64,000 bases of DNA from Ceratodon purpureus (Eukaryota; Streptophyta; Bryopsida; Pseudoditrichales; Ditrichaceae): the NCBI GenBank assembly GCA_014871385.1, contig CM026430.1, positions 6,613,229 to 6,677,228 on the forward strand. Direction: 5' to 3'. The notes beneath the pieces are model-generated. The model made no database searches. It was not told the DNA's origin and was given only the letters and a program-made list of their open reading frames with translations. Below, in pieces: positions 1 to 64,000 of the stretch (its first letter is position 1; every line of letters starts with the position of its first letter). Made by a program: the position numbers and the translations under genes.

Positions 1-498
1 ACTGCATCCACGAAAAGGTCGTTGTCACCATGTGAATTGCTAGGGCGCGGGCAGGAATCCACTCCCGTGGAAGGCAGGGCTTGGGCAGAGGGTATACGGG
101 CCGGCGACGATAGATGTCCGAGGAGAGTGGGCTGGGAAAGAGAGGGGGCAACAGGGATATCAAGAGTCACACTAGGGGAGGAGATCTGGGCGTTTTGAGG
201 GCTAGGGGGAGCCACTGGAGGCTGATGGAGAGGCAGGGTCCCAAGCGGGAAGGCCTGGAAGAGCCTGAGCAGGTGAGGAGCCGGTCGACCCAGGGACAAG
301 GGCGGGAGGAGGTTGGCGATGGCGGAGCGAGGTCGGAGCCCGCCGATGTGGCGGCGCGAGCCGTAAAGGCTCCTCCCGGCTTGAGTCCCCTTTCTGACTC
401 TCGCATGGTGAGTGGATTTTTACTACGCATTGATTGAGAGGTTGTTTAGGAGGAACGCACGTCCCACAAGGACAGTAAGGTAGATTAGGGTTTTTACT
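1..498. other. GC-rich stretch without a supported gene
   Basis: This stretch is much richer in G and C than the DNA after 2.3 kb. On the minus strand it reads as proline- and serine-rich peptide, similar in composition to the proline-rich half of the LINE ORF1 that follows on the plus strand. It may be an inverted fragment of the same LINE family, but I could not align it convincingly and I see no complete reading frame. Confidence 0.3.
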
Positions 499-2286
499 AT
501 GGAGGCCGGCCGTGCAAGTTACAAATCCGCGGTGACTTCCTCTGGCATGGCCCAAGCACAAGCTTTTCCAGCATCTGACCAAGGCCCGCCGTTCCTACGT
601 GCGGCGTTGGCCACCGGCGCTTTGATAGGGGTCCTGTGGACCCTCTGCAACGCACAGTGGGCGAGGCCTTATCTCGAGGTATGTTTCAAAATTTCCAAGG
701 ATTATTGGTCTTAGGTCTGTGGCGCTATTTCTTTTACTTTGTCTCCGGAGGATGAGAACACTATAGACACAGAAATCCCTTTCCTTGAAGACCATGTCGT
801 CATTGCCTGGTTGATGGAGGGCACCATCTAGACATCCGGGGGGATTCATGGTGGGTCTCCCTCCAATTGTTAGCCCAACCGAGCACTGTCACCTTTCATC
901 AGCCTGTTGGCCGCCACTTCGCATTTGTCCGGACTGACGGCCGCACCACCACGGACCGGCTTCTTGCTTTGGGCCTTCACCACTTTCAAGGTGGCGCGGT
1001 CCTCTACCAACAATGGACACCAAGTTTCAACCCTAGGTTGCCCTTCGGCGTTCGCTGGCCTACATGGATTACTTTTCCCGAGCTCCCGCTCGAATTCTAC
1101 AAGCTAGCTCGGCGGGTTGCAGAGCAGGTTGGCCTAGTTCTTGCTGAGAGTAGAGATGGGTGTATGGATTCTCCCCGCGGTTCAATGTTGGAGTTGACAT
1201 CCGCAAACGGTGGGTTTCAAACGTTGTGGGCATTGATGCCGTTGGTCATACCGCAACAATTGCAGTGCAATATGAGGGGCTTGACCTCAACTGCCACCAC
1301 TGTGGCAGTCACGAACATCCGTCCTTAGCTTGTCCCTCCAGCTCTGCTAGTATTCTGCCTTGGCCCTCTGGAGTGGCCCCTCAACCGCAACGCCATGTTG
1401 ATAGGCAAGCAGCGCGAAGACCATCTTCTCCCTATCACCGTAGGACCATGCCCAACCCCTCCTTTCGGCCTTCTGGCCACGTCGGCCCCTCCAAATTCTC
1501 CTCCCGACGTCCTCGCTCAGTTTCGAGACGGACCCCTGCTCATCATCCCCCTCCCCCCACTTTCTACTCTCAACCTGACGCTGATGGTTTTGTTGCCGTC
1601 CCCCGGTCTCGCCGCCGAGGCTCGCTTTTCGATGTTCCCCCTTCACCTCGTGCTTGTCACAACCCGTCACCTATTCCTGGCTTCTCTGGTCCAAATCCCG
1701 GCCCAGTACCGCCCAATCCTTCCCATTCTATGCCTTCCTCCTTCCCACCCTTTGGGCATTCCGACCCCTCTCCTCAGCGTCCGGAGAGGCGCCCACGGTC
1801 TTGGCCGTCTAGGTGGGATGTCCAACCTTCCCCTGGGCCATCCCCCTCCGTCCCAAGCCTCCCAGCGGGCATTGCCGAACATGTTGGCCAACCATCCTTT
1901 TCAACAATGCCTCTCAATGACCAGGAGCTTCCACCCCTTCTCTCTGGCCCAATCCCAGCTGATGCGCACTCGCCTCCTCTCCACCGTACTACGATCCCAA
2001 TGATTCCGTTAACGACACTAGTCGCAGCGAGAATCATTATTCCAACGGGGACTCCCGCCAAACTCCTCTTTATGAGTGGAATGGCTGGGAAAAGGAATAC
2101 CGGACTAAGAAGCCATATCGCATAGGCACCCTCCCCCTTTCCTTCTTTCTCCCAGCGAATCAGTCATTATGGAAGATGCCGCGGTGTCTGATATGGATGT
2201 TGACTTGGAGGGGCCTACTCACATCCCGGCTACCCTCCCTGAGGCTCTGGCGCCCCCCTCCGACTCTACGCCCACGTCTTCCTTAT
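499..2286 (+). pseudogene. Plant LINE ORF1 (DUF4283-like, zinc knuckle), frameshifted
   Basis: This is a degraded ORF1, the RNA-binding nucleocapsid-like protein, of a plant L1-type non-LTR retrotransposon. It starts near an ATG at 499 and then moves between frames. The 867-1328 frame holds a DUF4283-like block, including the WTPSFNP and WPTWITFPELPLEF segments. The 1160-2125 frame carries a CCHC zinc knuckle of the form C-x2-C-x4-H-x4-C (CHHCGSHEHPSLAC), then a long Pro/Ser/Arg-rich region. A further frame at 2169-2286 gives an acidic, proline-rich end before a TAA. At least three frame changes and internal stops mean no protein is made. No endonuclease or reverse transcriptase follows, so the copy is cut off on its 3' side. 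The family call rests on the zinc knuckle and the DUF4283-like block. Confidence 0.7.
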
Positions 2287-3019
2287 AAGTACCATTTTCA
2301 AAAGTTGAATCTTAATTTGGATATGCAAAGCTCTGAGAAATGATTTTGTTGATAGACCATTTGTAGCCCGAGTGGCTATACACCACGTGCCTGTTTGACA
2401 AAGTTTGGCGAATTGGTGTGATTATGTGGTAAATAGTGAATTCATTAGGCACCTTCCATGCTTTTAAGTAGCTCATGTGGCAACTTCCTTGAACAAATGG
2501 TCTTTCATGTGGCGACTTTCTTAAATACTTGAATATCATGCAATGATATTGACTGGATGAATCAAACCCATGCTAAGAAGGCCTTGCCCATTGCAGCAAT
2601 CAATACCCTCATCACACATCCATTTAGTAATTGTGAATAAAATCCCAAGCGACCAAAACTTGCTTACATCATAGAAACAAAGGTTAGAATCACTTGTCCT
2701 TAGCGAACCGTTTGCAAGCTTCACTTCAATGTGTGATGGCTACTGAGTATAGAAACAATTCCTAATCATAGAATGGCTGAGCAAAGGAGCTTCACACATG
2801 TGTCCAGGTGACCATCCAAGCAGTTCCGCACTTTGGATTTCTTAAATCCAACACTTCCTCCACACTTCCAAACACCGCTGTCGGGTAGAGAAGTCTTTGC
2901 CTTGGAAAAATACTGGATTTCTGGCTGCAATTAGTTTTGGCTCAAGACATGAAAGACAAGGATAATATAAGAAGTAATAATCCTTGACCACATCATATAT
3001 ACATATTCGAACCAATACC

Positions 3020-3215
3020 CTTTTGTACGTATACGTAAAGTATTCCTAACCGTATACGTAGAGTACTTTTATATGTACATGTAGAGTACTTTTATACGTA
3101 TATTTGTCATGTATAAATACAGTAGAACATACTACACAAATACATGATTTATACGTACAAATATAATACTCTTATACATATACATACAAAGTATAAATAC
3201 GATCTACCGTATACA
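3020..3215. repeat. Degenerate TACGTA-rich repeat patch
   Basis: Variants of GTATACGTA, each followed by an AGAGTACTTTTAT-like segment, recur about every 25-30 bases. The patch is AT-rich but unusually full of the self-complementary word TACGTA. No function is evident. Confidence 0.5.
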
Positions 3216-4214
3216 AACCATATAAGTCTTGTACATACCTTCAAAAATCCCAAATCTCCCTCTAAAATAATAGCCAAACTTCAATTAACCACCAAATTAG
3301 CATAAACACTTCAAATCAGGAGTCCTTTAGCATTTTGGAAAGTTACCAAAGTGCTTCACAGGGAAAAAGAGAGATTAAAGCTCATCAAGGTACTGTCAAG
3401 AGTCCATAGCTCGCCAAAGGTCGTACTCCCGAATTCAGCATCAGTTGCACCTCCCTTTGCTTCAAAGAACACTCTGACTTCATACAAGCTTTGCCAGGAT
3501 TGAGTGATAACTTTCTAGAAAGCTGATAACATCATCTAAATTCTCTCAAAAATTCATCTTCAGAATCTATACCAAACGGTTTCTATGCTCAGTTGAAGTT
3601 GGTGCCTACTTCCACTCTTGAATCTATTCGGCAGCTCAACACCCTCTCACCTTCAAAGCCATAACTTTGTCTCAAACAATCTAAATCAAAACTTACAAAG
3701 CACCATAGAAAAATAACACAATAACACTTAGTATGGTCAAATTTTGTAAACAAAAACACTATAAACAAGTTTCTACAAGCTTTTGAAGTCTTGGTCTTCT
3801 AAACTTCTTTATAGCAGACATTGTCCCACTCAAACACACATAGAAATTACATACTGAGTCCAAATAGAGCGTGCCATACTCTTATAGAACCACAATAACA
3901 AGATGTACAAGCCCTCAAAATATTATAGAAAAAATCATAGTATACACTGAGCTCTCGCTCTCCAAAAATTGCACACCGAAAAACTAAACTCTGGTGGAAG
4001 AGAGAGGGGAACCCGACCCCTTTGCCTCCTCCCAAAGTCAACACCAGCCCATACCTACGCCTCATGGGCCTCAACTACTTATTGGCTAACTCCCTCAAGC
4101 TTACTTCAGTCTTATCTATCCCTTATCTTAGCCATAAGGCATCAAAAGTCTACCAAATGGTAAACTATTTCCACCTTCTATCTACCAAACTTCTAATATG
4201 CAAAGTGAAGTTTG

Positions 4215-4298
4215 GTAACATAAAAAACTAAACAAATAAAATTTAATATATGTCTAGTAACATAAAAAACTAAACAAATAAAATTTAATATATGTCTA
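4215..4298. repeat. 42-bp perfect tandem duplication
   Basis: A 42-base unit beginning GTAACATAAAAAACTAAAC is present twice in a row (4215-4256 and 4257-4298) with no difference that I can see, so the duplication is recent. Confidence 0.85.
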
Positions 4299-4794
4299 AA
4301 AGAGCTTGAAAAGAATTCCAAAAAGAATTTCACTCCATTTGCAAGAACTTAAGGATGCGTTGAAGGATAAGAGCAACAAAGTCAGCGCGAGCAGCCTTGG
4401 TCAACCGATTTATTGGACCTTCAAGCTAACGTTGATGACTGCGACTCCCTTTGACAGGCCTAAGACAACAAGAGTATGATTTTGGACGCTCATGCAACGG
4501 TGTAGGATTAAATGGCAGAAGAGTACGAACCGGCAGCTGAGATATTTTTGATATTTTTTAACAAACTCAAAGAATAAATCTGATCTTTAATTAACGTACG
4601 GATTTTTGTTTTAAAGAAATCAAACAATTACAAAAAAACTGATGAAGTTCTAAATGAAACTTCTTCTTATAACACAAATACTTTGTAGAAGGCGTCACCG
4701 TGAAGCTTTCCCAAAGATGTGATCTGTTTTCTCCAATCAAAGCCACTCAAATAAAACATAAATTAAAAATGTTAAACAATGGATAGGGATATAA

Positions 4795-5025
4795 ATCCCT
4801 TCAGCATGCTCTAATAATCGCCAAGCCGCGGAAGTCCAACTAATAAAGTGCTTCAAGCGCCATAGCACTGGTCCAGGTTCGAAACCCTTTGGACCCGTAT
4901 GAGCATGCGAATGGCCACGTGTCTTGGCATTGCTAGTGAAAACTAGGCAGGAAACTACCAGTTGGCGCCACCTACCCCCTGAGCATGTGAGAAGATGCAG
5001 AGACTCCAAGTTTCGTGGTTAAAAC
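4795..5025 (+). mobile_element. Possible tRNA-derived SINE
   Basis: A GC-richer island sits in AT-rich DNA. It carries a pol III B-box-like sequence, GGTTCGAAACCC, at about 4,876-4,887, preceded by about 75 bases that could be a tRNA-like head. A pyrimidine-rich stretch follows from about 5,030. I did not find a convincing A box or target-site duplication, so this is tentative. Confidence 0.35.
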
Positions 5026-5172
5026 CACGGTCCTTTCCCTTCCCCCTTCATTCCCCTGATCTCCCCCCTCCCTTTTGTCTATATTTTTGTTTTTCTTAGT
5101 TTTATTTCTATTTGCTCAGAACACTGCTCCCAAACCATTCCACATTGTATTTACATATTGAAACAATTCCTT

Positions 5173-7221
5173 TCACGACACCGCATAAATGGCAATGTTA
5201 GCTAGTTTAAAAAACTCAGATAAGAGGCTTAGCATCAAACCGTTTTGGCCAATTTTTTTCCACACCTTTGTCATTGGGTTCACGTCTCTCGATTCTACCA
5301 TCGCTAAATGGCAATTTGTCTTCATCGTCAACTTAAATAACACAGTTTGCAGCCCTAGCGTGCGGGCATCGAGTATAGAATCAACATGAGTCATCACATG
5401 CTCATCTTTTGATCCTGCATTCACTTGTTTAGTGATATAGAAATGATGCCGCAGTGTCTTCATATACAACTCATCACAATTATTCTGAAACCAAAACTCT
5501 GGAAATACAACAAAGAAGGCATTTATAAGATCAGAATCCGAAAACCTTTTCTCAAGTTCAGCATTGAGCATCTCTGTTGCGTCACGACACTGCCCCTTTA
5601 CAAATGACACCCACGTCATCAAACTTGCTCCAACTCACGGGGAGCTTCTTCCCCGACTAATGAGACAACTTGTGCGTTGCGTATGTGTAATCGTTGATCT
5701 AAGAGCTCAAGCTCTCTGATCCATTGTTAAGATCAACCACCCACTCTTATGCAATGGTGTGACTGTGGTCCTCAACAACGTCATACAATTGTTGGAATTG
5801 TTGTTTTGATGAAAGACTTAGAGCTGCAGTACATTATGTACAACTCTGCTTGGTAGATTTTAATTGCAGCCATATGGTCACTTATAAATACGTGAGGCGA
5901 CCATACAATGGCATGATGCAAGGCAATGCTAGCAAGGTCCCAATGTCACAGAGAAGGTCACAATTCAGTCTTGCCGAACCCCTCGTAGCTGCTTGCTAGG
6001 CAGTTAGATCAAATTCCTTAAGTGCCGCATCTTCATACATCTTTATAATGAGAGTCTTATACTCTCCTAGTACTCTCCTAGTACTCTCCTAAGTGGATTC
6101 AGAAGAGAGATCCGCCGGGTTTCGACGTTTTTCAACATCCTTAAATCCTTTGTGTCTATAATGTTAGCAAGTACTAAAACTCAAGGTTTTCCTTTGGACT
6201 TGCACTGAAGTAAGCATACATTGCTTGGCAAAGTTCCTCTAGTCTTACCACAATGAATAGATTTGAAATAGGTTGAATTATGTTAGGTTTGTGCGATGCG
6301 CCATGCAATGCCAAGAAGACGCCCGCTCTCTTGAATCCAATAACAACATAAATGTGAAGTGATAACCAACTTTGATGGTCTATGGTTGTTACCTCGTCTG
6401 CAAAAATGGAGAAGAAGCTTGCATTAGCGATGATTTTCTTTGTGTGAGTAGATTGAACCAAGGCCATGCTCTAAACCATCTCCCATCTGCAATATTGACT
6501 TTATTGTTTATGAGGCATGTAAGGAACAACTAACTGTAGCAATTGATGTAATGAATCAAAGTCCGTCATTGGTCATCCGTGACTAAGGAACGAAAACAAC
6601 ACTCTAGATTGTATGAGCTTCTTCTCCTTCTCCTTGATTGCACCTTCCAAGACTTGCTACACCACGGTCTCAGATCCACTCATCGCAAAGAAAATGTGTT
6701 TGTTCTTCACATGCTTGCAGGTCAAGAGGAAGTAATGATTGCCCTTCTTAATCTTCCCAAATCAACAAGGGTTGTCCTTCAACCAACATGCTTCCACGAC
6801 GAGTCCAACTTCAGCACCAAAAGCTTCTCGTGGCCTTCTACCTGCGAGCATACCTTGCACGGCACTTTGCATACGCGACCATCATAACCAATGACAGACT
6901 CCACACACGGCAAGTGCGCCGCCTAACTATCCTCAAAGTGGCAGTTGAACTCGTAACTTGACTACCTATGTCGCGCCGCCTCGATGATTGAGGTCCCAAC
7001 TATGGAGTCCACCATTGCAGGTCTAAGTTGGAGCTCTCAACTATTTCCGTTGCAGCCGTATTAACAACAACGTTGTCTCCAAAGCTCGCCTTTCCAACAT
7101 CTACGTCCAGCGCTCCATCGTATTCCAATCCCTGTCTCAACACACTCATCGCTTCAAACCCGTCGCTCAACAAACATAGAGAATCTGTTGGGACTCTACC
7201 ATTGTAAGGGGATTTTGACAT
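5173..7221 (-). pseudogene. hAT-type transposase relic (DUF4371/dimerisation family)
   Basis: On the minus strand, fragments of one transposase appear in the right order. The N-terminal part (about 7,221-6,560) includes the phrase YDGRVCKVPCKVCSQVEG and a KLDSSWKH segment, typical of zinc-finger hAT proteins with a DUF4371 core. The frame 6467-6174 carries DEVTTIDHQSWLSLHIYV, the region around the first catalytic Asp. The frame 5622-5173 ends in a C-terminal dimerisation-like helix with EFFKLANIAIYAV. Stops and frame changes separate the pieces, so the gene is dead. The family assignment is from recalled conserved wording, not a search. I did not identify terminal inverted repeats. Confidence 0.6.
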
Positions 7222-10200
7222 TGAGGATTGCTAAGGAGCCATGATCCCCTCACAACCCAACGACGTAATCCTATCGCAATCCGCGCACAAAACAAGAGAC
7301 AAATGTACATAGAATTGAAAAAACAAAAAACAAAAGTTGTGAAACTCCCTAATCACAACCAATTTGAATGTTGTCATTCTACACAAGCAGCTTCCATTCA
7401 CAGCTTCTAAAGCTCTACAACCTCCGGAAAATAAGCAGAAGTTGCCGCAACTCTGGCAAGCACCGTCTTGGAACAAGGTGGAATTGGCGAGGGGACAAGA
7501 GAAAACTAATCTAGAAGTCTAGCTTCCACTCTAAATGAGGAGGAGAAGGTGGCATGTTGGTTGAATGAACACCTCGCAAACTGGGAGACATGACCTACGG
7601 AGTTGAGGCGCAATGGTGTCTGGAGGGGCATTGTCGGCGACAAGACATGCAAAGTGATATGCAGTCCTAAATTGTGACTGGCTTCTTTGAAACCAAAAAA
7701 GAACAACTTAGCAAACGCCGATTTAGTTTTGTATGTAAGTTCGTGGCAAATTTTTGCCAAATTATATTTTGATATATGAGAATGTTTAGAAATGCAATGT
7801 AAAATCCAACAAATGTATATTTTTTAATACCAAAAATATACCTACAATTTTATTGTTATATACTTTATTGAATATCATACATTAAAACTAATTGTGTTCA
7901 GATTTTTATTTAATTTTTAGCTTTTAATATTGCAACCTTCTTATTTATTTCTTTGGTGTTGATTATTGTATTTGGATACAATGCTTATTTTGTGAAATGT
8001 ATTAGATTTTTCAGGTCAATTATATACGCACAAGTAGGTAGCAATCGCAAAATAAGAATCATTCTTGTGAATTTCTTCTAATGTGTTGGTATGTCTTGTT
8101 GAAAAGTTAATGAAGTAATTAAATCTTAATCTAATTCATTGTGATTCAAAAAGGTTATTTCACAATTTTTTCAACTAGAAAAATACTACATCATTGATAG
8201 ACAACAATTTCATGTGCCAATATTATGACTTTGAAGCTTACAACCCATTATATCTCCTATCAATCATAATTAATAATTTTCTTCAAAGTCTCTAATATAA
8301 CTTATATTAAGGCTGGAGCAAGGTGAAGAGGCCAAAAATGATTGTTATATCTTTTATTTAATTATTGTAATAAGTTTTTGCTTCAATCAAAGACAAAATG
8401 AAATCAAAAAATCAATTAAGATTCCATTTAAAGATAAGAGTAATGATTTTTTTTACTTAATTAGATACAAACTATATGCATTAAATAGTGCCATTGGCTC
8501 ATCAAAGTAATTTAAATGATTTTTGAAGTCTACTCTTCCTCTAGTCCCTTTACTTTCTAAAGTTTTTAGAAAAATAGTTCTTATTACCTCTAATGTTGTT
8601 AACATCGTCCAACAACACCAATTAAAGATTGAAGGTCATCTTAGTGGGTTCATTGGAGAAAACAAGTATGCTTTGATAACAATTGCGTTTTCTGCTACGT
8701 AGAGATGAAGATTGTTCCAATACGTCAATGTCCACTCACAATATCAATTCTAAAATTAAATAATAATAAGAAAACATAATTGATGTTCTTACCACACCTG
8801 GCTTTAAATCAAGTGATGAATATTACATAGAGAACAATGTACTATACTTGGCCCAGAACAAGCATGATAAGCAATATTTTTAGACCCTACAAGTAATTTT
8901 TCATAAATATTATTTAAAAGGCTCTTTGAGGTAAACATTAAGAACTAATTTTCTTGATGGGTCATAATAGTTTGCAACTACATTCTAAATGACTACGTAA
9001 AGATTAAATAAAATGCGTGGATTTATTTTTCTTGATTGGATTACAAATGTGAATACCTTTGAATGGATAAATTTCAAAAGAAAACCAATTGATTAATTTT
9101 TAGCTACATAGAGATAAAAATTGTAGTGTTTAAAAAGCTACTATTCTAGAAAATTTATGATGTTCTAAATACAATGCATTGTGCGTTTCTTTCTTCGTGG
9201 AGGCAAATATTATTTATGATTTTAACCGATCACAAAAAAAATCATATGCTTAAGGTAGAAATTGTATTTATGTGAGTTTTGGAAAATAATTGACTATTAA
9301 AACATTTGACACAAATCAAATTAATTGTCAATCATCTGGATGAATTATGACGACCATGTTCTATATATTTTTTTTAAATAAATTATATTAGATTTGTAGA
9401 AGTCATATGTCTAATTTGGTTAAATTCCTCTAAGGCCGTTAGAGACTGATGATCAAGAACTCATCAATGAAAAGTATTGAGGGTATGTTTTTTCATTTAT
9501 AAATGCAATGAATAAGTTTTTATTTTATTTTTTGCTAATTCATATTATTTTGATAATCAAAGTAGTCTGGTGTTAGGGGTGAGGGATGGTAATGAACCCC
9601 CTTCCAATTTTTTAATATGCTCGCTACATCAATTTATGTCTGCATGGTGTTTGTGTTAGTTTTTATGTCATTTTTGAGATTACACACATTGAAAGACACA
9701 TGAGCAACTCAAAAATTCATCTAGGGTGTAATAAATCTAATATGTTGTGGTTGTTCAACTGAAAAATTTGTTTTAGTTAAATTTGAACATTGTTGATGGT
9801 GTACTTTAGTGTAGCATTGGATGACAATTTATGTGTCGTGGTTAAAGATATTTTGGTCATGTCAAAGAAAGTATCCTCTTAGATTGCCCTTAATTATATA
9901 TGTTGTGTTTTGGTAATCTTCATTTGCATCATTTGCATTAATATGATGTATCATATTTCTCTATTTCATTTGAATATATGATGTAATGTTGCTATTTATA
10001 ATAAAATATTATGTATATAAGAAATTGTCTTGGATCTTTTAAGATATTTTTGAATGTAGGAAGTTGGTGTTGGTGTTCTTGAAGAAGATGATGGATTAGA
10101 GGTTCAATTTGTCCGTAGAAAATGATGCAGTTCGCAATAATGTAACACTTCTTAAAAGTTTTTTGGTGGGTGATGGTATGGACATAGAAAATGACATTGT

Positions 10201-11160
10201 GGGGGCAAGTGGATGACAAAATAGTTGTTTAACAGCATATAGTGCACTTTTGGTTAATTGATATGGTTTGGGTTGTAGTCTTTTTATCTATAGCAATTCA
10301 TCATGTCTAGTTCATTGAGAGGTGTAATTTGTTTAAGATTTATTCTACTATGTAATAGTAACTTCTATAATAGTTTAAAGGAAGTATAAAGGCCAAGTCT
10401 AGAGAGGTTGTAGGCTTTTTCATCCATACATTTCTAAATTCTTTGCTATTACTAAATATTAAATTATCAATTATCTAAACAATGTAGGTTTATATATTTT
10501 AAATTTATTGAATTTCAACATTAGTGAATAAATATCAAAACATGATAAATATTTTAATTTCTTGTTGCAAATGGAAAATGATTTATCATATAAAATATTT
10601 TTGTAATGTTTTTAGTACATTTTGAATGGAATGGATTTATGTCATCAATTCCTTTAAATGGAAATTAACATTTGAATTATTTAGCATTCTATACTTGGAA
10701 AGACACTAAAGCCGCCTTATAATATGGACCATTGTTAGTGACAACGGTGCTTTAAATTTCATAACTCGTGATTAATTCATAATTGGCCCTTAATCTGGAA
10801 TGGGCTTTCTAAACTTTTGAGCACTCTCCTATTATATCATTTTTGGATGTAATTCTTTGATTTTTTCTTATAGATTTCGATGTTTGCAAAATCTTTGTGT
10901 GGATATACTAATTTTTTTACACAAGACATTAAAAAAGTATATTTATGGTATACAAAGCAAAGTTTCTACATCTTAGGCAGTTTTAATACCCATAAACTAC
11001 CTTTGAGATTTTTTAAACAAATAATTGTGATTGTCTTTGAGATTATAAAAAATAATCTTTTATATTAAAATTCTTTATCACATAAAAGATAAAGATTTAA
11101 TTTTTTTTTTCTTCTTTTTTTTCTACTTCTAGAATTAAAAAAAACCATTATCTTAACTGC
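7222..11160. other. AT-rich intergenic DNA, no gene seen
   Basis: Only short frames without family features occur. From about 7,760 the sequence is very AT-rich with many homopolymer runs. I see no RNA gene, array or clear element end. Confidence 0.5.
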
Positions 11161-11185
11161 ATGTATTCATATTTGAATAAAAAAA

Positions 11186-12378
11186 CTTCCCTACCCCTAA
11201 GGGTGGGTGGGCGGGACATCCCTTTACAGGGCAGCTTTTATCACCTTCCTCACCAAATTTCATTCTCAATCAGCCCATTCTCAATTCAAACCTAATCAAA
11301 TCTGTACACTCTCTTGTGATTCCAAATTACCAGTATAGACACATAGTGCTTTTCACCAAAGAATTCTCAATCAACACACTACTTACAATATAGTAGTGTA
11401 TGACAAAACAATCCAAATAATAGAGAGAAAAGTTTGTCTTAAAACTGACAATACAAGATCAAACACAAAATAGTTTGAGTCTCCAGAAATCTTCTCATCC
11501 CTTGAATGTTGATGTAGTAAAGTAAGAAAAATCCAGAGGTAAAGGACCTCATCTGTCCCCATAAACACAACCAAAACCACAGTTAGGATTATGTTTGTAG
11601 ACAAGGTGTCAACAGCCCTTTACAGCTTGTTATTGTAGTCACAAGAAAAATCAAACCCTACACCAAACATACAAATCAAAGGGAGAGATGAAAGAGTCTA
11701 ATTGCAATCATAAATTAGAAGACCTGAGTAGTAGTTCCACTAGACTCAGCCATGTTGCACTTTGCTTCAGCTCCACACCACCATATACCAAAACTTCACA
11801 AGCTCTAAAAATCTCTCACACACATGTAGCAAACTAGAATTACTTTCAAAGCAGACAAGTAAACAGATGCATATGGCCAAGAAACTCCCATGGTTTTATA
11901 CCCTCAAAGAAGTTTCTAGAGATTCACTTGTTTGTTATATGGACAGGAATAGCCTCGCTGGTCCAATCATCTCTGACCCTTAGATGAAGGTTAACCTAGA
12001 TCAAATGGTCATAAATTAGTGACTTGCTAGAGTAAAGTTCAAGCTTGTAGTAAGCCCCAAGTAAAGTAAGCCCCAAGTAAAGTAAGCCCCAAGTAAAGTA
12101 AGCCCCAAGTAAAGTAAGCTTCAAGTTTGGAGTAACTACCAGTAAGCTATGTGTAAGGGAGGTGGGTGGATTTCACTAATTTATACCTTATTCAGCATAT
12201 CATGCCATAATAAAGTGACTATGTAATTGCTTGCAAAGTTTTACAAGTAATGTGCAAATTTATTTTGCAAGCCTACAGAACTGAAGAGTGCAACTTCTGT
12301 CTGAATCATTGTAATAAAAACCTTGTTTAGAAAATAAATTCTAAATTAAATACGGGTATAAGATCTTCCCAATATTTA
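11186..12378 (-). repeat. R1 repeat, left inverted copy
   Basis: This is one arm of an inverted pair. Read on the minus strand it matches 29,201-30,319 plus 33,841-33,979 over its length, including a short frame beginning MSTNIILTVV (11,604-11,383 minus here; 29,946 plus in the other copy). The other copy has a TATA-like TATAAAA at 29,650, so R1 may derive from a retroelement LTR or leader. On the plus strand this copy is followed by an A-rich tail (about 12,378-12,410). It also contains the expanded 16-bp minisatellite at 12,050-12,113. The superfamily is not resolved. Confidence 0.7.
12050..12113. repeat. 16-bp minisatellite, four copies
   Basis: The unit GTAAGCCCCAAGTAAA occurs four times head to tail (from 12,050, 12,066, 12,082 and 12,098), then a diverged fifth copy begins. 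The R1 copy at 29-30 kb has essentially one such unit, so the expansion happened after the two R1 copies separated. Confidence 0.85.
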
Positions 12379-12419
12379 AAAAAGAAAAAAAGAAAAAAAA
12401 GAAAAAAAAACAAACAAAC

Positions 12420-15400
12420 TATTGTTAAGATTATGAACCATTTCACAACTATTTTCACTATGCTACACCTTCTTTACACCTCTAAAATCTAGTGCTTAAG
12501 TAATTAACATCATGTACATCATACTCGTATAAATCCGTCAACTTATGTACTGGAAAATATTTATACGAAAAGAAGTCAAAGTCTATGATCATGTTTGGAA
12601 GAAATAGTAAAAAAATGTATCTTTATTCTGATTCTATAATCTTTTAATCCTTGTGGTCAAATTTATTGTAGTTTTTATACATGATTTTTTAAATCTTTGC
12701 TAAGATTTTATGGTTGAAGGTGCAAACAAAACTTTAGTTCTGGTTTGTTTACTCTTGCTTTATAAATAACTCTTTTTATAAAATTTATAATTGTAGAATG
12801 AACTTTGGATTTGGGGTTCTTCTTCTTCTTTACTTCTATAATTTTGCCCTTTTGCAACCAACCCCTTCAAAATGTCTTTATATGAACAACATATATTAAC
12901 TATCGTGATGTTTCACACAATTTTATAATTATTTGTAGGTTTTTGATACCTCTTACTTGATTTTCACCATCATTGGATTAAAAAAAAAGTATTTATGATA
13001 GATATGAACATGTCTACTATATTTATTTTAGATTGATTTTATGAAAAAAACTAATTTCTAATAATATTTCATTATATTCTAGTCATTATTATGCATTTCT
13101 AAGACTAATTGGATGAGTTTTTAAATTTCTTTTCACTTTTCTTTTAAACATCCAATTTAAAAAATGCAAAATTCTTCAAAGGTTGTATAATTTAGACTGT
13201 AAAATCAGAGATCTCAAAATTGATCTTTTATAATCAACACGTAAATTCTTCAACAACATTTTTTATAAAATAAATCTAATCTTTTCAATTAATAATCTTG
13301 GTGAATGGCTTTTGTGTATTGTTCAAAAGTAAAAAATCACTTTTAATGGCAAGAATAAACCCTAACGTCTTATTCATATACCATCTTTATATTCTTAAAT
13401 TTGATAATCAAGTGAATATTAAAACATCAACTTAATTTTGCAATCCAATAATACTTGAATATTAGATGAAATATATAATCTACACATATATAGACTTTTA
13501 AGAGAAGGAATGAATGTACATAGAATGTGGATTTAAAATAATGAAATCTGCTAGCTTTATAGATTTCATGTGCACAAGCATGTAATATTGAAAAATCTAT
13601 AGATTAATAGATGAAAGAGGTGATGGCATCATGATTACCATCTTTAGTGTTGTATACCTTACTAACACGATATTGATGGTATCTTAACGTGGGTCATCTT
13701 CAAAATCATCTACAAAATGTCCAACCAAGTAAAATCTTACTTATCTAGAGATTTCAAAGACAACACAAATTTTGACCATGAGAAATCCATTACTTTTGAG
13801 AGTTTAAAGCAAATTTGAGCCAAGAGTAATGCACTTAAATCAAGAAGAAAATGTGTTGAGCTTTATATGATATTATAAAAGATATGAATAAACAAAAGTT
13901 CAATAAGTCGATTTCTGAAAACTATCATTCTAGACTAATGGACAATTCAAACTATGGCCAATTGTTAAAATTTTGCCAAATTCCACCAATTCAATTGAAA
14001 ATATTTAATATGCTCGAATATTCTCTTATGGACCGGACATGACCCCTAACGGACGGACGAGCGGACCGGACGGTCTTTCGGACAGAGAGGTCCTATGAAC
14101 AACCATGCTCTTAAGCCTTTATCTTAAACTTTGAAGGCGATAGTCTATATTCTTCTGGAGTTTTGAAGTGGCAAACATTTTTTGTGAGTTTGGATGCCAA
14201 AATAACAAATTATCAATTGAAAATTGGACCATATATAAAGGCTTGGGCCCTTGGCTAATTCCTACTAAAAAATTAGTCTTTTTTCTCGGGTTAAAATATG
14301 CATCAAAATTCAGTAAAATTGAATAATAAAGAGTTGGTTATGCTTCCAAGCCTTGTCATGCTACATATAGTAATCCTTTGTAAATTATTGACATTGAAGG
14401 TATACTTGTTTAAAATTAGAATTATTTCAATAGGCCATGACTTTATTAGAATAATGTATTTATTCTTGAAATTTTCCACAAATTCTTCATTATTTACATA
14501 TTTTGATGTATATCTTTCATCAAAGGCTTTGGAATTTTGCACGTAATTGGACTAAAATTTTGAGGGACAAACATTTGATTTAGGCAAAGCACAAACTATC
14601 CTTGATTAAACCAATGCAACTTTAAACACATAATATACATGAAATGACAATGAAGTTTGGCAACAATTAGTGCTGAAAATGTATTTGGAGCACAAAATTT
14701 AGAAATTATAGGCTCTAACTTCCAAACTACTGGTCCAAATTCATAATGTTCAATAGATTTTAGCTTCTTATAAGTGCCAAATTAGTGTAGTTAGACATTT
14801 TTAAAGACAATTTAAAAAAAATAGTAACGACATCTTTATATTGAATTTTTGATTCCTTGATTTACTAAGTTTTGAGTCAAGAGTGACTTTCTAAAACTTC
14901 ATTGACGTAAATTGAAGGATACCATGAAATATAATGAAAATGGTAAAATGTGATATTTGAATATAATAATACACACAAGTTTTTGAGTTATTAAACAACA
15001 TTGGTTGAAGGATAAAATACATTTATTTGAGAGATTTCAAACCTGGTAGTCACTTTCAATCGTTTCTTGAAGTGTAAAAGTTGGTCTATATTCTAAAAGC
15101 TTGGACTTCAACTCAAAAACATAGCCAATACTTTGTTATTTCATAAGAGCATTGTAAATTGGGTACCGTCTTTGAAACACAAGAGTTGTACGTCAATTTT
15201 TGCACAAATTTTTTATGTACATCAAAAAGACAAGTCACAAACACAGTAAAAAAATTGGTAATAATGAGAAGACTAAAGTCCAAAATCAATGAGGAAAAAA
15301 ACAATCAAATTGGAAAAGTCTTGACTATCCTGGATATTTATTTTATAAAATTAATATACTTATAGATTCTAATAATTCCAAGACAAAAGTTTCCGGCTAA

Positions 15401-17540
15401 GCTTAAAGTATAGCAAACTCTATGAGGTTGCTTCTTTTTATACATTGGAGTTAAAGAAAACATGGTCCATTTATTCCACATAGGATTCCTCCATGAATAA
15501 AAACAAGAAGTTCAACTCAACTTTCTTGTTGGTGCAAATGCAAAAGTTAGGTACCAAGACTATTTACCAATGAAAACTTGTCTATTTTTTTGCACTCCAA
15601 TTCAAACTTTTTGGTGTAAATTGGACCTGAGTTGGTCCAGTACGATGAAATGAATAAATTCTAGGCTTTCGACACATAAAAAGAACATACATAATATATT
15701 GACTTTTAAATTTAAACAAACCATGGCTTCAAAATCTAAAACATAACTTTCAAAGCTAGGATTTCTGGACAATCAAAAGATATTCTCCTTCTATAATTCA
15801 ATTTTCAAAAATATATTTTTGAAGATAAGGCAAACAACTCACAATACCTTAAAGCAAACATTATGTTCTAAGGACTAAATTATGTACAGCTAATTTGGTT
15901 ATGGTAGTGACTTATAAAAATGAGCTACAAATGGATCTTAAATAAATACAAGTGTATCCAAAAACACATGCCTAATACTAAGTTTGCTGATCCCTAGAAA
16001 TATTAAAATAATGAGTGGCCAAGCAATCTCCTAGTTGAGTACTGTATGTCAATAGCATGTTTGTTCACCTTTGAACAAATATTTATTTAATTTTGGAAAA
16101 TAAGATTTGTCTCCAAAAAAAAATAAAAAAATCATTTTTTTCCTCCAAAAATCACTAGAATTAGCTTAGATGGCTTAAAGTGAACAAATATCACTTAAAA
16201 TATTTTTTTATTTCTTTGTTTGTCTATCCTTGCTTTTTGTTTTTATTCTTTTAAATTTCTATAATCATTTATAAAAAAACCTCCTATTGATGTACGGTAT
16301 ATAATTTTTAGCCATGCTATGAATTAAAATTTTGAAAATCCACAAGTAACTCAGTATCACTCCAATTTTTTAAATTTTTTTCCCCCCTTGGTTTTAGTCC
16401 TACTCACCTAAAATACCAGCAACATTTAGCATCAAAAAAGTCTTAAAACAGTTCAATGCACAAAAGCGGTACATTTGGGTGTGTTTAACTTACACTATTT
16501 GGGATGAAAATGAACTCATGTATTCTTTCCATGCAAAACAAAAGCAAGCGGCAGTGGGCAGTAGAACCTTAGGGTATGTTGGAAACTTGGAACTTGGAGG
16601 ATGCAGGTCAGGCCAAAAGTGAAGAACAAAAATCAGGCCCTTTGTGTCCGTGTGCTATCATAACAATGTATGTACCCTTAAAGCTCAAATTTCACGTGAT
16701 GCCTACTGAGTGTTGCCACACTTTTGTAAACCACATCCATGCATGTTCTGCAGTACACTGAGGTCAATAAGTGAAGGTAATTTTGGATCCAGTAAACTTC
16801 TCTAGCTCATGTTTGCACAATACAGTATATATCAGTTGACTACAATGCGCCTTCTGCATGAACAACATGTGTGCCAAATTTGGTTCCGTGATAACATACA
16901 AAATTTGAAAAGAAAAGAAAAAATAGGGGAAAAACCAACATCAATGCTCAATATACAAATATCCTAAATAATTTGTATGAAACATTTTCACGGTCTAATG
17001 TTCTAATTTAGGGTAGGAAGTAGATATCATGATAAGGAATATTTGACAAATTTCAATTTTAGAATGAAGAATGTGCCTAGAGGGATTTGTGACTTGTCCT
17101 TTTGGATTTACATCTTAATTCTATATACCATTAGAAATTGAGCGTGTAATTAGCTCAACTTTAATTGCCATACTTTCAACAACACCATTATTAAACCACG
17201 ACTTATGTAACTTTTCACAAATTTAACTCATAATATATAATAATTTTTTTCTAGAAATTGAGTAAAACCTGAAACAAATGAAAAACATTGCAACTACTCT
17301 TGCATGTCAATTGCTATCCCAAAAGGAAAAATAACCCATTAACCCTAAAACGTCATATGCTTTCCTGATACCACTCCCAAAATCTCTTTTAAATTCCATT
17401 TTAAGCATTATTCTATTTTTAATTTGCTTGAGCTCTATTCTAAGAAAGTATAGATCTCTTTAAGGTGCTCAGTTTGACATTCTAAAAATCCAATTTGGTA
17501 TAATGGAGTGTAAGTTATGAGCAAGATTCTCTCAAAAAAA
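12420..17540. other. AT-rich intergenic DNA, no gene seen
   Basis: Short frames such as 14,298-14,546 and 15,113-15,365 overlap on both strands and look random. A single GC-rich patch at about 14,035-14,092, rich in GGAC/GGACCGGAC words, could be an old element end, but I found no partner. Confidence 0.45.
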
Positions 17541-17561
17541 ACCCAGCCCCTCGGGCTGGGT
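17541..17561. other. Perfect GC-rich hairpin (9-bp stem, 3-base loop)
   Basis: ACCCAGCCC, CTC and GGGCTGGGT form a perfect 9-bp stem with a 3-base loop, preceded by a run of A. It stands out in AT-rich DNA. It resembles a rho-independent terminator in shape only; nothing nearby suggests that role. Confidence 0.6.
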
Positions 17562-17929
17562 CTGACGTTTAAGGGTTAAGGTTAGTCAACTCCATCTTAT
17601 CTAGAAATTCTTTTATTGCAAAATGGCACAGATATCTCCCAAATACCTCCACCTTCAAAGGAGCTCCGAGAGCACACACATACACAGAAAGAGTCTGCAC
17701 TCATTTGGCTCAACAATCACAAAGACGTGGCTATCAACTCATGGCGGAAACAGATTTTGCATGAGTTTAATGGTAACTGTCTGTTTTGCATACCACTGGT
17801 GGATGGATTTGTACTTCACAGGTTTTGGGAATATCTTCGCGCATGGAGAGCTTGGGACTGGGCAACCTCATCAGCAAATTTGCCATTGGTAGACTTTCAA
17901 TTTCACCCAAAATATCATTGCAATTACCT

Positions 17930-18000
17930 GGCCCTGGACCTTTGTCCGATGTGGGCCTGTATTTCTTTTATCCTCTGCAATGAATTCTCTTTTATTGCTT

Positions 18001-18039
<39 letters not shown>
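17930..18039 (+). mobile_element. 5'-truncated LINE tail with long poly(A)
   Basis: A 3' end with the wording CTTTTATTGCTTC is followed by about 38 A residues (18,001-18,039). The last 60 bases before the A run resemble the 3' end of the LINE that finishes near 26,320 and the tiny tail at 37,414-37,450. I read it as a short, recent L1-type insertion. Confidence 0.5.
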
Positions 18040-18043
<4 letters not shown>

Positions 18044-18562
18044 TGCAAAAGATATCCACAACAAATACACAAAGTTAACTTAAATTTGGAGCTTGCTTTG
18101 CCGAGCTTGAATATGGGCTATCTGGCTACAAGTCAATGATGAGTTTTTTTAGAACTGTGATCTGGCTATACTTTAAAGTAGTTGATAACATTTGGAATGC
18201 AATGTTGGAGTATGGCCAAATGATTTGGATGAAGATTCTTGCTCATCGTGAGAAGTCATCCAAGCAACATGGACAACTCATTTGACATGTTCATAAATCC
18301 CGGAAAAGTCAATAAATTCTACATGGCAGGGTGCATGTCTGGGAATTGCAAAGGCGTGCAAATCATCTGGAGGAAGAGGCCTTTTGTCATGTGCATATTC
18401 ATCAAGGTTAGTTTTGATTATTTCTTCTCTTTTCCTTGGTATGGTCTTTGTTCTAGGATTGATGCCTTTCTGTAAAAATAAAATGATAAAAATAACAACA
18501 AACACTTTATTTATACTATCTTAGATCTATAACAAAAATAGAGTACTTTTCCTTTGGGAGCA

Positions 18563-18816
18563 CACTAACTAATACGCATTGAACTCCCGGAGAACCTTTT
18601 TTTAGCATGTAGAACACTATTCATGTTCTACATGTAGAACCCTGAAATTACAAATGCATGGTTCTACAGTCTTTTTTTAATATTTTTTTCCAAATTCTGG
18701 TTCTTCATCCCAAATTTGGTCAGGGAACCCCTCCCGCAGACCGTAGAACCGATAACCTGCAAGTTGGGAGGTTCTACATGGGCCCACCCGAGAAGTTCGA
18801 TGGGTATTAGTTAGTG
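18563..18816. mobile_element. CACTA-like MITE, 254 bp
   Basis: The left end CACTAACTAATACGCATTG and the inverted right end (reverse complement CACTAACTAATACCCATCG) form terminal inverted repeats of more than 20 bases that begin with the diagnostic CACTA. The inside is a nested set of small inverted repeats built from the word GTTCTACATG. There is no coding capacity, so movement would need a CACTA transposase from elsewhere. I could not define a clean 3-bp target duplication. Confidence 0.7.
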
Positions 18817-19590
18817 TACCGCTTTCCTTTCAATTGAATACTCTATTGAGTTTTGACATATTTTGGAGATTATGAACATTTTCTTTTTTTGAGAACATAC
18901 CCTATTTTTCTTCTCAATATGATTCATAGTCTCTTCATATTTGGTTGTTTTTGAATACATATATAATATCATTTTTTAATATAATCAGATATGGGTTTAA
19001 AAGAAATGTACCAGTATACAATATGACATTGTAGCAATTCCAATACACTTTTAAGGAGCAAGCTTGAATTTCTAAAAAGTTGAGTGAAGTTCATCCTAGA
19101 AATGATAATCATTAAACAAATCAATTTCACTCAACTATAGACTTTGGAGTTATTTCTTAAACTTCAAACATTTATATTCTTGCAATTTTGGTTATTTTGT
19201 GTACCTATTTTATACAAAGTTTTACTATATTTACAATTTCAATGTCTAGAATTGGAAACATCATTATAGCAAAAGAATTACGCAACGAAAATAACACTAC
19301 TAATTTTGTAAATACCTTTCATAAACTGTAATGAATTGTTGGAAAGAAGTTATTTTAAAATTCCTATACTCTAGTATGATTTGATTTCCATTCTTCATCC
19401 TACTATAGGAGGGAATATTAATGGTTGTATAAATTTGTTGGTGTATAATGGCTATATAATATTAATGGCTGTTAAACATTGTTTTATCAAAGTTGGACTC
19501 TTTACTTTTTGATAGGCATAGATTTGAATAAGTTTTAAAGACTTATTCTAAGAAAGCCTCCCTTATTGTATAATGCAATAAGTTTCAACT

Positions 19591-20481
19591 TTGTGGATCA
19601 CAATACTCAAACCCACACAAACCCCCAATATTTGCAAATGGATGGGATATGTAGATATAGACAATGAATTTTTAATGAATTTTGGAAAAAACCCAGTTAT
19701 CCTAGACAAACAAAAATTGCGCCTCATTAAATTCCGTATGGGAACTTACATGGGCAATGCTAGAAAGCAAATGTTCTTTGGTAGACAAAGATTTCCATCT
19801 ATTTCATGCCCTATATGCAAGTCATATGAACCGAATACATAGTTACATATATTACTAACATGCCAACAACAACACATACATTCACTTCGTATTAAACGAC
19901 ACAACAAAGCTATTTGGGAAATTAGAAAATTAATCATCTCATCTGAAAAAGCCCGTTGTTTCATTTTCATGAATGCTTGTACCTTCAATGATAAACCTCC
20001 AAGAAAATACCGTTCCTAATTGACTACTTCCTTGCACATGTGGTCAGCAAAGATGCCACTGTAACTCAAGATTCAGATCACACATTCTGTGTGTCAAAGA
20101 TTTACCATATCAAAACGACCCTCCCACAGAAATAGACCCCAATCTTACCATACAATTTATTGAATTCACATATTGCAATGACCAATTTTCCCTAGAAACA
20201 CTTGAAGCTAAAATCAACAAATATAGACCATTAATCGCTAGAATAGTTGCTAGAGGATGAAAAATCGACCCTCTTATTGTCATCATAGTGGACGCCAAAG
20301 CCACTACACACAACCATCAATGAAACTACTAGAAGACAATTTCAAAATACCTATGCTCACCATAAAAAATGCCTTCAAAAACATAAATACTACCGCTATA
20401 CAATATGCCATCTCTATCCTCCTCCACAAAAGAAGAATAAAAAACTACCAACCACTACCAAAAACATTAGACCTCCCATAA
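19591..20481 (+). pseudogene. C-terminal fragment of a second LINE-type reverse transcriptase
   Basis: A decayed reading frame starts at 19,591 and carries a zinc-finger-like segment, CPICKSYEPNT, followed by H-x4-C, then an RHNKAIWEIRKLI segment. I recognise this type of tail from the C-terminal region of some LINE reverse transcriptases. It continues after several stops to 20,257-20,481, which ends in a PSMKLLEDNFKIP to KRRIKNYQ region. No reverse transcriptase core is present upstream, so only the 3' part was inserted or kept. It differs from the LINE at 21-26 kb. Confidence 0.5.
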
Positions 20482-20564
20482 TTTAAACCTTATAAATAAA
20501 ATAAAATAAAGCAAATTTTTAATAGTTAGATACTTTATTTAATATTACCAACGGGTATAATGTC

Positions 20565-20765
20565 TCTTATCACGCATGGTAGGATGTTGGTTGGTACAAC
20601 TCATTTCATGCGTGCAATCACTTGGTCAACAATACCAAGCCACTTCATCCTCCACATATGCTCAAACAAGACCATCAGAGTTTGAACCTAGACTAGTTAT
20701 ATGTGACAAACGCTCATCACCAACCAACAATGAGCTCGTGGCTTCGTGGCCAAACTCACATTAAA
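20565..20765 (-). mobile_element. Possible tRNA-derived SINE
   Basis: On the minus strand, a B-box-like GGTTCAAACTC is preceded by about 70 bases with a plausible tRNA-like shape. The segment is less AT-rich than its surroundings. There is no clear poly(A) tail or target duplication, so this is tentative. Confidence 0.3.
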
Positions 20766-21161
20766 ATTAACTCATACGGTAAGCTATTATGGTTTCATAT
20801 TACCGGTTACTTGATACTAAAGTGTCTACTCTCGAAAGGAGGAGTAGATCTTTATTTCCATACCTTTGTCCTATGGGCATCGGATTGGGGGTAGATCGAA
20901 TAGACACTTAATTTACGTTGGTCTCCTATGAGGATCAAAGTTTCTCTTTCACTACTCAAACCTACAAGACCTGTATGTATCAATATGTTTCACACGACCA
21001 CTATGTACGGTACAATCCACAAATAATCCTTCCAAAATCCTTTTTCCAAGGAACCTGTATTTTTCAGTAATAGAAGTATTCAATACTTAGTTTTTTAAAC
21101 ACAAAAGCTTTTCTTTAGCACGAGCGTCAAGAGCAACGTCCAGAAAAGTACAAGCACATGC

Positions 21162-24100
21162 TTGAAGCCCATACTCAAAGCAATGGCTGTCCCAAACTAC
21201 TCCCTACCAAGATCCCCGCCAATGATTGTATCTTTACTCAGTCAAAATGTTCAGGGCCTAAACGACCCTGAGAAACTCGATACGGTGAAGAACTATTACA
21301 AAAGTCACCTTCGCAAGGTGGATGTTATTTGTGTTCAAGAGTTAAAATTAAGAGGCGATCGGCTATATGCAATTAAGGACACTATGTGGCAAGGGGCAGT
21401 TTTTTTTTTTTTTTTTTTCACAAGAGGCAGCAGTGGCATATAATAATCAACTTAATGAGAACGGGGCGGGTAGTAGCGGGCTTTGTATGTGGATCATAAG
21501 TGTATGAAGGAAGCGCCGATTGGATGCGGCTAAAGGGAATACCTGGCTAAGACATGGCAATACCCAGCGTCTACGTCTCCTACACACCAGACCAACGTTG
21601 AATATTATGGGCGGAGCTGATTTCTAGCCTATCCCGCAATTGCAAGTGGGCCATGGCGAGAGAATGGAACTTTGTAGAGCACCATGGGGGCAAGTCAAGT
21701 GGACGACATTCATACATGACTAAAGAAGAGCGCCGACTCTTTTCAGAACTTAAGGACATCTTCCAAGTCGAAGATACCTTTCTCCCTTTGAGTCAGCTGA
21801 AATTTAGTTGGGACAATTGCTGCACGACATGGCACATAGTTATGTCGAGGCTCGATTGGTTTTAGAACTTTTCCAGCCTCGCACATCCAACAAGTGGAGA
21901 TAACTACCAAATATCGGGCGACTGCGTGCATGCAGATCAACTTCCTGTGTGGCGGCAACTCCGCCTAGCGGTTACTGAGAAACGCTCGTCTCTTTACGTA
22001 ATGAACGCTATACATCTCCAAAAACAGGTGGTGCAAGAGGGCGTCCGTTAGATTTGGAGGCGTTCATGTTAGCTCCCCTTTTAAGGAAAAATACGATGGT
22101 GTGTCAAATTTTACAAGAAATATTGCATTCGGAAGTCAGCTGAAAGCAAACTCGAGGAACAATTGCTCCTTAAGAAACTCGAGGAGGCAACCAGATTGCT
22201 CGAACATGAGCCCGGCAACCTGCAAGCACATGGCGATTTAACTAGGGTGGCAGGGCAACTCATGACTTTTGAGCTGCAGAAATCGACGGGTCAACGACTT
22301 CGAAGTCGGCTGAAATGGAAGGACAAAGGCAATCGATGTTTACGAGAGTTTTTCCAAGTGCATCGGGAGCGGTCCACAGCGTCGCACATAACGGTAGTTG
22401 AAGAGGCGGATAGGATTGTGCACAATCAGTAGACAGACCTCAAACAGATTTGTCAGAGCTATTTTGGTAAGCAGTACATAGCTCAGCCTGAAACCAACGA
22501 TGGTGCGGTGACACAAGTGGTGAGCTATGTGAAGGATAGACTCTCGACAACTATGAAGAAATCTCTAAGTGAACTACTCTCCCTTGCAGAATTACACAAG
22601 GCATTGTTGGAGATGAAACCAAGTAAGTCCCTGGGATCAAATGGTATCATTGTAGATTTTTACAAGTGCTTTTGGGACATCATGGGAGAAGAGTACATGA
22701 TTATGTTAGAAGAGGGCATCCTACAAGGGCACTTACCAAACGACATGATCCAAGGTACAATAGCTTTAGTACACAAGGGAAGGAAACGCTTCGCCCTTAC
22801 CAACTAGCTCCCCATAACACTATTAAACCTCGGATACAAGATTTACGCAAAGGCTCTTCAACTGCGCTTATAGCTCGTGCTCATGGAAATCATTAGCCCC
22901 CATCAACCAACATTTTTACCTATGCGCTTCATCCTTGACAACCTCATGCTGACTCAAGAGACTATCACGTGGGCTGAACGTTCCCACCAATCCTCCCTAT
23001 TCTTAAAATTAGATTTTTCTAAGGCTTATGACATGGTAGATTGGGAATGTCTGTTTAAAATCGTGGACAAAATGGGCTTCCCTAGTGAGTTCAATCACAT
23101 GGTGCGCCTGCTCTTCATAAATGCCTCTGCAACGGTGAAAGTGAATGGTACTCCCTCCCTTCCCTTCAACAATAAGCCACGGGTGCGCCAAGGTTGTCCC
23201 CTTGCTCCATACATGTTTCTAATTATCGCACAAGTACTGAGTGCGATGGTTTCCTGAGAAATGGAGTGTGGGAGAGTTGCCGGCATCTAGCTACCCTTCC
23301 GTGAGAGGCAACGGACCATCGCGCAATATGCGGATGACACCTCTTTTACCCTTCTATGAGAGGAGGGGATAGTTGGAAATCTCATAAATCTCCTTGAGAT
23401 GTTCTGCCTAGCGACTTGCTTAGTCCTAGAAACTGAACAAAGTCTTGCGAGTATTGGAAGTGTGAAAGCCCCGCTAGAAGTTTGGAGTGGATTGACCATC
23501 TAAGAATCACATAGGTTGAATTGGACATAATGAGCAAGCTCTTTGGCGCCCCCTTTGGACTCTCACTTAGCACAACAAATGTCGATGATTTTTTGCATGC
23601 GAGGCTAGTGAAGAAGTTAACGTATTGGAGCTCTACCCGGATCAACCCTACTAAGAAAGGTATTATTGCAAATAGTGTCTATTGTCTTCACTTTTTCTTT
23701 TTTTTTTGTCGATTTATGAGGGAACCAAAAAGGGAGTAGGTGGCTTAAGTCGTCAATTATGAATTACATTGACTTCGGGAAAATCCAATGATCCCAGGTG
23801 CGAGTCAGCTGGCTGCAATGATGTCAAGAGAAGAAAGCAGGAGGTATTGGTCTGATCGATCCAGAGGACGCAGCCACCGCCTTTATGGCTAAGTGGCTGC
23901 TCAAGGCGTTGGAATCAAGGCAGACCAACCTACACCTCATCTTGCGTTCTTGGCTCTCTTAGTATCACCCTTATTCTCTAGGTCGTTGGCAAAATAGCTT
24001 AGAATCCTTCATCCTACCTAAACATCAGGCAGCTCAAGGATCCATCATCTGGAACCTCGTAAATTTGGCCTGGAAGGATTTGCTCCCGTTTATCTCCTCT

Positions 24101-26342
24101 GTGAGACCAAAAAATAGAGAAGAATTATTGAGCTGCAAGTGGTGGTGGTATCCACTTGCGTCGCTAATTGGCTCAGGCTTTTCCAACACCCGAGCAACGG
24201 AGCTCCACAAAGGAAGGCTTTGACGGTGTAGGGATGTCTGGTTCAAGGATCGGTTCATGTTGGCAAATGAAGCTCAAGCCCAAGTTTGGGCTCATCGAAA
24301 GGGAGCGAGGTGCGTAGGAAGGGGCCATATCCAGCGTGCGACAAACTTGGCGGGATCTTCTTCAACTTCCGGACACCCTGCAGACGGGCGTGTGGTGGGC
24401 AGTTTACAAGGACAATCTTTCACCCCCACTGTTATTGGTATGCTGCACAAAGGAGAATTTTCACCCCTGGTTAGGGGTAGGCATACATACTATCTCAATT
24501 AGTGTACCGGCCTTTGAGGTGAGCATTCAGTCGTCATCCCTCATTGACATCTCCTTTATGGTTTGACTAACATCAGCTCGATATGATGATCAAGGAGACG
24601 ACGCGATCACCGAAGTTGCGGTATGCTTGAGGAGGATTCGGGTGGTCCACATACAACGAGGCTAACATGAGCTTCTTTTACGGTAAGGTTCAAGAATTGG
24701 ACTGGGATCCTGAACGTATCGAATGGCCCGTCGGGGTGTATTTCTTGCTCTTTATATCCAAGCTTGGTCGGAAACTTCGTTTGAGTCGACATATTATCCC
24801 TCCAATTGTTCCAAGAAAGTGGGTAGGGACACTGGATGAGTTTTACAAAGTCTAATGGTTAAATGCTTGGAATAAAGAGCGTGAAAGGAACGAAGCTGGA
24901 TTGTTGTGGGTGATGTAGCACAAAGGGGTGGCGATGAATGCGTGGCGGGGCAAGCATTAAAATCACATCAATCAATGTTGCATGGTGTGTCAAAATGATA
25001 CCAAGGAAACAATGCTTCACTATTTTTGGGAGTGCTCGGTTGCTACCAGAGTATGGAGGTGGTGTACGTGCCCAAATACTCTAAGCATTGTGTAATCATC
25101 CCCTTTATCGTGAGGCATCAGCTTGCTCTCTCTCTGAAGAGGCCCTGAGCTCCGACTCCATGAGTGGAGGACTTACGATGAGTAGAAACAGAGCCAGCAA
25201 TTAATCCCCCTCCCCTCCCCCCCCCCCCCCCAAAGCATCGGAAACCGCCAACCCCATCCAGGCGCAATGCGAGGCTGCGCCTAAAGGGCACTTGAGGCCC
25301 TATGGGCACCATGCACCTCTCAGCCACAACGGATTGAGATGCCACGGACGTGGCGACTGACCACGAGGTCCATGCACATGCACGGAACATGGCTTCTACC
25401 AGCAGCCAGACACCTGTCAATCTCAAACAATCATTAGGAGAAAAATCAGGTCACAAAAAGGCCGTGTAAGCGGCACGTGAGAGAAAAAAACGGGCGCTGC
25501 CCGCGTACTTTTTGACATGGCACTGACTGTGCCACCGTGGTGCCAGCAACCGCCACGGGGGCTCGAACCAATGACCTCCGAGGGAGGCGTGTGGAGGGCA
25601 CATCTACAGTGTCGGGCTGACACAACCTGCCCACTTGGGACCAAAGCCCGAGCCGAGGCATTCATGTTTCACCTAATATTCCGAGGACCTTTATTGTGAG
25701 TGCGCCACGCAGTTCTGTGCGGGCAGCAACTCTGGCATCCGCTGCCAGCGGCAGAGGTGCCCAAAGTAGGGAGTTCACCTAGAAAGGGCAGGCTTACACG
25801 GCCTTATTTTGAGCTCATTTTTCTCCTAATGTGATTCTTAAGTGGAAGCAAGGAATTTTTGCGTATAGACTTCTGCGGAGACTCAAGAAGGTTAGTCAAA
25901 TTTGGCTTCTGATGAGAGGAACGGTTTCATGGATGTTGTGGCGCACCCGTAATGATGCCTCCTTCACTGATACCCAGTGGCACTTTGAGAAACTTATTTG
26001 TAAGATCTGGATTGGACTGTTGACTACGGTTGTTTAGCTTGGAACAAGACAATGATCGACGTCCAAAAACTGGTTGGTAACGCAAATAAAGATCGTGAAC
26101 GGATTGAGCGATTTCGCGAGCAATGGTGCAGAAGCAACCTGCTTGCTAGTTGGGAGGACTGTCAGCTTAGGTGGCACCTTGCTAGCCCGAACTTTAGATT
26201 CAGTAGTGAGGAATAGTTTTTGTGCCTTGTCTTGTTATTTTCTCTCTCGCCCGACAAGACGGGAGGGCTGTATTTGTGCTCTCTTCTTGCAATAAAGGGC
26301 CTCCCTTTATTTGTGTTAAAAAATTAAAAATTAAAAATTAAA
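21162..26342 (+). pseudogene. L1-type LINE ORF2 pseudogene (endonuclease, RT, zf-RVT)
   Basis: A full-order but dead ORF2 is present. The APE-type endonuclease begins near 21,230 (SQNVQGLNDPEK, then VDVICVQELKL); a poly(T) run at about 21,401-21,418 lies within it. The endonuclease end is at 21,653-21,865 (LKFSWDN). The reverse transcriptase spans about 22,560-23,360, with LKLDFSKAYDMVDWE, VRQGCPLAP and a catalytic YADD at 23,327-23,338. A zf-RVT-like finger is at about 24,970-25,065 (MVCQNDTKETMLHYFWECS). The C-terminal domain resumes at 25,831-26,037 (WLLMRGTVSWMLWRTRNDASF). Stops and frameshifts are frequent. About 700 bp of unrelated sequence, including a TIR element, splits it after 25,090. 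It ends in an A-rich ATTAAAA tail at about 26,316-26,342. Confidence 0.85.
25432..25831. mobile_element. 0.4-kb TIR element inserted in the LINE
   Basis: The left end CATTAGGAGAAAAATC and the reverse complement of the right end CATTAGGAGAAAAATG start inverted repeats of about 40 bp that share a further GGCCGTGTAAGC block. The inside is GC-rich and non-coding; a B-box-like GGTTCGAGCCC lies on its minus strand near 25,560. It interrupts the LINE, so it is younger than the LINE. I could not assign a superfamily or a target duplication. Confidence 0.6.
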
Positions 26343-26444
26343 ACTTTTTTAAAAAATAAAAATTAAAAAACTTAAACTTTTCTTTGGATGCAATTAGTAA
26401 AACCCCCCAAAAAAAGCTCTCTGTGACTGAGAGGGATGAGTTTG

Positions 26445-26738
26445 CACTAAGGTTGACACACCTATAGTCGACACATGACCAATAGCCGATATCTTCTAAT
26501 TCCTAGATTATGAAAGAACAGATGCACCTCATTTGTATATATCGGCTATTGGTTCGGAAGTACTTTTCACTTTGAAAAATTGTACAAATTTCAATATTGG
26601 GAGATAATTCATGAAAAAATGCTCATTCTTCATGAACCTTATTTTCCTATGAACCAAAAATATCTCCTTGTCGATAACCCAAGCTTTGATATGCTAAACT
26701 GCTTTAAGTTGTCGGTTACAGGTGTGTCTACCTTAGTG
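26445..26738. mobile_element. CACTA-like MITE, 294 bp
   Basis: The left end CACTAAGGTTGACACACCTA and the reverse complement of the right end CACTAAGGTAGACACACCTG form terminal inverted repeats of about 20 bp beginning with CACTA. Inside is a second inverted pair, ACCAATAGCCGATAT at about 26,479 and its complement at about 26,539. It is non-coding. It has a different TIR from the MITE at 18.6 kb, so two CACTA subfamilies are represented. Confidence 0.7.
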
Positions 26739-26739
26739 C

Positions 26740-29200
26740 ATGTTGAGATGGTTGCTTTGTTTTGAAATCTTGTTCAAAAGTGGAGGAATTCAGGACCAAG
26801 AACAAGTGTGGCTTTCTATTTGTGACCAACTTTACTCATTTGCATAGTCAATGTTCTCTGAACTTCTTTTACATCATGAGGTCTGCGAAGGAAAATCATG
26901 GGATGGGGAAACCTGTGGACGTAAGCAACAACTTTTTGGATTTCATGGAAAAAGCAAAATCTGCTTCACGTGGGGAGGACGCATGATCTCTCCTGCTCCA
27001 CCCATAGGCTTAATTGATTTGAAGCTTTTCCTTTTTTACATTCCATGAAACGGTATCTACTTGATGTTTATGCCCAGACTCCTAGCTGAAACTCATTTGG
27101 ACATACAAACACTGGGTATCAAGGCACATGCAGCAGGAGCAAGCTGGATGAGCTTCTATTTATTTAAGAAAAAAATTAATGCATTTAGTTTTAAAATTTT
27201 CTATTTAAAAAATAAACTTCTTAATTACCATTGCATCAGAAAGAAAAATGAAATCACCTAAACATAAAGTTGGACAATAGAGAAAGATTGGTTTCTGAAG
27301 ACGACCGCCGTGAATTAAGTGTCTGCTAAGTTGGACAAGTTATATACTAAGGGGAACAAAATTGGATAAGTTTTGAACATATAACTTATTCAACTTGTTG
27401 CCATTCATATTTAGGGCACACATAAGAACTAACACCAAATCCTTGGGCCATAATCCAATTGATGTCTTAAGGATTGAATTCAAATTCTCTAACAATAAGA
27501 ATTAAAAACAAATCAAAATACATACAACTTGAGAACCCCTCACAATATATCTTGCCCTTATATTAATGACAAAGCATGGCCCCTTCTACCCTCCTCCCTT
27601 CTATGTTTCTAATTTTAGATCCTTTTAAAAAAATTGAGTTTATTTTGAAATCCGCAACTTTGAATTAGCACATAGGGTCCAAACAATATACTTTAATCTA
27701 CTTAACATTTATTATCATTTTTTCATTCAACATAAATAATAGATGTCTCCACCATTTACGATTAAATTTCACTTTAGAATTTAATTATTGTTTTTGAACT
27801 ATTTGCATAAAAAACTTCAACTAAAAATACTCTTGAATCATCTTAATACCATATTTGTACAAAATAAAATAATATATTCAAAAATGGTCTTGCATTGTCA
27901 AAAAATGGCTTAAGTTTTACTATATAAAGGGTTAAAAACATGGCCATGTATTAAAATACTTGCCAAATCTAAACAACATCTCAGATTATATTGAAAATTT
28001 TACCACAACTAGACTTAAATTGAAATCAAATCCAACAAATTTCATTACAATTTGATTCTTGACTATGAAGGAGAAATGATTCTTCAAAGGCAAACATTTA
28101 GTTTTTGAAAAGGACAAAAATTAGGGATTAATCAACAATATTGTCTACTCTACAAATGTTGTTCATGTTTGTATGAGTTATGAAAATGTAGTAACATGAA
28201 TAATGAAGACTAAAAGCATATATAATGAAGAGTTAAAGCTTCCGCATAACTTAATATTACCACTTTATCTTCAAACACCTAGATAATTTGTTTTTTTGAT
28301 AACCCATTTTTTATTTGAATAAGAATTCACTGCAGTAAAAAATAGGTTTACATCTATTGTTGAAGCAAGAAAAAAGAAGAGAAAAAAAGAAAAAAATCTC
28401 TATCTTTTATGCTATAAAGAAAGAGTTTCTTTGCATCTTGATCAAAGGTTTTTTTTTAAAGGATGAGAAAAATTTGACTCCTCATTGAATGAAAATCTTC
28501 CACAATATAACATTTTTTATAGGAGTAATTTCAATGCCAATCATGCTACTTACTTATGTAAAAAATTCCAAATGTAGTTGAAGGTTGTAGTAAAAAAATT
28601 GGAGTTACTTGACGAGGAGAAAAAACCGCATTGGGCACCATAATTTTTTTTCCAATGTATAATAAAAAAAGAGTTGTATTCTTGCAAAGCTCTTGCAATT
28701 CCCTATAACTACCAAAAATTTCAAAAACTTGCCTTCAAAATTGACATCCTAGAAATATGCCCAAAAACTCAAAAAGTCCATTCTAAAACTATGGTCGATT
28801 AGGTGTTGTGCTAATAAAAATACTTATTAATATCAACTTAAGCTATTCGAGATATTTTTAGTATTTTCATGTCTAAAAATGTGAATAGATTTTTTTTGTT
28901 TGTGATTTGTATTTTTTTCAAATATGTTTTTTCTATTATTGACATTACTACAATTTTTAAAGTGGAAAGAATATTGTACTCCCTTTTATTATATAAGTTC
29001 TTCCATATTCAAGGTATGTAATTTTTATTTCCAGTTCTGAAAATACCCTAAACCACCAATTAATTCATTTATTGTATTTGGTAATGCCGTTGAGTGCTTT
29101 TAAATCATACATAATTTAAATGCAATGACCAAACTTCCGTCTTAGATTGTAACCACCTCAAGTTTTGTTTTGTTTTTTTTAAATTTTTTTTAAAATTTTT
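26740..29200. other. AT-rich intergenic DNA, no gene seen
   Basis: Short frames up to 27,261 lack any recognisable feature. The remainder is strongly AT-rich, with homopolymer runs and no clear element ends. Confidence 0.45.
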
Positions 29201-30319
29201 AAATATTGGGTTGCTCTTATACCCGTATTTGATTTAGAATTTATTTTCTGGCTAATAAATAAGGTTTTTATCACAATGATTTAGACAGAAGTTGCACTCT
29301 TCAGTTATGTAGGCTTGCAAAATTAATTTGCACATTACTTGAAAAAAGTTTGCAAGCAATTACATAGTCACTTTATTATGGCATGATATGCTAACTAAGG
29401 TGTAAATTAGTGAAACCCACCCACCTCCCTTACACCTGGCTTCCTGGTAATTACTCCAAACTTGAAGCTTACTTTACTTGGGACTTACTACAAGCTTAAA
29501 CTTTACTCTTTGCGAGGCACTAATCTATGACCATTTGATCTAGGTTAACCTTCATCTAAGGGCAAGAGATGATTGGTCTTGCAAGGCTGTTCATTTACAC
29601 GGACTCTCCATATAATGAACAAATGAATCTCTAGAGACTCCTTTGAGAGTATAAAACCATAGGAGTTTCTTTGCCATATGCATCTGTTTACTTGTCTGCT
29701 TTGAAAGTAATTCTAGTTTGCTACATGTGTGTGAGAGATTTTAAGAGCTTGTGAATTTTTGGTTTATGGTGGTGTGGAGCTGAAGCAAAGTGCAACATGG
29801 CTGAGTCTGGTGGAACTACTAGTCGGGTCCTCTAACTTATGTTTGCAATTAGACTCTTTCATCTCTCCCTTTAATTTGTATGTTTGGTGTACGGTCTGAT
29901 ATTTCTTGTGACTGCAATAACAAGCTGTAAAGGGCTGTTGACACCTTGTCTACAAACATAATCCTAACTGTGGTTTTGGTTGTGTTTATGGAGACAGGTG
30001 AGATCCTTTACCTCTGGATTTTTCTTACTTTACTACACCAACACTCAAGGGGTGAGAAGATTTTTGGAAACTCAAACTATTTTGTGTGTGATCTTGTATT
30101 GTCACTTTTAAGACAAACTTTTCTTTACTATATGGATTGTTTTATCATACACTACTATTTGTAAATAGTGAATTGATTGAGAATTCTTTGGTGTAAAGCA
30201 CTATCTGACTATTTTGGAACTACATGAGATTGTTTTGTCATACAATACTATATTGTAAGTAGTGTGTTGATGGAGAATTTTCTAGTGAATAACACTATGT
30301 GACTAAACTGGTAATTTGG

Positions 30320-33300
30320 AATGTGGAAAGTGATTTCCACGGTTGGCACGCCGGAATACTAATTCCGGTAGAAAAATGATAAAAATTAAAAAATTTTGTG
30401 TTAGGAACACGGAAGTACTACTTAGATAAATGAAACAACCGGTTAAGACGGTTGGCTGAATAAATAAGAGAACCTGAAGGTCAGCCGGGTGAGATCCGGT
30501 CGTCTGAGTCGAAGGAGAGGGAGCACCGTCCATGTGACGGAACCCTGACACAGCGGACTTAGGGTAACCGCCGGAGGGTGCGATTCACGCGGGAAAAGTG
30601 GCTGCGACCATTAAAGCGTCGCCGACCGCGACCGTCCAATGATGAAAGGCTACGACCGTCCGTCATGATGAGCTACGAACGGGCGGGAGTGAGTGCAGGT
30701 ATAAAAGGAGGAAGAGCAACCGTGCTCCTCCTTTCTTTTGTCATTTTGTGGCGCGCTGGATCCTTGTGTTCCTCGGCGGAGTGCGCAGTTAGGGTGGTGA
30801 CGGTAAGGGAGAGACGGTGAGACATAAGTGTTTCCGTTAGTTGAGGGATTGTGGTGAGGATCGTGCGTGCAGGTGCTACCGGAGTGACAGTGAGGAGGAC
30901 TTAGCAGGATGGGTAGAAAGGGGAAAGAGCCGGCGGAGGAGGGACAGTTGTTGAAGGTACAATGGGTCATGCCGTTGATGCCGGCAGACGACGGAGAGTG
31001 GGAGCTCCTCCGGATTGCCTTAGATGTCATGGGCTGTGCGTTACTATTGGACAAGGCGTGGGGGTGGAAACATTCCCTTCTGACACAGGAGATCCTCGTC
31101 AAGAACCCCGACAATCGAGGAACCATCCGGGGAGAACCGGAGCAGTGGACGTCACAAGGTTGGAGGGATACGTACGGCTTCACCAACGTTGGTGAGATCT
31201 CAGCACCGGAGGCCCGGGACTTTGTGTGGACTTATATCACAGGGTCCGGAGGCAGGAGAGAGGGGTGGAACCTGGACGACATCAAGGATCCGAGAGCCCG
31301 AGGGTAGTAGGGTTTATGAACCCTATATTCCATACGGAAAAGCCCAAACGGATCACCATCAAGTGGGCGTCCATTTTCCTTGGGGCCATGGACGGTGAGT
31401 TCTCCGTAGACTGGGGCCTCATGATAAAGACGATAGTCGACCGGTAGGTAGCCAACCTCCGGAAGACCAAGAAACAGGCCACCTTCCTTCCGTCTTTCCT
31501 CGTCCACCTCTACCGTCACCGGGGGCTGTTGAACCCTAAGAAGATCCTGGAGTATGACGAACTGAAGAGCATGCAACGGTACGCTGAACCGGAAGAGGTG
31601 TCCGATCAGGACGATGATGATGATTGTATGGAGGTCTCCCCCACGCCGGCTAAGAGACCCGGTCCAAGCCCGGAGAAGGGACAGCCGTCCGGATCACCTC
31701 GGACTCCCACCCCGACCAAGCAAACCCTGAACACGGAGGTCTTCAAACCCACCGGACCACCGGAGCACACCAGGGACCCATGTCAGGACTTAGTCAACCT
31801 TTCGGAGCAGGTGTCGGCGTATGCCCAGTTCCTACAGTCAACTATGCAGCTGGAGGGCCAGTTGGCGAAGGAGGTAGTTTTCCTTACGGGCTCTAACCGG
31901 TTGGAAGAATGCCTGGTTATCCTTCGCAAGCACCGGGACCTAGCCAGTATGCAGGCCAAGCACATTGACCAAATGGAGCAGTACCGGGAGAGGATCAATA
32001 AGCTCGAGCAGGAGGTACATGATGCCCAAAGGGACTTCAATGACGCCCGTGACCGGGTAGCCCATGCCATCCAGTCGGTTGTAGAGGTCAAGGCCACCTT
32101 AGCCCTTCCGGTGGATGTGGCCAATCAGTGCGCCGTCTACCAAGCCTTCTTGACCCGCCAACCGGATCCGGCTCGGAAGTTGATCGTGAAATTCATGCAC
32201 GACCGGACGCAGGTGATGAGGGATACTTGGTTGCAGATGAGGCACTTCGTGGAGATCATCAGTGCCGGAAAGGACGGCCCGTCAAGACCACCAGAGCCAC
32301 CGGCAGATCGGGAGGAGCACAGACCATCGGCACCAACCAGGGGACCGGCACAGGTGCCACCTTCAGCCTCTCCGGTATAGTCGACCATCCGGCCAGTGCA
32401 ACCGGAGCCAGGACAACCGTTGGAGGATCCTATCCCGGATACCTTGGACAGTTTGCACAATCTGCCCACCCTGGCTGGAATTGAGACTGTTAACCTCGGG
32501 AACATCTCTTTGGAACCGGACCAAGGTTCACCACCGGAAGACTTTGTTCCGGTACATGGATCTCCGGAACATCTCCAGGTGGATCTCAGCGCAATTCCGG
32601 TGGCTGCACGATCTCCCTCCCCGGCGGTTCAAGCAGGACGAGCCCGAAAGGCCATCGACCAGCCGGCAGCTGATACCCCGGAAGAAGGCCCCTCGCTGAA
32701 GAGGCTGAAGAAGGGAGCACAGAAGAAGGAACGGCCGGATGGCACCCGGCACAGCCCACGGTTCAATAAGAACAAGGAGTAGAAGTTAGGATAAGGACCG
32801 GATAAAATGGCAGCGACTAACGATGGGGCTCAAGTGCACCCGGCTGTCAATCCGGATAGATAGCGGCAGTAACTAGGAATAGAAGGCGGCCACCGGTCCG
32901 GGATTCCCAGATCCAAGATCCGGAATTTTTGGATCTCGGTTGGCCACTTGGTTGCTTTAGAATCGATAGGTTTTAGTATTTAAGCTGGATGTTTTTCCAA
33001 GGCCGGGGCCTTGTTTTGTACGCCGTTTTGTTGTTGCAATTGAGAATATACTTTTGGATTTGTTGTGTTGACCGGCGACTGACGGGTCCGTTACCGTAAT
33101 GGTTGTTGGTACTATTGTCTTCAGTAGTGTTCCGGAGGAGTGTTGAACAGTAGGATAGTTTGGAGAACGCCCGGAGAGATTGGGAAGGTGTCAAGCGTCG
33201 AGTGTTGACGGTTTTCAGTCCCGGAAGGAGCCTGGAGGGGAGGAGAGACGTACTGCAGCAGGGCTGGTAGTCTTAAGGACACGGAGGGCCGTGTGTACAC

Positions 33301-33840
33301 CGGAATCCGAAAACGGACCGGTCGCTTCCTGTAGATGGGATAAAAGCCGGATTCCCTACTGCGAACCAATTCGGAAGGAGGGATGATATAGTTAGGATAC
33401 CGTACAACCGTAAGGTGATGTCATTGTAGTATGCTTTCCGTATCCATAACCGGCACTGAGTAGCTATCCGGACCGGTATCTAGCCATACGGAAGGATTAT
33501 TACTCCACTCCCTGGGTGGTAGATAGGAACAGTGGGGTGTCCAGCCACTTTAAGTCACGGGACGGTAGAGAATCCAGCCACTTGAAAGGATAGACGGATC
33601 AGTGGGAACCGGCCACTAGTCTAAAAAGCCAGAAAATAGGAACGAGGCAAAAATTACCGGACCAGGCCGACCGGTAGTGAGACGAAAGACGGTTGGATTA
33701 GGGTGGTGATTTCCGTTATGATCTAAAAGGAGGAAAACTATAGGTCTTCGTGGGAACGAACACGGAGTGGTTTACTTTGGAGAGCAATTAGTGTCAATTA
33801 AGTGCCTTCCGGAGGAATACGGTTACCACGTCGTGCTACA
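30320..33840 (+). mobile_element. 3.5-kb LTR-type element (TG...CA, 5-bp TSD)
   Basis: The insert starts TGTGGAAAG and ends GTGCTACA, so it has the TG/CA ends of an LTR. It is flanked by a direct TGGAA at 30,315-30,319 and at 33,841-33,845. Comparison with the uninterrupted R1 copy supports these borders. It contains a TATAAAAGG promoter-like site at about 30,701 and one long damaged reading frame. It is rich in CCGG words and far less AT-rich than its host DNA. I found no long direct repeat between its two ends, so it is best read as one very long solo LTR carrying an internal gene, or a non-autonomous element with very short LTRs. Confidence 0.6.
30909..32782 (+). pseudogene. Gag-like or plant transposon protein inside the LTR-type element
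   Basis: An ATG at 30,909 opens a frame to 31,307. The sequence then continues in another frame, from about 31,309 to 32,782, broken by two TAG stops (31,445-31,447 and 32,378-32,380). The region near 31,340-31,520 (IFLGAMDGEFSVDWGLMIK, later FLPSFLVHLYRHRGLL) resembles the 'putative plant transposon protein' domain found in some Gypsy-type elements. This is followed by an acidic, proline-rich linker, a coiled coil at about 31,950-32,090, and a Lys/Arg-rich end. Both TAGs could come from CAG by C-to-T change, the decay expected at methylated CHG sites. No protease, RT or integrase is present. Confidence 0.55.
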
Positions 33841-33979
33841 TGGAATTACAAAATAGTGCATAGACTTGATATGGTTTGAATTGAGAATGGGCTGATTTAG
33901 AAAGAAATTTGGTGAGGAAGGTGATAAAACCTGCCATGTAAAGGGATGTCCCACCCATCTATCCTTAGGGGTAGGGAAG

Positions 33980-34205
33980 TTTTTTTTTTTTTTTTTTTTT
34001 TGGACACACGAATTTCTTTTCACAATTCGCAATGAAAATTGACAAGTTGCTTTTCGCAACCCATCATTGAGGTTTTCCATCCAGTAAAGGTGAGATTTTA
34101 TAGCCAGTCGGAATCGAACCACCAACCACTTGGTACTCCTTTCCATCATCTAGTAGTTTTAGGTCATTCCAGACAATAGTTTAACCTCTAAACTTCTAGG
34201 CAACC
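33980..34205 (-). mobile_element. tRNA-derived SINE with poly(A) tail
   Basis: Read on the minus strand, the element begins GGTTGCCTAGAAGTTTAGAG, has a good pol III B box GGTTCGATTCC at about 34,110, continues about 110 bases and ends in a run of 22 A (the T run at 33,980-34,001). The size of about 225 bp, tRNA-like head and A tail fit a SINE. It abuts the end of the R1 copy. Confidence 0.6.
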
Positions 34206-37200
34206 AAAATATGGTCGCCGACTATTTTGGGCAAGGTCCTACACTATCATAAATAACTTTCAAGTTTTGAGATTTTGTATTTGGATTCTCTAGGTCATTA
34301 CGTACATGCCAAGCTTTCTTTCATAAGATTTGGTTATTTAATGCAAAAGTTATGGATGGTTGACGGTAAAAAATCTCAACGCGGGCAGCGACAAAAAATC
34401 CAAATATATTTTGAAAAAATAATTAAAAAATATCATCATTTTGTAGAGATTCATAGTTAAGTAGGATGCTTTGATTTAGTCCATTCCAACAAGTGAGGTA
34501 AAAGATATGACAAGTCATGTTATGCGCGCAATTTGGTCAAGTCTTCATGAAAAAAAACTTTAAGAACTCATATTGAATACAATTTTGACAACTTTCAAAA
34601 ATAAAAATAGGAATTTTTTTTTTGGTTATGTATTACATCATTTTTATTGTTGGAAGTGACGTTACCCACTTTTATGTGGATGTAATTAGTAATTTAGTTT
34701 CCCGTATATTCTACATTGTATTTAGATTTACATATCTTTTGAAGATGAAAATCTAGGTTTTTTGAATTTTCTTTTGATATTTTTTATGTAGATTCTCAAG
34801 TCATTTTTATATAAGAATATGGAGTTGCCTGTTTCAAATTTGTAAAGCCTATTTTTTGAAAATTCGTTGAAAGTGAGATTTCAGCTTTTTGAAGGATTGA
34901 AAAGAACTTGTTTTTTAACTTTGAACATTATGATCTTGCAAGTGGTGTTGCATTTTCCTCTAAAATTTTGGATAAAAATGTGTTAATAAGTTAGCTATAA
35001 GATCCTACGGTTGAAATTGCAAAAAATGTCGTAAATTGAAAAACTAACTTGCTTCACAAAAGAGTGTAGAAGGGCAGTTTTTGATGTGAAATCATGGTGG
35101 GCATTTAGGGGTTAAGGTCATTCTCGACGACCACCTCCAGTTTTGATTTTGGAAAAGGCCTATTCTCCTACTTGCTCCAAAAAGAAGTAATAAGGTGCTT
35201 GGAAATAGAAATTGTGATACTTACCTATTTAGTTGAATGAGCTTAAATCATGTCTACATTTGAGTAATTAGCGCAGATAAGGTAGATTGTCCTATAACCA
35301 ACCACTTAACCCCTAATTGGCCAAAGTCCTAGAATGGGCGTTTTTTAAATTTCGGCAGGTTCCTAAAAATTCAAATTTACTTGAAATTTTTTGAATTTTC
35401 CTGTGGAAAAAGGTTTTTTCAAAAGGTTTATGGGGATATTTTTTTAATATTTTTTGAATGAAGTGAGAAAAAGTTATGCTCCTCTGAGCATAAAACGCCC
35501 TTCCTTGGGCAGGCTCTCAGCCACTGTGAATGCAGCAATTTCTGCCCGAAACTGCCCAAAACTGCCCAAGTCTGCCCAAATCTGCCCAAATCTGCCTTAA
35601 GACGAAACTTTGAAATTCCACCAAAAATTGAGATTTTATTTTTTTCCAAAAATAAAACAAATTATATATAGAAGAGCCACTAGAGCATGTTTCCACTGTT
35701 TGGTTTTCCAATCCAAGAATGTTTCATATGCTATTTTTATTGTAAAAAAACGGCCTTTGTATGTGAATTTCAGCATACCCCCTTGTGGAAATTGATGATT
35801 TTCTCAAGGTTCTACACCTTGCATGGGTATGAGATTTTGTGGACATGTACCTAACTCACCTAGGAACAAGACTTTAAAGAAACGCCATCCAAATCTACAC
35901 AAAAAAATGGTTTTTTTGGACCCCAAAATACTGATGTCCTCTTTTTGCAGGGTAAAAAAAACTTTTTTTTCAACTTTGAATGTTATGATCTCTCAAATGG
36001 TAAGGAATGAGAGTGTGAGATTTGGTAGGCATATAGACATAGAAGTTAGATACAAGATCTTACAATTGGAAATACCAAAATTGGTTCCAATTTTGCACTA
36101 TCCGGCTTGCTTTCAAAAGGGACTATTTGGAGGCAGTTTTGAGCAAAAGCACCCTTGGCCAATTAGGGGTTAAGCAATCTGACCTATATTTGGTAGTGGT
36201 AAATCCAAAAAAAATTATGACGGCTTTCAAAATAGGATTTTATGAGGATTGCAAAAAATTGCAACAAGAAATATACATTTCTCACTTTTCTACAAAATTC
36301 CAAAGTGCAAAGTAACCTCTGATCCAATTCCGATCACATCCTTTAACCCCTAAAGGACAATCTGCCACATTTGGGCTTTTTTGGAATTTGGGCATGTACC
36401 TATGAATGCAATTTATATCAGGATTTTCTGAAATTCTTATTGAAGGTGGGCCGTTCGGAGATCTTTGTGTGGGTATTTTTATTTTTCAATTCCGACATCG
36501 GGATCAAAAGTTATGAAGGTTTAAGTGTTAAACGCTGCTCGTTGGGCAGCTGCTGAATTTTTCTAAGCCACTATGAATGCAGCAAATTCTGCCCAAAACT
36601 GCCCAAAACTGCCAAAATATGCCCAAAGATGAAACTTTGAAATTCCACCAAAAATTGAGATTTTTATATTTTTCAAAAATAAAAATTTCTATGTATAGAA
36701 AAGGCAGTAGAGCATGTTCCCACCGTTTGGATTTTTAATCCAATTTTTTTTCATATGCTATTTTTATTGTCCAAAAACGGCCTTTGTTTGTGAATTTCAG
36801 TATACCCCCTAGCCGAAAATGATTTTTTTGGCAACTTTCCACAACTTTTTTGAATATAATATTCTTGGTACAATTAGCTAACTCAATCTTCTTTGACGTG
36901 CATCAAAACCTCCAAAATCCATAATGCAAAAAAATGGTTTTTTGGGCCTTTAAAACTCTGCTGTCCCCTTTTTTTGCAGGGAAAAAAAACTTGTTTTTCT
37001 AATTTGAACGTTACGATCTTGCAATTGGCAATGAATGAGTGTGTGAGATGTGGTGGACATGTAGACATAGAAGTTAGCTACAAGATCTTACGGTTAGATG
37101 TTCTAAAAAAGACCCCAAGTTTGCAAAATCCACCTTGCTTTGAAGAGGGGCTGTTTTGAGGCAGTTTTGATGAAAAATACCCTTAGAACTTTCGGGGTTA
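34206..37200. repeat. Tandem repeat of about 1.03 kb, three diverged copies
   Basis: Landmarks recur at this spacing: GTTAGCTA(C/T)AAGATC at about 34,990, 36,046 and 37,073, and GAAACTTTGAAATTCCACC at about 35,604 and 36,629. A short CTGCCCAAAA-type microsatellite also appears in two units (about 35,543-35,597 and 36,583-36,620). The frames in these units (such as 35,823-36,173 and 36,893-37,159) resemble each other only because the DNA is repeated. I see no supported gene. Confidence 0.7.
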
Positions 37201-37400
37201 ATATACAAATGAGGTACATTTGTTTTTCAAAATCTAGGAATCAGGCCTGATTGATTTTGGGAAATCTACTGGGTGGTATAGGACAACCAACCTTACTCTG
37301 ATGTTGCTAGTCTTCAGCAAAATGTAGGGTTTAGCACTCAAGAGAAGGGTGGAACATCGTGCCAGTAATATTCCTTGCGTTAAAAGACCTAACTGGCTAA

Positions 37401-37463
37401 AATAATGTTAAACTTCCTTTTCATTTGCTTCAAAAAAAAATATAAAAAATAATAATGTTAAAC
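37401..37463 (+). mobile_element. Tiny LINE tail with 13-bp target duplication
   Basis: AATAATGTTAAAC occurs at 37,401-37,413 and again at 37,451-37,463. It encloses about 37 bases that end CATTTGCTTC followed by an A-rich run. That wording resembles the LINE tail at 17,990. I read this as a severely 5'-truncated LINE insertion. It lies immediately left of the change in base composition. Confidence 0.55.
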
Positions 37464-39498
37464 AACCAGAGGGGGCGGATCCGGCGTGATTGCTATCATA
37501 TGACTGTAGCTACAAGTGAGGTAGTCGCGGCCTTTTCTGACATGAAGCCTGCCCTTTTGGGACTCATCATCATGTTCAGCCTAACCCATAACAGATCATG
37601 GGAGGCAGTGGTTTAAGAGTGCGTCGTTGGGGGTGCGCGTAGGCCTGCCGCGTGACAGGCTGTCAGCCACGACCAGTACCTCGTAAGGAGCGTAAACGAC
37701 ACATTCATTGTCCTCTGACGATATCATCCGCCTGAAAATACTGACCGGAGGACCAAAAATGGCAGAAATACAGACCGTATAGATATACATCGTCCAAAAT
37801 GTAACACTTCGAATATCATCCAATACTCATCCATTACGATACAATACCATACGATACGAATACAGCGTACAATACGTACGACGTACAGTATAAAGTTTGA
37901 CAAAGAAGGGAGATGGCGCCGGCGCCAGGTGGGAGGTATCGACCTCTGCAAGTGACCAAGTTACAACTTTTGTGTAGTACTGTCGTTTTCTTTTTTTTGC
38001 GGATTATAATAAAGGAATGGTAAGGAAGCCGCGGTGATTATGACCATTTCAATCCTTTTGTGGGATTTCATTTTCTCTATGAAGGATATTTGCAGCTTTT
38101 ACTCTCTGCATCTAAGTGTGATCTTGAGGACACATTGATTAAAATCATCCAAGCATTATTGGTTCATGTGTGTCTGGGTTCTTTCATGTGTGTCCGTGGG
38201 TATACAATTTATTCCTATTTTTAGCGACTAAAGAAGCGGGTGAGTTAGGAGTGTAATAGAGAAAAATGTGGAATTGCTCCGGGATTTTAAAATAGAGGAA
38301 ATCATATTTGGTGCTAGTGATCTGTGTTAGTGAGCTTGCGAATATGTGAGCCAGATTCGTACACTTGCCTCAGTATGATTGGAACGTGATCATTTTGTCA
38401 ATTTCAATTGATAACGGAATAATTATGATTATTGTTTTCGTTAAAATTCTAATCTTCTTATGATATCATTATATCAAGATGTATTCATATCTCATTATCA
38501 AAAAATAATAAAACTGAAGTTGATAATATTGATTAAGAGAACTCTAAACATCACGATACCTTATATCGTCATTGGGAGTCAGCATGGTAAAGTGCACTAA
38601 AATCTCTCCTTCATAGTGTAGAGGAGCAATGATAATCTGCATTATTATGATTCCCAGCCATCGAAAATCTCTTTCACAAGCATAACATTTGGGCCACAAA
38701 TAAAAAAACATTGCACATGTTGCAGTTTCACCACTACACTAAATACTCCATATGCAAATACACCAGACCAATCAATCCGAGCATACCAATCAGGAGCCTC
38801 GGCTGCAAAACTCGGTTAGCAAAATCCAAATGATAATGTCTTTTGATGGAAGTTTGCAAATCGTTGGAGGGCCATGGCGCCGGCGCCAGTTGGGAAGATT
38901 AGACACAAATTTATCTAGGTCAAGATGCAGGAAGACTTCTGCCTCTGTGACACTGACTTTACCCGTTCAATGAAAACATACATTTGCATGAAACTGAAAT
39001 TTCAAAAGTACATTATCCATACTATGCTGCCTTTGGAAACCAAAGAGACTGCATTGTTACATACTAATAACGCAATATATCATACTCAATTACCCAAATG
39101 CCCTAGCGGAGTGTACAGCGACAATGCTAGCACCAACTTCCATGAAATTTGGAGAAACTTTGCATCGACTGAGCTGACTTGGAAGTGAAGACCCCAGAGC
39201 CCCGAGGGTGGCGCCAGCTCCATTTGAAGGTGGATTCAGCTGGTTCACTCGAACTAGCCAATCTACTACATATGTATATTCTATAAGGTCTCCTGGCCTT
39301 GTCAGAATCATGTTAAGTCACAAAAAGCGTGCTCAACTCTATAAAGCGATCATTTACAGAAACCAGATCAAAACACCTCGAAGTTTAACTTGGAGTCACA
39401 AACCACAGGTATCCAACTAAGTTGGTGGGGGCGAACCACAATCCCAAGCGGAAACGCTGCAATATCAGTTTCCGAGCATGAAGAAGATGGCCGAATTT
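37464..39498. other. Left end of the palindrome-bearing region, no gene seen
   Basis: Base composition becomes less AT-rich from about 37,464. Two perfect palindromes (37,915 and 38,876) and a degenerate one (39,210) lie here. Short frames on both strands have no family features. The element's left terminus is probably in or just before this stretch, but I could not see a terminal inverted repeat without the right end. Confidence 0.5.
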
Positions 39499-40128
39499 CT
39501 AGACTTCACAGTGCGTAGGCTGGACCTCTACTTCCTCCCACTCCTGACCCTCAGCGACTAGGTAACGACCAGTACCACGATGAATCCAAGTCCGACCGCT
39601 CTCGTCTAGCTGCCAGAAATGCAAGACCTGCAAATTCAACCGTCCTGTCACATGCCTCGTAATCAGTACTTGTCTCGGCACAAGGCTATCCACTTCGCGG
39701 TTCAGGTACAATACAACCCGGTCAGAAATTGGTCCAATGCTAGATCGCAGAATCAGGATGAAGTGGGGTTCGTACGGAAAGGAATTTACATTGACCCCGT
39801 CTCTGATAGAAGACCAGGAGAAGCATTGCTCGGAAGAAGGATCCAATTGTGGCAAAATCAACTCTAGCAATCTGAACAGTCGACTTGAAGAGAAGGCTCG
39901 AAACCAACCGAGTGTGAGGACCGGTTTGGAGAATATGGACTCCACGTTGGGTTCAAAGTCGGAGTCGCTATTGTCGCTCTCGTCACTAACAATTTGAGCG
40001 GTCCTCCCAATATCGGTCCACACCAAAGCATTACCAGCGATCATCGCATTCACTGCCTGGCATCTTGGAGGTGGACTGCACCTATTACCAACGACAGGGA
40101 CCAAACGAGAATGCTTTCTCTTAACCAT
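39499..40128 (-). CDS. Unrecognised 209-residue protein
   Basis: This is an intact intronless frame. The start is placed at the ATG at 40,128, because the frame upstream of it has only a TTG. The protein has a basic N-terminus (MVKRKHSR), a short acidic serine stretch near residue 50 (SDESDNSDSDFE), and a compact C-terminal half with no motif I recognise. No signal peptide or membrane segment is evident. It lies between palindrome copies, and a degenerate copy sits 280 bp past its stop. It has the codon character of the other genes in this region rather than of the AT-rich half. It could be a single exon of a longer gene, but I saw no strong splice sites. Confidence 0.55.
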   Translation of the reverse strand: MVKRKHSRLVPVVGNRCSPPPRCQAVNAMIAGNALVWTDIGRTAQIVSDESDNSDSDFEPNVESIFSKPVLTLGWFRAFSSSRLFRLLELILPQLDPSSEQCFSWSSIRDGVNVNSFPYEPHFILILRSSIGPISDRVVLYLNREVDSLVPRQVLITRHVTGRLNLQVLHFWQLDESGRTWIHRGTGRYLVAEGQEWEEVEVQPTHCEV

Positions 40129-41611
40129 AGCGGCGCACAATATCGAAAGGGAGCCCTGCTATCAGCAGATACACTGAGGCGAGCGAAGCAGTCACTCAGA
40201 TTTAAAATGCTGCCGAGGGCTGCAATTAGTGTTTGAAAGATAGCATCTAGAGGCCATGTCACAGAGTCTATGTTTGTGAGAAGAAGAGATCGTGGGAAGA
40301 AGTCCATTAATATTGAATTTATTCAAAGTAGTCGCCAGCTGGGTCGGAGTAAATTAAATGAGCCAAACGAAGGGAACTATGTGAAAACGTATCAAGCGCT
40401 GGCACTTCAAATCTTCCTACTTTGATGCCAAAACGCTTTTATTGCTCATAGTGCTCTCACACAAACTGCCATTACTGCCATATCATGGGGGATCACAACG
40501 GAAACACATTAACTGGAAATTTGGCGCATCTTTAGTATCTTTTCGCATTAAGTTCAAAACATCATTTTTGGCGCTTCTGCCCTCGGAAGTTGTACAACTC
40601 CAATTACTGGTCACATCTCTCCCAACAATGCGGGCCGTGCCTTCTGCACTTCAACAGTTCATGTAGTGCTCTTTGATCAGAATTTAGAATCACCACAAAC
40701 CATTTTCGCAATCACCAGGTCGGAATGGCGGGCACCCGGAGGAGAGCAAACAGGGCACCTCTGAAGAGGGCGAGAAGGAGATGGCGGGTGGGAGCTGCTC
40801 TCTTCAGGAGGACTGCAGGCGACAACACGAAGGGTTGTGCTGGTACATGATTTTTAGCATCGTCAATATTTTGGTAGCAGTTGTCATGTTCTAAGGCGCA
40901 AATAGAACTACCCCTCCCATTTTTGTGCTTGTTGTACGTTGATCTCCGCTCTCGTCTTCGGATGCAGAATTAAAATCATGCTCTCGTATTACTTTGCGGT
41001 GCAGAGTGTTTCTGCTTTTGCCATGCGAAGAGTCCCTGTGCATTTGACTATGCCCCTCGAAGAAGTAGCGAAGACAGCGCACGGTTTATTACCTTACAGC
41101 AGGTCTCGTCGGTAGCCATTTTGGATGTTCCGGCATACGTTGTCTCCGAAGATGGAATTCAGCGAGAGGATATCAGTTCTGATCAAGTAGTGGACGTCTT
41201 AAGTAAAGTCTCAAAATTCTGGGCAGATATCGTGAGTGAGGATGAGATGGGTGAGTGATCATTGACACGAGTCTAGTGAGTCTTCTTTCAAGCTTTTCAC
41301 ACTATGTAGCACCGAAGCATAATGCAAAGGTGATGTAAAGCCGATCAGCGCTTGAGTTTAAGCATGCATGTTGGGACAATTGGCACTCTATAGAAAAGCC
41401 TTGTGTGAACACGGAGTTGTGAGGCAGTGAACAAATGAGTTGATGCCGGGCGCAGTCGTGTTATTGCTATCAGGTCAAGGATACAGATAGTGTCATTACT
41501 TATACAGCTGCAAGGCAGAAATTGGCTCTTCTCTCTACGACTCTCAATCACCTCCATAAATAACCTCAGAACAGAACCTGTCATCAGATCAGAGATAGTC
41601 CACGACACTAA
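40129..41611. other. Spacer with small basic or exon-like frames
   Basis: Between the two minus-strand genes there is no long frame. On the plus strand, 40,725-40,850 encodes 41 residues with about a third Arg or Lys (MAGTRRRANRAPLKRARRRW). A second frame at 40,978-41,115 gives 45 residues. An overlapping third frame runs open from about 41,000 to 41,259 and ends in an acidic stretch. They may be exons of one small plus-strand gene, but I could not join them in a consistent phase. Confidence 0.35.
40725..40850 (+). CDS. Small arginine-rich ORF (41 residues)
   Basis: A complete ATG-to-TGA frame is highly basic through its first 30 residues. The composition is that of a DNA- or RNA-binding peptide. 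There is no homologue I recognise, and a frame this short could be chance. Confidence 0.25.
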   Translation: MAGTRRRANRAPLKRARRRWRVGAALFRRTAGDNTKGCAGT

Positions 41612-44600
41612 CTAGCTTATGTTCGCGATTCCATAAGAGGTCCCGCTTATGGACTGTTTCGACTGCGAGGCTATACTGTCGACCAGGCCTAGGTGATGTT
41701 GCAGACTCATCTTCCGGTTGTCCTCATCTGCTATATCCACGTCTGGTTCGACAGAAATTTCTTTCAAGAACACGTGAAAAGGAGCTGCATCCTCCTCCAT
41801 CGCAAGGATGTGTCTTCCACTCAGTTCACAGGCGGACACAGAGGAGCCTGCAATCGCCACCAATGGGTAAGATTCATGCAAACTGCTTTGCAGATTATTT
41901 TGAATTCACTAGGTTTAATTATTTAAGAGCCAGAGTCTGAGAAAACGAACCGACGCCGGCGGTCAAGTCCAGGACCGCGCTTCCACTTTCGGTGCAGATT
42001 TCAATCATAGATTCCATAAACGCCGGTGACTTCTGTTTTGATCCACGAAATGAGTTAACCCCGTCCACTCGCAGAAGGTTGTCGTCGGTCACAACGTTTT
42101 GAAGGACATCAGACTGGTCCGGGTTCCAGTCCATGACTTTACTCGCAATTTTGTTGAAATGAAACGCTTCGTTTTTCATGCTCTTCTTCCGTAGAACCTT
42201 AGCCTTGAACAAGCGTTTCTGAACAATGTGAGAGCACGTAATCAGTGACGTCATTCTTACAATGTAGCATAACTCCACATGGATACAATGTTGAACAACA
42301 TTCTTACCCACGCTGGAGTGAATGGCCTGTGGTTCACGACGTAGAATGTTCGCACACAGTCCCAATCATGGAGCGAACTTATGTCATCGAGCTCCTCTGC
42401 CGGCACAAAGAGAAGCAGAAATCCTGAGTCTGAGAGGACCGCCTCTGCAATGTGAAATATGGCTGCAAAAGTGGACTTCTTCACCATGTTCCACGTTGGA
42501 ACTCCTCCCAATACACCAGGCACCCTGTTATTGTCCGGTGTATCGCAAATGATCAAATCGACGCAGTTCGGGCTAGCTACACCATCATGCTGCCGGAGCT
42601 TGCCACCGTTGATCTGACAATTTCACAAAGGCCATGTTAGAAAAAAAACATTCAGATTATCTTGAGAAACAAGTATCGCGCGATCACGAAAATGATGGTC
42701 CAATGGCGCCGGCTACATGCCAAATTCACGGATGTGGTCGACAAAGAAATGAATATATTCTCTCGGATGTTGCAACAGAGCATCCTCAAATCAAACGCCA
42801 AGAGAAAGCCTCGCAAAATTGACCTGGAGAAGAATCCAAAAAATAAATTGCATCAAACATGAATGAAAGAGGACCACTGAAAAAGCATGTCAGAAAATGT
42901 ATGATTGCTGTTGGCGCCGGCGCCATCTGGACCAAAAACGATTTTCAGTAATGCCACTAAACACATTCTATTTCAGTGAAACTAGGTCGTCTTTCATTCA
43001 TTGTCCTACACCCAGTGTCCTACAATCAGGAAGTTCCGATCAGCAACGAGGGTCAAAGCAATTTCAGACATTCTCGACAATTCTCAAGCAGACCAATCCG
43101 AATAAACCTAATGAAAACAGTGAACTGGAACTGAGAAAAGGATGGACATGGCGCCGGCGCCAACATTATCGTACTATAATATAAATAATCTTTATCATAA
43201 GAAGAAGGTTCTATGGCTTATGCAAGGAAATACCTCAAACAATGCAAGCAAATCCCAGTGACGACAATGCAAGCAAAAACCAGTGACGACCATGCAAGCA
43301 AGTACCCCAAACTCTCCGGTGCAGGACAGCAGGAGAGCAGATAGCAGGATCGTATTCCAGTGCATGTGACGAAAAATTACAATCAGGATGTTCCGACCAG
43401 CAACTAAGGTCAAGGCATTTTCAGACATTCTCGACCATCCTCAAGCCGACGAATTCGAATAAAGCTAATCGAACCAGTGAACTGGAACTGACAAAGAGAT
43501 GGACTTGGCGCCGGCGCCATCACTATCGAACTATGATATAAGAAATTCTTATCATTTGAAGCAGAATTCACGGCTTATGCAGGCAAACTACAATCAATGC
43601 ATGTAAATACCACAAACTCGATGCATTTGTTAACCCTGTTTGATGACGCAAAGCAATTAACAGATCACACGCCCATTGACTTGTGAAATGCTGCTGCGGC
43701 CCACATGAGGAAATCACAAAATGATTTCGCACATGTGAGCTGCCCCTCGAACATGCTGAGATGAAAATTCTAGAGTGCAGTGCATACAGGAAAATGACAA
43801 TCCATGGCACACCGAGGAGCTTGAAATTATAAAGAGAGCCGCAAGTATGCAACCACGAGACCGCGATACAGAAACTGCTAACTAACCATTAGCAAACAAA
43901 GATTGGAAATAACTCACCCGCTTGATGCAATTCAGAAAAGTGATGAACATGGATCGGTCAATGCCCTCGAGGAGCGACTCGAAGGCAATATTTAAGGACA
44001 ACTTAATTGTGTCCGCCACGCCATCGACTGGGAGGGCCATGTATCGAACGAGGGGTATTGCATCCTCGCCACCTTTTTGAATTTTCTTCCCGGACTTCGC
44101 AGGCAGTCGTTTCAGCGGTGCCACCTGACTGTTCAAACCAGCCTCCTCCTCACGTGTCTCCTTGAGAATCCGAGGCCGCAACGTAGGACCCCGACGAACG
44201 CCCTCACCCTCAATCTCCTTGGCAATGGGCTCTCCCTGAGTCTGGCGTAGAAACTGTAAATCATCGTCTTCATTGGGAGTTCCCGATTTTGACATGTCCC
44301 CGAGAACCCCTCTAATGACATCATTCGCGTCTTCGATTTGCGAAATATCTCCCCGTTTTGATGATTCAATGAGGTCCTGCAGCTCAGTAAATAGAATGGG
44401 TCCATAATGCATCAGCAACCCATTGTTAGTGACCGGGACGTAAACATAACTGACTCTACCCTCAAGCGCACCAAGTAGGTCAGACGATGGGGTGAGAGAT
44501 ACCATGTCACGGGCGCCATTTCCATCGCGAACTGAGCTCTCAACCTGCCCCTTGACCATCTGCAGTGTCTCCGATAGAACCGCGGCCTTCTCTTCTAGGG

Positions 44601-47600
44601 ACGCATCCATAGTACCCTGAATGTCTAGTAGCACCTGATCCCGAAGATTCTTGTCCACGGAGTCGATGAAGTCGGTAAATCCTTCACTGTCCTCGATATA
44701 CCACCCTAGGCTCATCAAATGCGGAGGGTCGTAATGATCAATTTGGTACTGGGTGAAGCAACCGTCGGCGGTTAGACGTCGCCAGTCCTGAAAGATAGGG
44801 TAGTTCTTTAAATCCCCGGTTTCGTTCTTTAACAATAGTTGCTCACCGAGCCACCGCACAAACCGCATGACACACCTCTGCACGGCCTTTTCTCCCAAGT
44901 CGTACCTAGGCTGTTCCTCCCATGTCTTGTGGCGAAGTGGTCCTTTCTCCGTTGTGAAGATCTCTGGGAAGAATCTCTCGAAGCCAAATATCATTACATC
45001 GTCAAAGAAGTCCTCCAGCCACTTCGTGGTGTCGGTCTTTAGTCGCAGGAAACCGATTCCTTTGTCCACCTTGCTCTTACCAAGGAGTTGCTCCAAGACC
45101 ACACCAACCCTCGAATGCAACTGCGATACAAAACAAATCATGGTCAGCTCAGAGTCACCAGATTCGAAGGCGTGCAAGCAAACATCGAGATGACTGCATG
45201 CCTGCTGGATGTAATTTCAGAGTCACCAGATTCGAAGCTATGCAAAAGAAAGGAAGTCGACATCGAGGTGACTACATGACTTCTGGATGTATTGCTAATA
45301 ATTCCAACTAAATTTTTAAGTGTTATGTACGAAGCCTTAGTATCCAAGCCCTAGGGTCGTAATCACTGTGGAAGTTTTTTTAGCCTACAAGAGGGTGAAG
45401 ATGTTACCTGCTCCCACCACGCTCTCCGGTTGAGCCACTTCTGGAATGCGGCTCTCGTGAAGTCTAGATCCGGGAAACTGTACTTCGTTTTCTCCTTACT
45501 GCTAGAATTCCATAACCGCAACACTCTTTTGATGTTTACACCTTGGGCACCGACGAGAATATTAAGGTTGTCAACGGTCATCAAGCCAACCTTCTTGTCC
45601 TTGGACCTGGCGCCACTGCGACCGTTAATGACTAGCTCGTCGATGAGGTGCGGGTGATACTTGGGGTTACATAGTCGAAATATTTTTTTCATATAATCCA
45701 TTTTCTCCTTCCGCAGCTTCTGAGCCCCTGCGTGCTTGGCTTCTTCGATGGCCAGAGAGGTCGGATTGCTCACTTTGTTGCGTAGTCGCTTTACTGAGTC
45801 TCGCTCCGCCATGCTGATTTCACGCTGCATTGATATGAAACCAGCATACAAATTGAACTCAAGGTCAGTACATTGAACATCGCTCTTAAAGCTCGAAAGG
45901 GGATTCAGGGACAACTCGAATTCTGAGTAAGAATCAGTAGTCAAGAGGAGCGGAGAAGAGCGACACTTCAAGAATCAGGACAGAATCAGGACAGTGATGA
46001 AGGACAGTCATGGCGCCGGCGCCATTTGCCCGGATATAAGTTGAAGTCGAAGAGAAGGAAATGGCTAGATGGAGAGCTATTAGCTATCGTCATTCCTAGA
46101 GTCGTGTCGAATAATAGATTGCGTGGTGCTAAGTGCTACCTGCTTTGCCCCAATTATACTGATATTCTTGATCATTTCCTCAAACAGTTTCTGGTATGCT
46201 AAAACAACCCATTTAATAAGTAAATCATATGTTTAACGAGTTCGAGGATGTCTAAATGACGACTATCGAGTCTTGACATCGCTCTTACCCTCTCAGCCCA
46301 TCTACTGATGCATGATCTAGTCGAAATGTCTGAGTTTATAATTAAGGATGTGTCCAGTAATCTGGCCTTGCAAGAATTTCAATGGCATGATCATCAGACG
46401 ATTTCCCAAAACAATGACTTGCTAACAAATTAGGCTCTGCATAAGTGTACAATTAGTTGCCTCATCGAAGGTCCTCTACGTACAACTGAATGAATTCAGT
46501 CATAGCTAAGCCATCCTATTATCATAACACAGCATTACGATGGATGCGAAAGACGTTGCCGCTGTACTCACTCACAGGTATTTGAGACGTAACATGAGAG
46601 TCGAACAGAAACTCCCGCCATCATAACGAACACTGCATGGTTTTCTCATCGCAAGCCTTAAAACAATACAGCGATCCATGGACAGATTCAGCAAGGAACT
46701 GAAGACCACATCTCTTACCTTGAAGTATACTTCGCTTACAGCGTCACACGTCATCTTATACCAACGCCCCTTGCAAACATCCTTGATGCGCTCAATCTCA
46801 CTGTCTGTAAAATAGACCTTGTACTCAGTCGGATCTCGGCTGGCTATTTGCATCACTTCGAAAATAGTGTGCGCCAACTGTTTCTTCACCGTTGAGTTCA
46901 CTGTGCCACTGATTTCATACAACTGAATGTTAATTTCGTGAAGCAAGATTCTCTGCTACTTATCATCATACCATGTCTGACTCATCCCAGCTACATTCCG
47001 CATGAACGCATGCCGATGCGGCCAGCAACATGATCATGGCAAGTCATCCCAATACCCCAAAGTGTAAGTATATCTGATTAAGAGGACTCGGCCAGATGAG
47101 GTGCCATGCATATCCAGGATGGACATCGTGCCATCGAAGCCTAACTCCAACTGATGTTCAACAGCGCCAGTACTTCCAATCGGAATATCTGATAATTTCG
47201 AAATTAAATTACGAGTAACAAGGAAAGCAAATCAGTACGACTTTGGTGGACCATAGGTTAGGGGCATACTCGTTGATGTCACGCATGAAGTTAGAGATCC
47301 AGCCACGGTCGTCTTCGGAGTCATTGAGAACGAAACAGTTCACTAGGATCGGTTCTCCATTGCATTCTCTGATATGGCGCATCCATGCCAAGGCCCTATG
47401 ATTCCCATCCCATACGTTGACATACTGTCCAATAATTTTCTCATATATCAACCTGTTTTCGGGGTCAGACTCGCATTTGTCTCGGAGGTCCTGGTCGAAC
47501 TTTGCAGACACGGCTGCCCACCTCTCATGGTCCTCAAGCTCCTTAACAACAAAGGAACCGGGACTACCGCAGCTTGTAACCCAGAAATTGGCACCCCAGT

Positions 47601-50600
47601 CGCCGATATGAAAGCCTTCGTAAACAATTTGTACATCTGCCTCCAAAGCTTGTCGAACCCAGGTCGTCGGCTTCAGTCTACAGAGAGGAATTTGTAGTCG
47701 AAGCGGCTTTACCTTTTTCACCGCAAGACGCTTGTGAATGTTGAGTTGGCTGCATAATGCCTCTTGAAACTGCTCAAAAGTTGACACGGTGGGCTTGTCA
47801 TCGGGTTTTCTCAAGATGGTTTCCCCAAGTCCGTCGTCATCGTTCTCTGGTTCTGATTCTCCATAATCAGCGTCCCCAATAAAGGAAGTGTCAATCTGCG
47901 GGTGATAAAATGATTAAGAATGAGCTAAATGACTCCTGCGCCAAAATTACATTAAAAAATCAAGAAAGTGACAAACAGATGAAAACCCGCAAGACTGCTG
48001 ACTTAAGAAATCCCCAATCTATCAATTCACTCCCGGATACAACCGCATTAATTTCAGTTTGATAAGTAGACGGAATAAAGAACAACGGACATCGTCTGAT
48101 CAGTGCGGTAGCAAAGGTGTCCCGGCAACAAGGCACGAACTGCACGAGAATGGGAAAAGCATCAATTCGTAAGTAGGCATGGTATAATATTAGTTGCCCC
48201 AATCGGAAAAGACGAAAGCTAATGATCTGATAAGATAGCAACGAAATCCCGAGCAAACAGTGTGGCAGAGAAGGTCCTCATGTGAAGTAGCAGAAGATAT
48301 AGTCCCAAATATAATAAGGCCAGGGTAAAAATAAACCCGCAAGTGGTGAACAAGCAAAGATCCAGTATTCACAGAGAGTGTGGGCAGGGAATGTGGATCG
48401 TCAACCCAGAACCGAAACCGTGGAGAAAACCACGATTGAAGCTGCAGCCCAACACACCGAGAGCCGATGACAGAGGCTGAGCTTCGCCCTCCTCCGCGAC
48501 GTTCCTCACAATCAGAGTTTTGACCATCAAATACAGCCATAGCATTTTCAGTCATTCTCGACAATTCTCAAGCAGACCCATCCGAACAGAGCTAACCGAA
48601 ACAGTAAACTGGAACTGACATACAGATGGACATGGCGCCGGCGCCAACACTATCGAACTATAATATAAATAATCCATATCATAAGGAGAAGGTTCTATGG
48701 CTCATGCCAGCAAATACCTCAAACCGTGCAAGCAAATACCAGTGACGACAATGCACGCAAGTACCACAAACTTTCCGGTGCAGGACAGCAGGAGTGCAGA
48801 TAGCAGGAACCTATTGAGGTGCAAGTGACGAAATTTACAATCCGGGAGTTCCGACCAGCAACTAAAGTCAAAGAAATTTCAGACATACCCGACAATTCTC
48901 AAGCAGACCAATCCCTACAAAGGTAATCATAACAGTGAAGTGGAACAGACATATGGATGGAGTTGGCGCCGGCGCCAGCACTATCGAAATATAATATATT
49001 TAATCCATATCACAAGGAGAAGGTTCAATGGCTTATGCAAGCAAATGCCTCAAAAAATGCAAGCAAATACCAGTGACGATAATGCAAGCTAATACCACAA
49101 ACTCTCTGGTGCAGGACAACAGGAGAGCAGGTAACAGGATCCCACTGAAGTGCATGTGACGAAAATAAAAAACCTGGAAGTTCCGACCAGCATCTTAGGT
49201 CAAAGCAATTTCAGACATTCTCGACGATTCTCAAGGAGACGAATTCGAACAAAGCTAATCGAAACAGTGAACTGGAACTGACATAGAGATGGACTTTGCG
49301 CCGGCGTTATCACTATCGAACTATGATATAAAAACTTCTTAAAAAAGGACCAGGATTCACGCCTTATCCAAGCAAGTTATAAACCAATGCAAGCAAATAC
49401 AATTGACGAAAATGCAAGCAGATACCACAAACTCTGGGCTGCAGGACCGAGTGAGCAGATAGCTGGATCCTACCGAAGTTCATGTCACGAGAATTTACAA
49501 TCACGAAGTTCTAACCACCAACTACGGTCATAGCTTGTCAAGCATTCTCTAGAATCGTGAAGAAGACCAAGCTGTTTACAGCTACTCGATACAGTGAACT
49601 GAAACTGACAACGAGATGGACTTGGCGCCGGCGCCAGCACTATCGAACTATGATGTAAGCAAATACCACAAACAATGAAAGCAAATACCAGGGAAATGAC
49701 AATGCAATGAAAAACCTGAAACTCTCGGCTAAATGACCGAGTGAGGAGATATCACGATCCTTGTAAAGTGCATGTGAGGAAAATTAACAATCAGGAAGTT
49801 CCGACCAGAAACTCTGGTCAGAGCATTTTCAAACATTCTCGACCATTCTCGAGCAGACCGATCCGAATTATGATTATGGAATTATTGTCGTAATAGAGTG
49901 ATGGGGACAGGTAAGTGAGCTAATGAACTACACTGAAAGGTACGAAATTCGTAGCGAACGTTTGAGAGACAACGTCTTTCTGTTAAGAAGAACACAATAG
50001 AATTGAAAATATATGAAGTAGGCCAAAAAAAAACCCGCAAGTGATCACCATGCTAAAGAAAAACAAATGGGAGTGAAACAGATACTCAACCTAGAAGCAT
50101 AACCGAAGAGAGAACCACGACCATAGCTAAATCCCAATACACCGAGAGCCCCATCATAATCAGAGGGTTCCAACCATCAACTACAAACAAAGCATTCTTT
50201 AACATTCTCGAGCATCCTGAAGGAGACCAATCCGAATTACGCTAATCGAAACAGAGATCTGGAGCTCAGAAATGGATGGACGTGGCGCCGGCGCCAACAC
50301 TACCGAAATATAATATAAAGAATTCTTATCATTAGAAGCAGGATTCACGGCTTCTCCAAAGAACAACCGCAAATAATGCAAGCAAAAAGCAGTGACGATA
50401 ATGCAAGCTAATACCACAGACCCTCGGCTTGAAGACCGATCGAGCAATTAGCAGAAACCTAGTAAAGACCATGTGCTGAGAAATCATTAAAGCAGAGAAC
50501 ACTTCTAGTATGAAGTCAAGAGCACAACGCTCATATCAAAGCAAATGCTATCTCCCTCGAAAGCAGATGATGATTGAGAAGGGAGATGGCGCCGGCGCCA

Positions 50601-51275
50601 GGTTGGTGCCATACAGGCCTACAGAAGTCCGAAGAGTACAAAAAACAATCCAAACTCTAAACCTGTACTAAACGAACGACTTAGGGTTCAGAGACATGGA
50701 TCGAAATTAGAGAGTGTGATGGCGCCGGCGTCACCTCGCATGGAGAGGACTATGTCGACAGTATACAAACAATTCCGGCTCAGCTTATCCCCATCGGGTC
50801 AACAAGTCATGATCAGATGCACCATCTCTATTACAACCCGAGCGGTTGCTTGATTGAGCATCGAATTCTCAGGATAAGGCATAGACAACGAGGAGAATCG
50901 CACGGCCTTGACAAAGAAAAACTGACTCAAAATTCCGCGGCGCATGGAGCCGGCGATAGATCTTGTAATCAAACTTGGGAATCTAATCGCGGAGAAATGG
51001 AGTGCAAACCCAAGAATCGACAAAGCAATCTGACCTAAATCCGAACAACCCAACAAGCGCATCCAAGAAAATCTGAGTCGAAGTACCTGGCCATCAGTCT
51101 TCTGCTTCTTGCGTCCTCGACCTCCACCATCCTTGTCATCGTGCGACCTCCGACGCCGTCTCCTCTCCATCGCATCAGTCATGTTGATGGCTTGAGGCGC
51201 CTCTCCAGCAAGGAAGCTATCCATAAGTCCTCCAACCCTTGACCTCGACCTCGACAAACTGGTACTGCTCGGCAT
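41612..51275 (-). CDS. ParB-like domain plus beta-class DNA methyltransferase, nine exons
   Basis: Proposed exons (minus): 51275-51087, 47895-47239, 46922-46719, 46190-46140, 45824-45408, 45120-43918, 42613-42308, 42218-41951 and 41847-41612. All junctions are GT/AG; all introns are phase 0 except the last (phase 1). The predicted protein is 1,176 residues. Residues 1-63 are Ser/Arg-rich with KKQK/RRRRRR nuclear signals. Residues about 128-260 form a ParB/sulfiredoxin-like domain with VWDGNHR (D226-R230). Residues 368-907 are unrecognised. Residues 908-1176 look like an N6/N4 amino-methyltransferase in beta order: a motif IV-like DTPD (931-934, where the family has D/N/S-P-P-Y/F/W), then a KSPAFMESMI helix and motif I DLTAGVGS (from 1093), then the acidic AMEED (SAM ribose) segment. 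Bacterial and phage ParB-methylase fusions exist; a eukaryotic transposon-borne version is, as far as I know, undescribed. Activity is uncertain because motif IV is atypical. Confidence 0.75.
42614..43917. repeat. Intron 6 with two palindrome-bearing repeat units
   Basis: This 1.3-kb intron carries palindromes at 42705 (degenerate), 42913, 43150 and 43507. The last two sit in consecutive copies of the same unit found in intron 1 (ACATTCTCGAC landmarks at about 43,067 and 43,422, 355 bp apart). Confidence 0.7.
48520..50480. repeat. Tandem array of about 330-bp units in intron 1
   Basis: About six units lie head to tail inside the 3.2-kb first intron of the ParB-methyltransferase gene. The landmark (A)CATTCTCGA occurs at about 48,552, 48,880, 49,216, 49,540, 49,833 and 50,200. 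Each unit places the palindrome about 85 bases later (48634, 48965, 49297, 49624, 50284), except the unit near 49,833, where it has decayed. Units also share runs of the word ATGCAAGCAAATACC and a CGACCAGCAACTAAGGTC segment. Copies differ by roughly 10-20% by eye. Confidence 0.8.
50588..50732. repeat. Palindromes between the array and exon 1
   Basis: A perfect copy at 50588-50599 is set in the context GAGAAGGGAGAT...CAGGTTGG, close to the context of the leftmost copy at 37915. A copy with one change (GGCGCCGGCGTC) is at 50721-50732. Both are in intron 1, outside the tandem units. Confidence 0.8.
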
Positions 51276-51390
51276 TGTGAACCCCCACCTAGTAAACCGG
51301 ATCTGGGGATGGAGTAACACTGTCGCTATTCCGAGAGATGGAGTGCCTTGCAGCTGACAAGTCGTGAATAACCATGATTGACCTTTGTCC

Positions 51391-51400
51391 TATATATAGG
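51391..51400 (-). promoter_or_regulatory. TATA-like box of the ParB-methyltransferase gene
   Basis: TATATATAGG lies 116 bases upstream of the minus-strand start codon (reverse complement CCTATATATA). It would place transcription start near 51,360. The 451-bp gap to the transposase start is a shared divergent promoter region and, notably, has no palindrome copy. Confidence 0.45.
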
Positions 51401-51668
51401 ACACCAGTAAGGGCCGTTGGCACCACAGTAATTGCAAAACGTAATAGGCAACGGAAGCAACTACGCGTAGATCACAACGTTAGAGACTATTCTGAGGCAC
51501 AACATGTACTTAATCATTTCAGAGCACAAAATCGGCAATTTTAATTGAACCGGTTAAAAACTGCCGGCACTTTTCTACTCGACCGTTTCAATCGCGCACT
51601 TTTAACACAACGATTGGAATTTGATACATGAGTCCGTTGCGAATTCCTAACGAATGTATTAACTCGTG

Positions 51669-51675
51669 TATAAGA
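51669..51675 (+). promoter_or_regulatory. TATA-like box of the transposase gene
   Basis: TATAAGA lies 52 bases upstream of the ATG at 51,727, in an otherwise GC-moderate stretch. The spacing allows a short 5' leader. Confidence 0.4.
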
Positions 51676-51726
51676 GCGGCGACATGGTGTCTGCAAATCT
51701 CATTCCACTGAACCAATCATAGTAGT

Positions 51727-54700
51727 ATGCAATTTACGATGGAGGCAGAAGCAGCTATACCGCGTGTTTTGAAATTAGCGTTAGCTGGAGGAACTGCGAG
51801 ATTTGATTTTGCTGGATACGGTGATTCAGTTGAAATCCCAGAGTCCGATCTAGTGGAGTCATTTGGCCTAAGAATTGGAACATTGCATATTAAACAATTG
51901 GATATTGCTGGAGCCCTCTGCGGACGATTCTGGCCCGAAGAAAAGAATGGCGAAAAGATCTTCACGTTGCCCTTTACAGTAGACGGGGTTTACATTGTAC
52001 ATGGGGATCCTCAGATGGGATTACCTCCCCGGGAAGCGGAAAAACAACCAGAAAGAAACGATAATGAAGAGCCTTTGGATTGCATTCTTTTGGAGGATAC
52101 GTCGTGTGACAGCCCTTACAGCGAAGGTGGATTTTCGTGTGGAAGTCCTGAGTTTGAAGGGGGTTCTGGATTGCGCAATGCAGATGCTCCAGGCAAACGA
52201 AACCTTTGCCTCGAGGATTATCCAATCGAGCCAATTGGTACCATGGATCTTCGGAGCACGGTGCTGCACCATGCACCCAGTTCCCCTGATGTAACAACTC
52301 CACCGCAAAGTCCCACGTCAAGCAACCGATTACATGCTCCCCCGTGTGGTCAGAGTCCAGTGGAATCCCTGCAAGTCGAGTCAGAGGGTGAACTCCACGC
52401 TCATTCTTATGTGTCACCAAGCTCTCCTTTAAGGCCAAGGGCAATGGTAGCTGAGGACGAAGACTCGCCATTTCCCGGTGCTTTCTCAATTTATCCGAAC
52501 TTAATGGATCTGCCTGGCAAGGGTTGCACTGGTGAGCTCGCGAGTCTCCCTCTAGTAGATTTTCCACACACAAAGTGCAGGTATCTGCCGAGGGAGTATG
52601 ACGGAAATCAGATTTACGAAGTTCCTCCAGTGACAGATGACGATTACATCACGACAGATTTGTCTTTCGATGGGCATCCTTGGATTAAATCCAACAGCTA
52701 TAATTCAGCGCGGCTCAAGGAAGCAGGGCTCCGTGTTCGAAAGAGTTTTTGCGCTGGAGCATTTGAGTGTAGAAACAAGGATTGCCCCCATGTCGACCTC
52801 CATGGTGGACTGAACACACTGTACTGGGATGGCCGATGTCATACAAGGCCAACACCTGGTAACACGCCAATAGACAGTGACTGGAGATGTTCCTTTTGTC
52901 ATTATACTCCTTATAGTGTCCAACAGTGCAGCGCTGTTCTTTGGATAATCAGCCATGAATCAGAGTTTCTAACACGAGCGGTTGTGCACGCCGGAACACA
53001 CTCTCATCTCTCACCTGCAGGGCGAAGTCGGGGGGCATATGTCAACATGACAGATACAATCCATAAGTTTCTGGATGACCAGCCCTGGCTGCTGGCTGCA
53101 CCAGGCTGGGTAGGATTTCGATGTGCGCACAGAAACTTCTTTGATTTGATAATGCAAAGCACAACTGTAGAAGAGAGAGAGATGCTGAACGAAGAAGACC
53201 TAGTCCGCATTCTAGAGGATGCACCACCTTTCCACGACAAGACTCGTGTAAAATATGTCGTTACAAAGTTCAGGTCTGACCAAGAGCGCTGCATTTTGGC
53301 GTTGAAGCGTTACTCCCGTTACTGTTACATTCAAGATAGTCATTTTCCTGGTCAGTCAGATGAAGGCATCAAATTTGTATTTAAGATGTCGACTGTTGGT
53401 GTTGGAAGCGGGGTGGACTTGGTAAGGCGAATGACATCAGGAGATTTAAAGGATTCATTCGTAATGTTTGATCACGTTAAACGAATTCATCAATGGACAA
53501 CGATGGCAGCCCATGTGTACGATCATAATCTCCAGCGGTTGCTCACCATAGCGGTTTGTGAGATGAAGTTAGAAAACACAGAAAACCAGATAAAATTTTG
53601 GAAGCTCCTCAATAGTGCGATACAAAAACGAGGGATGCCTAAACCAAAATTCAAGGGTTTTATGGCAGACGCTGCTCCGGCAAACTACAACGCTGTAAGG
53701 GCAGTTTATGGATTGGTGGAGGGGTTGGACGGAAATCCCGACGACGTTGACAATGATGTCGAAAACACTGAACATCCAATACTTAGGACGTGTTATTTCC
53801 ACTTTGTGCAAAGCATCCGTGATCACACCAATAAGTGGGTTCAGGAGAAGTTCCGAGTTCATCATGTCGAGATGTGCAAACGATGGGCCTTAGCACCAAC
53901 AAACCTGGAATTCCGACAGATTGCTGAAGAACTAGAAGAATGGTGGCAATCGTCAGGAGCCGTACAAAAATCCAACGTCAAATTCATGCTTGCATGGAAA
54001 ACGTGGTGGATGGCAAGGAGGACATTATTTGCTTATCACCACGTGAACGAACTTGATCTGGATTTAGAGAGTGAAGCGCTAATTCCAAGTACGAATTTAT
54101 GCGAACCCGTCCACAGCTCGATGTGGGCAACATCTGCATGTGGATACAAGGTAAAAATGGATTTGTACACCGTGTGTGCAGAGGACATGACTCGGTCATT
54201 ACTCCAGCAACAATTCTGTCTCGCGGCCTTAAAAGGCCAACTCAAGGGTTCTGGTCCGTCGAAGGCTGACTTGTTGCTGAGGAGTGCAGCAAGGTCACAC
54301 CGGCCTGAAAAAGTCGCAATGGCAGTGAAGGCTGCAGTGAAGGGAACTGAGTTCCATTCCAGAGGCGTCGGATTGGAAGGAGAGCTCGATAGGACTCAGA
54401 GCGTCAGAATCGGAGCAAGAATTGGGAGGCGAACCTCAGCTCGATCGCATCGGCCTGATAAAGACAGCCGAACTATCAGAAGGCCGCTCAAAGATCAGCC
54501 TCAATGTACGCCGCCACCAAGGAAACGAAATGCATCCCACGTAAATGTACATGAAGTAAGGGATCAAAGTCAGAACAAATTCGCACCATCAGCAAATCGG
54601 TTCTGCTACACTTCTGGGATGGCGCCGGCGCCATTTGGCACAGCTCCAACAACAGCGGGGGGGCCATGGCAGCACGAGAGTCCAGTCCAAGGGGGTCCCT

Positions 54701-55986
54701 CGGTCGGAATGACACCAACAATAAGCGATATCAGGCAAACGCAACGTCAAAATCTGGCCACTGCGGTATCAAACCCGGGCAATCAGAGGCTGCAATCGCA
54801 GGCTGATCCCTACCCTGCCCCACAATATAATCAGCAAAGCACAATGTGGAGGGCTTCCTGCCTTCCGCCTTCTACTCAGCAATATCTGGCAAATCAAATA
54901 TTGTCATCACCCACCCATGAGTCATACACGGGGCAGAATGGAATCCCAATCCCTGTTCCTAGAGCAAACATCTCGGGGCAGAGTTATGGGCTCGGAAATC
55001 ATTCCTTTTATGCACCCTATAACTCAACGCATCAGGCAATTGTTCGTCCCTGTCTTTCAAACATACCACAATATCAGCACCAGGAAACTCCAGTCGCACA
55101 GCCTGTATTGCAGTACGGGCACCCGGTCCTGGAAAGAGAAGTAGACCACAATGAATGGGCTATACGTAGATCCTTACCGGGGGAGGATCCCAAATGTTCC
55201 GCTTACGTTGATCGAAACGGAAGATGGGAGTCCTGTTGTCGGCCGCTCAAAAGTAACTCGAATCTCAGTGTCGCAGCTCCATCTTTCTATGGCACATGTG
55301 AAATTCGTTTCACAAAGAGCTTCCAAATTTATTGGTTCTGTCCAAGATCAGCAGCAGGGTGTGTAGGAAGCGACCATGTTCTCCACATGAGAGGAGGGAA
55401 ACCGCCAAAGCTTCCAAGGGTCTGGCCAGTTGATATGGGTACGAAGTTGACTATGTCAGAGGCCAATGAGCTGGGTAGTGCCGGATTCCTCTTGGTAGAT
55501 GATGCTTCTATAGAGGAGCAGCTCAAACTCCAACAAATTGAGTTTGCAAGTAACGTCTCACCAATGAATCCGCTGAGAAGACCTCCGCGCAGGGCCGGCA
55601 AGAAAGTGAATAGAAGATCATTGACTGACAGTGGGGAGTCCAGAAGGGATAACGGATTACGGATGGTCGCACAGGTTCGGGTACTGAGTCAATGCAAGGA
55701 GGATTCTGTTTACACGTTCAATTTGCACACTGTGTCGACGACTACGAACAAATCTGTAAATTACGTAATCACCATCTGTGAAACGCCGTCATGTACTTGT
55801 CCCTTCTTCGTCAACAGCGTGTCTGACCACAAGCCTGGACATTTTTACATGACTTGTAAGCATATGTATCACATTTACAACCGGGTGCTTGGATTACCGC
55901 TTACTGATGAGCGGCCACATCAGGCAACATTGAGTCGAGCAGAAGTGGAAGATATAATGAAGACCTGGAGACCTACTCCAACGTGA
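51727..55986 (+). CDS. Giant MULE-type transposase with SWIM finger (1,419 residues)
   Basis: The frame is intronless and intact. Residues 1-300 are mostly low-complexity and acidic. A Cys/His cluster spans about 348-427 (ECRNKDCPH, later HAGTHSH), like the WRKY/FLYWCH-type DNA-binding fingers of MULE proteins. The DDE-like core has D582 (FVMFDH), D648 (FMADAAPANYNA), the inserted C-x2-H of MULE folds (CYFH, C689 and H692) and E793 (NLCEPVHSS). A Ser/Pro/Gln-rich linker follows (about 830-1130). A SWIM zinc finger closes the protein: C1356-x-C1358 and C1377-x-H1379. Typical MULE proteins are about 700-900 residues, so this one is unusually long. A perfect palindrome at 54621-54632 lies inside the gene and is read as Met-Ala-Pro-Ala-Pro-Phe (965-970). 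It is transcribed divergently from the ParB-methyltransferase gene. The catalytic residues are my alignment by eye. Confidence 0.85.
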   Translation: MQFTMEAEAAIPRVLKLALAGGTARFDFAGYGDSVEIPESDLVESFGLRIGTLHIKQLDIAGALCGRFWPEEKNGEKIFTLPFTVDGVYIVHGDPQMGLPPREAEKQPERNDNEEPLDCILLEDTSCDSPYSEGGFSCGSPEFEGGSGLRNADAPGKRNLCLEDYPIEPIGTMDLRSTVLHHAPSSPDVTTPPQSPTSSNRLHAPPCGQSPVESLQVESEGELHAHSYVSPSSPLRPRAMVAEDEDSPFPGAFSIYPNLMDLPGKGCTGELASLPLVDFPHTKCRYLPREYDGNQIYEVPPVTDDDYITTDLSFDGHPWIKSNSYNSARLKEAGLRVRKSFCAGAFECRNKDCPHVDLHGGLNTLYWDGRCHTRPTPGNTPIDSDWRCSFCHYTPYSVQQCSAVLWIISHESEFLTRAVVHAGTHSHLSPAGRSRGAYVNMTDTIHKFLDDQPWLLAAPGWVGFRCAHRNFFDLIMQSTTVEEREMLNEEDLVRILEDAPPFHDKTRVKYVVTKFRSDQERCILALKRYSRYCYIQDSHFPGQSDEGIKFVFKMSTVGVGSGVDLVRRMTSGDLKDSFVMFDHVKRIHQWTTMAAHVYDHNLQRLLTIAVCEMKLENTENQIKFWKLLNSAIQKRGMPKPKFKGFMADAAPANYNAVRAVYGLVEGLDGNPDDVDNDVENTEHPILRTCYFHFVQSIRDHTNKWVQEKFRVHHVEMCKRWALAPTNLEFRQIAEELEEWWQSSGAVQKSNVKFMLAWKTWWMARRTLFAYHHVNELDLDLESEALIPSTNLCEPVHSSMWATSACGYKVKMDLYTVCAEDMTRSLLQQQFCLAALKGQLKGSGPSKADLLLRSAARSHRPEKVAMAVKAAVKGTEFHSRGVGLEGELDRTQSVRIGARIGRRTSARSHRPDKDSRTIRRPLKDQPQCTPPPRKRNASHVNVHEVRDQSQNKFAPSANRFCYTSGMAPAPFGTAPTTAGGPWQHESPVQGGPSVGMTPTISDIRQTQRQNLATAVSNPGNQRLQSQADPYPAPQYNQQSTMWRASCLPPSTQQYLANQILSSPTHESYTGQNGIPIPVPRANISGQSYGLGNHSFYAPYNSTHQAIVRPCLSNIPQYQHQETPVAQPVLQYGHPVLEREVDHNEWAIRRSLPGEDPKCSAYVDRNGRWESCCRPLKSNSNLSVAAPSFYGTCEIRFTKSFQIYWFCPRSAAGCVGSDHVLHMRGGKPPKLPRVWPVDMGTKLTMSEANELGSAGFLLVDDASIEEQLKLQQIEFASNVSPMNPLRRPPRRAGKKVNRRSLTDSGESRRDNGLRMVAQVRVLSQCKEDSVYTFNLHTVSTTTNKSVNYVITICETPSCTCPFFVNSVSDHKPGHFYMTCKHMYHIYNRVLGLPLTDERPHQATLSRAEVEDIMKTWRPTPT

Positions 55987-56287
55987 ATAGCCGCCTAAGT
56001 AAGCCCGCATTCATCCCAGATGAAAGCGCTGGCTGTCGACTTTAGTTCTGGTCGCAGGCATGGTCAGAGCTGGAAAGTCTAGAAGTCAGATAGAACAAAC
56101 AGCGAAGTTATGTTGCAAAATCTTAGATTTCAGGCCCCAACACTGAGCGTTTGAACTACATTATATTTCTTGATTATGGCGGCTGAAACTTTCTGTCTTT
56201 CTTCCTAAATCCCGAGCCTCAGTAAAGTAACCTGGATTTCGTAATCAGTTTCAAATTGTTAAAATAACGGCAAAAATCCGCTCAAAT

Positions 56288-56299
56288 GGCGCTGGCGCC
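56288..56299. promoter_or_regulatory. Palindrome variant upstream of the first RING gene
   Basis: GGCGCTGGCGCC has one C-to-T change at a CpG relative to the consensus. It lies about 90 bp before the TATA-like box at 56,390, a position suited to a promoter element. Confidence 0.5.
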
Positions 56300-56389
56300 A
56301 TTCGAACGAGGCTCCGTAAGCGAGGCCACTGTTGAATGAAAAACTATGCTCCGTAGGATGAATGTTAAATCGCGTTCTCAATGCACCCT

Positions 56390-56397
56390 ATATATTC
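56390..56397 (+). promoter_or_regulatory. TATA-like box of the first RING gene
   Basis: TATATATT lies 100 bases before the ATG at 56,497. This is the main reason for preferring that ATG to the in-frame ATG at 56,362, which would fall upstream of the expected transcript start. Confidence 0.45.
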
Positions 56398-56496
56398 TTG
56401 AGCAACTCTTCTCTTACAAGTTATCAACGCTTCAAGCAAGTAGAATTTAGATCTTTTCTTCTTAGCCAGATTAGCAACATTGCTCCCCGCCTTATC

Positions 56497-57580
56497 ATGT
56501 CGTCGATTGCTTTGTCCCCATTTGGTACGCACTACTCTAGGATTACGTCCATCTGCTACCACAAACATTTGATGGCAACAGACTCAAAGAGAAAGCTAGA
56601 TATCTCAGAGGAGAAATTGAGGATATTAAAAGAGGAATTTGCAGTACAGGAGCCCGTGATCTCTGAGGTAGGTAGTTGTTTCAACGCACTTGCTGAGGCG
56701 GAGGCAATTCTCCGTGATACCCACTTACGTTTCAAGCAGTGCTACGAGTCTGTAAAGGATGCTGTTGTGCAGGCTGCCATGATTGATAGTGCTACAGCGG
56801 ACCCAGCAGTCCGCTTCGAGACAAGGGCGAACGTGATTAGTCTGCGAGAGAAGATGAGACAGTTGAGGGAGGACCGAGCTCGGGCAGAGTCGACACTCCG
56901 CAACATGGATGGGTATGGTTCTTACCGTTCCGTTATTGTCTTACTACTCGAGGCAGAGCGTAAAACTGATATCGACCGCGAGGAGTGGCAGGAGATGGAA
57001 GCTGATCAGTTCCTTACCATTGAAATTCTGCGTCGGTATAGTGAACACACGCAGTTAACACTTTCGTCCGGAGTTCTCCACCCGAGTACCATTGCTGAAG
57101 GGGACACTCGAAGATGCGAGATGTGCGGAACTGGATTTCCGGCAGACGAAGTGATTACTACACCGTGCGGCCACTACTACCATTTGTTTTGTCTTGCAAT
57201 TCGGGTAGCAGTGGATCCGGAGTGCAGTAAGGCTGCATGCAGCCTCCCTTTCCCGATCCCGTGGATGCAAACCTTTGGGTTCCCATCCATTATCCTGTCG
57301 GAAAACAGCACGGAGGCAATACTGAGTTCTTCCTCCTCAGAGGAAGAAATTGCTGCCGGTAAGGTCTTTACTTGAGGTCGACGCAATTTGAATTCTATTT
57401 GATTCTATGTTGGGAATCCTAAAGACATTGATGCTGATAATTTGTGTATTTTGATCCTTTTTTGAAGCCGGCGACAGTGGAGATATTGGTGCAAATGAGC
57501 TGGGGACCCAAGAGGTAGAAAGTCCTGCAGAAGGAAATCCCTCACCAACACCGCTCCAAAAACGTCCTAGGGTCCATTAG
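56497..57580 (+). CDS. Coiled-coil RING-H2 protein (copy 1), two exons
   Basis: Exon 1 is 56497-57358 and exon 2 is 57468-57580, joined by a 109-bp GT/AG phase-1 intron, giving 324 residues. A long charged coiled coil comes first. The RING-H2-like finger follows: C-x2-C (CEMC), then C-G-H-x2-H-x2-C (CGHYYHLFC), then C-x4-C. The tail is acidic and serine-rich, and exon 2 ends LQKRPRVH, probably a nuclear signal. The likely role is an E3 ubiquitin ligase or adaptor; which protein it targets is unknown. The last Cys pair spacing (x4 rather than x2) departs from the standard RING. It pairs with the gene at 60,222, which has the same intron position and the same 113-nt last exon, so the two arose by duplication. 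An upstream in-frame ATG at 56,362 would add 45 residues. Confidence 0.75.
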
Positions 57581-58196
57581 ACCCACTGTTTAGATAGAAT
57601 GTCACTCTCAAACATCAGATAAGAAGCCGTAGTTTTGCCGACAATGGTTATAGAATGCAGCACTATTATTGAACACTACCTAGAATGTTCTTCAGTAACT
57701 ATCTGCAACATCAGATAGGTTGCGGCAGTTTTTTCAGAACTATTGTAGAAATATACGGCTTTCAGAAATCACATTGTAACCGATCAAGTAATATAACACT
57801 TCATTTTGTCAACACTAGTATAGCTCTTTCAATGAATTGGGGACCTAGATGAAGTTCACATTATGTCGGAAGTCTTAGACCATTCTTAATTGTGAGGCAA
57901 AAATCACATCATCTTGCTCACTCCCGTGGGATGGCGCCGGCGCCGACTGATACTGAACTTGATCAAATTATTTCCATCTGAACGATTGGCGCCGGCGTCA
58001 AATGAGACTACTCAAATACTAAGGTAACCGTTGTTGCATTGAAGTCTAAAGGAAAGGGCATAAACGAAACGGTGCACTTAAAACGGTACAGTTGCCGTAC
58101 TGCATCACCCTAAGCATCCGACATTTCGAATTTGCGAATTACAAGACCTTTTACGAAGAAAATTGAAACTTCAATAATTCTATAGATCGAGAGACA
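57581..58196. promoter_or_regulatory. Spacer with two palindromes before the S1-like gene
   Basis: There is no reading frame of note. A perfect palindrome at 57933-57944 and a one-change copy (GGCGCCGGCGTC) at 57988-57999 lie 264 and 209 bp before the S1-like start. A TATA-like box was not obvious. Confidence 0.45.
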
Positions 58197-59201
58197 ATGT
58201 TCACGATCATTCCGTCAATTCATATATTTTGTACTTTGATCATGAGTATGGTGATACACAATATCGTAATGGCCTACCGACCGGATCCCCCAAGTCCGAT
58301 AGAAATAGCAAATGTGACACCGAATAACGTTACAATTTACTGTATTGAGAAGGATTCTATAGATGGGGAGGTCCGGGAACAAAACATCATAAACAGTAAA
58401 ATATTAAAGAATTCTGTTGTGCAGGTTGGCATTGCAAATCGACATGACTATGACTTGGCAGACTTTGGAGAAAGTCAGTACTGTGAGTTTGAGATGTTGT
58501 ATAGAGGATACAATTGTGCAATCTTATGGAGTACTGACAAACTCTGTGTTTGGGAAAATCCTGAGGTTGTGCTGAGCCGCAACCGATATTCGGAGCCACA
58601 CCCCCCAAATTGTCCCATATGTGACGAGAAAGCGAAGCAAGGCCATCAGCAGTGCCGATGGAGAGTTGAAAAAGATGGAGTCTATGTCTCTCAGTATGAC
58701 ATACATCGAGGACGCCATCGATTTGTAAAAAAAGCTGATTGGGATGAAGAATTCCTTTCCGAGGAGCTAGTCAATGAATACAACATATCGATTCGAAATA
58801 ATCTGGAGCATGAGCTGATATTATCAGGGCAAACAGCAGAGGGCACAAAAGGATTGCTCACCCTGGCCCCTCGGAAAACTGCTAAATTTTCTTTAGTTCG
58901 TGGAACAGACGATGAATTTCTATACACTTGGATCTGTCATTTCAAAGTTGCCAAAACCGGTGCCTACCGCAACGGGGTGGTTCTCTGGATTCCACCTCCA
59001 TACGACAGTCTCTCGCCTATTCGATGCATTGATTGTTCTTGGAAAGCCGACTCTGATGGTATCTGGCTAGATTCTAGTGGCTGTGGTCGAGTTGGACCAA
59101 GCTGGCAAAAAATGCATGATTGGCTGTATCGTGAGCGCGACTCATTAGAAACGTACAGTAAACCAAGCAAAAGACCGAGACGTGAACACCAAGAACTATG
59201 A
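58197..59201 (+). CDS. Double S1-like (plant self-incompatibility homologue) protein
   Basis: This is an intact intronless frame of 334 residues. A hydrophobic N-terminus (1-26, ending VMA) looks like a signal peptide. Two tandem modules resemble the plant S1/SPH family (PF05938). The first (about 34-165) has ANVTPNNVTIYC, a CEFEMLYRGYNCAILW strand block and the family's closing C-x-W...DG-hydrophobic motif, CRWRVEKDGVYV. The second (about 193-292) repeats the pattern with ISIRNNLEHELIL, TWICHFK and CSWKADSDGIWL. S1 proteins are small, secreted, usually single-domain and plant-specific, so a double-domain form inside a mobile element suggests capture of a host gene. The C-terminus is odd for a secreted protein: KPSKRPRREHQEL looks like a nuclear signal. 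The fold call is by eye and rests mainly on the two closing motifs. Confidence 0.65.
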   Translation: MFTIIPSIHIFCTLIMSMVIHNIVMAYRPDPPSPIEIANVTPNNVTIYCIEKDSIDGEVREQNIINSKILKNSVVQVGIANRHDYDLADFGESQYCEFEMLYRGYNCAILWSTDKLCVWENPEVVLSRNRYSEPHPPNCPICDEKAKQGHQQCRWRVEKDGVYVSQYDIHRGRHRFVKKADWDEEFLSEELVNEYNISIRNNLEHELILSGQTAEGTKGLLTLAPRKTAKFSLVRGTDDEFLYTWICHFKVAKTGAYRNGVVLWIPPPYDSLSPIRCIDCSWKADSDGIWLDSSGCGRVGPSWQKMHDWLYRERDSLETYSKPSKRPRREHQEL

Positions 59202-60221
59202 TACATTGAGGCCTTTCTGGGACAATTTAGTCAACAAGAATACAGCATGGGCTTCAGTGTGAGTAGATGATGGCGCTGGCGCCATTTCAGCACAAGAATT
59301 TGCTTCCCAGCGATTCTTTCAAAAAAATATCGAAACATCCGGATGTTAGGAAATCTCATCCGGCTGTTAGGAAATCACATTTAACTGTTACGATAATTGA
59401 CTTCCATCAAAGTTGAGCGAATGACAAGTCACCGTAATCGAATGAAGAAAATATTACTACGCAATATTGGTGCTATTTACATTCACACTGGGCTCGTTAA
59501 TTTAGGAATACTAGCAAGCTGACGCCATAATCTTACAAAATCCCGGTGTTGCAGACTTCACCAACAAGGATCTCATAATCCTGATTCACCATACTGATGG
59601 TACATATCTCCATCCCCAGTATTCCAGGAACATCTTCCTCTGGAGAATCAACAACCCCATAATTGATTAAAACTTCTCCTTGATTTGGCGCCGGCGCCAT
59701 CTCTTTCTCGAGAAGGTTGCCCTGACAAATTCCGTTGGAGGCATTAAAATAAAGAAATGCGATGTTCATTTAATATTGGTCCGTTGTACTATATATGAAC
59801 ACCGATGATTATACAATCTCCGGTTGATCTGTTATAAAATCTGAATTCTAGGAAATATAAATCATCAGTACTATGGAAGAATATTAATGACAGCGAATTG
59901 CAGTTCGATATTGCGAAGGGTTTGCTGGGTTGTTAGATTACGACCTAGGGGTCGAATGGCGCCGGCGCCAATTGAACTCGGGGAGGATCCCTAGGTTGCG
60001 ACCGTTTACATCAATCCATCAGTTCAAATTCGTTCACGTAGGATATCGCCTGATATGTATATGAGACTCTCCGGGCACCTCCCTCATTCCAAATTCGAAC
60101 AACTGAGAGGGTGCCAAGATTATGAGATTCGTTAGACGCAGGCTTTTGAACCTTTGTCACCCGAGATTGTACCATTGGTTATGTGAGAAATAGTCCCTTC
60201 TGAATCTACGGCTTTTGAAAG
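59202..60221. other. Spacer with three palindromes and one small ORF
   Basis: Palindromes are at 59272-59283 (one change, 71 bp past the S1-like stop), 59687-59698 and 59958-59969 (264 bp before the second RING gene). The only frame worth noting is the minus-strand ORF at 59,533-59,769. Confidence 0.5.
59533..59769 (-). CDS. Unrecognised 78-residue ORF containing a palindrome
   Basis: A complete ATG-to-stop frame. The palindrome at 59687-59698 is read here as Met-Ala-Pro-Ala-Pro, as in the transposase. The second half is acidic (SPEEDVPG). No family is recognised, and at this length it could be chance. Confidence 0.3.
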   Translation of the reverse strand: MNIAFLYFNASNGICQGNLLEKEMAPAPNQGEVLINYGVVDSPEEDVPGILGMEICTISMVNQDYEILVGEVCNTGIL

Positions 60222-61260
60222 ATGCCTCCATCTCGAATAGCGTCAATTCTAGCGCATAAGGCAGACTTAGTTAGCGATGCAGGACGGCGTGTTGAGATTG
60301 CCCGAATCCGAGAGCGCAATGTAAGTGAGCAATTCGAGATAGACTTGCCGGAGCTGCCGGAGGAAGGGGCACAGCGCAATGCCGTCCTTGAAGCGGATGG
60401 GGTATTGCGAGATGTTCATTCTCGATATTTGCTTTGTGTAGCATCAGTGAAGGATGCCTTAACTCAGGCGCAGAGGATAGATGCGATGACAAGCGACGCG
60501 ATTGTGAGGATGGAAACTAGAGCGAATCTGATGGAGTTAAGAGAGAAGCAGTTAGAACTTCATCACGACCGTCTGCGTGCAGAGCGCGATTTACGCGCTC
60601 TACCTGGATTCCAGGACTCATCCAGTGTCTTAGCAAAGCTTCTGGATGCTCGAAGGGAGTTGGAGAAACTCAAGGAAGAGTACCACGAACTTCAAGCCGA
60701 CCGTCGCATGGCTGCCGACACTCTACGCAACTATGGTGAACACACTCAGCTCAGCTTGTCCAAGCGAATCCATCTTCCGAGAATTCCGTTACCAGATGAC
60801 GGAAGACGATGCGAGATGTGCAACACAGGATTCCCGGCAGGGGAAGTGGAGATTTCACCGTGTGGTCACTTTTATCACATTTTCTGCTTGGCAATTCGAG
60901 TCGCGATGTATCCGGATTGTTGCGGTCGTGGGTGCACTGTGCCGTTTCCTCCATGCTGGCTTCAGAATTACGGATTTCCTTCACAGACAGTCGTTTGAAT
61001 CAGACACGGGCAGCTCGTCTAGCGACAACGACAGTACTAACGGTGCGGTTGCACCGTCTACCTCATCCTCCTTTTAGTGCATTTTGATCATTACCCATAA
61101 TGATGAATCACTAACTATGAAGGGTCTTGCCCGTGATATTCTTACAGACTTGGAAGACATAAACGAGGTGCCCAGTGTACAAGCTGATCAAGTAGTCCCC
61201 AACCCCGGCACTTGTCGATCCCCGCCGACGCCGCTCTTTAAACGGCCAAGAGTTCTGTAG
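60222..61260 (+). pseudogene. Coiled-coil RING-H2 protein (copy 2), frameshifted near its end
   Basis: This is a paralogue of the gene at 56,497. The open frame 60222-60998 (258 residues) contains the coiled coil and the complete RING-H2 (CEMC, CGHFYHIFC, C-x4-C) and then stops just after GFPSQTVV. The lost tail is present one frame over: an acidic serine stretch (FESDTGSSSSDND) leads to a donor at 61,043. A 105-bp intron ends at 61,147, and a 113-nt last exon (61148-61260) ends LFKRPRVL, matching copy 1. A +1 shift between about 60,981 and 60,996 therefore truncates the protein after the RING, removing the acidic tail and nuclear-type C-terminus. It may still yield a short functional RING protein, or the shift may be a sequencing error. 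Confidence 0.75.
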
Positions 61261-61399
61261 GCTTGAATTAATGTATACTCGGATTAGTTGCAATCGCTTT
61301 CTGTATGTTGCAAGCGTTTTCTTAGGCACACTTCAGCACATATAGATTCTTACCGACTTGGAAGCAGTCACAGTGACGAATTAGAAGCCGTAATAATGT

Positions 61400-62300
61400 T
61401 CTGTTTTAGTAATTTAATGGTCCCTTTCCATATACATGTCTGCCATGTATGAGCTCTACAATCATATCTGTATAAACATTTTTAATAAGGCCAAGTGGAT
61501 AGCACTGTGTCAGGTAGCACAGCGGAAGCCTTAGCTCATTACATTTCTTACTAATGGACGATAATATAATAGGAATTATGTGTTTTGCCTTGCATATAAC
61601 CACATGTTCACAGTGCGACTTGCAGCCGAGAGTATGTGCTCGTTCCTTGCATTGATGTGACTAATATCTGCTTATATTGTTTGTGGTACATTTCGAATAG
61701 GGCGTGAAAAGAAAAGTAAATGAAATAATTTGGCAGTGTTGGCGCCGGCGCCATGGCCATTCATTTCTCAGTTCCATTTCAATGTTCTGATAATCAGGAA
61801 TGTTTGAGAATGTTCTCTACTTGCTCGTCGGATTGTTTTCCTTGCTGATCAAAGTTTCGTCACATGCACTTCATGTATCCAGTTAACTACTCACTCGGCC
61901 TTGCACCCGAAAGTTTGATGTTTTTCCTTGCATTCTCGTGACTGGTATTTGCTTCCTGCTGCTAAAAAGAAAACTGTTAATGTCATAATTCGACAGTGTT
62001 GGCGCCGGCGCCATGTCCATCCTTATCTCATTAACATTTCAAAATATCGAAAAGCTGAATAAGGATAGGCCTGCATGTGAAACTTCGTAAATAAGCGAGA
62101 AGTGTTAGTCTGAAGATGGGCGTCGGATCATTCTGATCTTTGAGTTGATTTTCGCCACTTGAAATTCACTACTACCTCGGTCCTGCAGCGGAGGGTATTC
62201 ATTTGTATGCTTTAAATATCGCGACTGGCTTTTCAATTTGCCTGATTCATGTAAGGGTGACAGTCGCTGGTTCACTCCTCAAGGCGCCGGCGCCAAATGA
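61400..62300. repeat. Inverted copies of the palindrome-bearing repeat
   Basis: Read on the minus strand, the sequence around the palindromes at 61741 and 62001 matches the 330-bp unit of intron 1: palindrome, then CATGTCCATC, a TCAGTTCCA(T/G)TTCA block and a GAGAATGTT block. Spacings are 260 and 282 bp to the next palindromes (62001 and 62283). A decayed unit without a palindrome is visible near 61,430-61,680. Orientation is opposite to the arrays in introns 1 and 6. Confidence 0.65.
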
Positions 62301-62982
62301 GTAATAATGTTTGAGGAATTATTCCATAATTAGTAATATTAATAATCTCCCATCTTATCATTGATTCACTCCTGCACGCCTGTCAGCAATCTCTTTTTTG
62401 GAACACGTCCATTCAGGCGTGACAAGGTAGACACACCAATAAACATTTGGTCTGGAGATAATTTCAAATATACGAGGCAATAACATTATTAAAGTAAATT
62501 AATTGTACTCCTATTATGTCCTCTGGTAAAACTGCACCACTTAAGAAACAGCTAGCACTACATTACAAATCATTTAAACAGATTCACATCTCAAACCCTC
62601 TCAACAGTAACGAAAACTAATTCTTGTTTCCGCAGTTCTTTCGATAAAACTTGGCAACAAATGAGACGTTCACCTACACTTCAAAGACCACTTACGACAA
62701 TTTTGACTCCGAAAGACCATAATAATAGTGCAATGGACTCTTGCCAACCAAAATCATAAACATGTGAAACAGGAATCCACCTGCCAAAAGTACAGCTGTG
62801 TATAAAGGTGAGCAGAAACAACAACGCAACTCTCGGTAGGGCTTTGAGATAGTTTTAAGCGCCAAAATTGTCGCCTCCACTTAGAGTAAGCACTCAGTTA
62901 TCACGCGCATAATTCCTAGCATATACCAAATCCGTCTACATGATCGAATACCGTTACACGTGGACCGCACTCACAGTCGCAT
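62301..62982. other. Spacer, possible terminal exon of the next minus-strand gene
   Basis: There are no palindromes beyond 62,294. On the minus strand a frame of about 42 codons (ending near 62,764) follows a possible acceptor near 62,882. It could continue the gene at 62,983-63,699 after the donor-like site at 63,009. No other gene is seen. Confidence 0.3.
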
Positions 62983-63699
62983 TCACGTTCTGATCCTCCG
63001 ACCACTTACAGAACCTCCGCAAATCCAGCTCTCTTCCACACGTCTCCAGGATGTGATTGTTCGCAGCTCGCCGTTATCGGTACACAAACTATCATCAATG
63101 GCAAGAACGCCTAGCTTCGCATACGCCTCGTCAAAGTAGTCATCTTTCCAAAAGTCAACTCTTAGAAATATTGGACCCAAAGGGGCAAGTGGTTGAGTAA
63201 AGCACATCGCGATGCAGTTTCCGCTGGGCCAATTGCTACCCTGACCCCTTGGAGGATCAGGACTACTCGCCACAGGCGGCACCTCAGGAGCCATTAATCC
63301 ACCACCAAGAGCTTCCTTAAATCCATGGCCATGCTCCCAAACATACAGAATCATACACTTCATCCTTCTAACAGCGCCCTCCGGGACTTCACTCGCCTGG
63401 TCCTGAAATCGAACTGGGCATGATAAAACTTTAATCAGCCACGTCTTTAAGTTCATAGAAAAGTCCTCCGGCCCCTCGTAAAGTGAGTAGTCCACTGCAG
63501 ACGAAGCGTCCAGCTTGCGAAGCAGGATATCGCCGACCTGGGGCTGATCGAGTGACCTGTTGTATAAAGCATACTGGATCGAGCCTGTGACAAGATAGAG
63601 GGGCGTCATTGTACGCAAAGTAGACAGTGAGGCAGAACGATGCCAAGTCCCTCCGAGGTTTATACTTGACCCCAAATTTCCACATTTAATTCCACACAT
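62983..63699 (-). CDS. Unrecognised protein, probably multi-exon
   Basis: The open frame has 238 codons from an ATG at 63,699. A strong donor-like GTAAGTGG at 63,009 near its end suggests the true exon stops at 63,010 (after a CGGS segment) and continues downstream. Another ATG lies at about 63,609, just after TLRT. The protein has a WEHGHGF segment and a Pro/Gly-rich loop (about 140-165) but no family I recognise. It may belong to the element or be the first neighbour on its right; the lack of palindromes here leaves that open. Confidence 0.4.
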   Translation of the reverse strand: MCGIKCGNLGSSINLGGTWHRSASLSTLRTMTPLYLVTGSIQYALYNRSLDQPQVGDILLRKLDASSAVDYSLYEGPEDFSMNLKTWLIKVLSCPVRFQDQASEVPEGAVRRMKCMILYVWEHGHGFKEALGGGLMAPEVPPVASSPDPPRGQGSNWPSGNCIAMCFTQPLAPLGPIFLRVDFWKDDYFDEAYAKLGVLAIDDSLCTDNGELRTITSWRRVEESWICGGSVSGRRIRT

Positions 63700-64000
63700 G
63701 TCAAGTTACTAATTTGAATGTTGCTTTAGAAAAGCCGTATCATTAGAATCCTAAAAAGGGTCTATACTCACTTCAACCGCCATTGTGAAATTTGCAGAGG
63801 GGTCAGTACTTTTTGACTGCGTGGTTCATCGTAGACGGTCATGCGCTCTTACTTCTGTATCCGTTTTTCGTCAGCAGCAGTGTCATCAATAATAACTCTT
63901 AACGATTACAGTAGCCGCAAACAGCAACATACTGCACAGCGAACTATGTCATTAAATTATAGACGACATATTTCAATATTAACTTGGTACGGGATCATGT
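63700..64000. other. Window edge, no gene seen
   Basis: A minus-strand ATGGCGGTTGAA followed by a donor-like GTGAGT at about 63,771 could be a short first exon of the gene to its left, but I could not join it in phase. No palindrome or element end is visible. Confidence 0.3.

What the first reader, a model, noticed from the sequence alone, without database searches (positions are those of the whole stretch)
37915..62294. Eighteen perfect copies of GGCGCCGGCGCC confined to one region
A 12-base GC palindrome, 14 bases with its usual T and A flanks, is repeated 18 times exactly and 7 times nearly so within 24.4 kb. I noticed none in the preceding 37.9 kb. The surrounding sequences of many copies are unrelated, so the word itself seems to be conserved. 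It occurs in introns, promoters, spacers and one coding sequence, which argues for a recognition site serving the whole element.
Basis: seen in the sequence. Interest (0 to 1): 0.92.

Follow-up and report, generated by a model that had tools for sequence, protein, structure and literature searches.

The report
Giant moss transposon's repeated control site
A 14-letter mirror-image DNA word is repeated about twenty times inside each of several very large jumping genes of a moss and is absent from the DNA next to them, which suggests that a protein, perhaps made by the jumping gene itself, grips the whole element by these sites.

Summary
All 18 exact copies of GGCGCCGGCGCC and the 7 near copies are present; none is expected by chance. 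The region is most of a 37,052-bp Mutator-like transposon, window 37602 to 74653, with a perfect 9-bp target-site duplication; it runs 10.65 kb past the window. The host genome (362 Mb, probably a moss) holds 938 copies of the word against 24 of the reversed word. Four other elements fetched in whole or part encode homologous genes (transposase about 56-78% identical, by pieces) and carry the same word; a sixth, about 52% identical, keeps it more sparsely. The real unit is TGGCGC-N2-GCGCCA, an inverted repeat with a fixed 2-base spacer: 113 sites in five elements, none in 81 kb of flanks. Half-sites persist where flanks diverge (11 of 13 alignable sites intact). It lies outside the terminal repeats. 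Best reading: the binding site of a dimeric protein, probably element-encoded, that protects or co-regulates the whole element, like VANC motifs in Arabidopsis VANDAL elements. The encoded ParB-fold/methyltransferase-like protein is the leading binder; no binding was tested.

The parts
37593..37601 (.). 9-bp target-site duplication AGATCATGG (left copy; right copy follows the element end at window coordinate 74653, outside the window)
37602..37650 (+). left terminal inverted repeat region (short, imperfect), like the left ends of B, C and D; element start
37602..64000 (.). part of the 37,052-bp Mutator-like element that lies in the window (continues to 74653)
37915..37926 (.). exact site, intergenic near left end
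38876..38887 (.). exact site, intergenic downstream of 39.5-kb gene
39210..39221 (.). near site (2 mismatches)
42705..42716 (.). near site (2 mismatches), inferred intron
42913..42924 (.). exact site, inferred intron before methyltransferase exons
43150..43161 (.). exact site, same inferred intron, 331-bp repeat copy
43507..43518 (.). exact site, same inferred intron, 331-bp repeat copy
46012..46023 (.). exact site, inferred intron
48634..48645 (.). exact site, 331-bp repeat array in inferred intron 1
48965..48976 (.). exact site, repeat array
49297..49308 (.). degenerate site of one repeat copy (3 mismatches)
49624..49635 (.). exact site, repeat array
50284..50295 (.). exact site, repeat array
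50588..50599 (.). exact site, inferred intron 1
50721..50732 (.). near site (1 mismatch)
54621..54632 (.). exact site inside transposase coding linker (reads MAPAP)
56288..56299 (.). site with TG centre, between transposase and RING-like gene; relatives have a site in the same interval
57933..57944 (.). exact site 264 bp before the S1-like gene ATG
57988..57999 (.). near site (1 mismatch)
59272..59283 (.). site with TG centre after the S1-like gene
59687..59698 (.). exact site, intergenic
59958..59969 (.). exact site 264 bp before the second RING-like gene ATG
61741..61752 (.). exact site, inverted repeat-family copy
62001..62012 (.). exact site, inverted repeat-family copy
62283..62294 (.). 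exact site, intergenic
43022..43551 (+). two copies of the ~331-bp repeat carrying the site
48506..50464 (+). array of ~331-bp repeat copies carrying the site, between the divergent ParB-like exon and transposase
51727..55986 (+). transposase-like gene, 1419 aa; MULE-type catalytic region, SWIM-like C-terminus and Cys/His-rich N-terminal region read by eye
51090..51274 (-). inferred first exon of the ParB/methyltransferase-like gene, with a basic nuclear-localisation-like stretch
47254..47913 (-). exon with ParB/sulfiredoxin-type fold
45405..45845 (-). conserved exon of unknown fold in the same inferred gene
43954..45213 (-). exon (420 aa) of the same inferred gene, found in B, C and D
41650..42616 (-). 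methyltransferase-like exons (PF01555 above cut-off when spliced; DTPD in place of DPPY)
56572..57375 (+). RING-like coiled-coil gene, paralogue 1
60222..60998 (+). RING-like coiled-coil gene, paralogue 2
58197..59201 (+). S1-like gene (PF05938)
39502..40140 (-). element gene of unknown function, found in B, C and D
62986..63699 (-). element gene of unknown function, found in B and D

Best explanation
TGGCGC-N2-GCGCCA is the DNA-binding site of a dimeric protein, most likely one encoded by the element, in a family of giant Mutator-like transposons of a moss. Shown here: the site is confined to the elements as far as examined, is kept by selection, is fixed in half-site sequence and spacing, is spread over the element, recurs at the same gene-relative places across diverged families, and is absent from the terminal repeats. 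Inferred: the binder is the element's own nuclear protein that joins a ParB-type domain to a methyltransferase-like domain (second choice, the transposase); once bound, it keeps tens of kilobases of the element unsilenced and expressible, as VANC does through short motifs in VANDAL elements.
For: Confinement: 938 genome copies against 24 of the reversed word; 46 of the 50 listed in four clusters; 113 sites in five elements, 0 at up to 2 mismatches in 81,406 bases of flanks; shuffle means 0-0.01 per element, 200 shuffles each. Dimer geometry: spacer 2 only, 0 hits at spacers 0, 1, 3-8. Selection: of 52 single-mismatch 14-mers, 35 are at the centre (22 of them C to T) and none at the two bases next to it; C to T at the outer CpG occurs 3 times. 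11 of 13 alignable sites keep all 10 half-site bases with flanks 70% identical, about 4% expected. Most conserved stretch of the 331-bp repeats. Position (coordinates): intron before the methyltransferase exons 4 of 4 elements where seen; left end to the 39.5-kb gene 4 of 4; transposase-RING interval 6 of 6; transposase linker 5 of 6. The 12 top-ranked 10-mers shared by all five elements are all pieces of it. Outermost sites lie 297-1,027 bp inside the element ends that were seen. Noncoding CpG observed/expected 0.84-0.88 in 5 of 5 elements against 0.43-0.54 in the three larger flanks. ParB-type fold, methyltransferase domain, basic first exon in W, B, C, D. Mobility: an identical transposase on another contig, with the element's left end in different flanking DNA.
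Against: No binding, methylation or expression data. The binder is a guess: each of the six elements looked at carries both the transposase and the ParB-like gene, so co-occurrence does not separate them. Motif IV of the methyltransferase is DTPD, not DPPY, so catalysis is doubtful. The ParB fold match is weak (no hit at E 0.001 or better). CpG contrast is not universal: coding regions do not differ (transposase 0.77, a flanking L1-like region 0.74), the last 10 kb of the left flank reads 0.71 and one 4-kb flank block of B 0.87. The 13 aligned sites are those that local alignment reached, 13 of 46 in W and B; the site itself helps alignment, so 11 of 13 is biased upward. VANC motifs change between families; this one does not. 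Nine transposase-internal sites all read MAPAP in one frame, so a peptide role there is not excluded. Element C has no matching target-site duplication.
Confidence: 0.55

Rival explanations
1. Co-regulation: the site is a promoter/enhancer element bound by the element's transposase (Cys/His-rich N-terminus, compare the transposase-derived FHY3/FAR1 factors that bind CACGCGC) or by a host factor, and coordinates transcription of the element's genes.
For: Sites lie upstream of several genes and in inferred introns. FHY3/FAR1, related to Mutator-like transposases, bind the GC-rich site CACGCGC in promoters (passages of PMC6000157).
Against: Sites also sit downstream of genes and inside coding sequence, 19-27 per element. 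The site is absent from the terminal repeats. A host factor's site would have to be kept in every family.
Confidence: 0.25
2. ParB/parS-like system: the ParB-type protein loads at the sites as a sliding clamp and compacts or bridges the 37-47 kb element so that its far-apart ends can be brought together, or so that it is held through replication.
For: ParB-type fold (Foldseek ranks 1-27 are ParB, Noc, PadC or sulfiredoxin). Palindromic sites spread over a very long element. A Box II-like DGNHR (EGNHR in one) is present in 9 of 12 relatives. ParB-fold/methyltransferase fusions are reported from phages and mobile elements (PMC12704722, passages).
Confidence: 0.15
3. Recognition or modification site of the methyltransferase-like domain itself (self versus non-self marking of cytosines in the site).
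For: PF01555 above its cut-off; palindromic core with three CpGs and no adenine.
Against: Motif IV is DTPD in 4 of 4 elements where the exon was read. The tolerant 2-base centre and long half-sites look more like a dimer-binding site (inference).
Confidence: 0.04
4. Chance or a mere by-product of repeat amplification and base composition.
For: 8 of 18 window copies are in one repeat family; element D has a 1046-bp tandem array carrying the word.
Against: 9-10 unrelated contexts in the window, presence in six diverged elements, half-site constraint, shuffles.
Confidence: 0.01

Closest known systems
VANDAL elements and VANC target motifs (Arabidopsis; PMC5735166, passages seen)
   Same: Mutator-like transposon with a short word repeated in its noncoding DNA, partly within element-specific repeats; proposed to be read by an element-encoded protein.
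   Different: The word is a 14-bp inverted repeat, not YAGTATTAY or AGTTGTCC/AC; it is constant across families about 52-78% identical in transposase; complete elements are 37 and 47 kb; the leading candidate binder is ParB/methyltransferase-like; hypomethylation is not measured here.
Mutator-like elements, including Pack-MULEs
   Same: 9-bp target-site duplication, terminal inverted repeats, transposase with MULE-type catalytic and SWIM-like motifs (by eye).
   Different: 37-47 kb with about ten genes; the 2019 review of giant transposons (PMC6431247, passages) says that none of the Pack-MULEs of Jiang et al. [quoted passage not shown]
ParB-CTPase-fold proteins fused to N6_N4 methyltransferases of phages (PMC12704722, passages)
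   Same: ParB-type domain and PF01555-type domain apparently in one protein, on a mobile element.
   Different: Eukaryotic, intron-containing (inferred), DTPD motif; that paper names sulfiredoxin as the most common eukaryotic representative.
FHY3/FAR1 transcription factors (PMC6000157, passages)
   Same: Mutator-transposase-related proteins that bind a short GC-rich site.
   Different: Site CACGCGC, host genes, no inverted repeat with 2-base spacer.

Membership tests
Mutator-like element (MULE) | 9-bp target-site duplication | tested here: met
   AGATCATGG (window element) and ATGTTGCAA (element B); element C, the only other with both ends seen, has none and is rearranged; A and D were seen at one end only
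Mutator-like element (MULE) | terminal inverted repeats | tested here: met
   short imperfect repeats at both ends of W and B
Mutator-like element (MULE) | MULE-type DDE transposase | tested here: inconclusive
   no Pfam hit; weak NCBIfam IS256 transposase match E 0.0033 at residues 688-798; read by eye: catalytic stretch in 5 of 5 elements, SWIM pattern in 4 of 5, strict N-terminal zinc pattern in 2 of 5
VANDAL/VANC anti-silencing system | repeated short motif in noncoding element DNA | tested here: met
VANDAL/VANC anti-silencing system | motif YAGTATTAY or AGTTGTCC/AC | tested here: not met
   the shared word is TGGCGC-N2-GCGCCA; neither VANC motif is among the top-ranked shared 10-mers (they were not counted on their own)
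VANDAL/VANC anti-silencing system | VANC-family protein | not tested
   no VANC sequence was compared
VANDAL/VANC anti-silencing system | protein-induced loss of DNA methylation over the element | not testable with these tools
   only indirect: CpG observed/expected
ParB-parS system | ParB-type fold | tested here: met
ParB-parS system | DNA-binding HTH domain next to the ParB fold | tested here: inconclusive
   no Pfam HTH hit in the exons scanned
ParB-parS system | CTP-dependent clamp loading at the site | not testable with these tools
   needs biochemistry
N6_N4 DNA methyltransferase (PF01555) | Pfam model above curated cut-off | tested here: met
   28.4 bits against 26.7 on the exons spliced by me
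N6_N4 DNA methyltransferase (PF01555) | catalytic motif IV (D/N/S)PP(Y/F/W), recalled | tested here: not met
   DTPD in W, B, C, D and in environmental relative P0005

The most novel reading that the evidence does not exclude
A eukaryotic nuclear transposon family carries its own parS-like site system: an element-encoded ParB-type protein joined to a methyltransferase-like domain loads at about twenty TGGCGC-N2-GCGCCA sites per element, spreads along the DNA and keeps 37-47 kb compact and unsilenced, which would explain how a Mutator-like element can be this long.
Probability: 0.2. Interest if true: 0.95.

Novelty: new variant of a known kind. Interest (0 to 1): 0.85.

Why it matters
In the papers I saw, repeated sequence-specific marks by which a transposon protects its whole length are documented for VANDAL elements of Arabidopsis (PMC5735166). 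A second, apparently unrelated case in a moss, with a fixed inverted-repeat site, several diverged families and a short list of candidate binders, makes testable how selfish DNA labels itself and escapes silencing, and how a Mutator-like element can grow to 47 kb. If the ParB-type protein is the binder, a bacterial DNA-clamp fold would be at work in a plant nucleus.

Tried and rejected
Rejected: the word as a product of one repeat family (9-10 contexts in the window, six elements). Rejected: a rigid 12-mer; the centre varies (CA, TG, GG, AG, CT) while half-sites and spacing do not. Rejected as the main cause: a conserved MAPAP peptide; only 1 of 20 window sites is in an inferred coding region, though the nine transposase-internal sites share a frame. 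Rejected: a role as terminal transposase site; no site lies in the terminal repeats.

Led nowhere: transposase search of the protein database (none) and viral-contig scans with transposase and methyltransferase (none); PDB sequence searches (none); a single-sequence model of the ParB exon (pLDDT 38); literature search for the word (14 papers listed; titles and abstract starts seen, none on a transposon, none opened). A first 'orthologous site' script returned nothing because of BLAST settings and was rerun. One tblastn query (X45) was in a wrong frame and was redone; the methyltransferase query was off-frame, so its figures come. A blind test on 18 more copies could not be run. ParB genome search and the genome-wide count of TGGCGCNNGCGCCA did not complete; genome-wide spacer controls were not sent. 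The expected right end of the identical C9 copy was not found at the predicted place, so its duplication is unproven. The transposase list is incomplete: it does not show the copy of element A.


Full report
What was claimed and what is there. The window holds 18 exact copies of GGCGCCGGCGCC, all between 37915 and 62294; 100 dinucleotide shuffles gave none. T precedes and A follows the word in 17 of 18 copies each. Eight of the 18 lie in one diverged repeat family of about 331 bp, in direct and inverted copies; by flank identity there are 9 groups in all, or 10 if the borderline copy 42913 is counted apart. Within the repeat family the word is the best-conserved stretch: 8 of 9 copies are perfect, mean pairwise identity is 94% in the word and 68% in the flanks.

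The genome. Most attempts to search the host genome failed; two were answered. The window is G000:C10:6613229-6677228 of a 362,488,568-base genome in 151 contigs. It holds 938 copies of the word; the same word read backwards occurs 24 times. The output lists only 50 of the 938 places, all on contig C1; 46 of these 50 fall in four clusters, and 42 of 49 gaps are at most 20 kb against a mean of 1.7 (maximum 7) in 2,000 random placements. The host is inferred to be a moss: the ParB-like exon has twelve relatives in the protein database, one of them named, a Ceratodon purpureus hypothetical protein at 59% identity.

The element. I fetched four clusters (A, B, C, D) and flanks of the window; B and C are seen end to end, A lacks its left end and D its right end. 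All four encode the transposase and the ParB-like exon. Transposase identity to the window, by pieces: A 62 and 57%, B 61 and 56%, C 61 and 57% (48% as one gapped alignment), D 78%. ParB-like exon: A 60%, B 67%, C 53-69% in pieces, D 86%. RING-like genes are found in all four; the 39.5-kb gene in B, C and D; the 63-kb gene in B and D but not in C; the S1-like gene in D only. Element B is 47,117 bp with a perfect 9-bp duplication ATGTTGCAA. The window's element runs from 37602 to 74653, 37,052 bp, with a perfect 9-bp duplication AGATCATGG; coordinates 64001-74000 are withheld in the genome source and were not read. Both have short imperfect terminal inverted repeats. Element C spans about 52.8 kb between its ends, has no matching duplication and contains an inverted segment relative to B, and part of it is repeated about 45.9 kb away, so it is rearranged. 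The transposase search of the genome gave 52 matches in 33 copies (33 of 3,853 candidates scored; element A is not among them, so the list is incomplete). One is 100% identical, on contig C9. Of 25 copies outside contig C6, 17 show no stop; of 8 on C6, none is free of stops. The left end of the C9 copy sits in different flanking DNA, so the family has moved recently; its right end was not found where predicted.

The site. In the five elements (208,733 bases) GGCGC-N2-GCGCC occurs 113 times: W 20 in the window part, A 19, B 25, C 27, D 22; one more of W lies at 74165, past the withheld stretch. At spacers 0, 1 and 3-8 it occurs 0 times (on slightly longer stretches with the same counts). In 81,406 bases of flanks no 14-mer within two mismatches of TGGCGCCGGCGCCA occurs. 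Shuffles of each element give means of 0-0.01, maximum 1. Among 52 14-mers with a single mismatch, folded by symmetry, 35 change the centre, 7 the outer T, 6 the C at position 3, 3 the second G, 1 the first G, none the inner G or C. Of the centre changes 22 are C to T, as CpG decay gives, but C to T in the outer CpGs, equally prone to decay and twice as many, occurs 3 times: the half-sites are constrained, the centre much less. Ranked by the smallest count over the five elements, the top 12 ungapped 10-mers are all pieces of the site. Where a site of W or B aligns to D or C (13 of 46 sites; no site lay inside an alignment in the other pairs tried), 11 keep all ten half-site bases with flanks 70% identical; about 4% would be expected. 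This figure is biased upward, since the site itself helps local alignment. A sixth, more distant element (transposase 52-54%) has one exact 14-mer and two with one mismatch in the 10 kb fetched. Four isolated copies on contig C1 were looked at: two lie in sequence related to elements A and B, two could not be assigned.

Where the sites lie. Sites recur in the same intervals: between the 420-aa exon and the methyltransferase exons in 4 of 4 elements where both were seen; between the left end and the 39.5-kb gene in 4 of 4; between transposase and RING-like gene in 6 of 6 (a TG-centre variant in W and D); in the transposase linker in 5 of 6, absent in the sixth (coordinates). Exon-intron boundaries are my inference from open frames, splice signals and relatives. 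The transposase-internal sites, nine in five elements, all read MAPAP; a peptide role there cannot be excluded but cannot explain the noncoding majority. The outermost sites lie inside the known ends by 313 (W), 602 (B), 647 (C) and 297 bp (D) on the left and by 452 (A), 439 (B) and 1,027 bp (C) on the right. So the site is not a terminal transposase site.

Comparison. VANDAL elements encode VANC, which binds YAGTATTAY (VANC21) and causes loss of methylation over whole elements; VANC6 targets have another motif, and both form tandem repeats (PMC5735166, passages). The moss case works, on this evidence, like that: short sites repeated through one element, amplified in element-specific repeats (331 bp in W, 1046 bp in D). 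It differs in the site (a 14-bp inverted repeat), in constancy across families, in element size and in the candidate protein. Ten literature searches listed no paper on such an element or site as far as titles and abstract starts show; some searches bore on this directly, and subscription papers are mostly not held. The 2019 MULE survey has no occurrence of moss, Physcomitr- or bryophyt- in its main text (PMC6446971).

Verdict. A real, strongly selected, element-wide recognition site in a family of giant Mutator-like transposons. The binder and the effect remain to be tested.

Noticed in passing
L028 2069-4226 (C10:6699297-6701454): A 2.16-kb stretch bounded by terminal repeats like those of element B, with no copy of the word: probably a non-autonomous relative.
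   Followed up: partly
window 11176-12414 against 29164-30322 and 33841-33989: Inverted repeat of about 1.1 kb, 85% identical, in the left flank.
   Followed up: no
window 35515-37201: Direct repeat of about 0.66 kb at about 1,030-bp spacing just left of the element, without the word.
   Followed up: no
element D, C1:27688852-27694000 (cut by the end of the fetched stretch): Tandem array of 4.9 units of 1,046 bp, 99% alike, with four copies of the site.
   Followed up: partly
contig C6 of G000 (over 103 Mb): All 8 transposase copies listed on this very large contig carry stops, against 8 of 25 elsewhere; C6 may be a sex chromosome (from size only, inference).
   Followed up: no
nine transposase copies at about 54% identity: A distant family on six contigs; eight copies contain one TAG in the matched frame and one contains two: recently spread, or an in-frame intron or stop.
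   Followed up: partly
window 58197-59198, element D, L001: Element-borne S1-like (PF05938) protein of a plant family, 90% identical in D, not found in A, B or C; L001 also has an S1-like stretch near a lone site.
   Followed up: partly
window 41950-42616 (-) and relatives P0001-P0005: A eukaryotic family of methyltransferase-like proteins with DTPD in motif IV where that part is present; environmental relatives 55-97% identical.
   Followed up: partly
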